Source of the DNA: Chondrosia reniformis
Taxonomy: Eukaryota > Porifera > Demospongiae > Chondrillida > Chondrillidae
DNA: 64,000 bases
Reading direction: 5' to 3'
NCBI GenBank assembly: GCA_947172415.1
Contig: OX359196.1
Span: 1,304,501-1,368,500, forward strand
Below, in pieces: positions 1 through 64,000 of the stretch. Positions within the stretch are counted from its first letter, which is position 1. Each line of letters starts with the position of its first letter. The notes under the pieces were generated by a model. It made no database searches and was not told the DNA's origin. It saw only the letters and a program-made list of their open reading frames with translations. The translations under genes and the position numbers were made by a program.

Positions 1-1089
1 GCCTATGAAAACTGCTTCTTTAATGAAATGAATGAATATTCAAAGCATTTGATTAAGTTTTGTGGTCCATTTTCGCTAATCTTTCTTATTGCCTTAATTA
101 TCTTCAGTGCAAATAAATTGAAACTAAAGGTTTTTAAGTTCTCCTTAATCTCTGAAAGAGCTGTACCCGTTCTTGCAACCTTGATGATAGTAACTTACTA
201 TTTCATTATTGGCAATGTATGTGACTCCTTGCGATCCACTACCATTTACACATTATCTCAAAATGAATCTATAACTGTGACTAAACACTGGCTATATCAA
301 CCTGCTCTAAAGTACTTTGAAATGAAGCATTTAGGTTTGGCAATGTTTGCATTGCTGTTAACTCTCCTGTATGCTCTTCCCCTCACTGTGATCGTACTCT
401 TTGGAGATATTCTGAAAAGAAAATTAATCCGCTTTATATGGTTCAGTCATTTCATTGATGCATTTTATGCACCATATCGCTGGCCATTTGGGTTCTGGTT
501 AGGAGTACGTCTATTGCTTAGAGTAATTTTGGTTATTCCACGAGGAATGCTTTCCGAACACAGATATGCCCTCTTTGTAGCATTCGTAATGATAATATTC
601 TTGGCAGTACAAACATGTATAAAACCATTCCACAGTGGAAGGAGTCATCATGATGAGTCAAAAGATTATGACGAACACCACAAATCCCTTTGGAGAAAAA
701 GGATAAATAAGATTATAAAGTGGTGCACCAACCCTCTCTTTCTTGATGGTCTCCTCCAGTTAAATGCTATTCTTGTCAGTATTGCTATCTCCAGTAGGTT
801 ACCACAACATTTGAACACAGTGGCTTGCGTATTATCTGCGACTTTTGCTGGTATACACATTACCTTAATTTTTGCATACCATGGATACATGTACTTTCCT
901 ATTCCAAAGTGTATCAAAAGAAAATGGAAGAGTTTCAAACAAAAACTTCCAAGATTAAAAACACAAAAAGATAATGATTGCACCAATGAAATTGACTCTG
1001 TGGAGAATATTCCATTTAGGTATTTGGATTTTAATGAAGCTGACACTTCAGAAGAACGAGATATTATAGATCTAGACAGATCCACTTAA
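1..1089 (+). CDS. Paralog A1, C-terminal part of a multipass beta-helix receptor-like protein (5' end outside window)
   Basis: The reading frame is open from base 1 and ends at TAA 1087-1089, giving about 362 residues. They match the last third of A2 and A3, starting at the AYENCFF segment between the second and third hydrophobic segments. Visible parts are: a hydrophobic segment after [19 protein letters not shown]; a long hydrophobic stretch ending in TVIVLFGDIL; the family signature [20 protein letters not shown]; two or three more hydrophobic segments; the HGYMYFPIPKC motif; and an acidic tail with NIPFRYLDFNEAD. The ectodomain, first membrane segment and start codon lie before the window. 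Function is unknown. At the protein level the tail is closer to A3 than to A2. The stop codon is intact, unlike in A3. A start at the internal ATG (28) is not credible because homology continues upstream of it. Confidence 0.9.
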   Translation, partial: AYENCFFNEMNEYSKHLIKFCGPFSLIFLIALIIFSANKLKLKVFKFSLISERAVPVLATLMIVTYYFIIGNVCDSLRSTTIYTLSQNESITVTKHWLYQPALKYFEMKHLGLAMFALLLTLLYALPLTVIVLFGDILKRKLIRFIWFSHFIDAFYAPYRWPFGFWLGVRLLLRVILVIPRGMLSEHRYALFVAFVMIIFLAVQTCIKPFHSGRSHHDESKDYDEHHKSLWRKRINKIIKWCTNPLFLDGLLQLNAILVSIAISSRLPQHLNTVACVLSATFAGIHITLIFAYHGYMYFPIPKCIKRKWKSFKQKLPRLKTQKDNDCTNEIDSVENIPFRYLDFNEADTSEERDIIDLDRST

Positions 1090-4000
1090 TTTGATGGGAG
1101 TCCTCGAGTAATATTTAGAAACTATTTCATGCATGCCAATAGAAATTCAAACACATATACATGTAACATGTATGACATGATTTCGTATAATATGATTTCA
1201 AGCTGTTTTGTATATGTATATTATATTGTAGAAATAATTGATAATTCATTATTATATGTACATAAAATTTAAACTTGAAACAAGACAGTGATATGCATAT
1301 GGTATAGGACTATCTATACTGAAACTTAAGTGACTTAACAGTATGCACATCATGATCACTTGTCATTAAATTAAGGGAATCATGATTGCTTGTATAATCT
1401 AAGTATATAGCTGTACATCGAAACTAAACTAATATGTATTAGTGAATTCGAAGTGATGAAGTATTAAACACATAAGCCTCAAAAATGATTAGAACTGTAA
1501 CATTTTCAGTATTGTATTTTGATAAGTACTTACCGAATTAGGCAAGTCAACTGATTAAGTATTAATTTGAAAAAAAATTATCTTGTAATTGGTTGAAACA
1601 CAGTGCATTGCTAATTAATTTACTAATTGATCCCACATGCTTGACTGTAAGAAATTAGAACTAATATTGATATGTAAAAAGATTGCCAAATTTGGTTTGG
1701 AAGAGTTATAATCACACAACCTTGCTAAGATTTTACAAAATTCACATAACATCACTATTCAAACCAATGTTTAAACATTCAGGTATGCAAATCACTCTAT
1801 AATAATCCAATATAGCTATGTATAAGTGATGTCAATGTTTAGGCAACACTATAAAAGCTAATAGCTACAGGTAGCATGAGTGTGAGACAAGTAGAAGGAA
1901 ATAAAGCAACTTGAATCCTAAATGGAAACGTTCGTATGTTATATTCAACTTCTTGCCTGAACCCTTTTTGATCAGTATACAAACTTACTGATGTAGGCCA
2001 TTGATCATATATATAGGGTATCTCTTCTTCCGCAGATTGCTTACACAAATGCAAAATGTGATCCTGCATGCTCATTCGAAATTGCATAAATAACATACAG
2101 ACAGTGATACCAATAATTTATGAACGAGCTGCCTGTGTAGCTACATATATATACTGCTACAGGCTGAGGTATATAAATAACATCTTTCTCTGCAATGATA
2201 AATAGATAATTCAAAGGTGGATGCTTGACTTAAGTTATGAAAATATATAAATTGAACTCTATGGGGAGCCTGAAAAGTAAGCTGCAGGGTAGACTCATCA
2301 CTGATCCAAGCTTCTCGTTTACTAGTAAAGTAAACTGCACAATAACAGGGAACTTCTGTATAGATAGACTATATGTAATATAGCATGAATATTTGCATAT
2401 CTTTTGAAAGGACCTAAAGATGCTCTAAAAGTCGAAAGGTGATCCTTTCAAAAGATAAGTTCGAAGCAATTAGAAGGAATCTTTACTCTAATATTTGCAT
2501 ATTTTAATTTTGTTATGCTAACAATGTGTTGGACTGCCCTAATGTTATGAGTTATGTAAATATACATTCTACATATACAAGCAATAATTGGGATATACTG
2601 CAAACAATATTAATGTACGAGACTACACATCACTGGGTTATTGCTACTTTCACTGTATAATCAATGTCATGCTTTGGAGTTGTTTAAAGTCTTAATCGAC
2701 TAAAATTGTTCATCCCCATACTATGTGACCGTTTAAGACACCATGTCCATTTTCTGTGGGAGGGGTTGATTGAAACTGCTATTGATTAGATCATAATAAC
2801 CTGAATAGGAGAAAGGGTAAGTTTATTCATAGGAACAATAAAACTGTACAATATTTGTTTTCTAAAGAACTGATACAATTAGACAATGATACAAATTTAT
2901 AGTGAAATCAAATTGCAAGAAATCAAAAACACAAAGTTACTGCTACCCAATAAGCCATTCATTGATTGTCTGCCAATTGGTCCAAAGGATGTGTTGTAAC
3001 TGGTTTAAGGAATGATTCTACAAGTCTTACAAGTATACAGTCTATATAATATATGACTCACTGGTTGCTTTAATTTGGATTAATTTCCATACCTATAAAC
3101 ATACAGTATTAGCTGACAGCTATTACAGTAAAAACCAGTATTATAATGGACATATTAATCTCTGATAAGTTTCATTTTTAGTCTTTTAGAGCATTTGAAG
3201 ATGTAGTTTGGCTTCTAAGAGATGCTGATTGTTTTGACCCTTGGGTTCATCTTTATAGTGACTGATGAACTGAAATGTTTGACATCTTCGGATACTCCAA
3301 TACCAAAGATGAACCATATGCATAAGATAAGTTGGAAGAAATAACTATAATCTATTAATATGATTATATTGTAAACTTACGTACATGTGCTTGGTATATG
3401 ATGAGACTTTAAGATCACTTTTGATATCCTAAAGTCCTCCTATTCCTTTTCATTGTATGTAGTCATGCATATAATTTGCTGATAAAAAAACTACAATTGA
3501 TTTCGACTTGAGGGTACATACATACTTATATATATATATTGGCAGATATACAGTATGTCACCCAAACATCAATTCAATATGTATAGTACATATATGACAC
3601 TATGCAAAGCAGCTGACGCAACTAGTTAATGTCGCATGCACAGGATGTAACACCTTTTAATAACACACCTACGTATATATCTTCCAATATATATATATAT
3701 GTGTATGTAAACAAGGGCACTTTTATAAAGTATTAATTAAGAAGTGTTATATTATCACGAAGTGACATTCTAGGTTGGCTATTAGACATTGTAAAGATAA
3801 TTCACTCGATTCCAACCAAATGATTCACAATAGATCATTACTAACATTTCAGCCACATACTGTGGCCTTCCAAGTATAATATTACCACTGTGTGTTATAT
3901 TGTAGTGTTATAGTGTTATATATATTGCACATTCAGTGTTATATTGCATTATATTACCAGTAGACTTAACAGTATATATATATATGTACATCATGATCAC

Positions 4001-4526
4001 TTGTCATTAAATTAATGGAATCATGATTGCTTGTATAATCTACGTATATAGCTGTACATCGAAACTAAACTAATATGTATTAGTGAATTCGAAGTGATGA
4101 AGTATTAAACACATAAGCCTCAAAAATGAGTAGAACATTCAATTATCACCTTCACTTTGCGTATAAAAAAGGGTGCTTGCCTTGTACACACATCATTAAC
4201 ACTGATAAAGACCCCAGGATTGGGGTCGAAACGTTTGATTCATTGACAAGATCCATTTGTCCAATTCAGCCCAGCTAGTGTGATACCGAAAGATTTGAAA
4301 TCCTATTGTTATGAATGAAATATATACTAATACAGTATGTGAATGCTATAAATGAAGTATACAGTATATACAAAGCATAAAACTGAATCTACATTTTATA
4401 TCAGCATGCATAGTATACGTACGTACATATGTACATATATAATACAGGAACAATTCACTGAACCATTCGATTTATGCCTGGTAAAGAGTAAGCAATTTTC
4501 GTTACTGCCAACCAAGGTAATAACCG
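1090..4526. other. Intergenic region A1-A2, no gene seen
   Basis: AT-rich, without a convincing coding frame. It contains a hairpin-type element at about 2397-2492 (two arms with CTCTAAAAGTCGAAAGG and GATCCTTTCAAAAGATAAG) and a second at about 3160-3345 with GACCCTTGGGTTCATC and CCAAAGATGAACC arms. A CTGATAA ... CGAAACG element lies at 4201-4235, just after a TATAAAA-like stretch near 4161. The TATAAAA could be promoter material for A2 or part of the repeat; the sequence does not decide. Short ORFs at 1839-2096 and 4352-4597 have no family resemblance and are taken as chance. Confidence 0.7.
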
Positions 4527-7500
4527 ATGGAAAAGTACTTCTTCCTCAAGATTATTTTTCTTATTGTCTCCTGCAAATTGCAATTGTCAGATTGTAGAAA
4601 TCACACATTTTGGGTGACGCCTATGACTGGTCAAAACTGTCACAACAGAACACCATGTAACACAACTGCTGAATACTACCAACAGAATAACAGCATCTTC
4701 TCAACATCAAACAGTACGTGGATATTTCTTAACGGAACACACGAATTCAAGACTAATATGGGTGTAATTAGTTCAACTGAACATGTGACCTTTAAGGGTG
4801 AGTACCCAGACTGTTGTCTTGTACACATAAGAACTATACGTGTTTGGGTTTACCTCAACCATGGCCAGTTTATTGGGTTTGAAAATTTACATTTTGCAGC
4901 TGACAGTGATACATGGACCAGGTTTATTGTAGTTAATAATACTAATGGTTTGACATTCTCCAATGTGCACTTGCAAGGAGGAAACATCCATTTAATTTTA
5001 ATAGATAGCTACATTGAAATTTGGAATTGTTCATTCAGTTACACTTATATGAGACTAGAATCCATGGCATCAGTGGTATCTGAAATAATTGATGAAAGTA
5101 TGAGAAATATAATAATGCAAATTGTTGAATGTTTCTTCCGAAATTCAACTATGGAAATATTAGGTGATGGCCATTGGGACTGGCGGACTGATGGGTATGG
5201 AGCATTTTATTTTCAACCCGGAAGAAAGATCCTCACAGCAGCTGTAGCAATCCACAACTGTACTTTTGTTGGAGACAATCACCAATCGACTGCCTTAACA
5301 ATAAGGTCTTTATCTATTCCAATCTTGCTGTCTGAAACTAAGATTGTGAATTATTCCACTGCTGCCATTATGTGTGAGGATGCTATGATACACTTCAAAG
5401 GAAAAAATTGGATTGACAATAATGGAAACAGAGCTAGAGAGATATTACCCTATGGCAACTTTTATGATTCGGAAATTTTTGGATCAATATTCTTGAAAAC
5501 ATCTGTTATTCTGATTCAACAGAATTCAAAGCTACAAATAAGCAACAATTATAATTGGGTAGGGTACGATTGGTTTAATATGTTTCCTTACCAGGGTACC
5601 TGCCCATTATTCCTGGTCAATAGCAGCCTAGAATTGTTAAATATATATGAAGTGGAAAATGAATTCAATGGATCCATTGAATTTACTAACAATACAATAT
5701 TCAGAGGAGGGGGGAATCAGATATTCAATGGGTACTTATCAAAATGCTTGCCTGAAACATCAAACAATACAGCAGCTATTCCAAATATAACTACATTGAA
5801 AGATATCCTACATTTATCATCATGGACTTCAAGAGATATCTCCTCACCACCTCATGGATTATGTCTCTGCAATGATAGTGATTTGGGAAATAGACAACTC
5901 TGGGATTGCAACGAGTACACCAATTTTACTATATATGGAGGGTTAGATTTCACCATATATATTACTCTAATTGGAGATTTAAACCTTGCAGTAAATGATT
6001 TTGTTGATCTATCATATAAAATAGGAATTAATTCCTATGACAGAAGTAATCAATTATATGTACATGGAGAATGTTATCCAATGCAATTTGATGGGCAGAT
6101 CTATAGGGGGAGTGAAGCAAGCTTTAGAAATGGAAAGAAGCATTTGAAAACAGTGCAAGTCAACTTTTATGAATGCCCCCTTGGTTTCAAACAACATCTA
6201 TTAAATACAAGCCTCTCACCTACTTGTTTATGTGATGATTTTCTAAACGATCATGGATTTAGCTGTACTATCAGGCACAGTGGATTTAAGTTCCAGCAAA
6301 GCAGAGATGACTACTGGATCCATTATGATTTGGATACTCTGACATTCAGTGATCACTGTCCATCTTTCTTTTGCAACAATCAGCTCAAGGAGAAAGGAAT
6401 AGTTTTCAAAAGTAGTAATCTACGTATATCTCCTGCACAACAGTGTAATGGTGATAATAAACGCTTGGGTATACTCTGTAGCGAGTGCCCACCAGGACAC
6501 AGCTCCACTTTTGGTGGTCAAAGATGTAGGTGTTGCAAAGATCTTTGGTATCTTATGCTTTTGTTGGTTGGTGGCTTTGATCTGCTAATGTTATTTCTAT
6601 TCCTTCTCTTTAATTTTACAATTGTTTACCAAACCACCATCGGCATTGCTCTTTATGCTAATGTTTTGTACATGTATGATGACTTTTTCTTAAAACATTC
6701 CAGACACTTTGCTTACAAATTCATTGCAACTCTTAATTTAAGATTTGCCTATGAAAACTGCTTCTTTAATGAAATGAATGAATATTCAAAGCATTTGATT
6801 AAGTTTTGTGGTCCATTTTCGCTAATCTTTCTTATTGCCTTAATTATCTTCAGTGCAAATAAATTGAAACTAAAGGTTTTTAAGTTCTCCTTAATCTCTG
6901 AAAGAGCTGTACCCGTTCTTGCAACCTTGATGATAGTAACTTACTATTTCATTATTGGCAATGTATGTGACTCCTTGCGATCCACTACCATTTACACATT
7001 ATCTCAAAATGAATCTATAACTGTGACTAAACACTGGCTATATCAACCTGCTCTAAAGTACTTTGAAATGAAGCATTTAGGTTTGGCAATGTTTGCATTG
7101 CTGTTAACTCTCCTGTATGCTTTTCCCCTCACTGTGACAGTACTCTTTGGAGATATTCTGAAAAGAAAATTAATCCGCTTTATATGGTTCAGTCATTTCA
7201 TTGATGCATTTTATGCACCATATCGCTGGCCATTTGGGTTCTGGTTAGGAGTACGCCTATTGCTTAGAGTAATTTTGGTTATTCCACGAGGAATGCTTTC
7301 CGAACACAGATATGCCCTCTTTGTAGCATTCGTAATGATAATATTCTTGGCAGTACAAACATACATAAAACCATTCCACAGTGGAAGGAGCCATCATGAT
7401 GAGTCAAAAGATTATGACGAACACCACAAATCCCTTTGGAGAAAAAGAATGAATAAGATTATTAAGTGGTGCACCAACCCTCTCTTTCTTGATGGTCTCC

Positions 7501-7835
7501 TCCAGTTAAATGCTATTCTTGTCAGTATTGCTATCTCCAGTAGGTTATCACAACATTTGAACACAGTAGCTTGCGTATTATCTACAACTTTTGCTGGTAT
7601 ACACATTACCTTAATTTTTGCATACCATGGATACATGTTCTTTCCTATTCCAAAGTGTATCAAAAGAAAATGGAAGAGTTTCAAACAAAAACTTCCAAAA
7701 TTAAAAGCACAAAAAGGTAATGATTGCTCCAATGAAATTGACTCTGTGGAGAATATTCCATTTAGGTATTTGAATTTTAATGAAGCTGACACTTCAGAAG
7801 AACGAGATATTATAGATCTAGACAGATCCACTTAA
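4527..7835 (+). CDS. Paralog A2, intronless multipass receptor-like glycoprotein, 1102 aa
   Basis: One uninterrupted frame from ATG 4527 to TAA. Residues 1-24 are a signal peptide (basic start, then FFLKIIFLIVSC). Residues 25 to about 660 are an extracellular region rich in N-x-S/T sites with repeated short strand-like segments, suggestive of a right-handed beta helix. It opens with the family motif PCNTTAEYY followed by FSTSNSTWIFLNGTH. A DISSPPHGLCLC/LWDCNE block sits near residue 440. A cysteine module with LGILCSECPPGHSSTFGG lies just before the membrane. Hydrophobic segments lie near residues 673-699, 702-720, 757-779, 793-812, 849-875, 899-920, 928-947, 989-1006 and 1013-1040. [20 protein letters not shown] lies near residues 890-903. 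The tail carries NIPFRYLNFNEAD and is acidic. Function unknown; a surface receptor or channel-like protein is inference. It is nearly identical to A3 over the first ~750 residues but differs at many sites in the last third. Confidence 0.93.
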   Translation: MEKYFFLKIIFLIVSCKLQLSDCRNHTFWVTPMTGQNCHNRTPCNTTAEYYQQNNSIFSTSNSTWIFLNGTHEFKTNMGVISSTEHVTFKGEYPDCCLVHIRTIRVWVYLNHGQFIGFENLHFAADSDTWTRFIVVNNTNGLTFSNVHLQGGNIHLILIDSYIEIWNCSFSYTYMRLESMASVVSEIIDESMRNIIMQIVECFFRNSTMEILGDGHWDWRTDGYGAFYFQPGRKILTAAVAIHNCTFVGDNHQSTALTIRSLSIPILLSETKIVNYSTAAIMCEDAMIHFKGKNWIDNNGNRAREILPYGNFYDSEIFGSIFLKTSVILIQQNSKLQISNNYNWVGYDWFNMFPYQGTCPLFLVNSSLELLNIYEVENEFNGSIEFTNNTIFRGGGNQIFNGYLSKCLPETSNNTAAIPNITTLKDILHLSSWTSRDISSPPHGLCLCNDSDLGNRQLWDCNEYTNFTIYGGLDFTIYITLIGDLNLAVNDFVDLSYKIGINSYDRSNQLYVHGECYPMQFDGQIYRGSEASFRNGKKHLKTVQVNFYECPLGFKQHLLNTSLSPTCLCDDFLNDHGFSCTIRHSGFKFQQSRDDYWIHYDLDTLTFSDHCPSFFCNNQLKEKGIVFKSSNLRISPAQQCNGDNKRLGILCSECPPGHSSTFGGQRCRCCKDLWYLMLLLVGGFDLLMLFLFLLFNFTIVYQTTIGIALYANVLYMYDDFFLKHSRHFAYKFIATLNLRFAYENCFFNEMNEYSKHLIKFCGPFSLIFLIALIIFSANKLKLKVFKFSLISERAVPVLATLMIVTYYFIIGNVCDSLRSTTIYTLSQNESITVTKHWLYQPALKYFEMKHLGLAMFALLLTLLYAFPLTVTVLFGDILKRKLIRFIWFSHFIDAFYAPYRWPFGFWLGVRLLLRVILVIPRGMLSEHRYALFVAFVMIIFLAVQTYIKPFHSGRSHHDESKDYDEHHKSLWRKRMNKIIKWCTNPLFLDGLLQLNAILVSIAISSRLSQHLNTVACVLSTTFAGIHITLIFAYHGYMFFPIPKCIKRKWKSFKQKLPKLKAQKGNDCSNEIDSVENIPFRYLNFNEADTSEERDIIDLDRST

Positions 7836-10800
7836 TTTGACGGGAGTCCTCGAGTAATATTTAGATACTATTTCATGCCTCCCAATAGAAATTCAAACAC
7901 ATATACATGTAACATGTATAACATGATTTCGTATAATATGATTTCAAGCTGTTTTGTATATGTATATTATATTGTAGAAATAATTGATAATTCATTATTA
8001 TATATACGTACATAAAATTTAAGCTTGAAACAAGACAGTGATATGCATATGGTATAGGACTATCTATACTGAAACTTAAGTGACTTAACAGTATGCACAT
8101 CATGATCACTTGTCATTAAATTAATGGAATCATGATTGCTTGTATAATCTAAGTATATAGCTGTACATCGAAACTAAACTAATATGTATTAGTGAATTCG
8201 AAGTGATGAAGTATTAAACACATAAGCCTCAAAAATGATTAGAACTGTAACATTTTCAGTATTGTATTTTGATAAGTACTTACCGAATTAGGCAAGTCAA
8301 CGGATTAAGTATTAATTTGAAAAAAATTTATCTTGTAATTGGTTGAAACACAGTGCATTGCTAATTAATTTACTAATTGATCCCACATGCTTGACTGTAA
8401 GAAATTAGAACTAATATTGATATGCAAAAAGATTGCCAAATTTGGTTTGGAAGAGTTATATATAATCACACAACCTTGCCAAGATTTTACAAAATTCACA
8501 TAACATCACTATTCAAACCAATGTTTAAACATGCAGGCATGCAAATCACTCTATAATAATCCAATATAGCTATGTATAAGTGATGTCAATGTTTAGGCAA
8601 CACTAAAAGCTAATAGCTACAGGTAGTACGAATGTGAGACAAGTAGAAGGAAATAAAGCAACTTGAATCTTAAATGGAAACGTTCGTATGTTATATTCAA
8701 CTTCTTGCCTGAACCCTTTTTAATCAGTATACAAACTTACTGATGTAGGCCATTGATCATATATATATAGGGTATCTCTTCTTCTGCAGATTGCTTACAC
8801 AAATGCAAAATGTGATGCCGCATGCTCATTCGAAATTGCATAAATAACATACAGACAGTGATACCAATAATTTATGAACGAGCTGCCTATATAGCTGCAT
8901 ATACTGCTACAGGCTGAGGTATATAAATAACATCTTTCTCTGCAATGATAAATAGATAATTCAAAGGTGGATGCTTGACTTACGTTATAAAAATATATAA
9001 ATTGAACTCTATGGGGAGCCTGAAAAGTAAGCTGCAGGGGTAGACTCATCACTGATCCAAGCTTCTTGTTTACTAGTAAAGTAAACTGCACAATAACAGG
9101 GAACTTCTGTATAGATAGACTATATGTAATATAGCATGAATATTTGCATATCTTTTGAAAGGACCTAAAGACGCTCTAAAAGTCGAAAGGTGATCCTTTC
9201 AAAAGATAAGTTCGAAGCAATTAGAAGGAATCTTTACTCTAATATTTGCATATTTTAATTTTGTTATGCTAACAATGTGTTGGACTGCCCTAATGTTATG
9301 AGTTATGTAAATATACATTCTACATATACAAGCAATAATTGGGATATACTGCAAACAATATTAATGTACGAGACTACACATCACTGGGGTATTGCTACTT
9401 TCACTGTATAATCAATGTCATGCTTTGGAGTTGTTTAAAGTCTTAATCGACTAAAATTGTTCATCCCCATACTATGTGACCGTTTAAGACACCATGTCCA
9501 TTTTCTGTGGGAGGGGTTGATTGAAACTGCTATTGATTAGATCATAATAACCTGAATAGGAGAAAGGGTAAGTTTATTCATAGGAACAATAAAACTGTAC
9601 AATATTTGTTTTATAAAGAACTGATACAATTAGACAATGATACAAATTTATAGTGAAATCAAATTGCAAGAAATCAAAAACACAAAGTTACTGTTACCCA
9701 ATAAGCCATTCATTGATTGTCTGCCAATTGGTCCAAAGGATGTGTTGTAACTGGTTTAAGGAATGATTCTACAAGTCTTACAAGTATACAGTCTATATAA
9801 TATATGACTCACTGGTTGCTTTAATTTGGATTAATTTCCATACCTATAAACATACAGTATTAGCTGACAGCTATTACAGTAAAAACCAGTATTATAATGG
9901 ACATATTAATCTCTGATAAGTTTCATTTTTAGTCTTTTAGAGCATTTGAAGATGTAGTTTGGCTTCTAAGAGATGCTGATTGTTTTGACCCTTGGGTTCA
10001 TCTTTATAGTGACTGATGAACTGAAATGTTTGACATCTTCGGATACTCCAATACCAAAGATGAACCATATGCATAAGATAAGTTGGAAGAAATAACTATA
10101 ATCTATTAATATGATTATATTGTAAACTTACGTACATGTGCTTGGTATATGATGAGACTTTAAGATCACTTTTGATATCCTAAAGTCCTCCTATTCCTTT
10201 TCATTGTATGTAGTCATGCATATAATTTGCTGATAAAAAAACTACAATTGATTTCGACTTGAGGGTACATACATACTTATATATATATATTGGCAGATAT
10301 ACAGTATGTCACCCAAACATCAATTCAATATGTATAGTACATATATGACACTATGCAAAGCAGCTGACGCAACTAGTTAATGTCGCATGCACAGGATGTA
10401 ACACCTTTTAATAACACACCTACGTATATATCTTCCAATATATATATATATGTGTATGTAAACAAGGGCACTTTTATATAGTATTAATTAAGAAGTGTTA
10501 TATTATCACGAAGTGACATTCTAGGTTGGCTATTAGACATTGTAAAGATAATTCACTCGATTCCAACCAAATGATTCACAATAGATCATTACTAACATTT
10601 CAGCCACATACTGTGGCCTTCCAAGTATAATATTACCACTGTGTGTTATATTGTAGTGTTATAGTGTTATATATATTGCACATTCAGTGTTATATTGCAT
10701 TATATTACCAGTAGACTTAAGAGTATATATATATATGTACATCATGATCACTTGTCATTAAATTAATGGAATCATGATTGCTTGTATAATCTACGTATAT

Positions 10801-11278
10801 AGCTGTACATCGAAACTAAACTAATATGTATTAGTGAATTCGAAGTGATGAAGTATTAAACACATAAGCCTCAAAAATGAGTAGAACATTCAATTATCAC
10901 CTTCACTTTGCGTATAAAAAAGGGTGCTTGCCTTGTACACACATCATTTACCACTGATAAAGACCCCAGGATTGGGGTCGAAACGTTTGATTCATTGACA
11001 AGATCCATTTGTCCAATTCAGCCCGGCTAGTGTGATACCGAAAGATTTGAAATCCTATTGTTATGAATTAAATATATACTAATACAGTATGTGAATGCTA
11101 TAAATGTAGTATACAGTATATACAAAGCATAAAACTGAATCTACATTTTATATCAGCATGCATAGTATACGTACGTACATATGTACATATATAATACAGG
11201 AACAATTCACTGAACCATTCGATTTATGCCTGGTAAAGAGTAAGCAATTTTCGTTACTGCCAACCAAGGTAATAACCG
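7836..11278. other. Intergenic region A2-A3, no gene seen
   Basis: This is the second copy of the 3.4 kb intergenic part of the tandem repeat, aligning end to end with 1090-4526 with only scattered changes. The same hairpin elements recur at about 9146-9240 and 9910-10095, and the CTGATAA ... CGAAACG element at about 10953-10988. Short ORFs (7873-8109, 8795-9091, 11158-11349) are not preserved as frames in all copies and are rejected as genes. Confidence 0.7.
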
Positions 11279-14200
11279 ATGGAAAAGTGCTTCTTCCTCA
11301 AGATTATTTTTCTTATTGTCTCCTGCAAATTGCAATTGTCAGATTGTAGAAATCACACATTTTGGGTGACGCCTATGACTGGTCAAAACTGTCACAACAG
11401 AACACCATGTAACACAACTGCTGAATACTACCAACAGAATAACAGCATCTTCTCAACATCAAACAGTACGTGGATATTTCTTAACGGAACACACGAATTC
11501 AAGACTAATATGGGCGTAATTAGTTCAACTGAACATGTGACCTTTAAGGGTGAGTACCCAGACTGTTGTCTTGTACACATAAGAACTATACGTGTTTGGG
11601 TTTACCTCAACCATGGCCAGTTTATTGGGTTTGAAAATTTACATTTTGCAGCTGACAGTGATACATGGACCAGGTTTATTGTAGTTAATAATACTAATGG
11701 TTTGACATTCTCCAATGTGCACTTGCAAGGAGGAAACATCCATTTAATTTTAATAGATAGCTACATTGAAATTTGGAATTGTTCATTCAGTTACACTTAT
11801 ATGAGACTAGAATCCATGGCATCAGTGGTATCTGAAATAATTGATGAAAGTATGAGAAATATAATAATGCAAATTGTTGAATGTTTCTTCCGAAATTCAA
11901 CTATGGAAATATTAGGTGATGGCCATTGGGACTGGCGGACTGATGGGTATGGAGCATTTTATTTTCAACCCGGAAGAAAGATCCTCACAGCAGCTGTAGC
12001 AATCCACAACTGTACTTTTGTTGGAGACAATCACCAATCGACTGCCTTAACAATAAGGTCTTTATCTATTCCAATCTTGCTGTCTGAAACTAAGATTGTG
12101 AATTATTCCACTGCTGCCATTATGTGTGAGGATGCTATGATACACTTCAAAGGAAAAAATTGGATTGACAATAATGGAAACAGAGCTAGAGAGATATTAC
12201 CCTATGGCAACTTTTATGATTCGGAAATTTTTGGATCAATATTCTTGAAAACATCTGTTATTCTGATTCAACAGAATTCAAAGCTACAAATAAGCAACAA
12301 TTATAATTGGGTAGGGTACGATTGGTTTAATATGTTTCCTTACCAGGGTACCTGCCCATTATTCCTGGTCAATAGCAGCCTAGAATTGTTAAATATATAT
12401 GAAGTGGAAAATGAATTCAATGGATCCATTGAATTTACTAACAATACAATATTCAGAGGAGGGGGGAATCAGATATTCAATGGGTACTTATCAAAATGCT
12501 TGCCTGAAACATCAAACAATACAGCAGCTATTCCAAATATAACTACATTGAAAGATATCCTACATTTACCATCATGGACTTCAAGAGATATCTCCTCACC
12601 ACCTCATGGATTATGTCTCTGCAATGATAGTGATTTGGGAAATAGACAACTCTGGGATTGCAACGAGTACACCAATTTTACTATATATGGAGGGTTAGAT
12701 TTCACCATATATATTACTCTAATTGGAGATTTAAACCTTGCAGTAAATGATTTTGTTGATCTATCATATAAAATAGGAATTAATTCCTATGAGAGAAGTA
12801 ATCAATTATATGTACATGGAGAATGTTATCCAATGCAATTTGATGGGCAGATCTATAGGGGGAGTGAAGCAAGCTTTAGAAATGGAAAGAAGCATTTGAA
12901 AACAGTGCAAGTCAACTTTTATGAATGCCCCCTTGGTTTCAAACAACATCTATTAAATACAAGCCTCTCACCAACTTGTTTATGTGATGATTTTCTAAAC
13001 GATCATGGATTTAGCTGTACTATCAGGCACAGTGGATTTAAGTTCCAGCAAAGCAGAGATGACTACTGGATCCATTATGATTTGGATACTCTGACATTCA
13101 GTGATCACTGTCCCTCTTTCTTTTGCAACAATCAGCTCAAGGAGAAAGGAATAGTTTTCAAAAGTAGTAATCTACGTATATCTCCTGCACAACAGTGTAA
13201 TGGCGATAATAAACGCTTGGGTATACTCTGTAGCGAGTGCCCACCAGGACACAGCTCCACTTTTGGTGGTCAAAGATGTAGGTGTTGCAAAGATCTTTGG
13301 TATCTTATGCTTTTGTTGGTTGGTGGCTTTGATCTGTTAATGTTATTTCTATTCCTTCTCTTTAATTTTACAATTGTTTACCAAACCACCATCGGCATTG
13401 CTCTTTATGCTAATGTTTTGTACATGTATGATGACTTTTTCTTAAAACATTCCAGACACTTTGCTTACAAATTCATTGCAACTCTTAATTTAAGATTTGC
13501 CTATGAAAACTGCTTCTTTAATGAAATGAATGAATATTCAAAGCATTTGATTAAGTTTTGTAGTCCATTTTCGCTAATCTTTCTTATTGCCTTAATTATC
13601 TTCAGTGCAAATAAATTGAAACTAAAGGTTTTTAAGTTCTCCTTAATCTCTGAAAGAGCTGTACCCGTTCTTGCAACCTTGATGATAGTAACTTACTATT
13701 TCATTATTGGCAATGTATGTGACTCCTTGCGATCCACTACCATTTACACATTATCTCAAAATGAATCTATAACTGTGACTAAACACTGGCTATATCAACC
13801 TGCTCTAAAGTACTTTGAAATGAAGCATTTAGGTTTGGCAATGTTTGCATTGCTGTTAACTCTCCTGTATGCTCTTCCCCTCACTGTGATCGTACTCTTT
13901 GGAGATATTTTGAAAAGAAAATTAATCCACTTTATATGGTTCAGTCATTTCATTGATGCATTTTATGCACCATATCGCTGGCCATTTGGGTTCTGGTTAG
14001 GAGTACGCCTATTGCTTAGAATAATTTTGGTTATTCCACGAGGAATGCTTTCCGAACACAGATATGCCCTCTTTGTAGCATTCGTAATGATAATATTCTT
14101 GGCAGTACAAACATGCATAAAACCATTCCACAGTGGAAGGAGTCATCATGATGAGTCAAAAGATTATGACGAACACCACAAATCCCTTTGGAGAAAAAGG

Positions 14201-14770
14201 ATAAATAAGATTATAAAGTGGTGCACCAACCCTCTCTTTCTTGATGGTCTCCTCCAGTTAAATGCTATTCTTGTCAGTATTGCTATCTCCAGTAGGTTAC
14301 CACAACATTTGAACACAGTGGCTTGCGTATTATCTGCGACTTTTGCTGGTATACACATTACCTTAATTTTTGCATACCATGGATACATGTACTTTCCTAT
14401 TCCAAAGTGTATCAAAAGAAAATGGAAGAGTTTCAAACAAAAACTTCCAAGATTAAAAACACAAAAAGATAATGATTGCACCAATGAAATTGACTCTGTG
14501 GAGAATATTCCATTTAGGTATTTGGATTTTAATGAAGCTGACACTTCAGAAGAACGAGATATTATAGATCTAGACAGATCCACTTTATTTGATGGGAGTC
14601 CTCGAGTAATATTTAGAAACTATTTCATGCATGCCAATAGAAATTCAAACACATATACATGTAAAATGCATAACATGATTTCGTATAATATGATTTCAAG
14701 CTGTTTTGTATATGTATATTATATTGTAGAAATAATTGATAATTCATTATTATATGTACATAAAATTTAA
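11279..14770 (+). CDS. Paralog A3, intronless multipass receptor-like glycoprotein with stop-loss extension, 1163 aa
   Basis: One open frame from ATG 11279 to TAA 14768-14770. The architecture matches A2: signal peptide, N-glycosylated beta-helix-like ectodomain, LGILCSECPPGHSSTFGG module, eight to nine hydrophobic segments, acidic tail. From the start to about residue 750 only three residues differ from A2 (Tyr/Cys in the signal peptide, Ser/Pro in the HLSSW/HLPSW segment, Asp/Glu near SYERSN). About fifteen differ in the last third, most of them shared with A1. The stop codon used in A1 and A2 (TAA after DLDRST) reads TTA at 14584. Translation therefore runs through former 3' UTR for 61 more residues, a segment rich in Asn, Tyr and Ile that ends in a hydrophobic stretch. 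Whether this tail is made and tolerated is unknown. Confidence 0.92.
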   Translation: MEKCFFLKIIFLIVSCKLQLSDCRNHTFWVTPMTGQNCHNRTPCNTTAEYYQQNNSIFSTSNSTWIFLNGTHEFKTNMGVISSTEHVTFKGEYPDCCLVHIRTIRVWVYLNHGQFIGFENLHFAADSDTWTRFIVVNNTNGLTFSNVHLQGGNIHLILIDSYIEIWNCSFSYTYMRLESMASVVSEIIDESMRNIIMQIVECFFRNSTMEILGDGHWDWRTDGYGAFYFQPGRKILTAAVAIHNCTFVGDNHQSTALTIRSLSIPILLSETKIVNYSTAAIMCEDAMIHFKGKNWIDNNGNRAREILPYGNFYDSEIFGSIFLKTSVILIQQNSKLQISNNYNWVGYDWFNMFPYQGTCPLFLVNSSLELLNIYEVENEFNGSIEFTNNTIFRGGGNQIFNGYLSKCLPETSNNTAAIPNITTLKDILHLPSWTSRDISSPPHGLCLCNDSDLGNRQLWDCNEYTNFTIYGGLDFTIYITLIGDLNLAVNDFVDLSYKIGINSYERSNQLYVHGECYPMQFDGQIYRGSEASFRNGKKHLKTVQVNFYECPLGFKQHLLNTSLSPTCLCDDFLNDHGFSCTIRHSGFKFQQSRDDYWIHYDLDTLTFSDHCPSFFCNNQLKEKGIVFKSSNLRISPAQQCNGDNKRLGILCSECPPGHSSTFGGQRCRCCKDLWYLMLLLVGGFDLLMLFLFLLFNFTIVYQTTIGIALYANVLYMYDDFFLKHSRHFAYKFIATLNLRFAYENCFFNEMNEYSKHLIKFCSPFSLIFLIALIIFSANKLKLKVFKFSLISERAVPVLATLMIVTYYFIIGNVCDSLRSTTIYTLSQNESITVTKHWLYQPALKYFEMKHLGLAMFALLLTLLYALPLTVIVLFGDILKRKLIHFIWFSHFIDAFYAPYRWPFGFWLGVRLLLRIILVIPRGMLSEHRYALFVAFVMIIFLAVQTCIKPFHSGRSHHDESKDYDEHHKSLWRKRINKIIKWCTNPLFLDGLLQLNAILVSIAISSRLPQHLNTVACVLSATFAGIHITLIFAYHGYMYFPIPKCIKRKWKSFKQKLPRLKTQKDNDCTNEIDSVENIPFRYLDFNEADTSEERDIIDLDRSTLFDGSPRVIFRNYFMHANRNSNTYTCKMHNMISYNMISSCFVYVYYIVEIIDNSLLYVHKI

Positions 14771-17754
14771 ACTTGAAACAAGACAGTGATATGCATATGG
14801 TATAGGACTATCTATACTGAAACTTAAGTGACTTAACAGTATGCACATCATGATCACTTGTCATTAAATTAATGGAATCATGATTGCTTGTATAATCTAA
14901 GTATATAGCTGTACATCGAAACTAAACTAATATGTATTAGTGAATTCGAAGTGATGAAGTATTAAACACATAAGCCTCAAAAATGATTAGAACTGTAACA
15001 TTTTCAGTATTGTATTTTGATAAGTACTTACCGAATTAGGCAAGTCAACTGATTAAGTATTAATTTGAAAAAAAATTATCTTGTAATTGGTTGAAACACA
15101 GTGCATTGCTAATTAATTTACTAATTGATCCCACATGCTTGACTGTAAGAAATTAGAACTACTATTGATATGTAAAAAGATTGCCAAATTTGGTTTGAAA
15201 GAGTTATAATCACACAACCCTGCCAAGATTTTACAAAATTCACATAACATCACTATTCAAACCAATGTTTAAACATGCAGGCATGCAAATCACTCTATAA
15301 TAATTCAATATAGCTATGTATAAGTGATGTCAATGTTTAGGCAACACTAAAAGCTAATAGCTACAGGTAGTATGACTGTGAGTCAAGTAGAAGGAAATAA
15401 AGCAACTTGAATCTTAAATGGAAACGTTCGTATGTTATATTCAACTTCTTGCCTGAACCCTTTTTTATCAGTATACAAACTTACTGATGTAGGCCATTGA
15501 TCATATATATAGGGTATCTCTTCTTCCGCAGATTGCTTACACAAATGCAAAATGTGATCCTGCATGCTCATTCGAAATTGTATAAATAACATACAGACAG
15601 TGATACCAATAATTAATGAACGAGCTGCCTATATATATAGCTGCATATACTGCTACAGGCTGAGGTATATAAATAACATCTTTCTCTGCAATGATAAATA
15701 GATAATTCAAAGGTGGATTCTTGACTTACGTTATTAAAATATATAAATTGAACTCTATGGGGAGCCTGAAAAGTAAGCTGCAGGGGTAGACTCATCACTG
15801 ATCCAAGCTTCTCGTTTACTAGTAAAGTAAACTGCACAATAACAGGGAACTTCTGTATAGATAGACTATATGTAATATAGCATGAATATTTGCATATCTT
15901 TTGAAAGGACCTAAAGACGCTCTAAAAGTCGAAAGGTGATCCTTTCAAAAGATAAGTTCGAAGCAGTTAGAAGGAATCTTTAATCTAATATTTGCATATT
16001 TTAATTTTGTTATGCTAACAATGTGTTGGACTGCCCTAATGTTATGAGTTATGTAAATATACATTCTACATATACAAGCAATAATTGGGATATACTGCAA
16101 ACAATATTAATGTACGAGACTACACATCACTGGGTTATTGCTACTTTCACTGTATAATCAATGTCATGCTTTGGAGTTGTTTAAAGTCTTAATTGACTAA
16201 AATTGTTTTTCCCCATACTATGTGACCGTTTAAGACACCATGTCCATTTTCTGTGGAAGGGGTTGATTGAAACTGCTATTCATTAGATCATAATAACCTG
16301 AATAGGAGAAAGGGTAAGTTTATTCATAGGAACAATAAAACTGTACAATATTTGTTTTCTAAAGAACTGATACAATTAGACAATGATACAAATTTATAGT
16401 GAAATCAAATTGCAAGAAATCAAAACACAAAGTTATTGTTACCCAATAAGCCATTCATTGATTGTCTGCCAATTGGTCCAAAGGATGTGTTGAAACTGGT
16501 TTAAGGAATGATTCTACAAGTCTTACAAGTATACAGTCTATATAATATATGACTCACTGGTTGCTTTAATTTGGCTTAATTTCCATACCTATAAACATAC
16601 AGTATTAGCTGACAGCTATTACAGTAAAAACCAGTATTATAATGGACATATTAATCTCTGATAAGTTTCATCTTTAGTCTTTTTTAGCATTTGAAGATGT
16701 AGTTTGTCTTCTAAGAGATGCTGATTGCTTTGACCCTGGGGTTCATCTTTAAAGTGACTGATGAACTGAAATGTTTGACATCTTCGGATACTCCAATACC
16801 AAAGATGAACCATATGCATAAGATAAATAACTATATATAATCTATTATATAATATGATTATATTGTAAACTTACGTACATGTGCTTGGTATACGATGAGA
16901 CTTTAAGATCAGTTTTGATATCCTAAAGTCCTCCTATTCCTTTTCATTGTATGTAGTCATGCATATAATTTGCTGATAAGAAAACTACAATTGATTTCGA
17001 CTTGAGGGTACATACATACTTATATACGTATATATATATATTGGCAGATATACAGTATGTCACCCAAACATCAATTCAATATGTATAGTACATATATGAC
17101 ACTATGCAAAGCAGCTGTTAATGTCGCATGCACAGGATGTAACACCTTTTATTAACACACCTACGTATATATCTTCCAGTATATATGTTTATGTAAACAT
17201 GGGCACTTTTGTGTTATATTATCACGTAGTGACATTCTAGGTTGGTTATTAGACATTGTAAAGATAATTCACTCGATTCCAACCAAATGATGATCATTAC
17301 TAACATTTCAGCCACATACTGTGGCCTTCCAAGTGTTATATTACCACTGTGTGTGTTATATTGTAGTGTTATAGTGTTATATATATTGCACAGTGTTATA
17401 TTGCATTATATTATATTAGTGCCAAGTGTTATATTACCTAATATGCACATGCGTATATATCTTCCAGTATATGTTTATATAAACATAGGCACTTATACTG
17501 TATATATATAGTACAGAGAAGTGTTATATATGACAATAAGCTGTAAACCTATTGAAAGGAATTTCAAACTCCATGGCAGCATTATAATACTTGTATTCAT
17601 CTACCTGAAATGAGAAGTTATTTAAACAATAATTTATGAATGCTATTTCTCTTTCTAATTATGTAAATAGGTTAATTGAAAATATATATAACTTACATAG
17701 TCCAAAATGCCACATACGATCGCGTATATGCTCTGTTTCTAATGAATATATAAA
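14771..17754. other. Intergenic region A3-B, third copy of repeat spacer then unique DNA
   Basis: Up to about 17400 this repeats the A-cluster spacer with more changes and small deletions than the first two copies. The hairpin elements recur near 15893-15990 and 16650-16815. From about 17400 to the start of B it is unique AT-rich DNA with TGTTATATT motifs. No coding frame with family or domain resemblance was seen. Short ORFs at 15383-15837, 16637-16819, 17242-17511 and 17636-17848 are taken as chance. Confidence 0.65.
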
Positions 17755-20700
17755 ATGCAGGAGAGGTTGTTCAAATTCTTTGTTTTTCTTTTTATTAGTT
17801 TTACTCTATCAACTGCAGAAAAGGCACAGAATGACATCTTCTTGGTAACCCCTTTATATGGACAATACTGCCAGAACAGAGCACCTTGCCACACACTTGA
17901 AGACTACAATCAACAGAATAGCAGCATCTTCTCAACATCTAATGTAACATGGATATTTCTAGAAGGAAACTACACTGTAAGTTTTGTCTTAGAAATATTT
18001 GGAGCTGAAAATATTATCTTTAAAGGAGAAAGAGAGGGTTGCTGTGAGTTAATATTCACCAGTGGTGCTTCTATTTTAGAAGCTAAAAATATTTTGTTCA
18101 AAAACTTAAAGATTAGATCAATTATGAGAAAGCAATCAGAAATTCCATTGGATGTTTTTGTTAGTGTTATACCAATTGCAAATTGGATCAATCTGCCACA
18201 ATTCAATATCAGCAATGTAGAAAACTTAACATTAAACAAAGTATTAATGGTTGATTGGAATTTCATCATTACAGAACCATTTGGTGTCTGTGATTTTTTA
18301 AACTGCACATTTCAGAATGTTAATTATTTATTAAATGGAGATTCTCAAAAACTTAGAATAACCCTAGTAAATTGCGAATTTCATGATTCTTTGTTTGTAT
18401 TTAAAGGAACAGCAATAAGTGGTCACGAATTTATCAATTCTAGTGTATATTTGGGGTTATCAGAACCCAAGGTAATTTTGATTAACTGTACTTTTCACAG
18501 CAAAGAAAATGGTTTCTTTATTATAGCAAACTCAGAGAGTCCAGTCATACTCAGCAACTGCACTTTTAAAAATAACACTGAGTTTGGAATATTATTCAAA
18601 AGGAGTGTTATATTTTTACAAAATAATATTATAATTTCCAACAATTCAAATTCATTATCTTATCAGGACCTTTTGAGAATAATGCATTCAACTGTGCTTC
18701 TTCAAAACAATTCAGATGTAAGGATATTCAACAATAGGGGTGGTGGAATATATGGATGCTTTCCACCTGATTTATACTCTGATTTGTGGAATGGCTTATG
18801 CACAAGAAGGCAGTCTTCTCAACATAGACATTTTTGTTTCTTCCAATTTGTACAGCAAGATGGGCAATGGCTACAGTTAGGTGATTTTCAGAATTTCAAG
18901 GCTCTCATAGCTCTGAAAAACAATACAAAGGCAAATGTATATCAGGGAAAAAATATTTTTGCTGGACACATATCAAACTGCATTATTCAAACTCAAGATG
19001 GAGGTATTCATACAAACCAAACATTTCTTCAACATTTTATAAAATTACCATCATGGAAATCAAAGGATATATCATCACCCACGAATCAAATTTGTTTTTG
19101 TCATGAAGATAATCTTTCAAACAGAGATTTATGGGATTGCGGCAATGAGACCAATTTTGCTTTATATTCAGGAGAAGAGTTGAAACTTCACATAACCTTA
19201 CTTGGAGATTTTAACCAAACTGTAATTAATAATTACTTGGAGATCCGTAATGAAGGAGACTTTGACTCAATATTACTTAACAAAGAATGTCAACAATATT
19301 CTTTCTCCCTATATAAGCATAACAGTTCTCAAGTACATCATTTTACTCTAACACCTAGGACAGATTTTAAAGAAATCAGTTGTGTGTCACGCAACCTTTA
19401 CATAACAATCCGTCAGCATTGCCCTCCAGGGTTTGTTCAAAAATGGTCTGATTCAAAGATAGACAGTCATTCAACAACTATATCCAATGAAAATGGTTGG
19501 TGTTCTTGTAGTCCAACTTTAACAACCTTCAATGTTACATGTTCTTTATATCAGGGTGTGCCAAAATTTCTGTCAAAAAATATTTGGATTGGATTAAAGG
19601 AAGAAGCTCTAGTAATCTGTGATTACTGTCCATCATTTCACTGCAATGTACAAGACAAAATTAGTGGTATCACACTAGAAAACATCCAGTTAGAGAATTT
19701 CACAAGACAATGCAACATTGGAAACATGCGTCAAGGATTCCTTTGTAGTGAATGTCCGGATGGTTACAGTTCAACATTGGGAGGATTTAAATGTAGAAAA
19801 TGTCAATCATTTTGGCTTCTGTTTTTGATCATTTATGCATTGGCTGGTCTAGCATTTTTAGCCTTTCTGTTTCTCTTTAACTTTACTATAGTACAAGGAA
19901 CAATCAATGGAATAATTCTGTATGTCAACATTATGTACCTTTATAACGATTTCTTACAGCAATATGCAAGTAGTTCAGTGTATGCAGTCTTTTCAATTTT
20001 TCATTTTGGAACTGGAAAGAATGTATGCTTTTATGATGGAATGGAAGAAATTTCAAAATCACTGCTTCGGTTTACATTTCCGACGTATCTTGTAATCTTG
20101 GCTCTTCTCATAATATTTGGTGCACAGTTTTTAAAACTTAAACTCTTTAGAGTGCAGTTCATCATTAAGAGGTGTGTTCCAGTATTGGCTACTGTTATGA
20201 TACTGACATATACAAATTTGGTGGAAGCCATTTGGCATTCCTTTAGGTATAACCGAGTGTATTACATATCAAAAGACGGTGGGCTTTCCAAAGATCTAGT
20301 TTGGCTGTATCAACCAAAACTTCATTATTTTCAAGGAAAGCACTTAGCTTTGGGTCTTTTGGCTATTGTTGTATCTATCATTTACATCTTTCCTCTAACT
20401 ATTGTTGTACTATTTGGAGAACCTCTGAGGAGAAGGATCATACGCAAGACATGGTTTAGCCACATTATTGATGTGTTCCAAGGAGCATATCGCAAGCCGT
20501 TTGGATTCTGGTTGGGTTTGAGATTAGTGTTTAGAATTATCCTTGTTCCGATGCAGAATTACTCCATACACCTTAGTAAAATAAATTTTGCTCACACAGT
20601 ACTAAGCTGTTTGATTCTGTTCCTTTGCCTTGAGAATTTAGTCAAGCCATTTCTTAGAAAGATCAAGATAAATGATGAGACCAAAAAGAAAAATCCTACT

Positions 20701-21081
20701 TGGAAAAATGGAATAATCTCTTTCATGAATTGGCTAATTCATCCACAAGTTCAGGACAATTTATATTTGCTGAATCTTATCTTTTTGAGTATAGTTTTAG
20801 CGGGCAAACCTAATAATTTTGAATATTACCAGATTGCACTTAATTTGTCCATGGTTATTGCCTTTGTTCAAGTTTTCTATATAATTGGTTGCCATGGATA
20901 CTTATACTTTCCCATTCCAAAATATCTCAAGTTGAAGATGAAACAGTTGAAGGAAAATTTGAAGAAATGGAGGTCAAAAGAGGGTATACAAAATATTGAA
21001 GATAATTCAGCAGAATTCTTTCCATTTAGAGATGTACATTATTCATCTGATTCAGAACCCATTTCAGCTCAGCAGTCATAA
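17755..21081 (+). CDS. Paralog B, intronless multipass receptor-like glycoprotein, 1108 aa
   Basis: One open frame from ATG 17755 to TAA 21079-21081. The signal peptide is residues 1-21 (FKFFVFLFISFTLSTA core). The ectodomain starts with the family motif APCHTLEDY followed by FSTSNVTWIFLEGNY, then many N-x-S/T sites and repeated NCTF-type strands. It has KDISSPTNQICFC/LWDCGNE near residue 440, then a cysteine module with [19 protein letters not shown]. The first hydrophobic segment starts near residue 686 and ends in FLFLFNFTIVQG. The later core includes VPVLATVMIL, WFSHIIDVFQGAYRKPFGFW and [11 protein letters not shown]. The tail holds FFPFRDVHY. It lies in the same orientation as the A copies and shares spacer DNA with them. 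Its membrane half is closest to C. An AATAAA overlaps the stop codon. Function unknown. Confidence 0.93.
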   Translation: MQERLFKFFVFLFISFTLSTAEKAQNDIFLVTPLYGQYCQNRAPCHTLEDYNQQNSSIFSTSNVTWIFLEGNYTVSFVLEIFGAENIIFKGEREGCCELIFTSGASILEAKNILFKNLKIRSIMRKQSEIPLDVFVSVIPIANWINLPQFNISNVENLTLNKVLMVDWNFIITEPFGVCDFLNCTFQNVNYLLNGDSQKLRITLVNCEFHDSLFVFKGTAISGHEFINSSVYLGLSEPKVILINCTFHSKENGFFIIANSESPVILSNCTFKNNTEFGILFKRSVIFLQNNIIISNNSNSLSYQDLLRIMHSTVLLQNNSDVRIFNNRGGGIYGCFPPDLYSDLWNGLCTRRQSSQHRHFCFFQFVQQDGQWLQLGDFQNFKALIALKNNTKANVYQGKNIFAGHISNCIIQTQDGGIHTNQTFLQHFIKLPSWKSKDISSPTNQICFCHEDNLSNRDLWDCGNETNFALYSGEELKLHITLLGDFNQTVINNYLEIRNEGDFDSILLNKECQQYSFSLYKHNSSQVHHFTLTPRTDFKEISCVSRNLYITIRQHCPPGFVQKWSDSKIDSHSTTISNENGWCSCSPTLTTFNVTCSLYQGVPKFLSKNIWIGLKEEALVICDYCPSFHCNVQDKISGITLENIQLENFTRQCNIGNMRQGFLCSECPDGYSSTLGGFKCRKCQSFWLLFLIIYALAGLAFLAFLFLFNFTIVQGTINGIILYVNIMYLYNDFLQQYASSSVYAVFSIFHFGTGKNVCFYDGMEEISKSLLRFTFPTYLVILALLIIFGAQFLKLKLFRVQFIIKRCVPVLATVMILTYTNLVEAIWHSFRYNRVYYISKDGGLSKDLVWLYQPKLHYFQGKHLALGLLAIVVSIIYIFPLTIVVLFGEPLRRRIIRKTWFSHIIDVFQGAYRKPFGFWLGLRLVFRIILVPMQNYSIHLSKINFAHTVLSCLILFLCLENLVKPFLRKIKINDETKKKNPTWKNGIISFMNWLIHPQVQDNLYLLNLIFLSIVLAGKPNNFEYYQIALNLSMVIAFVQVFYIIGCHGYLYFPIPKYLKLKMKQLKENLKKWRSKEGIQNIEDNSAEFFPFRDVHYSSDSEPISAQQS

Positions 21082-21182
21082 ATAAAGGGAGTAAGCCTTT
21101 AACCTTTCATGAAGCATCAAAGCTTAAGTTTTTGTCATACCTATTGTGTATATATGAATATAACCTTCTGTATTTCAACAAT

Positions 21183-21186
21183 GTTG

Positions 21187-21239
<53 letters not shown>

Positions 21240-21241
21240 TT
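21183..21241. repeat. (TTA)n microsatellite
   Basis: An almost pure run of TTA/ATT trinucleotides of about 58 bases, starting about 100 bases after the stop codon of paralog B. Confidence 0.95.
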
Positions 21242-21451
21242 TTATTGTTATTGTTATTGTATTATTATGGAAAAAGGATGATGATTGGTGGTAATTAGGG
21301 CATGAATGAGGTAACAGGATTAAAAAAAAAGGCCTAAGTGTCCATATACAATAAAATACTAGATGAAATAATACAGGAAACACAAACATTAAATAATATT
21401 ACATGAAAAGTGATCTTATAATACATTTACTTATAAAATAAAATTAAAATT

Positions 21452-21454
21452 ATT

Positions 21455-21493
<39 letters not shown>

Positions 21494-21495
21494 TA

Positions 21496-21543
<48 letters not shown>
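21452..21543. repeat. (ATT)n microsatellite
   Basis: About 90 bases of ATT repeats with one interruption (TTTATATT). It is a second trinucleotide run downstream of paralog B, separate from that at 21183. Confidence 0.95.
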
Positions 21544-22147
21544 GCATGGCTTTGTAGTATTAATTATATATTCTGGCTGGATTAATAAAATCATTAATTG
21601 GTATATGTTAATTTATAACCAATATTAACAAGCAACTACAATATAAGATTGTATAGGAGGTTATTAATACACACGGAAAGTAACGCCTACACTCGATATA
21701 GGATTGAGGTCGAGGCACTCCACTATAATCGAGTGAAGCGCTCGAGCAATCTTTACATACATACGTATACGTATACTCTTTATATATCTCTTAGTATTAC
21801 AGTGCGCTATATGCATACACACGTACATACATACATTATACGAACAAAGTGAGTTAATTGCACAAGGCCTGTGCAAAGGATGATAAACCAAATTCATTGG
21901 AAATTGTTACATCACCAACCAAGTGACCATAGTCACCGAATTTCTATTAAATTGGCAACCAGTGATCGGCTCCCAGTCATCCAAGATGGAAAAATTCATC
22001 AAAAAGCCACAGTGCTCATAGACCATTGTAATAGACAGGGTGAGTTTAACGTTTCTATCATACAGACATAAAGAATTATACAAAACTTCACATTACGGAA
22101 AATTCAAATGTAAGAAAGACCTGCCAATCAAACATAACCTTGCATGA

Positions 22148-22309
22148 CATAAGATTCTTTTATTTCTGATGTGTGGTGATATTGAAAGTAACCCTGGGAC
22201 TACCTATGTTTGTGTAAGTTGTGAAAAAACCATACTTAGAAAGCATAAGACTATTTCCTGTGACGGTTGTTCATTTTTGGTTTCATATCTGATGCGTAGG
22301 TATAACTGA
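22148..22309 (+). mobile_element. Remnant of a non-LTR retrotransposon (LINE) ORF with 2A-like motif
   Basis: A 53-codon frame reads LLFLMCGDIESNPGT, then two Cys pairs spaced like a PHD/zinc-finger module (YVCVSCEKT and ISCDGCSF), and ends in TGA. Non-LTR retrotransposons of several invertebrates are known to carry a hydrophobic stretch plus a D-x-E-x-NPGP (2A-like) motif near the ORF start, followed by Cys-rich fingers. Here the final Pro is Thr and no endonuclease or reverse transcriptase follows, so this is a decayed fragment. The frame has a stop immediately upstream (TGA 22145). Confidence 0.6.
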
Positions 22310-23568
22310 TAAGGAGTATAAAATGTTTCAAAATTTGCAATCTTTTGAATGAAGATAGTAGGCTGCCAGATCACTACAAAATGGCTGTCATTTTAGGATT
22401 GTTTAGACATCATAAAAATGGCTGCCATAATCCGTCTGTACCAATTATGGTCTAACACATCCAAATGTAAACACTTATTATACAGTATACTCAGAATAAC
22501 AAGAGACAGAAGTTTTAATTTCTTACACCATATGTATGTTATTCCCACAAAAGGCATTGCTATATATGTGGTGAAAGTAAGGGGTGGGGGGGCACAGTCC
22601 AGTGGACATAGTGCACATACTTGCAAGTATTTGGACTATGTCCACACCTAGTATATTATATTACTCTTAAATGTTAATGTCCTTCAGTATGAAAGGTATG
22701 TAAAGTAGAACTATCAGAAGATAGCAACTCTAGCAACTCAACTCTTTCCAGCTTTATTTACTCACCCCAAGACCCATTGAGTAAGATCCTGTCATTTGCC
22801 TCTTCCACCATTTTCCTTATCACCTATGAATATACTTAATGGTGTGCATGACATTTTCTTGCAATTGTCTAAATAATGATACGTACTTCATTTATTGTGC
22901 AGGTAATTCAGTTGTACTTGGGCAAACCAATAAATTCTATTTAGATGTAACCATGGAAATTTGTACTTGGTTGGTTGTATGATTTTTTGTTCTACATTAT
23001 GTATACATTACAGTCTCTCATTTCAATATTCTATATACTATATATGCATGTTATTGCTTGTCAGTTCATTTAGTATTACACAACAGAACTACTCCTCTCA
23101 TGATCCAGTGGTCTCGATTGACAGTAGTGTGCAGAAGAAGAGTTGTGATAAAGGTCAGATCTGTGTGCCGTGGTTTCTTGTACACTGGACACCGGTACAG
23201 CTCAGTCATTAGGATCAATACTGTTGACAGCATAGATATGGGCATTCATACACTGGTTACATACAAAATATGTTGGACGCTATGAAAACCGTATACTGTA
23301 TAGACACCAATGCAAGGCCTCTATTTTCGTTCGAGTTATTATTGACCCGGCCTCTAAACAAGACCAGCCTTCTATATACGTATATATATATGGACAAATT
23401 GAAGTTAAACCCTATATATTATATGGCATTGTATGTATTCATATATAAATAGAACTGAAACATAATAATTCTATACTACAGTTTCAATGAATATACGTAT
23501 ATATATACATGTACCTTTATACCTGAATTAATTTGTGACATACACTCTGAATCAGAGAATTGGTTAAC

Positions 23569-26500
23569 ATGAGTGCTTTGACAGTTAAAGTTATCATTTT
23601 GCTAAGTACAACAGCTAGTTGCTCGGCTGAGCATCTCATTCACTATGTCACACCTAATGATACAACGCCCTGTAATACTGGCTACAGGTGTGACACAATC
23701 ATGGGATATTACGATAAGTTGGGCAGCCAATCAAATGTAACTTGGATATTTTTAGAAGGAACCCACAACATTTTTATCCCCGGAGATTCAACAATTTCAA
23801 ACATTACCATGACTTCAGTTTCTAATGTAGTATGGAAGGGAGAACATAGAAATGGAAGCTTAATTAACTTCAAAAATATTAACTTTATAATAAGGAATAG
23901 CAGCAACATCTCTTTCCAAGACTTAGGTATTAGAGGTGTTAATTTGAATGTTTTATTCTTCTTTTTTAGAACACTTGAAGGTAAGCTCAATTTTTCTATT
24001 GAAAATGTATCCAACCTGGGAATGGTAAATGTTACACTTGAAGGTTTCCAAATCAAATTTGATAATACCTTCGGCCACTGTTGGATTCAAACTTGCTCAC
24101 TGAAGGATAATGACATATTAATTGTTGGAACAGAGAAATCAGAAGGACGAAGGTTGATAAGCATAACAAATACAAGCCTTGTGAATGTATCTACAACCAT
24201 ACAGATTGATCAAGATAATGAATACCTCCTTCCAAGGATTCAAGTAGTAGAATGTAGCTACTTATATTCTCCAATACATATTGAAAAAATAACCAAACTG
24301 CAATCTCCTACAATGATGTGCAAGGGAAACAGGGACAAATTTGTGCAATTTAGTTCCAGTACTTTTAGAGGAAAATATATAGCTTTTGGAATAAAAGAGG
24401 TCTGTTCTTCAGTCCTCATTTCAAACTGCACCTTTAGTGGGACTAACAGAGGAATCGCTTTGAAAGTAACGAACGCTACCATCCACCTGAGAGGTTGCAA
24501 TTATATCATTAATAATAAGAATGTCAATTACCAAGGTATTATGACTATTAACAGTTCACTTGTTTTTCTTGAAAAAGGTGCAGTTTTAACCATTTCCAAC
24601 AATGAAGCACTTCTTAGTGGCGGCCTAGTGTACTTCCCTCCAAAGAGAGAAAACAGCATTCCATGCATTAGAAGAGGAATAACAAGTATTGAATGCCAGC
24701 AATTATGCTTCATTCAGCTAGTTGACAGTGAAGGTACCTTTTTAAATGAATCCGAAATCACACGCTTCAATGGATCCATTCAACTATTTAACAATAACAG
24801 ATTACAAGGACTCAATGGTAACCAGATATTTGCTGGAAATTTATTAAACTGTACACTTCTTTTGAATAATGCTAATATTACAGCAGACAGCAAGCTACTT
24901 CAGAAACTCATTCATTTACCATCTTGGAATTCCACAGATATAGCCACCTCACCTCAGGCCATTTGCTTGTGTATACCAGATTCCTATGACACATCTATTC
25001 TCTATAATAAGACTTTTTGGGACTGCAGCAGTTATACCAACATTACTATATATCCTGGAAATGATCTTAAACTGCATGTTACAATCATGGGACAATTCGA
25101 CAGTAGTTTGTCTAAACTACAGGTTGCCACTCGAAACGAATCAATCATTCGGTTGGATGTAACCACTCAGTGCACTCCACTGCTGATTGAGGCTAATAGA
25201 TTTGACCAAATAGGAAACATTATCGTACTCATCCAAAGTGATGAAAATGATGCACCACAGATAAAGCATACGCTAAAACTGGCAACAGATTGTCCGAATG
25301 GATTTAGCCTCAAACCCGATAGAAGAGGATTTCTGATATGCAAAGGCTGCAGCAATTTCCTAGCAAAAAATAAATTTGAATGCAATTTCAGATTCCAGCA
25401 TCCTCTTTACAAACAGGTTGAAAATAAATGGATGGGACTACACAATAAGACACTCATTTTGGCCGATTATTGCCCCTTATTTTACTGCACTGAATTTCTT
25501 AGAACCAACGGTGTCTATCAAAGTGACCTTAACACAAACAAACAATGTAACCCAGAGAACAAGCGTCAAGGCTTCCTTTGTAGTGAGTGTCCCGAAGGTC
25601 ACAGTTCAACATTTGGAGGATTTCAATGTAGAAAATGTCAAACACTATGGCTTCTGCTTTTGATCATTTATACATTAGCTGGTCCAGCACTTTTAGCCTT
25701 TCTGTTTCTATTTAACTTTACTATAGTACAAGGAACAATCAATGGAATAATTATCTATGCCAATGTTATGTATCTTTATGATGACTTCTTACAAGAAAAT
25801 GCAAGAGGCATATTTTATGCAATAATCTCATTTCTTAACTTTGGAAGTGGAAGAAATATCTGCTTCTATGATGGAATGGATGAATTTTCGAATGCCATAC
25901 TTCAATACGCATTTCCAATGTATCTAATATTCTTGGGAATTCTCATAATACTTGGTGCACAAGTTCTAAAACTCAAACTCTTTAGAGTTCAATTCATCAT
26001 TAAGAGGTGTGTTCCAGTATTGGCTACTGTTATGATACTGACATACATAAATTTTGTGGAAGTCATTTGGATAACTCTGAGATTTACTTCAGTCCATTAT
26101 CTTAGACAGCAGGCCAACAGCTCTGAATTTGAAATAATGCCTGTAACTAAAAAAGTTTGGCTTTATCAACCTATTCTAGGGTATCTTCAAGGAAAGCATC
26201 TCTTTTTGGGTCTGATTGCTGTCATCATATCTGTCTTTTACATATTACCTCTAACTATAGTTGTATTATTTGGAGACATTCTGAGGCGAAGATGCATCCG
26301 TAAAATGTGGTTCAGTCACTTTATTGATGTGTTTCAAGGAGCTTACCGGAGACCATTTGGATTTTGGCTAGGATTGAGGTTAATCCTGCGAATTGGTTTG
26401 GTCTCCATTCAAAGTCTGCTAAAATCCCAAGTCTTATTTGCTTATATAACATTGCACATAGTTTTAGCGTTACTGTGCTTAGAAAACCTTTTAAAACCAT

Positions 26501-26985
26501 TTCGCAATGATATTTCAACTCTTAGAAGATCTTACATGCTCAAATTCTCAAAGGAAAGTTTGACATTGAAAGAAGAATTAAAAATATGTTTTCAACAAAT
26601 AATCCACCCTCTGGTACTAGATAACATTTCACTGTTAAATGTTATATGCTTTAGTATAGTCATTATAAAGCAACCAGACAGAATATACAAAGTGTTGGCT
26701 TGTACAATATCAGTGATTGCTATTGTGTTATTAATAATATTTGTTGTCGTTTACCATGGATACCTTTATTTTCCAATTCCCAAATCAGTCAAGATGAAAT
26801 GTAAAAAGTCACACATACATCCACCACATCAAAGACCATCAAGAGAAGAATTGAAAGATACTGCAAATAATGAAAAGGATGATTTTGCAATTGATGATGT
26901 GTTTCCATTTAGGGACATTGAGTATCTGGAAGTTAATCCTTCTAAGGAGAGTGATAGTTCAGAGGACGAGATGTATTTCACTTAA
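23569..26985 (+). CDS. Paralog C, intronless multipass receptor-like glycoprotein, 1138 aa
   Basis: One open frame to TAA 26983-26985. I start at ATG 23569 (MSALTVKVIILLSTTASCSA, a good signal peptide); an upstream in-frame TTG at 23560 is not needed. The ectodomain opens with TPCNTGYRCDTIMGYY and SNVTWIFLEGTHNI, followed by beta-helix-like NCTF strands and N-x-S/T sites. A block DIATSPQAICLC/FWDCSS comes next. The cysteine module is [20 protein letters not shown]. The first hydrophobic segment starts near residue 694; the core contains WFSHFIDVFQGAYRRPFGFW and [11 protein letters not shown]. The tail holds VFPFRDIEY and ends in a Ser/Glu/Asp run. It lies tail-to-tail with the ITPR gene about 0.9 kb away. 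Parts of the membrane half are almost identical to B in DNA. Function unknown. Confidence 0.93.
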   Translation: MSALTVKVIILLSTTASCSAEHLIHYVTPNDTTPCNTGYRCDTIMGYYDKLGSQSNVTWIFLEGTHNIFIPGDSTISNITMTSVSNVVWKGEHRNGSLINFKNINFIIRNSSNISFQDLGIRGVNLNVLFFFFRTLEGKLNFSIENVSNLGMVNVTLEGFQIKFDNTFGHCWIQTCSLKDNDILIVGTEKSEGRRLISITNTSLVNVSTTIQIDQDNEYLLPRIQVVECSYLYSPIHIEKITKLQSPTMMCKGNRDKFVQFSSSTFRGKYIAFGIKEVCSSVLISNCTFSGTNRGIALKVTNATIHLRGCNYIINNKNVNYQGIMTINSSLVFLEKGAVLTISNNEALLSGGLVYFPPKRENSIPCIRRGITSIECQQLCFIQLVDSEGTFLNESEITRFNGSIQLFNNNRLQGLNGNQIFAGNLLNCTLLLNNANITADSKLLQKLIHLPSWNSTDIATSPQAICLCIPDSYDTSILYNKTFWDCSSYTNITIYPGNDLKLHVTIMGQFDSSLSKLQVATRNESIIRLDVTTQCTPLLIEANRFDQIGNIIVLIQSDENDAPQIKHTLKLATDCPNGFSLKPDRRGFLICKGCSNFLAKNKFECNFRFQHPLYKQVENKWMGLHNKTLILADYCPLFYCTEFLRTNGVYQSDLNTNKQCNPENKRQGFLCSECPEGHSSTFGGFQCRKCQTLWLLLLIIYTLAGPALLAFLFLFNFTIVQGTINGIIIYANVMYLYDDFLQENARGIFYAIISFLNFGSGRNICFYDGMDEFSNAILQYAFPMYLIFLGILIILGAQVLKLKLFRVQFIIKRCVPVLATVMILTYINFVEVIWITLRFTSVHYLRQQANSSEFEIMPVTKKVWLYQPILGYLQGKHLFLGLIAVIISVFYILPLTIVVLFGDILRRRCIRKMWFSHFIDVFQGAYRRPFGFWLGLRLILRIGLVSIQSLLKSQVLFAYITLHIVLALLCLENLLKPFRNDISTLRRSYMLKFSKESLTLKEELKICFQQIIHPLVLDNISLLNVICFSIVIIKQPDRIYKVLACTISVIAIVLLIIFVVVYHGYLYFPIPKSVKMKCKKSHIHPPHQRPSREELKDTANNEKDDFAIDDVFPFRDIEYLEVNPSKESDSSEDEMYFT

Positions 26986-27882
26986 GTAAAAGTTGTGAAT
27001 GTTAATAGTTATTATACATACGATCGTGAAGGAACAAAACTGGACTTTATATATGTACTAAACCTTTAGCTGAAAGGCTAACTACTATATATAGATATGA
27101 TCTGTAAATTATTATAAGTGTATACTGTAATAATTAACTGTAATTTGTGGCTCATAATTCCCTAATTAATGATCAGTGATACGTGTGTACTATATGTACG
27201 TATGTATACGTATACATATATGTAGTACACACGTATATAGCCATACTGAAACACATTTATTTATACTGTATATGAGGTTGGTTGCATGCTGTTACGATAT
27301 AATGCTGCTATATACATACATTATCCATGTACGTACATGCAGTAAGTACATGTGCCAAGTGCATTTTTAGTTGGTTCATACTTAGACATACGTATTACTA
27401 ATTACGGGCAAGAGAATATCCATTTTTCAAAATTACTGTATTTACATTGAAGTTCAGATACTGAGAATAAATGGGCGGTTTAACTATACAAAATTGTCAG
27501 CTATGCTGAATAGCAGATACAGTCAAGAATGAGTGGATCCAACCAATCCTTGAGATTCATTTAGCGATGTTACAAGACGGGATTTCTGAATTCGCTTTGT
27601 ATGTTGATTCATCTATAAACAGTATACAGACACATATAATCCAACATACTATTCTCTAACATGACGTATGTACATCAGATACTACTTTAGAGTAAAATGC
27701 CTATAAGCAACTAAGCTTAGCGAGAGATTTGGATGAGGATATGCTTCTTCTACTTTGTTTCTTCTCCATTGGGCCAGAGAGCTGTTTCTGAGAATTTCAC
27801 CCATCATCAGAGACCCTGGGAATCTTTGTCTTCTTCTTAATCTTTTGTGAGTCCTTGGATCCCTGTGCTACATCTAGGGGTC
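26986..27882. other. Intergenic / 3' UTR region between paralog C and ITPR
   Basis: It should hold the 3' ends of two convergent genes. It has several self-complementary ACGTATAC stretches near 27180-27240. At about 27690-27850 there is a minus-strand copy of the dispersed repeat family with the GGTTTAGTTCCC and CCCAG cores. No coding frame was recognised. Confidence 0.65.
27690..27850 (-). repeat. Dispersed repeat, GGGTGGAATTCC family, copy 1
   Basis: On the minus strand this reads GATTAAGAAGAAGACAAAG, then CCCAGGGTC, GGGTGAAATTCTCAG, GGCCCAATGGAGAAGAA and ATATCCTCATCCAAA. It ends in a degenerate form of the GTTTAGTTCCC core. The same blocks recur in order at the other listed copies. It looks like a short non-coding mobile element of about 170-200 bases. 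Confidence 0.65.
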
Positions 27883-28630
27883 TTATATACACAACATGCC
27901 ATAATAGATGATGTGAATATCAAAATCCTTGAAATGCTCATTATGGTTGCTTGTAAGATCTAGTACATACGTATCCATAATTACTTTATGTTGCATATCC
28001 TGCAAGGTAGAACTCAGGGTTTTAACAAGTGCATTAGTATCCGTTAACTGTTTGTGAAGAAGGGCCATCTCATTCTGGTCAGATTCAACTTCATCTGTTT
28101 TTAATGACATTGCCTGCATCCTTGGAAACCATTCTACATCTCCAGCCTGTAATCATATGTACGTATATTATTCATATTATGAACAACTACATTAAATGTA
28201 CAAAAACACATACAGGCACACATACGTATGTACATAAGTAGGAATGTACAGTGAAGCATGCTTATTAAGACTAGACATTTGGTGTCATTGCATACCAAAA
28301 TGTACATACACATACGTAGCTTATAGCCACACTGCCAGTTACTAGTAAACAACAACAATAATAACAACGACCTGGATTAGTCTTTAATTACCCTTTTTAA
28401 CCATTTTTACAGTATGTATTGTTAATTAATATAAGCAAAGGAATGACTGGTACGTAATTATAATCTTACTTTTATTTTATTATAAACATAACTCTCTGGA
28501 CCAGTGAACTCTGTTGGGTCTTTGACTTTTAAAAGGACTATAAACTTGAGATAGTCCCAAACGTTGTGTTCCTTCCTTGTGTGCTCTTGGAAAGTGATGG
28601 CTCTGTTTTCAAAGGCAGATCTCTGAAGAC
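27883..28630 (-). CDS. ITPR: ITPR last two exons: linker domain and C-terminal helix
   Basis: Exons 28470-28630 ([43 protein letters not shown]) and 27883-28146 ([20 protein letters not shown], a coiled-coil-like stretch [13 protein letters not shown], then a tail ending at TAA). With the CFIC at the end of the 28901 exon, HTRKEHN completes the Cys-Cys-His-His linker of the family. The last ~30 residues (from about [10 protein letters not shown] on) do not resemble the tail of known receptors. Either they are lineage-specific or a GT at about 27982 is used as a donor to a further exon that I could not find. Confidence 0.88.
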
Positions 28631-31600
28631 CTACAGGCCAAGAACATTGGATAATATACGTATATAGTAATGGTTTATATTTGCAAAAGATACGTATGTA
28701 CATTTCTTTTCTGTTTGCAATTCTAATAGATGAAATAACTAATTCTCTATTCCTGCTTCAATTAAAGTGAATACATACATACATAAGTAGATATGTATGT
28801 AAACAAATGTATACTAAGACATGGGTATAAGTGAGGCAAATTTAGGAACGTTTAATTTATTAACAAATGCTTAAAAATAATAGTGTTAAACTTAGCTAAC
28901 CACAAATGAAGCAAGTGTTTCTTAAAATTTCATCTTTTTTGTTCTTTTCACTTCTTAGATCAGCAAAAGTATCAATAATCACTCCAAAGATGAGATTTAG
29001 AATAATGATAATAATCAGCAAGAAGAAGATGAGATCAAATACTACACGAAACAAGTAGTACAGCTCTTCCTATAAATAGAGAAAGTAACACAAATGAAAA
29101 AGATTGTGAAAGCTACATCTAAAATGAAAGAGTGCATGCGTGAAGGATTCACAGAAGATCAAGATAAAGAAAAGGACGGAGACTCCCGGGATCACTAATG
29201 AAGGGTGGAATTCCCAGAAACGGCTGTCTGACCCAGTGGAGAAGAAGATGAAAGAAGGGAAAAGAAGGAAGAAAAGACTCCTGTATCTTCATCTAAAGCT
29301 CTCTTTAGGTTTAGTTCCCCTATAGGCTCTTTTTACAGAATAGGCATATAGCATGTAGGAAAATGGTATCTTAGATTTTTCATGCACATTTTCTGGCTAT
29401 CTATTTTGTATAAACAACCACAAAATTAAGATCTGAGAAACTTCCACAGAAAGACTTGTAGGGTAACTAATGAAGGAGGGTAATTTCCAAAACAGCTGTC
29501 TGACCCAGTGGAGCAAAAGAATAAAGATAAACTCTTGTATCCTCATCAGAAGCTCTCACTAGTTTTAGTTCCCTTTAAGCTTTTTACTATACAATGGATG
29601 TGGTATGTAGGAAAATGGTGTTTTACATTACTCCTGTACAGTTAGTAGTAAATGAAATCAAATTAAATGTTGTCTACAAAACATCACCTGACTGGATGGC
29701 CTTCTCATCACATCCCCAATCCCTCCTCCACTCCTCACTCCTTGGTTCAGTACTGTTATTAGACACAGAAAGAACGTCTCACAGAATTGCTCTTTATCTT
29801 CCATCTCTTTAACAACACCACTTGAATATGGATAACTTTTAGCTGGGCAAGACTGTTTCTCCTCAGACAAAGGTAGTAACTTGTCTACAGGAAGCTTGAA
29901 ATCGTCACTGAACCAAACAAATGCTATTATAGTAAAGATGTACACAAATATTACTCCAAGCAGTGTCGTTAAGACAATTGATCTGATGTTACGGGTTACA
30001 CTCTGAACAACATTCAGAAGCGTGTCCTCTCTGACAATCAGGTCCAATAACTGTAGGAGAAATTAGAAAAGAATGAATCACTACTACAAAAGTACGTATA
30101 ACTAATTATGAAAGCACTTAATATAACAAATAATAGTAATTAGTTGATAATTTTTCTAGCTAACTGTGCCAAACTTATCTTTGAGATGGTTCATCTTTAG
30201 CCTTTTGACCGTCTAGGGATGCAGTTTGTTTCTTGCAATACAATTCGCAAGAAACTGCATCTCTAGATGCTCAAAGACTGAAGATGACCGATCTCAAAGA
30301 TAAATACTATGGATTAGTTAGTTTTAAACATTTTTCACCTAATGTTTAAATAAATACTGTATATTGATGAAAGGACTTAGTACTTTCAACTATGCAATCC
30401 TGTTATTACAAGTATAGGCTTTCCCACTATATATGCTGCCACCAAATGTCTCAAACATTGACATATCAGCCAATTACTGTACTGGAACTAAAAGGACCAA
30501 TGTGAATGTTGTAAATGTTTCTTACCAGGGCACAGTAGAAAAAGTAGTGTATTAAGCAACCAGCTAGAGAAAATGCTAGAAATATAAAGTGAAACAGTAG
30601 CCACTTGTCACTGAGATAGGTCTTGACTGGTTTTCTACTGAAGAAAAATCCTTTATTAGCCAATTGTGACAGGATGAAGATGATTTGAGCTGAAACCTGC
30701 AAAGATACAAATACTCATTCTATGTACAACACTGGAATTAGAAAAGCTTTAGGTAGAGAATTAGTGATTAAACAACGACAATGAAAAGTTATATAGAGGA
30801 TTAACTGATGACAAAATCACTTCATTTAAATGCAGTGATACAAACTGTATAGCCATCAGTAACCACAGCAACAGGATTTACCATGAATCTACTTTGATTC
30901 ACAATGATTACATAACTAATTGTTTGCGGTGATCATACTGGTTCAGACTAGGGAATATGTTAGCTATATTTAGCACCAATCCATTGACGTTTGTATTCTA
31001 AGGAGGAGCACGTACCTGCAGACACCCTAAAACCCAGAGTGTGGTTGTCAAACCAATACTGATTATACATCTTGCAACAAGTAAACAGGTTGTCAGTGGA
31101 ATGAGATATTTGTACATTTTTGAGGTTAACAGAGCTCCACAGGACAGGAACAGAAAGAGCCAAATTAGTAGGGAGCCCAGAGCTGGTACACTTTCTGTAA
31201 GGAGCAGAGGAAAATGACATGTACATATGTAGACATTCAGATCCACACAAAGATTTTCTTACATACGTACGTAGAAAGATGAGAGAGAAACATACACGTG
31301 TATTTAACACATGTAATACATACATACGTATGTTAGGAGAGAGAGAGAGATAGATTTTGATTAAAAATGATTACTATTGAAATGGGAGTAAGGGGTTTCA
31401 TCAATATGTCTGGCTTAGCAAAGTTCTACTTACAGAAAACTCCCAAACACAAAGAGAATAAGGAGCTGGAAAGAATAATAAGAACCACTTGTATAGTAAA
31501 ATCTTACAAGAGCTGGTGCATAAGGAACTGGCAGAGCAGTTGCTGTGAAGGAACCTTTTTAGCTAGTTGGTACAGTAATAGAAATTATTTGTCTATTTAC

Positions 31601-34600
31601 ATCCATAGGTATACTTATATACTGTATGCAAAATGGAAGAATGAATATACGTATGAACTATGTATCTATGGCAATCTTTTTGAAAGGATCATCTTTTGAC
31701 TTTTAGATACAGTTTTGTTATCAGACGTTTCAACCCCAAGGGTCTTCTTCAGTGACTGATGTTGGCCTACAGGTTGCTCTAAAAGTCAAAAAATGAACCT
31801 TTTAAATGATAAGTTTGACACAGTTAGAAAAAAATCCTTATTCTGTAATACACCAATTCAAAGTGGCTATTGATGTCTTTGAAACTGACATTAAATATGA
31901 AAGTTACTGAATAAAAATAAATTGTTGAACTCAATGACTATAAAAAAAGGTTTATACAATACCTTTAATAGTAGTTGCTAGTTTCTATGTTAAAAATGGA
32001 AGTCTATTGTAAAAACAATTTAGAGTATAAAGATATAAGCATATGCCAACCATATTCCAGGAAATCTTATCTTTAAATAAGTAGATAGTACACATACACT
32101 ATAAATACTTTTATATAAATACAATACAATACATATAAATACACTTATCAGTGTTAGGAGTTTAGTGCTCGTCAGTAGAAAGAAAATGCTACTTTTTACT
32201 TTACACTTTGCATTCAGCTTCTCCCTTTTCATAATGTCAACTTACGTAATAACTGAATCTAGTGGAGACAGTATCTTTAGTGTGATCCCTGCAACCAGAC
32301 AAGACTGGCACAGCAGAGTAGCATGTAACACAAGTGATAAAGACGCGTGTACTGTAGATGAATACTATGAAATGAATAACAACATATTCTCAACACCAAA
32401 CAGTACGTGGATCTTTCAGAAAGGTAGCCACAAGAGTTCAAACGGAATCAACATCATTAACACAAGTAATGTTTTTCTTGGGTGTCCATCGGAGAAGTGT
32501 AAAATCAGAACTGACAAAGATATAAAACTTGAAAATTCCAAAAATATTACTCTGCAAGGTTTTTACTTTATAGATGTTTCGACCAGATTTAGCAGGTTCC
32601 CAAACATTTCAATTACTCGTGTGCAGGAACTAAATCTCACGCATTTAGTTATTACGGGTTTCATCTTTACAATATCCCATCCGATTGGTTGCTATGAGAT
32701 TGAAAACTGTACATTTGATAACTGTGACCTAAATGTAAACTTTGATTCACAAGACCTGCAAGCAGAGTTTGCAAGTGAAATAGTGAGCATCAAGTTTTGC
32801 AAAATTAAGTTCCAAGGGAGTAGTTTTCAAGAGTACTTTAGCGATACCTCCGGCTATAGTGAAGCACAATCAACTGGTTCTATAACCACTATAGAGGAGT
32901 CAGATTTCATAAATAGTTATATTCTGATAACAAATGATACCAAATTGTACAACATTAATAAATATGACTTCCAAAGACCAGCCATCTTGTTCATCAACTG
33001 CCGTTTTGAAATAATAGATGTTTCTCATACTAAAGAGCTGATGGTATTTCATAATGCTTTAGGTGTTGTTTTATCAAACTGCACAGTAAATGGAAGCCTT
33101 TCCGGTTCAATAAGACTTTTTAATAGTAACCTTCTCACCCGCGGCAATATTATCATCAAGGGAAATGATAACACATGGACAACTGGTTTGGGTTATATTA
33201 ACCTCTTCAATTCTAGAATCTTTTTACAAAATACTTCTACATTGAAAATCATTGAAAATAAAAGTTTTCTTGGTAGCATATTATTTTTACCAATTAATTT
33301 ATTCTCCTATCATGAGAACATTTACTATGACTATACACAGTGTGCCGCTGGTAGGATGGAACAGTGCGATAGGAGCTGTTTTTTTCAGGCCATTGATCAA
33401 AATGGAGTGCTACTGAGGGAAAGGGATATTCCCTTTTTTAATGGAACTATTATCATGGACAACAATACAGTAGAGTATGGAGGCAACCAAATATATAATG
33501 GACAGCTAGAGGACTGCACTCTATACACTCAGGAGGGTCACATGACTACCAACAAGACCATACTAGAGCAGTTCATTCATTTGCCCTCGTTTACCCCTAA
33601 AGATGTGTCCTCTCTGCCATACTACATATGCTTATGCGAGGAGGCTAGGGTAGGCAAAAGAGATAAGCAGAATTGTGGGAATGTAAGCAATCTTGATCTA
33701 TATCAGGGAGAAACATTGCACATTATTGTAGCTTTGGTGGGCGATTTTGATCAAAACATTGGAGACACAAAAATATCCGTTGGAATAGGTGAAGATTCTG
33801 AACGAAAACCAGTTGAACAACACTGCACAGAAGTTTATTCAACTGGTCCTGTTTCCATATCACCTGAAAAAATGATTATTAACTTAAAATATACCGTAAT
33901 TGAATTGAGTATAGGTGAGATGGATCTATCCCTCACTCATGTAGTAAATGTTAACATACTGCCTTGTCCAATTGGATTTAAGCCCAAAGATAACAGAAAC
34001 GCTAGTTCAACTTGTATCTGCAATGATATTCTAAATGAATTTGACTTCCAATGTAATATTCAACAAAATGAAGTTATCTTTAAACACGCTAATCCTAAAA
34101 TTTACACATACTGGCTTGGAATAGAAGGAAATCACACACTAAAATTTGGCAAATTTTGTCCACCATATTTTTGTAATAACATCTTACAAGATTCAAATGT
34201 ATCTTACAACAGTCTTCAAAACACTCCAAATAAACAGTGTAACAGTAACACAAAAAGAGAAGGCTTCCTCTGCAGTGAATGTCCAGAAGGATATAGCTCT
34301 GTTCTAGGTGGATACGAATGCAAACAGTGCCAAGAGAACTGGCACTTCCTAATCGTTATTTACACACTATCTGGACCAGTTCTAATAATGTTTCTTTTCT
34401 TATTTAATTTAACAATCGTACAAGGATCCATTAACAGCTTCATCTTCTATACAAACATTGTGTACTTTTATGATGATTTCCTCCAGGAACACACAGTCCA
34501 GCCATTTTACAATATTTATTCCATCTCAAATATTGGATCCGGAAAGGGACTATGCTTCTTTATAGGTATGAATGAATTTCATAAGGTGTGGCTGCAGTTT

Positions 34601-37600
34601 ATATACCCACTTTACCTCTTACTACTTGTGGTTTTCATTATCATTGGAGCAAATAAGTTTAATTTGAGAATATTTCAGGTGGATTTTATCACACAGAGAG
34701 CAGTTCCTGTACTGGCCACATTAATGATATTGACCTATACAAACTTTATAACATGCATATGGAAGGCATTTCGTTTTACTAGAGTGGTAGAGATTGATGG
34801 ACAAGGAAATAGCCTTCATGAGCATTACTTGTGGTTATTACAACCTACCCTGCCATATTTACAAGGAACACATTTGATTTTAGGAATGTTTGCCCTTGCT
34901 ATAACTCTCATTTATATTCTTCCACTCACTCTTGTCACACTGTTTGGAGAGATCATCAGAAGAAGATGCATTCGAAGCATGTGGTTTAGTCACTTCCTGG
35001 ACACCTTTCATGGATGCTATCGCTGGCCATTTGGGTTCTGGCTGGGAGTGAGGTTGTTTATAAGGGTATTACTGATCATCCCTCGAAACCTTTGGCCTCA
35101 AAATATTTTTGCAATTTTCACTCTTTATTTTATAACTTTTTTTTTTCTGATTCAAATAATACTTAAGCCTTTTCAAACTGAAATAAAATGGCTGCAAAGT
35201 CAACAAGGTCAAAAACAAACATCACTAAATGGTAAACAAATTACTAGCAAGTGGAAAAGTAAAATAAAGGCACTTTTGAAATGGCTGATAACACCACTGG
35301 TTTTTGATAGCATCAGTTTATTAAACATTCTTTTTTTGAGCTCGATTGTTGCAATTAATCCAAATATATCTTTTAGTAAATTTGCCTCCTGTTTCTCTAT
35401 TTCAATATTCTTCCTGCAGGGTATCTACGGGTCAGTGCATCATGCCTACTTGTACTTTCCCATTCCTAAATGGATCAAATGGAAATGGGAACAACTGAAG
35501 CAAAGACTCCCAGGAAGGCAGACAGAAGATGAGAATCTTATGGGCGAAGGAGATGATTCCTTGTTGAATTTTCAGTATAGAGAAATGCAAAATGCTGAGT
35601 TTGACCTATCCACCAACCATGAAGAAGTTACAACTAATGACATAGAGGCTGTGTCGCAAGAGGTTCAACTACAGGAAGACCCGTCTCTGCCGCTCCTCGA
35701 AACACAGATATGAATGTTTTCATATGCAGAAACAAAACATTTTGTGAACTATGTACTATGTATAATCTCAAACTTTCGAACAAATATGTTAGTTTCTTTA
35801 GACAATGTTAATCACCATGTTTATCAATAATCATATACATATACCACAAATACACATGTTACATTTTAGTATTGTTACACTATATTTCCATTTCCACAAA
35901 TCAATGAAGACAGGTGATACAACTTAGAAGGTTCCTTGGGAAATAAAAAGTTGCCCTCATAAACCAGAGGAGATATTATGTAATAACTACCATACACCAC
36001 TTGTATATATATGTATATTAGTGCACTTGCTTTGGTCGAAGATGCCAAAACCTTCCTTTAATTTTTTAAAATACTAAAATAATTTATACATTTTCAGGAG
36101 AAACAAAACCTGTAGATAACAAATATATAGAGACTGAAACATCATATATTTACATGTGTACGTATGTGTACGTATAACAAGAATACGTACACATACGGCA
36201 TAAGAAACTATTTAAATGCAAAGGAAATAACAAGATTTCCAATAGAATTAATATAAATATAAACAGTCACAACATTGAAAAGAGCAACTATACACTGACA
36301 AGGCAGTGCCACCTGTAAACAAACTTGTAATTTCAGTACTATACACAATTTGATTACCGTTACAATATACAGTAAATACATATACTATAATCCTAGTAAC
36401 TACTTACATTAGCTACAGTGTCAGTTACTATACAAAGCAATCATTTTGTACCTTCACTGCATAGACTTATCTTCACAATGTTTGATTTGCCTCAAAATTT
36501 TAAAGTAGCCTTAATTGTAAGTCTCTCATGCTTTTAGTTTTTAGAACAACTTTAGAGTATATAAGAGAAGCAGATTGACAGAGCAATGTAAATAGATATC
36601 TCATCAACCATACGATGTCATGTATAGGAATATGTACACACTGTCAGAGGACGTACATATGTGTACACACTGTCAGAGGACGTACATATGTGTACACACT
36701 GTCAGAGGATGTACCATACGATGTCATGTATAGGAATATGTACACACTGTCAGAGGACGTACATATGTGTACACACTGTCAGAGGACGTACATATGTGTA
36801 CACACTGTCAGAGGACGTACATATGTGTACACACTGTCAGAGGATGTACATATGTGTACACACTGTCAGAGGATGTACATATGTGTACACACTGTCAGAG
36901 GATGCACACTTACCTAAGTAAACTGAGCTTTTTGCAAACGGATAGAAGAGAATGACAAGTAGATTAATGACAACGGCTAAAAAGAATGACATAGTAGACC
37001 ACATGCTGGCATTACGAGGAATCCATCTTAATGGTATTCCTAGATAGGGAAGAAAATGGATAAGACAATTGATAGGATTGGATAGGACAAGTGATAGGAT
37101 TGGATAGGACAAGTGATAGGATTGGATAGGACAAGTGATAGGATTGGATAGGACAAGTGATAGGATTGGATAGGACAAGTGATAGGATTGGATAGCACAA
37201 GTTATAGGATTGGATAGGACAAGTGATAGGATTGGATAGGACAAGTGATAGGACAAGCAAAGATAACTATCAATAATTGAGCTTCTATTCAATGTACGTA
37301 GATGATATGTCTAATAAAAAGAATATTTTAAAAATAAAATGATTCAACAGTTAAGAAATACTATGAGAATAAACTCGGTGTGAAAAATAATTTAACAAAT
37401 GATTGCAAACAAAAAATAAAGTCACAGCAACATACGTAACATACAACTAGTCAGGTAAGGTGATTTGACATGAGTCCATTTAGCGATTCCTCGGATCTAA
37501 AATGTATTAGGCCTATAGGCAACATTTAATTATACATACATTCAATCTTCAATAATCTTTGAAAATAACAGTAACAATATGAACTTCTATTCTATGACTT

Positions 37601-40600
37601 GAAAGTACAGTAAATTCCACCTGTAACTATATACGCATATACATGTAAATGCAATGTGTTCTTTATATCCACAATACGTACCTTCCAACAGCTGCTGAAC
37701 TTTCATCTCCTCATAAAGACCATCTGTTCTCTTAAAAAAGTCTTCTATTTTGCTTCCCTGCTCATCCATCTTTGTGGTTTTCAAGATACATTCTTTAGTT
37801 TCGTCTGTCAACTTTTCACATATTGCAGGGGCAGCGAACACTATCTGCTCCATGCTGCGATCTTGCCTCACAATCTATCATTACAAGCAGAGGCACAGCA
37901 AGTTGGGAAATTAAAGCTAATAACTTAGGTAAAATCTAAACTGGTGGCCAAAAGTATTCAAGTGCTAACTATCCATTCCCTACTGTCACAAAATAAATAA
38001 TATTACATGAATAATCTAACACGCCATTTTTCAACATGTTACATCAACAAGAGCTTGCAAAAATGATGATATATGCACACAATTTCTTCCAACTGCATTA
38101 AATATGTGTATTAGTAATAGGAGCATGCTAAAGGGTTAATTTGGAGAGTCTAGATATGTAGATTTGATAAAGGTACCTCAATCTGAGCAGTATGCTCTTT
38201 GTAGTAGCTGATTGCATCATCCTGCTCCTCCCTCCTCAAGGCTTCAGCTAGGAGCAGACTGTGTCGGGCCAACTGATGAGCTAGAATGTACACATTGTGA
38301 CCAACTTGGATGAAAGGGTCGTTCACCTCTAGCTGAATGCGTGTCCTCATCTTTGGGTTTTCCATCAAGCGAGATTTTGCAGCAAAGTAAATCTTACTAC
38401 AGACTTCCACCTGTACACAGAAATAAAGTGATAAAAACTAACTAAATTCTCAATTACATCAGGATGATAAGCAAAATCATTCACTGGAAGATATTACGCC
38501 AAACCAGCCAAGTCATGATGTTGATTTTGTTTCAAGAAATAAACTTAACAAATGTTATAATATACATTGCTTATCACATTAACTCACTAAATTAGAGACA
38601 TTTGGTGTCTTCTGTATTATCTTCTCTGCTAGTTCACTATCTCTTCTACTTTCCATTACAGCTAAAAGGGTCTTGGATGCAGCACTCTACATAATGTACA
38701 AAGTCAAAGCTATTACTGTTAAGGCGCTCCACGAGTTTCTTAAACTCGAAATACTTACTACTGTTACAGTTAATATCTCTTTAACTATGTAATTAATACA
38801 CATAATTTAGACCTAATCATCTGTGTATCTAGAATGTCATGTGTACATCTAATTTATGTATGCATAAATAACACATATAAAACTGGTACATATATTTATA
38901 GTTTGTGACAGTGTTGCATTCATTTCTTTTTCTTTCCCCAACACTTAATAGTATAAAGTAGAAGAGCACATGACCACATATTAGAGGTGGACAGATAAAG
39001 ATGTACAAAAGCAATGGCAAGTCTTGGGGAATTGGATATTTCAAAAGATAGTAGCTATAGTTAATCATACCTTCAATTCCATGAAGCTCTTAAGGTCCAG
39101 ATCATCGTCTCCCTTGGGATCAATGTCCTTAACCACAATGGACACAATTATGTCAATTCCACTGCTCTCATGAGAAGCAAGGCATCTCTATGGCAACACC
39201 AACCAAAGGTGCATGTAAGTAGATATCACTCTGCTCCTACTCTATTTAATCACTTCCCAAATACAGTCCTAATATGGGTACTATGGTACGTACACACCTT
39301 AACAACTATGTACCAGTATTATACACCAAATTCTTATATTGGCTTGGCTGGTAAACGTAATGGTGTCCAGTGATTACTAATTTTTCATGTACATACGTAT
39401 TATCTTTTTAACCAGGTATGTTTAAAGGTCTAAAATGGCATAAATAATATATATACCGGAAGACTTTACCTATACACTTTAGAAAGTCAGAAACTTCTGA
39501 ATCAACTATTGCAGTTAGGAGTATTAGGAATATAATGTACACTGCATGTAATAGTAATTGATACACCGCAAAGTGACATTGTATAATTGTTATACACTCC
39601 ACCCCTTTACATTTTTGCAGGATAATATGTGGGCATTTACTGAGTTCTTTGGCCTTTTATTATAATTATACAATGTGATACCCCGCTGATAACTCGGTAA
39701 ATGCCTAAAGCTTGTGAAAAGCCTAGGGGTGGAGTGTATAACTATACACTGTTTTACCAACCTGGTTGTCATGGCAAGGTCCTTGACAGTATTCAGTCAA
39801 GGTTTCCAAACATTGCATGATGAGAGGAGTATTCTGTTCATTGATGTAAAAGTTTACAAGCCCCAGACCACCAGAGCTGCCCCCAAAAATACTGTCCAAA
39901 AACTGCATAGTTTGCAAAACAAGGTTTTGGGGAATTTTGTTCTTGTCTTGGTGACGGAGTAAATTCTGAAAGATTGTAAAGTAATATACCTTATTGTAAG
40001 TCTTACAGCATTTATATACATATTATATATGAACAGACTGAACTCAGTGTGGTTACCTGGAGGTCCTGGTTGTGGTTCTCGCAGAGCAATTGTAGAAACC
40101 TCAGCAACGGAAGCATACTCTTTACTTCCAAGTTGTTCATCACATTAGGAGCACTGATATCGGCTGTAGGATCAATATCGTAGATCAGCGAATCTGTGGA
40201 CACAACGCCTCCAGACCTTTGGGCTTCCTTGGTGGCATTGGCTACCTGTAACAGTGCCTCCTGCAGATCACAGAGAAAGGTCAAGTACAATCTAATCTCT
40301 GTCACTGATTGAATAACGTACACTGTATGCACTGTGACGATGTGCTGGTCTGGCTGCTTGGGTAGGATCTGGAGTGTGAGGATTTCTGGAGAAGAAGGAA
40401 GCAGTGTTATTCTTCAAATCGGTTTGTGCAACTTGCATCCTTTGAATGAGCTCAAAAAAGAACTTTTCAGCATTGTTATGATCAAGCTTTGTCAGCAGCT
40501 CATAGAAGGATCCCTAGCGATAATAAATTACACATAAATTACACCTTGAGGGGTTGTATGTGGTAGCCCCTACACTATTTTCATTTATACTCTAGATTAT

Positions 40601-43600
40601 TAGACTAGGTATAGATATAGGTCATATATACACAATTTCTTTATTCATACTAAATACATTTTATTTGCAAATGGTAACATTCAGGAAGCTTAAATTAACT
40701 AAGATTTGTTTCCTTTCTTCTACCACTCATTCTATAATTTGCAGATACTTAACAATCCAGAATCATTGGGACTACAACTATGGGATGTACACATACGTAC
40801 ATAGCCTGACAAGGAGGCCAAGTAATGGAATTGGATGGCAGTCCCACGGCTTCATTAAATTACTTGTTGTGACAACCAAACTGCAACTGTTTGTACATCA
40901 ATTAAGGAAAAGACAAGTAGGAGAGGCAATTCTAGAGGCAATTCTGGTACTATAATACAAGGGTATATTGCATTCACTTGTACTGCTGTATTTCCTCCAT
41001 ACAGTAATGCCTGTGCAAGAAGCATTGCTTCTATGAAGACAGGAGTTGAAGGGCTCTTTGTGACAATCTTCACAATCAACTCTGATGCACCCCATTTGTT
41101 CAAATGTGATTGGATATTAATAAGCTTGTAATGAGAGTCTTGTCCAACAGCGACAGCCGGTGGGCAGGAGGAACTCTTGTGAATGTTGGTCTCCTGTTCC
41201 AACTTTAGAGACACATAATCTAACAGAATAGAAGACATCAGTGATTGCACAATTAGTGTATAAGAATAGATAGTGTTACTGGCTTCAAATTAAATTGGTG
41301 TCCACTGTATTGAACAACCTAGTCATTTCTTGATTTACGTAATATGTAACCTATATACAGTAACTGTATGAGAAGGGATGAGTGGGGATGAGAGGGAATG
41401 GGAGGGGATGAGGGGGAATGAGAGGGGATGGGAGGGGACAAGAGGGGGTGAGAGGGAATGAGGGGGGATGAGAGGGGACAAGAGGGAACAAGAGGGGGTG
41501 AGAGAAGAAGAGTAGGGATGAGAGGGGATGGGTGGGGATGAGAGGGAATGAGGGGGGATGAGAGGGGACAAGAGGGGGTGAGAGAAGAAGAGCAGGGATG
41601 AGAGGGGATGAGAGGGGATGAGTTGGGATGAGAGGGGATGAGAGCATTGTGAGATAAATGGTTGTGGAGAGGAGTGCATACGTACCTCCATCTCCACATG
41701 TCTCCTCCTTCTCACTGTACTCTGACCCTTGAAGGTGGTGTCTCAACTGTCTCTTTTCAATGAACTCAGAATGAGAGTTCAGGTACTGACAAAGTAATCT
41801 CTCACGAAGAGTATCACCCTTTAATTAAAGTAAAAGATTACCATACACCATTATGGGCACTTCTACAAAAATTTTAAATGCGTCTTTAGTAAACTTTACT
41901 GAAAGGTCACATATCCGAAGTTGCCTTAGTTCATAAGCATACATACAAACTACATATTATAGTACTGCTTCCAAGGAGGGAATGCCCCCTAACTAACACC
42001 CTGCTATAATTACATAAATGTGCCCCTAATAGGTAACGACATGGCATACAATTAGCATATAACATATACATATGAAGTGATAAGGGGTTTTGTTGCGTTC
42101 ATAACAAGTATCTTAATTTATTGAGACTCAGCAACAATTGTATTTAAAAAAAATTGAACGTTTCGACCCGGAGGTCTTCATCAGCAGATACGTAGCATAT
42201 ACATATGTACGTATATAAGTATTATGTGCATCCACATACTTGATCTCCAAGCGAGGAAATACATTCCATCATTCCCCTGATGTTCTGAAGCAGGTGTATG
42301 TACAAGTCATCATCGCCACTAAACACTTCCAAGCACATGTGGTGAATCAACCTAACAACAAGCACCAAAACACGGACCTCATGTGATATAAAGGACTTAC
42401 ATACTCGGGATATAGCTATGGCAACCACAGCCCATAATATAAAATGGCTAACACAAACATAATCATAGAGTAAGGATTTCTTCCAACTGCATCGAACTAA
42501 TCTTTAGAAAGGATCACCTTCGACTTTTACAGCGTCTAAAGCAGTCACTGAAGAAGACCCTCGGTATCAAAACGTCTGACAAACAAGAAGAGACAACAAA
42601 ACCGCGTCTTTAGACGCTCTAAAAGACGAAAGATGATTCTTTCAGAAGATAAACATCATCACCTTTGGAGGAATTTGCCATCCTCAACTGTAATGAAGAG
42701 GACAGACTTTCTTGGGAAAAGACACTCTGGTCTAAACAAAATGTTTACTAAAACAGTTGTTTCTGACGTGACTATTCTCTCTGTACTGCATTCCATGACA
42801 GCGGTCAGTCTTTGAAGAGCCTCCACAATTGAACTGTCATCTTCTGTAGTGATCTGAACACATGTGCGCCTCTTCTTCAGCTGGGACTGGAAAGTGGACT
42901 TTACTCTCCAGAGGTTCCCCATGTTCTTAGCCGAAGCAATTTGCTGGGTATGATTGAGTCTGGCCTCAATATTGGATGGCAATACTAGACCGTTGTCCTT
43001 AGCTGAAGAGAATAGAGACATTATGTACATATAGGCCAACCTGGGTATAATGTAAATTGACTACGATCAAATACACAATAATACCCACAACTTGTTTACA
43101 TACAATCGCTACATATACATATTATGTATAGGCTAGCTGTAAAGTGACTACTATATATACAGTATTATTCTAATTATTCAGCATCACTCGTAACCTGGTT
43201 ATGTTAACCTCTAATACTCGGGTGGGGAATTCCCAAAACATGTTTGGCACATTTTCAACATGCTTGCAAAATGTTAGAAGCAAAAAAAGAACAATATATA
43301 TCTATGGAAATGGCATCTGTCAAATAATTAGAGAATTGTGCATAAAACTTATAATGAAAAAAAAAAAATGAACCAACATGGTGAATCATCATCAATGTAT
43401 TCTCTTTCTTTTGTTAAACTGTAATGTGTATGGATACACATTTACAGTTTACTTGAACTATAGCAATTGCCTTATGCAATATTTATGTATGTATTATAAC
43501 TACTTAAGCTTTTCACAGTAAATGTACACTGTTCAAGTACCTTTTTCAATCATGTCTTTGACACAAGCTCCGATTTCCTTGATAAGTTCCTTTCCACCAG

Positions 43601-46600
43601 GCTCGTGGACCAACCACTTACAGTGGCTAATTGTGATTAAGATGTCAATCATCCCAAACATAATCACTTCCTGAGACTGCAGATACATAAACACAAAATA
43701 CAGTCACTTCCTGAGACTGCAGATACATAAATACAAAACACAGTCACATGATTGGATAATCACATCTACTGAAGATAAAATAGAATAAATATAAGTTGCC
43801 CCCAAGTAGAAACCTAGATTTCTCCAACTCGAACACAGAGCCTCTAAACAGATGGTAGTGAAGTTAGGCCTCACTTGGAGTCTTTCTGGGGTCAGATACA
43901 TTGGAGCAAATCTTGTTGAGAAGAACATCTTTGTGGTCTGCGGCATTGTCTCCAAAATGTACTTTCGTATTATTGCATCTCCCGGTCGGTTACTCTCAGA
44001 CAGCTTCAACTACGGAAGGTAGAGAGGTTGTACGTATCCATATATGGTTGTCTGTTCAGTAATGTGAATACAGTAACTAATGTTTAAAAGAATAAACTGC
44101 CTATTTCATAATGATTACCTACACTGGAGAATAGGAGAGATACATACGTATATCAATTAACAATTGACAAAAGGGGACCTCCTTGGCAAATATTTCAGTT
44201 GGTATATACTTGCCAAAATACAACTGTATGTATTAATATTCAAAGTGATAATCAAACCAAATAAAATCATTCTCAAACATCAGGAAATAAAGAGGAAAAA
44301 TATTGAGAGTTATTGAGAATAATATAAAGAGGAATTGAAGCCGGGACAGCTGGTTAAGATCACCAGTGCTCTACCACTGAGCTACAATGCTCCATTCATG
44401 TATTCCCTCTTAAAGTCTTAAACAACATTAGTAGTTAATCTTCATTGGCAGATAGTCACATTCCAAAGTACAGTATACAGTACCTTATTAACATCCTGAA
44501 GAAAGTTTTGGAAGACGGTCCACATATGGTTTTTTGTGTATATCTCCTTTATTTCAACATCTGTATCAATGTAGCAATGCATCAGGAACTCAATGTACAC
44601 AGTCTTTACCTGTATATAAATAAAACAAAACGAATTTCTAAGAGAGAGTTTGCATAAGAGGAACACAAACAACGAAATGATTGCACATAAATTTTTAAGA
44701 ATACCGTATATCATTCACTACATTCCTTATCAGCCACAGTTTACAAAGGCCATCATAGTTAAAACATTCTGCAATTATTTTATTGATTCATTTGGTTGTG
44801 TAATTTGTTCAATCATGACCATTTAGTGCAATTGTTGGACGCAACAATGAGCCTCTACAACAGTGAGCCTCTACAACAGTGAGCCTCTACAACAGTGAGC
44901 CTCTACAACAGTGAGCCTCTACAACAATGAGCCTCTACAATATCATTGTACTATATATGTCATAAAGAAGGGCTCACTCAGTCTTTGGAATACCCAGAGT
45001 TTAATAATGATGACATCGATGCTTTAAGATCTGCTTTAGATCCTAAAGTTCCCCTATTTTTTCCATCTACTGATTCCTAGGCATATATGTATGTACATGC
45101 ATAGTTGGCTATAGGTTTAGACATATGTATGGGGATTTCCCCTGGTATTCCCTAAGATGAATTACTGCTACATGTATTGGCTCAAACCTCTGGTATGCAT
45201 TTTGGATGGGTAATGACCCCAATGACATCAGGGAGAGGCAAGATGCAGTGACATTTGATTTCTGTTGCATCATTCTTTCCTTCTGTACAGAAGCCAAGCA
45301 ACCTAATCAGACCAATGTGATAGGCCAGGTCTCCTGTCAGGTCCTGGGCCGCCCCGGCAACATTCATCAGCTTAACCAAGTCAGATAGTTTTCGCTCGCC
45401 ATACAACAGAAGAACATCACCTCCAGTCTCAAATAACTGAAGAAAAATGAAAAAAAAAAGATACATACCCTTCCAATATGGAAGTAATAGCCATATAATC
45501 AAAATTAATGTCACACCATTAATGGAAAGCTCTTATCTTTTATATGTATATTAGGATACATACAGAACCACATACGTATGAGGAAGTACTGAAAATATTT
45601 ACTGAAATTATAGCATCAAACATGCATAAACAAACAAACACTTTTGGAACCTCAGCCAATCTGAAAGGCTTACACAATATTATACTAACGGCATCAATTG
45701 ACTCAAACTTCAAATGATACTGTATGCAAACTCACTTCATGCATAACCATATCCTGAACTCTTCTGATGTAATTTCCATTGACTTTCACTATTGTCTGAA
45801 GGAATTCCAAGAACCTCACATGCCTACTCTTCTCAATGCTCTGAATAGCATATTGGACTACAGACTTTGATATCTTATTGCACAATCCTTGGTTACCCTC
45901 AAATATGGCCATCAAAGTCTCAATTTCAACCAACTATGCAAATAGAAAAATGGATGCATACAGAAGTGTCCCCATGTCCCTATAACCAAGTAATGATTAC
46001 AGGTCAATGGTGAGCGTACATTTTCTCCAGATTGCATGAACAAAGAAAGGTTGTCATACAAGATCTTCTGGTTTTGAGGATTGTTGCGACAGAAGTTTTG
46101 TAAAAACTTGTGAGCCTGACTAATGATTCTTTTCATGTTGGTATCTTCTTTCTACAGAAATGAGGAAAATTACAAAATAAAACTGATACTGACTGCTTCA
46201 GCAGATCCTATAGGAAGGCCAAATGGAAATATAAAGCTTTAAATTTAATTGTGAAAATAACAAGGAAAGGCTCGTCCTGTTGGCTTATCAGAGTGAGGAA
46301 GACAACAATACTATAGTACGTATGTACTTTACAGGTTTCTTAAGGGGCTACTAGAAAAAAACATACTGAACTGGTTGCCTCCTCACATTGTTGCTCTAAT
46401 GTACCTACACTGCCCGATAAAGTATGTATACTTCCCCATCCACTTGTGACAGTTTGTAAAAGAACCTACTCACTAGGAATGAGATACATACAGCTAGATA
46501 GGCTTGGACCTGAAGTGGCATTACTATTATTATTATTAATATTAAAGTGCACATGTGCAAAAAAGCACTAGGATACAGACCCAATGAGGCACTGTCAGGT

Positions 46601-49600
46601 ATACACATTCACATCACAAATATAGTCCACAAATACAGTCAGGCTGAATCAGCCAAATCTTGCAGTCCACATTAAGTAGATCAGCTGGGCAATCCCACGG
46701 TCTTCACACTCTAATCCCATGGTATTTAAAATCAGTAGGAGCTTGCACGTCACCTCATAAGGGACCTCCAGAAGTTCCAGTATGACATGGTGTACTCCCA
46801 TATTGTTGAGCAAGCGCTGTTCATTGCTGCAGTCATTTTGAGTCTTGTCTTTACACAGATCAATCTTCTCCAATGCATTCTCAACTTCCAAATAATCTTC
46901 AGTATTACTGTTATTCAACAGGTCTTCTGTTATTGGCTCATCCAAACTGATCTCACTTACACCTTTCTGCAGGAATGTAGACAATTAGTAGCATGTATGA
47001 ATACTGAGAAATATACTTAGAAATATACTGAGAAATATATACTAAGAAATATACTAAGAAATATACAAGAAATATACTGTGAAATATATACTTAGAAATA
47101 TACTAAGAAATATATACTAAGAAATACGTATACTGAGAAATATACTGTGAAATATACTAAGAAATATACAAGAAATATACTGTGAAATATACTAAGAATA
47201 TACTGAGAAATATACTAAGAAATATACTAAGAAATATACTGAGAAATATACTAAGAAATATACTAAGAAATATACTGAGAATAGACTGTTTTCCTAGACC
47301 TGTTACTTAAGGAAACCTATAGAGCGCTTTGGACGCAAATATAAACAAACCAATACCTTGAAACTAATATAAAATTGGGCATCAATATTGGAGTAAAGGT
47401 TTCTCTAGCTACATTGAACTTAATCATCTGTGGAATGGCTCATTTTTAATGGCTTTTAAGAGTCTGAAGAAGTTACTAAGTTTTCACATTGTGTCAGATC
47501 TTTGAGATCAAACATCCTAAGAAACCAGACAAACACTAAACACAGACACTTGCAGTTCACCTTGAGAGGCGGTTTCCTCCTCTTCACTTGAGAGTGCATG
47601 TGCTGATTGGCTGCAAGCGTGGCCATATCCTCACTCTTGGGTCCAGCAGTGCTCACCCGACGGGAGGACTGTGAGTGGAAGAACAACCACAAACCTGACT
47701 ACATTATCATTTAAATAAACCTACACGTACGTACGTATACATAATTACGTTAAAAGGGAGTTAATTGCACTAAGGGCTTGCAAGGGCTAAAATGATCAAA
47801 AAGTGTTTGTGAGTTTGGTGTAATAATTTCCAGTGATTATTTTTGAACATAATTACGTATACATAATTACGTCCATACTGAAGGGGCGCACAGTATAATA
47901 TAATGACTTCTCAAATTTCTGTTTTTTGAAGTGTTGCTGATGTGTTCAAATACGTATACGTATACCTCTCATATTCAACTATACATGTTTACATACTCCT
48001 CCTTTGCTTTTGCTGCTGTCAGTCTCGATGGCTAATGGAGCCTTCACCCAGAGTTCTGATTCTTCTACAAGCACACGGAGCACATCCAAATTTTTCTTTA
48101 CCGTCTTGTAGCTCTCAACGTCACTGTCTGATACCAGTAGCTGGACCTGCTTGAATCCCTTCATAAGTTCCTGTCTTTGGCAAAACTGTCGAGACAGAAT
48201 CTTCACTGACTTTGAGACAAGCTGCGAGTCCTCCGACATGATAAACTGCAGCACTACTCTAATCAGTTGGCAGCCCTGCTGTCCATCTAGTGTCATATCT
48301 ACATCTCCACTATTAAAGGAATATAAGAATGGGATCCAGTAAATATCAGTAAACGGTAGATGGTTCTTTTATACATAGATGTCTATATAAAATTGAAGGG
48401 ATAATAACAACTTGTATCTCTTCAATTAAGTGCACAGTATAAAATTTATTGACTGTATAAATATTAAGTTCTAAGGGTACAAATTTACATGCACCAATTT
48501 ACCTTCCAAAAAAGCCTTCTTCAAACTTTTCTAACATTTCATCATTTGTCAAGTCAATGTCATGATCTACACAAAAGAGAATGAAGATGGCACAGGTAGG
48601 CTACTCACAGATGGGACAGGGCAGGCTACTCACAGATGGGACAGGGCAGGCTACTCACAGATGGGACAGGGCAGACTACTCACAGATGGAACAGGGCAGG
48701 CTACTCACAGATGGGACAGGGCAGGCTACTCACAGATGGGACAGGGCAGGCTACTCACAGATGGGACAGGGCAGGCTACTCACAGATGGGACAGGGCAGG
48801 CTACTCACAGATGGGACAGGGCAGGCTACTCACAGATGGGACAGGGCAGGCTACTCACAGATGGGACAGGGCAGGCTACTCACAGATGGGACAGGGCAGG
48901 CTACTCACAGATGGGACAGGGCAGGCTACTCACAGATGGGACAGGGCAGGCTACTCACAGATGGGACAGGGCAGGCTACTCACTGATGGGACAGGGCAGA
49001 CTACTCACTGATGGGACAGGGCAGACTACTCACTGATGGGACAGGGCAGGCTACTCACAGATGGGACAGGGCAGGCTACTCACAGATGGGACAGGGCAGG
49101 CTACTCACAGATGGGACAGGGCAGGCTACTCACAGATGGGACAGGGCAGGCTACTCACAGATGGGATAGGGCAGGCTACTCACAGATGGGACAGGGCAGG
49201 CTACTCGCTAAAAATTTGCACATTTCATCTTCACTTACATTTTCCAGTTGATTTTTCAGATGCTTCATAAAGCTGTTTGAAAATGCTCAATAAATTTGTA
49301 ATTCGAAGATGCAGTCTCTGATTCATCAAAAACTCTATTATCTCAATAACTCGCAGTTTAGTGCCTCGAACTGCTTTACTCTTCTCTGTAGTTCCTTTAG
49401 ACCTTCCCATAGCAGACCTGCCATTGGTATCAAATGGCATGTAATTGCTGAGCAGTGGAGTGAAGGCAGTCATTGTTGTCTGAATGATGGAACTGTATGT
49501 AACACTGTTGTTCCCCATGCCATGTCCTGCCCCTATATAAGGACGTACACATATATAGATACACATTAATGTCATCATAACGAGAGAGACAAAATAAATT

Positions 49601-52600
49601 TTTCAGCTAAAGTTCAGGGTCACATATGAAGGGTGGAATTCCCAGAAACAACTGTCTGACTCTATAAACTTCAGAAATGAGGACTACATTGGATCAGAAG
49701 GCTAGTTTAATTATCTCATTTTCTCTGTTTAATTGGTTATATGGTGGCTAAAGGCTTCTTGTATACACTTACATATACCATAGATAGGGGTACATAAGTA
49801 TATATAATCTATGCATATACAATACATTCACACCTTTAGTTAACTGCAGTAGGAAAATACTCACAAATTGTAATAGGAAGCAAATTGCAAGACAAATTCT
49901 TAGTCACACATAATAGACAGTGAATAGTATCAGTTTAAATGCACATTTCATCCCTTCATTCGTTTGTTTAATTGCTGATGAAGACCTCCGGCAACAAGCA
50001 ACCCCTATCATTTCGTATATATTCCTATCATATAAATTTAAGAACCCATACCAGCTGCAATTAAGAATGCCAGCAGGGACATAGAGATAAAGAAATTGAT
50101 AACAGAACCACAACCAGGAGAGGAAATGATTGGAGGTATAGACTCATACATACGTACCTTTGACATTCTCCTTGCCATCTTCTGAATCAAACAGGTTTAA
50201 CAGAATTTTTGCCAAATTCAAAAGTTGATCAAAATCATAAAATCCAAAATAAACCAAAAACTTAGCCAACTTGACCACCTACAAATTTAAAGTAGTTACG
50301 TATTTAATTCAGAGAATGGTAAAGCTATAATACAAAAGGATATATACGTACGTATACCCATATACTCCATGAAAACGTTAAAACATACATATATGTATAT
50401 GTACTTGTAATAAGGCCACAGATACATAGCACATGAAAAACAAATTTATACCTCTTCAGTGAACAAATTCATTTCATTGTCTCCAAAGCTTGCTACGTCT
50501 TCCCTCTGAAGGTACTTCTGCACAAATTTGGTGACATTCTCTACCAAATATGTTGAGCTTGTGGCAGATCTACGTATGTATGCAACAAGGAAAAACAGCT
50601 GCTCTAAAGATTAACTAGGTAAGTAATACTACAACAGTAGTTATAAAAAATATATGTAGAATGTCATCGACATGTAAATCTGGATTTATCCCACCCACTC
50701 ATAACTCCTGACATGGGAATTAGAGTCTCCACCTTAGTCACTCAAAAGATGGCTGACCCTATTCCCATTAAGTGGATCAATTAGCTGATTAAGCTCCTCT
50801 GGAGACAAGAGTGGGTGGGGTAAAACCCAGAGATGACAATAATAGTTTAATTATACTGAGCATGCTCAAGATTGATTGGTGGGACTATTCCTAATACGTA
50901 TATGAATGCTAATCGGAAAAGACTTTCTTACAATGAAAGTACTTTCAACAGGTCAGTGGGACTAACTCTTTGTCATATCCGGTTGGAGTACTTCCTATGA
51001 CTTCATCAGCTGCAGACCATCTGCGGGAAGTTCCAGTCAAAATTGAATCTCTACTCCGAGCACTTGAGGTGCCAGGCCTAAGTGAGATACCATGATGAAT
51101 AATCTAAGTGATAATAAACCACAACTGTTTAAGTTGAATTATCATAGTGATAATCAAACCACAACTGTTTAATTTGAATTGTCATAGTGATAATCAAACC
51201 ACAACTGTTTAATTTGAATAGTCATAGAAATAATCAAACCACAACTGTTTAATTATGATGGAGAACCAACTGTTTAATTATGATGGAGAACTTAAAAAGG
51301 AATAAATAGTTATATCTATAGCACTTGAACTTTGCTGTGTTTAAGGATTATTATTTTATATATTAGGATTATTAATACTATCTAAGGACAATGATATCTC
51401 TGTAATGGACAGATGCCTTTTAACATCACTGATCAAGTATCTCAATAAATTTAAAATTAGATCATGCAGTATTCAATGGCTACTGTATCACTCCAGGGAG
51501 AGCAACTAAAAAACCTACTTTTTCCAAGGGCATTGGTTGGCCTCAGCCAAAGTGGTTGGGATCTCGTTCCACAGCCGGGCGTACTCAAGTGAGGTGACAG
51601 ACTCATGAGGCAGAGTGTCCACATGAACACAAAGCATGATCCTGCAAAATGATGCTTTTAGACCAAATGGAAATGCTCTCTCCTCCATACATCTAAATAC
51701 ATGGAGACAAAGATATACGTATCATAGTGCTAGTTAGTAAACATGATAAAGAAATTATTTGAGCAATCAGCAACACTTCTTCAAACAAAGATTAAGACGT
51801 TGTTAAATAGAACGTCTTAATCTTTTTTTGAAGAAGTGTTGCTGATTGCTCAAATAATTTCTCTATCATAATGATCGCAACAAGTACCCCTTATCACTTC
51901 ATAGTGAACATACGTATGTGTACATGAAAGAAGTGATAGGGGTTATTTGTTGCACTCATTATGATAACTGGCTATTTGAGCATCAGTAACATTTATGAAT
52001 CAGTATTCTAAACATTCCCACCCGAAGGTCTTCATAGCAGAAAATTCAGAATACTGATTCAATAAATGTTGCTGATACTCAAATAGGTAATTATCGTACA
52101 TATGTAAACATATAAGAAATTTCAAAACAAAAATTCATGTTCATTATAAGTGTGTTCCACTGTAGTAAGTGTTATGTATACAGGCCTTTAAATATTGTCT
52201 ATGCAATATGAATACTCACCTCAACACCACATCAATTGGCAACTGCTTTCGCACCTGAGGAATTGCCAAATACTGTCGACCATAGCACATGTTGGAGAAG
52301 AGATCCAGCTGGCACCTACGTACGTACATTTAGAATACACACCTATGTACATCATAGAATTAGGAGCTGCTTTGTCAGGATTAACTTGTGTGGTTCTAAT
52401 AAGTGAGCACATATTCTATAGTATAGACATTAGCGTATTATTTGCCATAATAATTTTATACATGTAGTAGTTATACCACACTTGAGTATGGTATAATTAA
52501 TATATATCACGTATGACTTGAATCAATTGTAAAAGGTGATGATACAGGAATAGGCCTACTGGTGATATAACTTTTATCACTAGTTAAAGTGTGAAATATA

Positions 52601-55600
52601 AGGTTTGTAACACCCCAGATATCACCCGGTTGCCCTGGTAACGTGATATATATGTACATATGTACCTACGTAGATCCTAGATTTAGGGACCGCTATGTAT
52701 AGTTAAATAGTGTAGCTCTACTAATCATACAATTACACCTTTCCCTACAGTAAGTATATTAGGTGGAGTGTTGACAAAACACTTGACACACTTGAAATAA
52801 TCAATCTGTCTATTCATCTCCACGACACCTTCATTGGCCAGTCTTGCCATCTCTAGCAAGGAGTGTGATTTCAATGTCTGGTTTTCTTGCCATCTCAAGG
52901 TTATTTCATTATTCTCCAAGCTACATACACCAATATATGGGAAATATACACCAGCCCTCGTTCAGATACTGTAGTTCAGACAGCTATAAAACTTAGATAT
53001 AGCGACATTCCCTTATATGGGTCCTACCTTATATGAACTAAAATATCACTGTTCTGGTCATCCAGGACCACCTGACACACCAACATTTGTACACTCTGAA
53101 CAGCACTGCCTTTGGATACACACAAGGCAGACAAGTGATCCAAATAGCTACAGTAGATAATGAAAAATATTCTTAAAGTTAACGATGTTTAATATGTCAT
53201 CCTAACACTCAAGAAAGCTTCACATAGCTACATATTTGGTGACTATTCCACTTCTTTATCTTAGCAGAGGCTTAGTGCAGTCAACACTCTTATACGTACT
53301 TCACACATGAATAATCTAACACACCATTTTTCAACATGTGACATACATCTACTTTAGGGTAAAAGGCCTATATATAGGGAACTAAACCTAGTCAGAGCTT
53401 CGAAAGGAGAACATGAATTTGTATTCTCCTTTCAAAGCTCTAACTTGTAGGTTTAGTTCCCTATATGTACAGGCTATCACTATGGAATGGTTAATGGTAT
53501 TTCTGTAAAGACACCCCAAGTGCCACACCCTCAAGTGCCACACCCTCAAGTGCCACACCACCAAGTGCCACACCCTCAAGTGCCACACCACCAAGTGCCA
53601 CACCACCAAGTGTCACACCTCAAGTGCCACACCACCAAGTGCCACACCCTCAAGTGCCACACCACCAAGTGCCACACCACCAAGTGCCACACCACCAAGT
53701 GCCACACCACCAAGTGCCACACCCTCAAGTGCCACACCCTCAAGTGCCACACCCTCAAGTGCCACACCCTCAAGTGCCACACAACCAAGTGCCACACCCT
53801 CAAGTGCCACACCACCAAGTGCCACACCACCAAGTGCCACACCCCCAAAGCCACACCCCAAGTGCCACCCCATGACATAATTTCTTTGTGAAATTATCAC
53901 ATGGGCTACCACTACTTGAAACATTCTGCCTCCCCTTTAACGAGGATCATAGAAGGGCTGGCAGACACTCCTCTAATCCACTGACCTGGGATCTCTGTTC
54001 TTCCTCAGCAGGTTGACAAATGTCTCAATCTCTCTCATGTGGATGTGTGTTGAGAGCAGCTTAGTGTTGTTGTTCACCATGGCAGTCAGAGTGTTCTCAG
54101 CATTCACACCAAACCCAATCATACTCTGCATGACTTCAAAGTACTTTTCAGCTATAAACTCCTACACACAAATACATATACACATGTGTATAAAAAAATC
54201 AATAATGATTCTTTAAGATGCCATAAAAAGCTTTAAATTTTATAATCGCTTTTTAAAGCACAAGCATTTAATAAAAGTATAACTTGTGAACACACAAGAG
54301 TGTAGAATGTATTTGTGAAAATTTAACATTACACAACTTTACAAATGACAATCATTTAAAAACACATATTGTCATCCAACAATGAATATAAATTTGAAAG
54401 GCTCTATAGACTATCTAACAGAGTGTGACAGTGATTTCCAGTCTTATATTTACTCAAGCAGTTAAATCTCTTCAAGCAGCACAAGAGAGGCTCACCTGGT
54501 TCTTCCTGTAGTTGTGTTGCGCCCACATTACCAGTTGATAGCACAGTCTGAAGAGGTTCCTAATGCTTTCATATCTCTTGTCTCTCAGCTCACTAAACTC
54601 CAACAACGGCTTTCTGCCACCGCTACTGTGGAAGGGAGCTCGGACCAAATTGAACACCTTTGTGCAAATGAGTAAAAACAACATTATAAAGATTGTTTAA
54701 AAGCCAATTCATTGTTATTGTAGGAAAATAAAGAAAGAGGCAAACCAGAAAACACAATTATAACAAATGTACTGACACATAGGAAAAGGTATCATTGCAT
54801 GTGTATATTAGAAGAAGATGAAAGAAGGGAAAAGAAGGAAGAAAAGACTCCTGTATCTTCATCCAAAGCTCTCTTCAGGTTTAGTTCCCCTATAGGCTCT
54901 TTTACAGAATAGGCATAGCATGTAGGAAAATGGTATCTTAGATTTTTTATACATAAGATCAGTGGATTTCATATGAACATCTGCAACAGTGATATTACAC
55001 AGATTATTGAACATTTCGACCACAAAGGTCTTCATCAGCAAAAGGATCATACTGTTGCTCATATGAAATCCACATCAACTAGATCTCTTTTCAAACTCCT
55101 TTCATGATCCCAAAACAAATCACTAACTGTCGCACCTCCACATATATGCCACCAATAAACTAACTCACTCAATTAATTTATATAGCTGATGAAGCCCTAC
55201 GTATGTGTCAAAACGTTCTATAATTTAAATAAGTTGTTGCTGAAGCTCAAAAAATTGTATCTACAGTTATGTATCCCATGACAAATAATCCATACTCTTT
55301 CACATGTATACATGTATGAATGTGCGCACCTCTTTCAGGATGTCTTGTTCTCTGACAAGCTTTTGTCTATCTCTTTCAGGAGTGCCCTTCACCTCTAGAA
55401 TGTTCTGCTGGATTGAACTGTTTTCCTTTCGAATCAGAAACAGCACCAGTTGCTCCATTAGTTTAGCAAGATTCCTATACACATACAAACACAAGATATA
55501 TGTTTCACAGACTTATAATATACTTATATCTACGTATGTATGCATATACGTACATACAGAGTAAATTTAAAATGCACCATCATCCATAAATTCCAATAAT

Positions 55601-58600
55601 AGCCATTCAGCTAAACCTTAATGTATTATAACAATGATGGCTGATATAGCTATTAAGCGAGCAAACGAATAGAAATGCTACAGAATTTGGCTTGGGGGTC
55701 CAGTTTAGAAAGAAACTGTCTAGAAGAAGATGGTTTATGAAAGAATTGTTCTGCACTTTTGACATACTCCATGTCCTCCTTACTTTAGCACATTTGGAAG
55801 AAGATTAGTTCCATCTCTCCACGTGTCTGCTGCCTTCTTGATGACCTGACCAGCGTCATGAGCAAAGTCCAGGTCCCTCACCTCATCAGGACTGACGGGC
55901 ATTAAGGCAAAGGCCTCTTTGTCCTCTCTATTTCTAGCCAAGCCAATCTGCACAAGGATGACCAATCAATGAGTACACAAACGGAACACATACACACATA
56001 TACAGTACATACGTATATACAGTACATACGTATATGCATAAGTACGTATGTACATATGTATAGCTGTACATCAACATTCAATCATAGTAATCATATGATA
56101 TATTATAATGGCCCAGTGGAGAAGAAGAAAAAGAAGGAGAAATTATTGTATCCTCATCCAAAGCTCTTACTCACTAGGTTTAGTTCCCTATAGGCCTTTT
56201 ACTCTAAGTATTGGAGATGTAGCTTGTTAAAAAAGGTTAGATTATTCATCATTATTTATGGAGCATGATATAGTGTGGAATGAAGTATGAACACCTCCAA
56301 CAACTCCATTATGTGTTAGGATAAACGCTTTAGGAAAAAGTGATCCAATTACAGTGAAACTTAAAATAAGAAAACAATATACTAAGTATACATACACATA
56401 CAGAGGTGATAACAAGTAGTACACCCTATTCCTGCGTGCGTACTCGTGGACACGCGTGTGCACGTGCGTGTACGTGATAATTATGGTAGCTGGGTGACGC
56501 GTCACACTTGCGAAACGCCTTTAGTGCGAAGTTTCCAGCACCAATAGGTGGCTCGCGCATCATGCCTCGGCAAAGGAACGAAGTTCTTGTGGTGTGGTTC
56601 TTGATCCTTTCGCGAGCATAAGCGCACGTGTGGCGCGCAAACGACACGAGCATTACTTGTTATCACCACTGTACATTCACCTCTCTTTTCACCACACAAC
56701 GATAAGGGGATAGTTGGTAACATGTGATGACGTGTGAGGTACCTTGTGCATAACATGTGATGACGTGTGAGGTACCTTGTGCATAACCGGCTTCTTCTGT
56801 ATCTTGTCAATGAGAATGTCTGTCGAGTGGACCCAGGTGTCCGTAGTGGCATGATGAATGCGAATGTAAGATTTCCTAAACACAGACAGATAAACAAGTA
56901 GCAACAAGAATGCAACCTACTACACATCACATGTGTATTGTGTAAAGCAAGAGTATAAGCACTAGTTGGTATGTACCAGTGGGTGTGTCAGTGGGTGTGT
57001 CAGTGGGTGTGTCAGTGGGTGTGTCAGTGGGTGTGTCAGTGGGTGTGTCAGTGGGTGTGTCAGTGGGTGTGTCAGTGGGTATGTACCAGTGGGTATGTAC
57101 CTGTGGGTGTGTCAGTGGGTGTGTCAGTGGGTGTGTCAGTGGGTGTGTCAGTGGGTGTGTCAGTGGGTGTGTCAGTGGGTATGTACCAGTGGGTATGTAC
57201 CTGTGGGTGTACCAGTGGGTATGTACCAGTGGGTGTGTCAGTGGGTGTGTCAGTGGGTATGTACCTGGGTATAGGTTGATCTAATCTCTCTATGGTGGTA
57301 GAGTTAAGTTCAAAGAGTGTCCAAATGTTGCCATCATTGCTGGTCACCAGGTGGTAGACATTCTCTGATCCTCTCAACTTGTTTCTGTTTGAATCTTCTG
57401 TGGTATCATTATCGACAGCAGCTGCCAAGTACTTGCCAGTCATTAGGTGCTTGAATCGATAGAAACTACTCCATTTCCCAATTCCTCCTCTGCAAGGATC
57501 AGGATTGACCACCTACATGCAGAAAGAGCACTTAATTACACATGATTATATAGATAATGTGGCACACCTTATTGGGTCATGTGACACACCTCGGTGGATC
57601 ATGTGACACATGTGGTGGATCATGTGACACACCTTGGCGGATCATGTGACACATGTGGTGGATCATGTGACACACCTTGGCGGATCATGTGACACCCTTG
57701 GTGGATCATGTGACACACCTTGGTGGATCATGTGACACATGTGGTGGATCATGTGACACACCTTGGCGGATCATGTGACACCCTTGGTGGATCATGTGAC
57801 ACACCTTGGTGGATCATGTGACACACCTTGGCGGATCATGTGACACACCTTGGCGGATCATGTGACACACCTTAGCGGATCATGTGACACCATTGGAGCA
57901 TGTGACAATTGGATTTTGGCTAATATTTTGTAGAAAAGGCCTCACAAATTGAATAATGTCATCACTGAAAAATTCAAGTAAGTCTGTTCTTTCATAAAAA
58001 AGTCCCTTTCGAATTTGATTATAAATTCTATCGATACACACATGCTGATTACAAAGGTGAGACTGTTACACTCTAACAGTTGTACATCTTGGGACTGCTA
58101 CTCACTTCACACTCCCAGAGTGCCTTGGAACTGGTTGCATCACTGGATCTGGCGCGAGCAGTCTTCCTCAGGAAGGCATGATATTTATCATCTCCCATTG
58201 TGTCTCCAGTGAGAAACATTTCTTGCTCAGCATGGAACAGCCTCACAACGTCACCCTACATACGTACATCAGTATACAATGACATTCTTACACACACTGA
58301 CATGCAATAACATTCTCACACACACTGACATGCAATCTTTAATTGTAAAAATATGTGATTCTATCACTATACTGTAGAAACATTAGATCTATCTGTCCTA
58401 GTCCTTTTAGTCTGAGAATTGTAGATAATTGGTTAGCATTAATTATTACTAGAAATTGTATTTAAACCCAGTTAAGGGTCTTCACTTGGTGGTAGGTGAT
58501 CTAATAAAATGGCTTCCATACATGGGTTAATGGAAGATCTAAGATAAACCAAGATAGACCACAGACATTCAGACTGAACAACAATACAAATGGCTGTCAG

Positions 58601-61600
58601 TATGATTGTACAAAATGGATGACATAATATCACGAGGATGTACCCTCTTTAAGGCTGTAGTCGGTCAACTTACTGCCTTAAGGTACGCATTGGTGTCTTC
58701 TCTGTACTCCTCAAAGAGGCAAATCCTCCAATTAGTGACTGGGCTGTTGAGGGCGTTCACTTCATTACAAGTCATTCTTTGTGGGATGCCATCTCTAGAG
58801 AGGTGAAGTGGCTGCTTGGCCTGTACGGGCATCAGTATCACACGATCTCCCACTACAACCTGCATACACACATATACACACTTAATGCACATACATACTT
58901 AGTAAATATACGTACTTAGTTCACATACACTTAGTATACATACGTATTTAGTACACGTGTGAACCAGTCAGTGCAGCTTACATTGTCTCCTGCACTTCTC
59001 AGTTTGTAATAAGGTGTTATACAGAACCAGGAGCCCTACAGATGATGAAGGATTGGACATGTACAGCATCACAATCTCATACTCAGCACACCCAATCCAC
59101 ACTCAGCACACCCAATCCACACTCAACACACCCAATCCACACTCAACACACCCAATCCACACTCAACACACCCAATCCACACTCAACACACCCAATCCAC
59201 ACTCAACACACCCAATCCACACTCAGCACGCCCAATCCACACTCAGCACGCCCAATCCACACTCAGCACACCCAATCCACACTCAGCACACCCAATCCAC
59301 ACTCAGCACACCAAATCCACACTCAGCACACCCAATCCACACTCAACACACCCAATCCACACTCAACACACCCAATCCACACTCAGCACACCCAATCCAC
59401 ACTCAGCACACCCAATCCACACTCAGCACACCCAATCCACACTCAGCACACCCAATCCACACATTAACACTCTCTCTATAGGACAGCCAGTCCAACAGCA
59501 AATAGCAACGCTCAGAAAGTTTGAACAAGCTTGTTGTTAAAACCTGATGTCTATATATGCATTATAAATGTGATATCATGCTAGGGGGTCATGTTACCAT
59601 TAGATACTGATACTAGTTGAACAAGATTGTGAAACTGACCCAACCTAGTTGTTACAAGATTAGAATGATAATGCCTACAATGGTATGCACATTGGTGCGT
59701 ATCAAGTAAAAGGGTATGTTTGCGAGTAGTCTATTCTTCTTGATACTCTGCAACACGAGATTTAAAACAAACTGGATGTTTGACCCTGTTCAGGGGGTCT
59801 TCAGCAATTCTGAGGAAAGAGCTTTCCTAGCCACTCAGGACTTTATAGTAACTGAGGAAAGAGGTCCTCCAAATCTGTTAAAACTTACAGAGGCTCAAAC
59901 ATAATGATACTATCTTCCATAAAGTCAAGTATCATATTCAGAATGGGGAGGCACTGACTACTATTCTAGGCAGTTTGCCCTGGAAGTCTTCTTCAGTAAT
60001 AAGGTCATCTAGATTTTGTTAAAAGTATCTTTGTAGAGCTCAATATAGCTCTACTTATCACAACCATACGTATGTACATTTGACCACAACAAAGAAACCT
60101 ATATACACACTGGTACATACACATGTATACATAAGGGTGCATGGGTAGTATTGATGCATACCTCGTCTCCCTTGGCCTTCAGTGACACTCTGAGAGCATT
60201 CTTCTCCACCATCGCCGGTAGCCTCTTGTTGACTGTCAAGAACTTGTTACTTTTAACATGAAGCAACTGCACAAATGTAAAACAACTTTCAAGTCAGAGG
60301 AAATAAACTTTAGCAAAAGCATTTTCAAGTTTTCATAACAATCAGAAGAAACTCATATATATGAAAATATCACAAGAGGAACAGGATAGAAAATTATTAG
60401 TGGACAACTGAGTATAATAATATGCTCATTAGATATTAAAAATTGAAAGTTTAAGGGAGAGGAATGCTCTATCTACGTGCATAAGCACTTCTACTAGTCA
60501 CTGCAATAAGCTCACCTGAATGTACATGTTGTCATAACGTACAACTTCCCCCAAATGTTTCTTTATCTCTTGTTGGTTCTGAGCCTCTTCAATCTCTGCA
60601 GCTCTCTGCACACATAACACAGAAACATGTACACAAGAGACACTGATTGACAGACCACCAACTTGCACACATAACACATACATAGGTATACAAGAGTGAC
60701 AGTGCAAACTAATCAATTTTTCTTAATGATAAATAAACTCATATATAGGGTTCAGAGTTCAGGGTTCAGGTCCTTCATATGTAATTGCTTTTCAGGATTT
60801 CATAAAAATTTCAAAAGCAATCCATTAACATGTTTTAATGTCAAAAATGGCTACCATAACTTATTGCATTCCTACCATACTTAATTGCATTCCTATCTTG
60901 GAAAGTGTACACAATACAGAAGTTTTTTATATACTGCACATTGGTACACACATTAAAAGAAAGTATAGGTACACACATAAAGAGAAAGTGAATCTGAAAA
61001 GTTACACGCTTTTATGCAATACAAGCTGAACTAATTAACCTTAACAAGAACGTGTATACGGTAAACATACAGAATATTTAAATTGAAACATTTCTTATTA
61101 GCCATTTCAATCCCAGCCTGCCAGTAATAGCCTATCGTCTCGGACTTATGCTGAATATAATTACTCGGCCTTGTATTATATTTTGGCTATAGTCTTACCT
61201 CTGGGCTTTAAGTATTATATTACTACAATATATCTTGGTATATACACTCAATCCTCCCTTATCTGGATGCCCCAGATACAGGCACGTCCCTCTACCGGGC
61301 AGCATGAAGCGATTGCTGAGTCAGTAAGCTAACAAAATGTCAACGGTAGCAGTTGCATACATGTCCCATTCACGGATGTTTTGAAGGCAAACGTGTTTAC
61401 CAATCTTGTTAGTCATCAAGAATGTGAATAATAGTTAACAAGTTCGGCAGAGAAGTGTGAAGTCAATATTCATTTACCTTGCGTCGTAGCTTACTCGATT
61501 TGTATATAAAGCAGCTATACTCTTCGAGTTTTCTGTGTTCCGGGCATATCTGAGTTACAGACAGTGCCCGGTCTCAAGGTGTCCGGATAAGGGAGGATTG

Positions 61601-62146
61601 AGTGTATATACGTATATTATATGTACATATGTACATGTGTACGTACCTCCAACTGTTTCCATGTGACTATTTCACTGAAGTGTTTGGATGTTTCTTTAGA
61701 GGACACTGCCATTTCAAACTGGGCCTGAGCGGAGTACCTCTGCATAGGCAGGACCTTGAACAGGCAGTCTGTGAAACATGAACAAGAAATCAACGTGATA
61801 AGCAAACCACAAGTAGTCATTGTCAAACATTGAGAAGAGGAAAACCATAATAGGCGAGATTACTGGGAATAAAAACCAGGACGGTTGGTTCAGATCCTTT
61901 CATTCTGTATGGTAGGAGAGAGGGGCTGTCCCTATTGCAACAAATACCACAATCTCATTCACTCCAATTCAAAAACTAGTACAACCAATGAGGGGTAAAA
62001 TTTATCTTGAGGTCATGTTAACTTGACAAGCTTGACAAAGCTCTTCTAACCACACAGTTTAATGCATAAGCAAACCTCGGAACTTTGAAGGAGGATTTTG
62101 AGTGTCACCTTTTCCAATCTCCACCACGACCCTGTCATCGACCATT
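27883..62146 (-). CDS. ITPR: Inositol 1,4,5-trisphosphate receptor (IP3-gated ER calcium channel), 49 exons, first exon missing
   Basis: Forty-nine exons with GT/AG borders and matching phases join into about 2735 codons, close to the usual ~2700. The protein is a tetrameric calcium release channel of the endoplasmic reticulum opened by IP3. Seen in order are: the MIR region ([36 protein letters not shown]); the IP3 core, with basic residues in [11 protein letters not shown] and NYRKNQ that correspond to R504, K508, R511 and the YRK triplet of mammalian receptors; helical RIH regions ([36 protein letters not shown]); six membrane segments with filter GGGIGD; the linker with CFICGL and HTRKEHN; and a short helical tail ending at TAA 27883-27885. 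The exon with the first ~30 residues (the SFLHIGD-like start) was not found and probably lies past 64000. It is an ITPR, not a ryanodine receptor, by length and by the tail. Exon groups are listed separately. Confidence 0.96.
28901..37874 (-). CDS. ITPR: ITPR exons for the channel domain (S1-S6 and pore)
   Basis: Exons 37682-37874 ([20 protein letters not shown] ... [13 protein letters not shown]), 36914-37039 ([21 protein letters not shown]1), 31016-31194 ([18 protein letters not shown]2 and S3 region), 30526-30696 ([18 protein letters not shown] ... HYFFYCAL, S4 region), 29688-30050 ([21 protein letters not shown]5, luminal loop, pore helix, [13 protein letters not shown]) and 28901-29069 ([19 protein letters not shown]6, then [15 protein letters not shown]). 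The filter GGGIGD differs from the common GGGVGD only by Ile. The intron 31195-36913 holds gene D on the other strand. Confidence 0.95.
29150..29370 (+). repeat. Dispersed repeat, GGGTGGAATTCC family, copy 2
   Basis: Contains CCCGGGATCACTAATGAAGG, GGGTGGAATTCCCAGAAAC, GGCTGTCTGACCCAGTGGAG, CTCCTGTATCTTCATCTAAA and GGTTTAGTTCCCCTATAGGC, followed by a tail with GTAGGAAAATGGTATCTTAG. It lies in an ITPR intron on the opposite strand. Confidence 0.75.
29455..29625 (+). repeat. Dispersed repeat, GGGTGGAATTCC family, copy 3
   Basis: A second, somewhat more diverged copy right after copy 2, with TAACTAATGAAGGAGGG, GCTGTCTGACCCAGTGGAGC, TCTTGTATCCTCATCAGAAG, TTTTAGTTCCCTTTAAG and GTAGGAAAATGGTGTTTTAC. 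It ends about 60 bases before an ITPR exon. Confidence 0.7.
30180..30306. mobile_element. Hairpin MITE-like element in ITPR intron
   Basis: A nearly complete inverted repeat: the left arm TATCTTTGAGATGGTTCATC through GATGCAGTTTGTTTCTTGC is matched by a right arm GCAAGAAACTGCATC through GATCTCAAAGATA, with a short centre. Non-coding, of the same general type as the elements at 31672 and 42481. Confidence 0.7.
31672..31840. mobile_element. Hairpin MITE-like element upstream of gene D
   Basis: It has GAAAGGATCATCTTTTGACT in the left arm and AAAAGTCAAAAAATGAACC in the right arm. In between lies the block ACGTTTCAACCCCAAGGGTC, then TTCTTCAGTGACTGATG. The same arrangement is seen at 42481-42660 and, more diverged, in the A-cluster spacers. 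Confidence 0.65.
32186..35713 (+). CDS. Paralog D, intronless multipass receptor-like glycoprotein nested in ITPR intron, 1175 aa
   Basis: One open frame to TGA 35711-35713. I start at ATG 32186 ([18 protein letters not shown], a strong signal peptide); the in-frame GTG at 32165 is not a likely start. The ectodomain opens with [20 protein letters not shown] and [15 protein letters not shown], then beta-helix-like strands and N-glycosylation sites. [18 protein letters not shown] block follows. The cysteine module is [20 protein letters not shown]. The first hydrophobic segment starts near residue 719 and ends [12 protein letters not shown]. The core has [30 protein letters not shown] and YLYFPIPKW. 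The tail is longer than in the paralogs and acidic ([13 protein letters not shown], then a Glu/Gln-rich end). It is transcribed opposite to ITPR, inside its largest intron. Function unknown. Confidence 0.93.
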   Translation: MLLFTLHFAFSFSLFIMSTYVITESSGDSIFSVIPATRQDWHSRVACNTSDKDACTVDEYYEMNNNIFSTPNSTWIFQKGSHKSSNGINIINTSNVFLGCPSEKCKIRTDKDIKLENSKNITLQGFYFIDVSTRFSRFPNISITRVQELNLTHLVITGFIFTISHPIGCYEIENCTFDNCDLNVNFDSQDLQAEFASEIVSIKFCKIKFQGSSFQEYFSDTSGYSEAQSTGSITTIEESDFINSYILITNDTKLYNINKYDFQRPAILFINCRFEIIDVSHTKELMVFHNALGVVLSNCTVNGSLSGSIRLFNSNLLTRGNIIIKGNDNTWTTGLGYINLFNSRIFLQNTSTLKIIENKSFLGSILFLPINLFSYHENIYYDYTQCAAGRMEQCDRSCFFQAIDQNGVLLRERDIPFFNGTIIMDNNTVEYGGNQIYNGQLEDCTLYTQEGHMTTNKTILEQFIHLPSFTPKDVSSLPYYICLCEEARVGKRDKQNCGNVSNLDLYQGETLHIIVALVGDFDQNIGDTKISVGIGEDSERKPVEQHCTEVYSTGPVSISPEKMIINLKYTVIELSIGEMDLSLTHVVNVNILPCPIGFKPKDNRNASSTCICNDILNEFDFQCNIQQNEVIFKHANPKIYTYWLGIEGNHTLKFGKFCPPYFCNNILQDSNVSYNSLQNTPNKQCNSNTKREGFLCSECPEGYSSVLGGYECKQCQENWHFLIVIYTLSGPVLIMFLFLFNLTIVQGSINSFIFYTNIVYFYDDFLQEHTVQPFYNIYSISNIGSGKGLCFFIGMNEFHKVWLQFIYPLYLLLLVVFIIIGANKFNLRIFQVDFITQRAVPVLATLMILTYTNFITCIWKAFRFTRVVEIDGQGNSLHEHYLWLLQPTLPYLQGTHLILGMFALAITLIYILPLTLVTLFGEIIRRRCIRSMWFSHFLDTFHGCYRWPFGFWLGVRLFIRVLLIIPRNLWPQNIFAIFTLYFITFFFLIQIILKPFQTEIKWLQSQQGQKQTSLNGKQITSKWKSKIKALLKWLITPLVFDSISLLNILFLSSIVAINPNISFSKFASCFSISIFFLQGIYGSVHHAYLYFPIPKWIKWKWEQLKQRLPGRQTEDENLMGEGDDSLLNFQYREMQNAEFDLSTNHEEVTTNDIEAVSQEVQLQEDPSLPLLETQI
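36632..36905. repeat. 29-bp minisatellite in ITPR intron
   Basis: About nine copies of a 29-bp unit with CACACTGTCAGAGGACGTAC and ATATGTGTA, including a larger duplicated block starting CGATGTCATGTATAGG. It ends 8 bases from the donor of the 36914 exon. Long ORFs in three plus frames arise only because 29 is not a multiple of 3. Confidence 0.95.
37056..37256. repeat. 22-bp minisatellite in ITPR intron
   Basis: About nine copies of GGATTGGATAGGACAAGTGA plus two bases, starting about 17 bases upstream (in gene sense) of the 36914-37039 exon. Confidence 0.95.
38177..41219 (-). CDS. ITPR: ITPR exons for the RIH-associated region
   Basis: Exons 40978-41219 ([11 protein letters not shown] ... [18 protein letters not shown] ... 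[11 protein letters not shown]), 40322-40513 ([20 protein letters not shown], then ELIQRMQ), 40057-40260 ([14 protein letters not shown] ... [19 protein letters not shown]), 39762-39965 ([18 protein letters not shown] ... [14 protein letters not shown] ... [13 protein letters not shown]), 39071-39187 ([17 protein letters not shown]), 38588-38686 ([20 protein letters not shown]) and 38177-38410 ([13 protein letters not shown] ... [14 protein letters not shown]). These are the most conserved blocks of the cytosolic part and couple ligand binding to the channel in known receptors. The donor of the 40322 exon (AGT|GTACGT) is inferred from phase. Confidence 0.95.
41370..41645. repeat. Purine-rich 10-bp minisatellite in ITPR intron
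   Basis: GGGATGAGAG-type units with GGGGACAAGA and GTGAGAGAAGAAGAG variants fill about 275 bases, with almost no pyrimidine on the plus strand. The transcribed ITPR RNA would be pyrimidine-rich here. Three long minus-frame ORFs (to 131 aa, [13 protein letters not shown]) are by-products of the repeat. Confidence 0.92.
41686..46151 (-). CDS. ITPR: ITPR exons for the second RIH region
   Basis: Exons 46020-46151 ([20 protein letters not shown]), 45736-45933 (LVEIETLM ... [13 protein letters not shown] ... QDMVMHE), 45188-45436 ([13 protein letters not shown] ... [16 protein letters not shown] ... PKCIPE), 44484-44609 ([20 protein letters not shown], then [10 protein letters not shown]), 43875-44009 ([18 protein letters not shown]), 43541-43676 ([20 protein letters not shown]), 42663-43002 ([20 protein letters not shown] ... 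RPECLFP), 42240-42447 ([18 protein letters not shown] ... [12 protein letters not shown]) and 41686-41818 ([19 protein letters not shown]). The 5' end of the 42240 exon was chosen because only that acceptor keeps the frame. The 3' splice site of the 43541 exon is duplicated by a 40-bp tandem repeat. Confidence 0.93.
42157..42186 (-). repeat. CTGATGAAGACC...GGTCGAAACG element
   Basis: On the minus strand CTGATGAAGACCTCCGGGTC is followed by GAAACGTTCAAT. The same core occurs at 4201-4235 (+), 10953-10988 (+), 55008-55039 (-), 55186-55217 (+) and 63888-63921 (-). The GACC/GGTC arms pair. The conserved CTGATGA and GAAAC flanks recall a hammerhead ribozyme core, but there is one extra base; see findings. 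Confidence 0.6.
42478..42660. mobile_element. Hairpin MITE-like element in ITPR intron
   Basis: Left arm: TTAGAAAGGATCACCTTCGA, then CTTTTACAGCGTCTAAAG. Right arm: CGTCTTTAGACGCTCTAAAA, then GACGAAAGATGATTCTTTC. The centre holds CACTGAAGAAGACCCTCGG and AAAACGTCTGAC. It ends directly at the donor of the 42663 ITPR exon. Confidence 0.7.
43660..43745. repeat. 40-bp tandem duplication spanning an ITPR 3' splice site
   Basis: CACTTCCTGAGACTGCAGAT recurs 40 bases downstream (43671 and 43711 for CTGAGACTGCAG). On the minus strand this gives two identical acceptors CTGCAG|TCTCAGG. Only the one at 43676/43677 keeps the frame; the other would add 40 bases. Confidence 0.85.
44325..44393 (-). mobile_element. 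tRNA-like sequence, probable SINE head or tRNA pseudogene
   Basis: On the minus strand GGAGCATTGTAGCTCAGTGG, then TAGAGCACTGGTGATC, then TTAACCAGCTGTCCCGGC, then TTCAATTCC. This gives an A box (TAGCTCAGTGG), an anticodon arm CTGGT/ACCAG with a 7-base loop, and a B-box-like TTCAATTCC. The 3' acceptor strand does not pair with GGAGCAT and the loop lacks the T at position 33, so it is not a working tRNA. A related stretch (GATCTGAACCAACCGTCCTG on the minus strand) lies at about 61872-61903. Confidence 0.55.
44846..44942. repeat. 16-bp minisatellite in ITPR intron
   Basis: Six copies of GAGCCTCTACAACAGT, in the intron between the 44484 and 45188 exons. Confidence 0.93.
46754..49532 (-). CDS. ITPR: ITPR exons for the central regulatory region
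   Basis: Exons 49239-49532 ([13 protein letters not shown] ... [20 protein letters not shown]), 48503-48566 ([20 protein letters not shown]), 47997-48309 ([14 protein letters not shown] ... [17 protein letters not shown] ... [10 protein letters not shown]), 47561-47668 ([19 protein letters not shown], a short low-conservation linker) and 46754-46966 ([11 protein letters not shown] ... [19 protein letters not shown]). The SSRRVS stretch resembles a basophilic kinase site, in a part of the protein where vertebrate receptors carry modulatory phosphorylation sites; that role here is inference. The intron 48567-49238 is filled by a 25-bp minisatellite. Confidence 0.92.
47005..47281. repeat. AT-rich 13-15 bp minisatellite in ITPR intron
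   Basis: Irregular repeats of AGAAATATACTAAG / AGAAATATACTGAG / AAATATACTGTG fill the DNA just upstream (gene sense) of the 46754-46966 exon. Confidence 0.92.
48594..49206. repeat. 25-bp minisatellite in ITPR intron
   Basis: About 24 copies of GGGACAGGGCAGGCTACTCA plus CAGAT, with rare variants (CTGAT, TAGGG, GCAGAC). It fills most of the intron between exons 48503-48566 and 49239-49532. Each unit carries GTGAGTAG on the transcribed strand, a good 5' splice site. Long ORFs in all three plus frames are repeat artefacts. Confidence 0.97.
49610..49680 (+). repeat. Dispersed repeat, GGGTGGAATTCC family, partial copy 4
   Basis: AGGGTCACATATGAAGGGTG, then GAATTCCCAGAAACAACTG and TCTGACTCTATAAACTTCAG. 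Only the first part of the element is recognisable. Confidence 0.65.
50158..53147 (-). CDS. ITPR: ITPR exons for the region after the IP3 core
   Basis: Exons 53028-53147 ([14 protein letters not shown]), 52792-52920 ([13 protein letters not shown] ... RQIDYFK), 52220-52315 ([19 protein letters not shown]), 51519-51692 ([20 protein letters not shown] ... [11 protein letters not shown]), 50967-51077 (Ser/Thr-rich, [10 protein letters not shown] ... GYDKE), 50452-50569 ([19 protein letters not shown]) and 50158-50278 ([20 protein letters not shown]). The 51519 exon extends to 51692: the stretch [12 protein letters not shown] matches the conserved DLRASFCRLM block and the phase fits only with this acceptor. 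The 50967 exon is the least conserved and its assignment rests on phase and splice sites. An alternative donor 9 bases further exists for the 52792 exon. Confidence 0.9.
51085..51260. repeat. 39-bp tandem repeat in ITPR intron
   Basis: About four copies of GATAATCAAACCACAACTG, TTTAATTTGAAT and GTCATAGT, with the last copy degenerating into AATTATGATGGAGAAC. Confidence 0.9.
51745..51866. mobile_element. Near-perfect hairpin element in ITPR intron
   Basis: A left arm of about 55 bases (ATTATTTGAGCAATCAGCAA, CACTTCTTCAAA, GATTAAGACGTT) is followed after about nine bases by its reverse complement with one or two changes. Transcribed RNA would form a long hairpin. Confidence 0.85.
51950..52095. 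mobile_element. Inverted-repeat element in ITPR intron
   Basis: The arms CTATTTGAGCATCAGTAACA, then TTTATGAATCAGTATTCT, are matched by AGAATACTGATTCAATAAAT, then GTTGCTGATACTCAAATAG. The centre holds CCCACCCGAAGGTCTTCATA. It sits right next to the element at 51745. Confidence 0.8.
53345..53480. mobile_element. Inverted-repeat element related to the GTTTAGTTCCC repeat
   Basis: Left arm AGGGAACTAAACCTAGTCAG, then AGCTTCGAAAGGAGAA; right arm TTCTCCTTTCAAAGCTCTAA, then GTAGGTTTAGTTCCCTATAT. The GGTTTAGTTCCC block is shared with the dispersed repeat family. Confidence 0.75.
53515..53870. repeat. 15-bp minisatellite in ITPR intron
   Basis: About 23 copies of AAGTGCCACACCCTC or AAGTGCCACACCACC, the two variants interspersed. 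It lies in the intron between exons 53028-53147 and 53986-54161. Long plus and minus ORFs are repeat artefacts. Confidence 0.96.
53986..55947 (-). CDS. ITPR: ITPR exons for the helical part of the IP3-binding core (RIH region)
   Basis: Exons 55784-55947 ([20 protein letters not shown], then [12 protein letters not shown]), 55330-55474 (NLAKLMEQL ... [18 protein letters not shown]), 54496-54657 (VFNLVRAPF ... NLFRLCYQ ... HNYRKNQ) and 53986-54161 ([12 protein letters not shown] ... [18 protein letters not shown]). The phosphate-binding basic residues of the family (Arg, Lys and Arg in [11 protein letters not shown], and YRK) are all present, so ligand binding is expected. Phases agree across all four exons. 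Confidence 0.96.
54813..54945 (+). repeat. Dispersed repeat, GGGTGGAATTCC family, copy 5 (3' part)
   Basis: AGAAGAAGATGAAAGAAGGG, then GACTCCTGTATCTTCATCC, GGTTTAGTTCCCCTATAGGC and GTAGGAAAATGGTATCTTAG. It is very close in sequence to copy 2 at 29150. Confidence 0.75.
56105..56210 (+). repeat. Dispersed repeat, GGGTGGAATTCC family, partial copy 6
   Basis: GCCCAGTGGAGAAGAAGAAA, then TTGTATCCTCATCCAAAGC, then GGTTTAGTTCCCTATAGGCC. The first half of the element is missing. Confidence 0.7.
56711..56782. repeat. 33-bp duplication of an ITPR 5' splice site
   Basis: CTTGTGCATAACATGTGATG, then ACGTGTGAGGTAC, is present twice in tandem. Each copy gives CACAAG|GTACCTCAC on the minus strand. The outer donor is at 56774-56775 and the inner at 56741-56742; the 33 bases between are an exact number of codons. 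Confidence 0.9.
56776..58255 (-). CDS. ITPR: ITPR exons for the MIR domain and beta part of the IP3-binding core
   Basis: Exons 58106-58255 ([18 protein letters not shown] ... SSKALWECE), 57265-57512 ([20 protein letters not shown] ... RLDQPIPR) and 56776-56875 ([19 protein letters not shown] ... KKPVMHK). [11 protein letters not shown] lies at the place of the IP3-contacting TTGRQ loop of vertebrate receptors; one Arg of that loop is kept. The donor of the 57265 exon touches a 12-bp minisatellite. The donor of the 56776 exon lies in a 33-bp tandem duplication, so a second identical donor exists at 56742, which would add 11 in-frame residues. Confidence 0.95.
56967..57264. repeat. 12-bp minisatellite abutting an ITPR exon
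   Basis: Units of GTGGGTGTGTCA with interspersed GTGGGTATGTACCAGT and GTGGGTATGTACCTGT, including a repeated block of about 100 bases. The array reaches directly to the donor of the 57265-57512 exon; that donor itself (CAG|GTACATACCC) is a unit-like sequence. Confidence 0.95.
57560..57905. repeat. 21-22 bp minisatellite in ITPR intron
   Basis: About fifteen copies of GGATCATGTGACACACCTTG plus two bases, with ACATGTGGT and ACCCTTGGT variants in higher-order arrangement. Confidence 0.95.
58674..62146 (-). CDS. ITPR: ITPR exons for the N-terminal suppressor / first MIR region
   Basis: Exons in gene order: 62076-62146 (MVDDRVVVE ... NPPSKFR), 61647-61768 ([18 protein letters not shown]), 60516-60605 ([19 protein letters not shown]), 60162-60266 ([19 protein letters not shown]), 58982-59035 ([18 protein letters not shown]) and 58674-58859 ([13 protein letters not shown] ... 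[10 protein letters not shown]). All phases agree. This region folds as a beta trefoil that tunes IP3 affinity in known receptors. The first listed exon needs an upstream exon ending in two bases of a codon, so it is not the start of the protein even though it contains an ATG. Confidence 0.94.
59073..59462. repeat. 20-bp minisatellite in ITPR intron
   Basis: About 19 copies of ACTCAGCACACCCAATCCAC, with ACTCAACACA and CAGCACG variants in blocks. It begins about 40 bases upstream (gene sense) of the 58982-59035 exon. Confidence 0.97.
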
Positions 62147-62394
62147 CTACAGTGAAGGACAACAAAAACATCAAACCAGTTGCAGTCAGTGTCAGGTGAT
62201 GAGTGCTGGGAGGGAAAGGTTTCACTAAATGTATGTCACAAGACAAGAGTTGGTATGTCATCTTTACCACACATACATACATATGTACAATAGCAGTACA
62301 TTAATGAAAAGGTCGTGTCAAAGACTTTGGGTATACATGTGGTCTATTCTCAAGATCCTAGCAATACAGCAGACAATCTACACACCAAGGACTC

Positions 62395-62590
62395 ACAAAA
62401 GATCAACAAAAAGACAAAATTCCCAGGGTCACGGATGAAGGGTGGAATTCCCAGAAAAGGCTGTCTTGTCCAGTGGAGAAGACAAGTATAGGAAAAAAAA
62501 TTACATCCTCATCCAAAACTCTCACTAGGTTTAGTTCCCTATAGGCCTAACATACGTAGGTGTAGCATGATGAAAATGGTGTGTTTGAGT
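62395..62590 (+). repeat. Dispersed repeat, GGGTGGAATTCC family, copy 7
   Basis: AAAGATCAACAAAAAGACAA, CCCAGGGTCACGGATGAAGG, GTGGAATTCCCAGAAAAGGC, GTCCAGTGGAGAAG, ACATCCTCATCCAAAACTC, GGTTTAGTTCCCTATAGGCC, and an end GATGAAAATGGTGTGTTTGA. This is one of the most complete copies and can serve as reference. Confidence 0.75.
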
Positions 62591-63171
62591 ATATCCTATA
62601 CAAGTGTAAGGAGACATTCCAAGGTGACCCTCTAGATGAAAAATGTCATCCTTCGCAATATGTCACCAGGTGAAAAATGTCTATTTGTGAAAATATCCCT
62701 CATGTTTATATTTTCCCTCAGCTGTTATAGACCACATATGTGTATACGTAAGTACGTATATATACGTAAGTACATATATATACGTACTTACATATAAATA
62801 TGTCTTTCAAAACAGAAACATATAGAACATACAGCTTTGTAAATTGAATGCCTTTATGGGAAAAAAGGTATTTTTCCTATTTCTAATTTATTCTAACAGT
62901 AAATAGAGACATCTGGTGCTGTAGTTCAGACCAAATATGTACCTTCAATGTAATCTCCTATATATGGTCCTCCTACAACATCACTGAGAGGATATGACAG
63001 TTTGAAGAATGCTAGTCATTTCCTGCTATTTAGTCATTGGTGTGTAAAACTGGGAAAAATCAACTTTAATTCAAAAGGAAAGTTAAACATTACATAAACA
63101 ATTAACCCAATTCTTACAAATTACACTTTGTTCACAAACTTCGTTACAAGATTCATGACTTCTTTACACGC

Positions 63172-63201
63172 ATGCACGCACGCACACACACACACACACA
63201 C
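63172..63201. repeat. (CA)n microsatellite
   Basis: GCATGCACGCACGCAC followed by about ten CA units. Confidence 0.9.
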
Positions 63202-64000
63202 ATGATGCAACTACAAATTGGACACTGAAACATAGACATGGTCACACTTTCACATAAAAACAATAACTTGCAGATTGTAGATGATATGGCTTTTTATCGA
63301 TTACATTTTCATGCATCACAGAGTGCAGTTCCATATATATATGTCTGTTACATTAATTCCAGAAAGAACCAGTCTATTAAGGGTTCTCAGTTAACTACAA
63401 AGACAGACTTGATGTAAATTTAATAAACATTTGAAACAAGTACATAGAAATTTTAGAATTGCTATACCTACACGTTGGTAATTTGAGATTTTACCTACAA
63501 AAGTGATTCCCACATGTATAGTCAACAAACTGCATTAAAGTAGAAATTGCATAAATAAATTTTATTTTTCAAACTAACTAAAACAAATTGAATCTCTCAC
63601 TCAAGTATACACACTCTTAAACAAACTGCCACAGAGCTGCGGGTACAATTTTGAAAACAGTTCAAATGAGTGAGACATGGCATTAAACAAAAACTTTCAG
63701 AATACACACATTAGCTTCTACAAACATACACTGCACAAATTGATGGTACATATGTACTAAGGGAATAAACACATGACCCACACAACCCATAATATACAGT
63801 ATGTATATACGTACGTACAATAGAATAAGGATTGTAGCTAATCATTCGTCTCTAGCCTGAACAATTTATCAAAAATTTAATTATTCCAACGTTTCGAAAC
63901 CTATACAGGGATCATCATCAGGGAATGAGAAAATAGTGATGTTGTGACAATATATAGCTAGCAAATTAAAGCGTTAACCAGTTCAAATCGGATCAAAACA

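Follow-up and report, generated by a model that had tools for sequence, protein, structure and literature searches.

Six related genes in a stretch of 64,000 nucleotides from the sponge Chondrosia reniformis (hereafter the window, C8:1304501-1368500 in a 117.4-Mb genome of 15 contigs) belong to a large family which we read, with about even confidence, as fast-diversifying cell-surface receptors for glycans or particles, possibly signalling through a TRP-like nine-pass transducer. The family appears to be unnamed and joins an outer domain of a sugar-binding type to a nine-pass membrane domain; it may constitute a novel type of receptor for recognition at the cell surface. A literature search by title and abstract, with subscription papers mostly outside its reach, returned no description of it.

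Single-frame genes and the size of the family

All six ORFs lie on the forward strand, each in a single frame; five are complete and one is open at its 5´ end. The open one, A1 (1..1089), is a 3´ part comprising the last 362 amino acids of a gene whose frame is broken upstream of the window. It is followed by A2 (4527..7835, 1102 aa), A3 (11279..14770, 1163 aa), B (17755..21081, 1108 aa), C (23569..26985, 1138 aa) and D (32186..35713, 1175 aa), D being the gene whose structure was modelled. The ancestral stop codon of A1 and A2 is absent from A3, which has thereby gained 61 amino acids. The probability of such stop-free lengths arising by chance is 10^-34.6 to 10^-37.1 for the five complete genes, and the longest stop-free frame outside the six genes in positions 1-36000 of the window is 151 aa. 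The six forward-strand ORFs described in the initial annotation are therefore upheld, but its statement that all coding frames are intact is wrong for A1, in which the genome sequence places a frame change shortly before the window begins, at about the position of A2 codon 211. Intron-free genes are in themselves no surprise, since single-exon transcripts are numerous in Amphimedon queenslandica (13,201, set against 43,615 genes, in a table of PMC10282587).

The neighbouring gene, on the reverse strand at about 37000-64000, is IP3 receptor-like and has many small exons. Five of its seven pieces match MIR, RIH, RIH_assoc or Ins145_P3_rec in Pfam, and one piece matches solved IP3 receptors. This region also contains long minisatellites, such as 25 bp x 24.9 at 48585-49206, 20 bp x 19.5 at 59072-59462 and 15 bp x 23.9 at 53514-53868.

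The six members initially counted are a large underestimate. The genome yielded 76 matches with the membrane half of D at E<=1e-5 and 72 with a second relative, corresponding to at least 67 places on ten contigs. This figure was obtained by merging by hand 67 of the 76 D-search rows with one second-relative row and counting an opposite-strand pair on C10 once (68 rows, 67 places); eight split-fragment rows were excluded, as was C5:5390390, which is full of stops. Stop-free frames reach at least 900 aa at 53 of the 67 places and at least 700 aa at 58, while nine places are interrupted or short. The broken frame of A1, the lost stop of A3 and these nine places are what decaying, little-expressed duplicates without present function would leave behind. 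Such decay is nevertheless the most improbable of the explanations considered here, given the 58 places with long stop-free frames and the preservation of all 23 strongly conserved ectodomain columns in each of A2, B, C and D.

A more distant set was found on C14 and C11, where L005, a protein with Chlam_PMP repeats, matches the membrane profile at 1.8e-12. The 38 further places, picked by hand, comprise 10 of at least 1000 aa, 27 of 400-750 aa and one shorter. Close and distant relatives together amount to about 105 places, a lower bound in which most places are defined by their match, the genome sequence having been read at 11 stretches. Frames of about 420-720 aa occur in additional clusters. 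Five of the 400-750-aa frames were fetched: L007-L011, located on C9 (5.797-5.80 Mb), C5 (5.526, 8.131 and 8.412 Mb) and C2 (8.44 Mb). They are single-frame genes that share the motifs FNINLA..GH and LDPxFDVxQG, measure 469-591 aa when counted from the first ATG and hit the membrane profile with E values of 4e-20 to 2e-14; neither a beta-helix nor any other family of note was detected in them by Pfam. Because these frames have a membrane half but no beta-helix that can be recognised, the core function of the family may do without that domain.

Outside this genome, three protein searches returned 146, 255 and 68 relatives, the last number coming from a short membrane query (7,998 candidates scored) whose weakest relative still had an E of 1e-70. 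These matches bear no taxon label, and the family may reach beyond the sponges. The sole relative carrying a gene name is Em0022g81a, presumably an Ephydatia muelleri identifier. The start of one relative, P0001, coincides with the position of a GTG codon in the window, which suggests that these proteins come from prokaryote-style, single-frame gene calling; the relatives found would thus be single-frame ones, with intron-bearing relatives missed. Domain-based surveys would also tend to miss the family, since its membrane half has no Pfam match and its genes are single-frame. According to a table note in PMC10282587, one Ephydatia annotation version left out most single-exon genes.

Ectodomain, module and membrane half

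The window genes share a hydrophobic, signal-like start, an N-glycosylated ectodomain and, after the LCSECP module, a membrane half with several crossings. Sequons number 19-23 upstream of the module and 2-3 downstream of it. The motifs listed initially hold to different extents. While GxLCSECP is found in all five complete genes and WFSH...PFGFW in all six, A2 has FFPIPK in place of YFPIPK. At the N-terminus, PCxT...FSTSNxTWIF is matched exactly by A2, A3 and B and more loosely by C and D, and the supposedly shared acidic tail is net acidic in C and D only, not in the other three of the five genes tested.

The predicted model of D consists, over residues ~29-460 (32270..33565, forward strand), of stacked parallel beta-helix rungs, confirmed by structural alignment. 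This agrees with the beta-helix-like ectodomain proposed from the letters, although B is the only one of the six genes to pass the Pfam beta-helix cut-off. Between 14 and 1646 aa (median 807) precede the module in the 220 of 263 homologues matching the module pattern, some of the shortest being fragments. In structure searches, the look-alikes of the D beta-helix were carbohydrate-active enzymes, tailspikes and the adhesin PfbA, with lyases, epimerases and glycosidases as the best matches, so that a family of membrane-anchored polysaccharide-processing enzymes has to be weighed. No D, E, K or R column is conserved at 80% or more within residues 28-500 of D in 40 tier-1 rows, and the single H column at that level (position 440, 80%) holds a Q in D itself. 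Lacking a conserved charged catalytic set, the beta-helix is unlikely to be catalytic, judging from these columns, and the enzymatic explanation has little probability.

The cysteine-rich part of D with the LCSECP module covers residues ~594-716 (33965..34333, forward strand). This region corresponds to DUF7630 (PF24633): the five complete window genes score 15.3-20.5 bits, below the curated cut-off of 27 bits, and P0012, P0035, P0241 and L004 exceed it, while the Pfam scan gave no DUF7630 match in the A1 part. NCD3G matches the module at E 0.54 in the same type of scan.

The membrane half of D (residues 719-1090, 34340..35455, forward strand) has helices and loop charges that fit nine crossings with the N-terminus outside and the C-terminus inside, the second crossing being weakly hydrophobic; the multipass membrane half first proposed is thereby supported. 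Its predicted model has a pTM of 0.87. Among 27 strongly conserved membrane columns, A2 misses four, D two, and B and C none. The initial failure to assign the proteins to a named family was also reproduced, since Pfam searched up to E 10 with the membrane halves of four window genes, and NCBIfam searched with four proteins, gave no match.

The recommended check against TRP-like families gave a weak lead. What the membrane half most clearly resembles in structure is a Megaviridae (giant-virus) protein annotated as a TRP ion channel, with a TM of 0.48-0.49 and a probability of 1.00. The viral matches are two predicted proteins, one of them unnamed, with a best E of 6.8e-3, none reaching 0.001, and an rmsd of 12; a PDB search returned nothing below E 0.1. 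Sequence comparison gave no support for this lead. The profile of the TRP-like family PF06011, which is of the fungal Flc/Pkd2 type, matched none of the four window membrane halves or 15 relatives (including P0229 and P0225) at E up to 10, a range in which HMMER filters drop most matches above 0.1. It matched nothing in the genome itself either, but neither did any of its 14 controls. As for GPCRs, their Pfam models gave no match to the membrane half, and GPCR and rhodopsin chains reached background scores only in the structure search. Based on the modelled fold, the membrane half is possibly a TRP-like cation-conducting transducer.

The same data bear on another arrangement, in which a TRP-like nine-pass channel or transporter is the core and the beta-helix a structural or mechanical cap, for mechanosensing or as a surface coat, instead of a specific ligand binder. 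The membrane half as the conserved part of the family, its relatives reduced to that half and the viral structural match all speak for this arrangement, which we consider rather unlikely.

At the C-terminus, the motif [LFVI]x[DE]PL[LMI] occurs in 56 of 220 homologues versus 0.32 in shuffles (of 239 homologues, the 19 lacking the W.G..L..R motif had been dropped), whereas the canonical [DE]xxxL[LI] is barely enriched (26 of 220 versus 18). The first of these motifs is present in L001, L003 and L004, from the chromosomal group of the window, and absent from the A genes, B and C, with a degenerate form in D. This sequence motif suggests a cytosolic partner.

Tandem duplication, sequence exchange and selection

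A1-A3 lie in a tandem array (1..17413, forward strand) whose repeat unit measures 6.75 kb and shows 97.7% identity over 10.7 kb. The fast local change in copy number proposed from the window is supported. Two copies of a 300-bp element, ~64% identical to each other, are found per unit, at both ends of the A-gene spacer (1253-1552, 3894-4193, 8003-8302, 10645-10944 and 14751-15050). The element is a possible substrate of the A-gene tandem duplication.

A tract of 513 bp, reaching from the module as far as the fourth membrane segment, is common to B and C at 84% identity (19723..20235 in B and 25558..26070 in C, both forward). Identical fourfold sites number 40 of 48 inside the tract, compared with 23 of 54 ahead of it and 19 of 41 beyond it; its edges are sharp. 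Judged by this pattern of sites, the tract is a product of gene conversion or unequal exchange.

On a genomic scale, 51 of the 67 places fall in groups under 100 kb, versus a random mean of 7.25 and maximum of 18, and the six window genes sit in a 12-place group at C8:1.29-1.52 Mb. Family fragments with internal stops were observed on the same contig, at C8:1867117-1868014 and C8:1945367-1958846. In the membrane-half tree, 61 of 99 labelled homologues have their nearest neighbour on their own contig (3.4 on average and at most 14 under permutation), in a test that distinguishes contigs by their printed length and leaves out the copies of the window itself. Mean column conservation, by D residues, is 0.23-0.38 for 1-650, 0.40-0.60 for 701-1000 and 0.20-0.35 for the last membrane stretch, 1001-1100. 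Between A2 and A3, dN/dS is 0.25 in the ectodomain and 0.44 in the membrane half, both below 1, so that this comparison gives no sign of positive selection.

Clustered, conversion-prone and near-identical tandem copies with a long N-glycosylated ectodomain would also suit allorecognition, in which polymorphic surface proteins distinguish self from non-self between individuals. Such self-markers seem improbable for a family spread over ten chromosomes instead of one locus, with an A2-A3 dN/dS below 1.

A candidate recognition repertoire and its known counterparts

A recognition receptor remains the best fit, because a putative binding ectodomain sits on a conserved nine-pass transducer. By analogy with solved look-alikes that bind polysaccharides, the glycosylated beta-helix would bind glycans or particles of microbial, dietary or self origin. 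The disulphide-rich stalk would relay the binding event to the membrane half, acting as a signal-transducing and possibly TRP-like cation-conducting module, and the cytosolic tail, with its [LFVI]x[DE]PL[LMI] end in part of the family, could bind a cytosolic partner, a trafficking adaptor for example. Genes duplicated in tandem and diverging in their ectodomains would give rise to new specificities, with gene conversion able to homogenise the membrane half.

On the side of the ectodomain, this recognition reading draws on the beta-helix look-alikes, the missing charged catalytic column, the variable length and a conservation lower than that of residues 701-1000; on the genomic side, on local clustering, same-contig neighbours and the B/C tract; and for the transducer, on the pTM of the membrane model, the N-out/C-in charges, the viral TRP match and the C-terminal motif. 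Counted against it are the A2-A3 dN/dS below 1, the drop in conservation at 1001-1100, the absence of the C-terminal motif from the A genes, B and C, the weakness of the viral match and the frames with only a membrane half.

More tentatively, the family could be an unnamed nine-pass superfamily, apart from both GPCRs and canonical TRP channels, to which a single animal genome contributes some hundred genes. Its conserved transducer and fast-evolving, glycan-binding beta-helix of variable length would then form a recognition repertoire of the variable-/constant-region kind in an early-branching animal. It is an open question how the cell surface of filter-feeding early animals distinguishes food bacteria from symbionts and from self, and one study (PMC13372038) states that it did not determine whether recognition uses specific receptors at capture. 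A clustered family of about a hundred beta-helix receptor-like genes offers a concrete candidate set for such recognition.

Several known systems resemble parts of this family. Like the GPCRs of sponges and choanoflagellates, which are described in parts of PMC4302439 and PMC12716839 as large and diversified multipass sets, some with long ectodomains, the family is large and multipass, but it has nine inferred crossings instead of seven and no GPCR Pfam match; a beta-helix ectodomain is not mentioned in those parts of the two papers. Its likeness to PF06011 would lie in the fold match to a viral protein that is TRP by annotation, and it differs in that the Pfam model, searched up to E 10, did not hit it. 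DUF7630 shares the LCSECP module region, but is a 45-aa module of unknown function and no more than that. Finally, the right-handed parallel beta-helix proteins (RbmB, AlgE4, PfbA and phage tailspikes; Pfam Beta_helix and Chlam_PMP) have the same stacked rungs, whereas the present family is without a conserved catalytic charged set and fuses the helix to a nine-pass membrane half.
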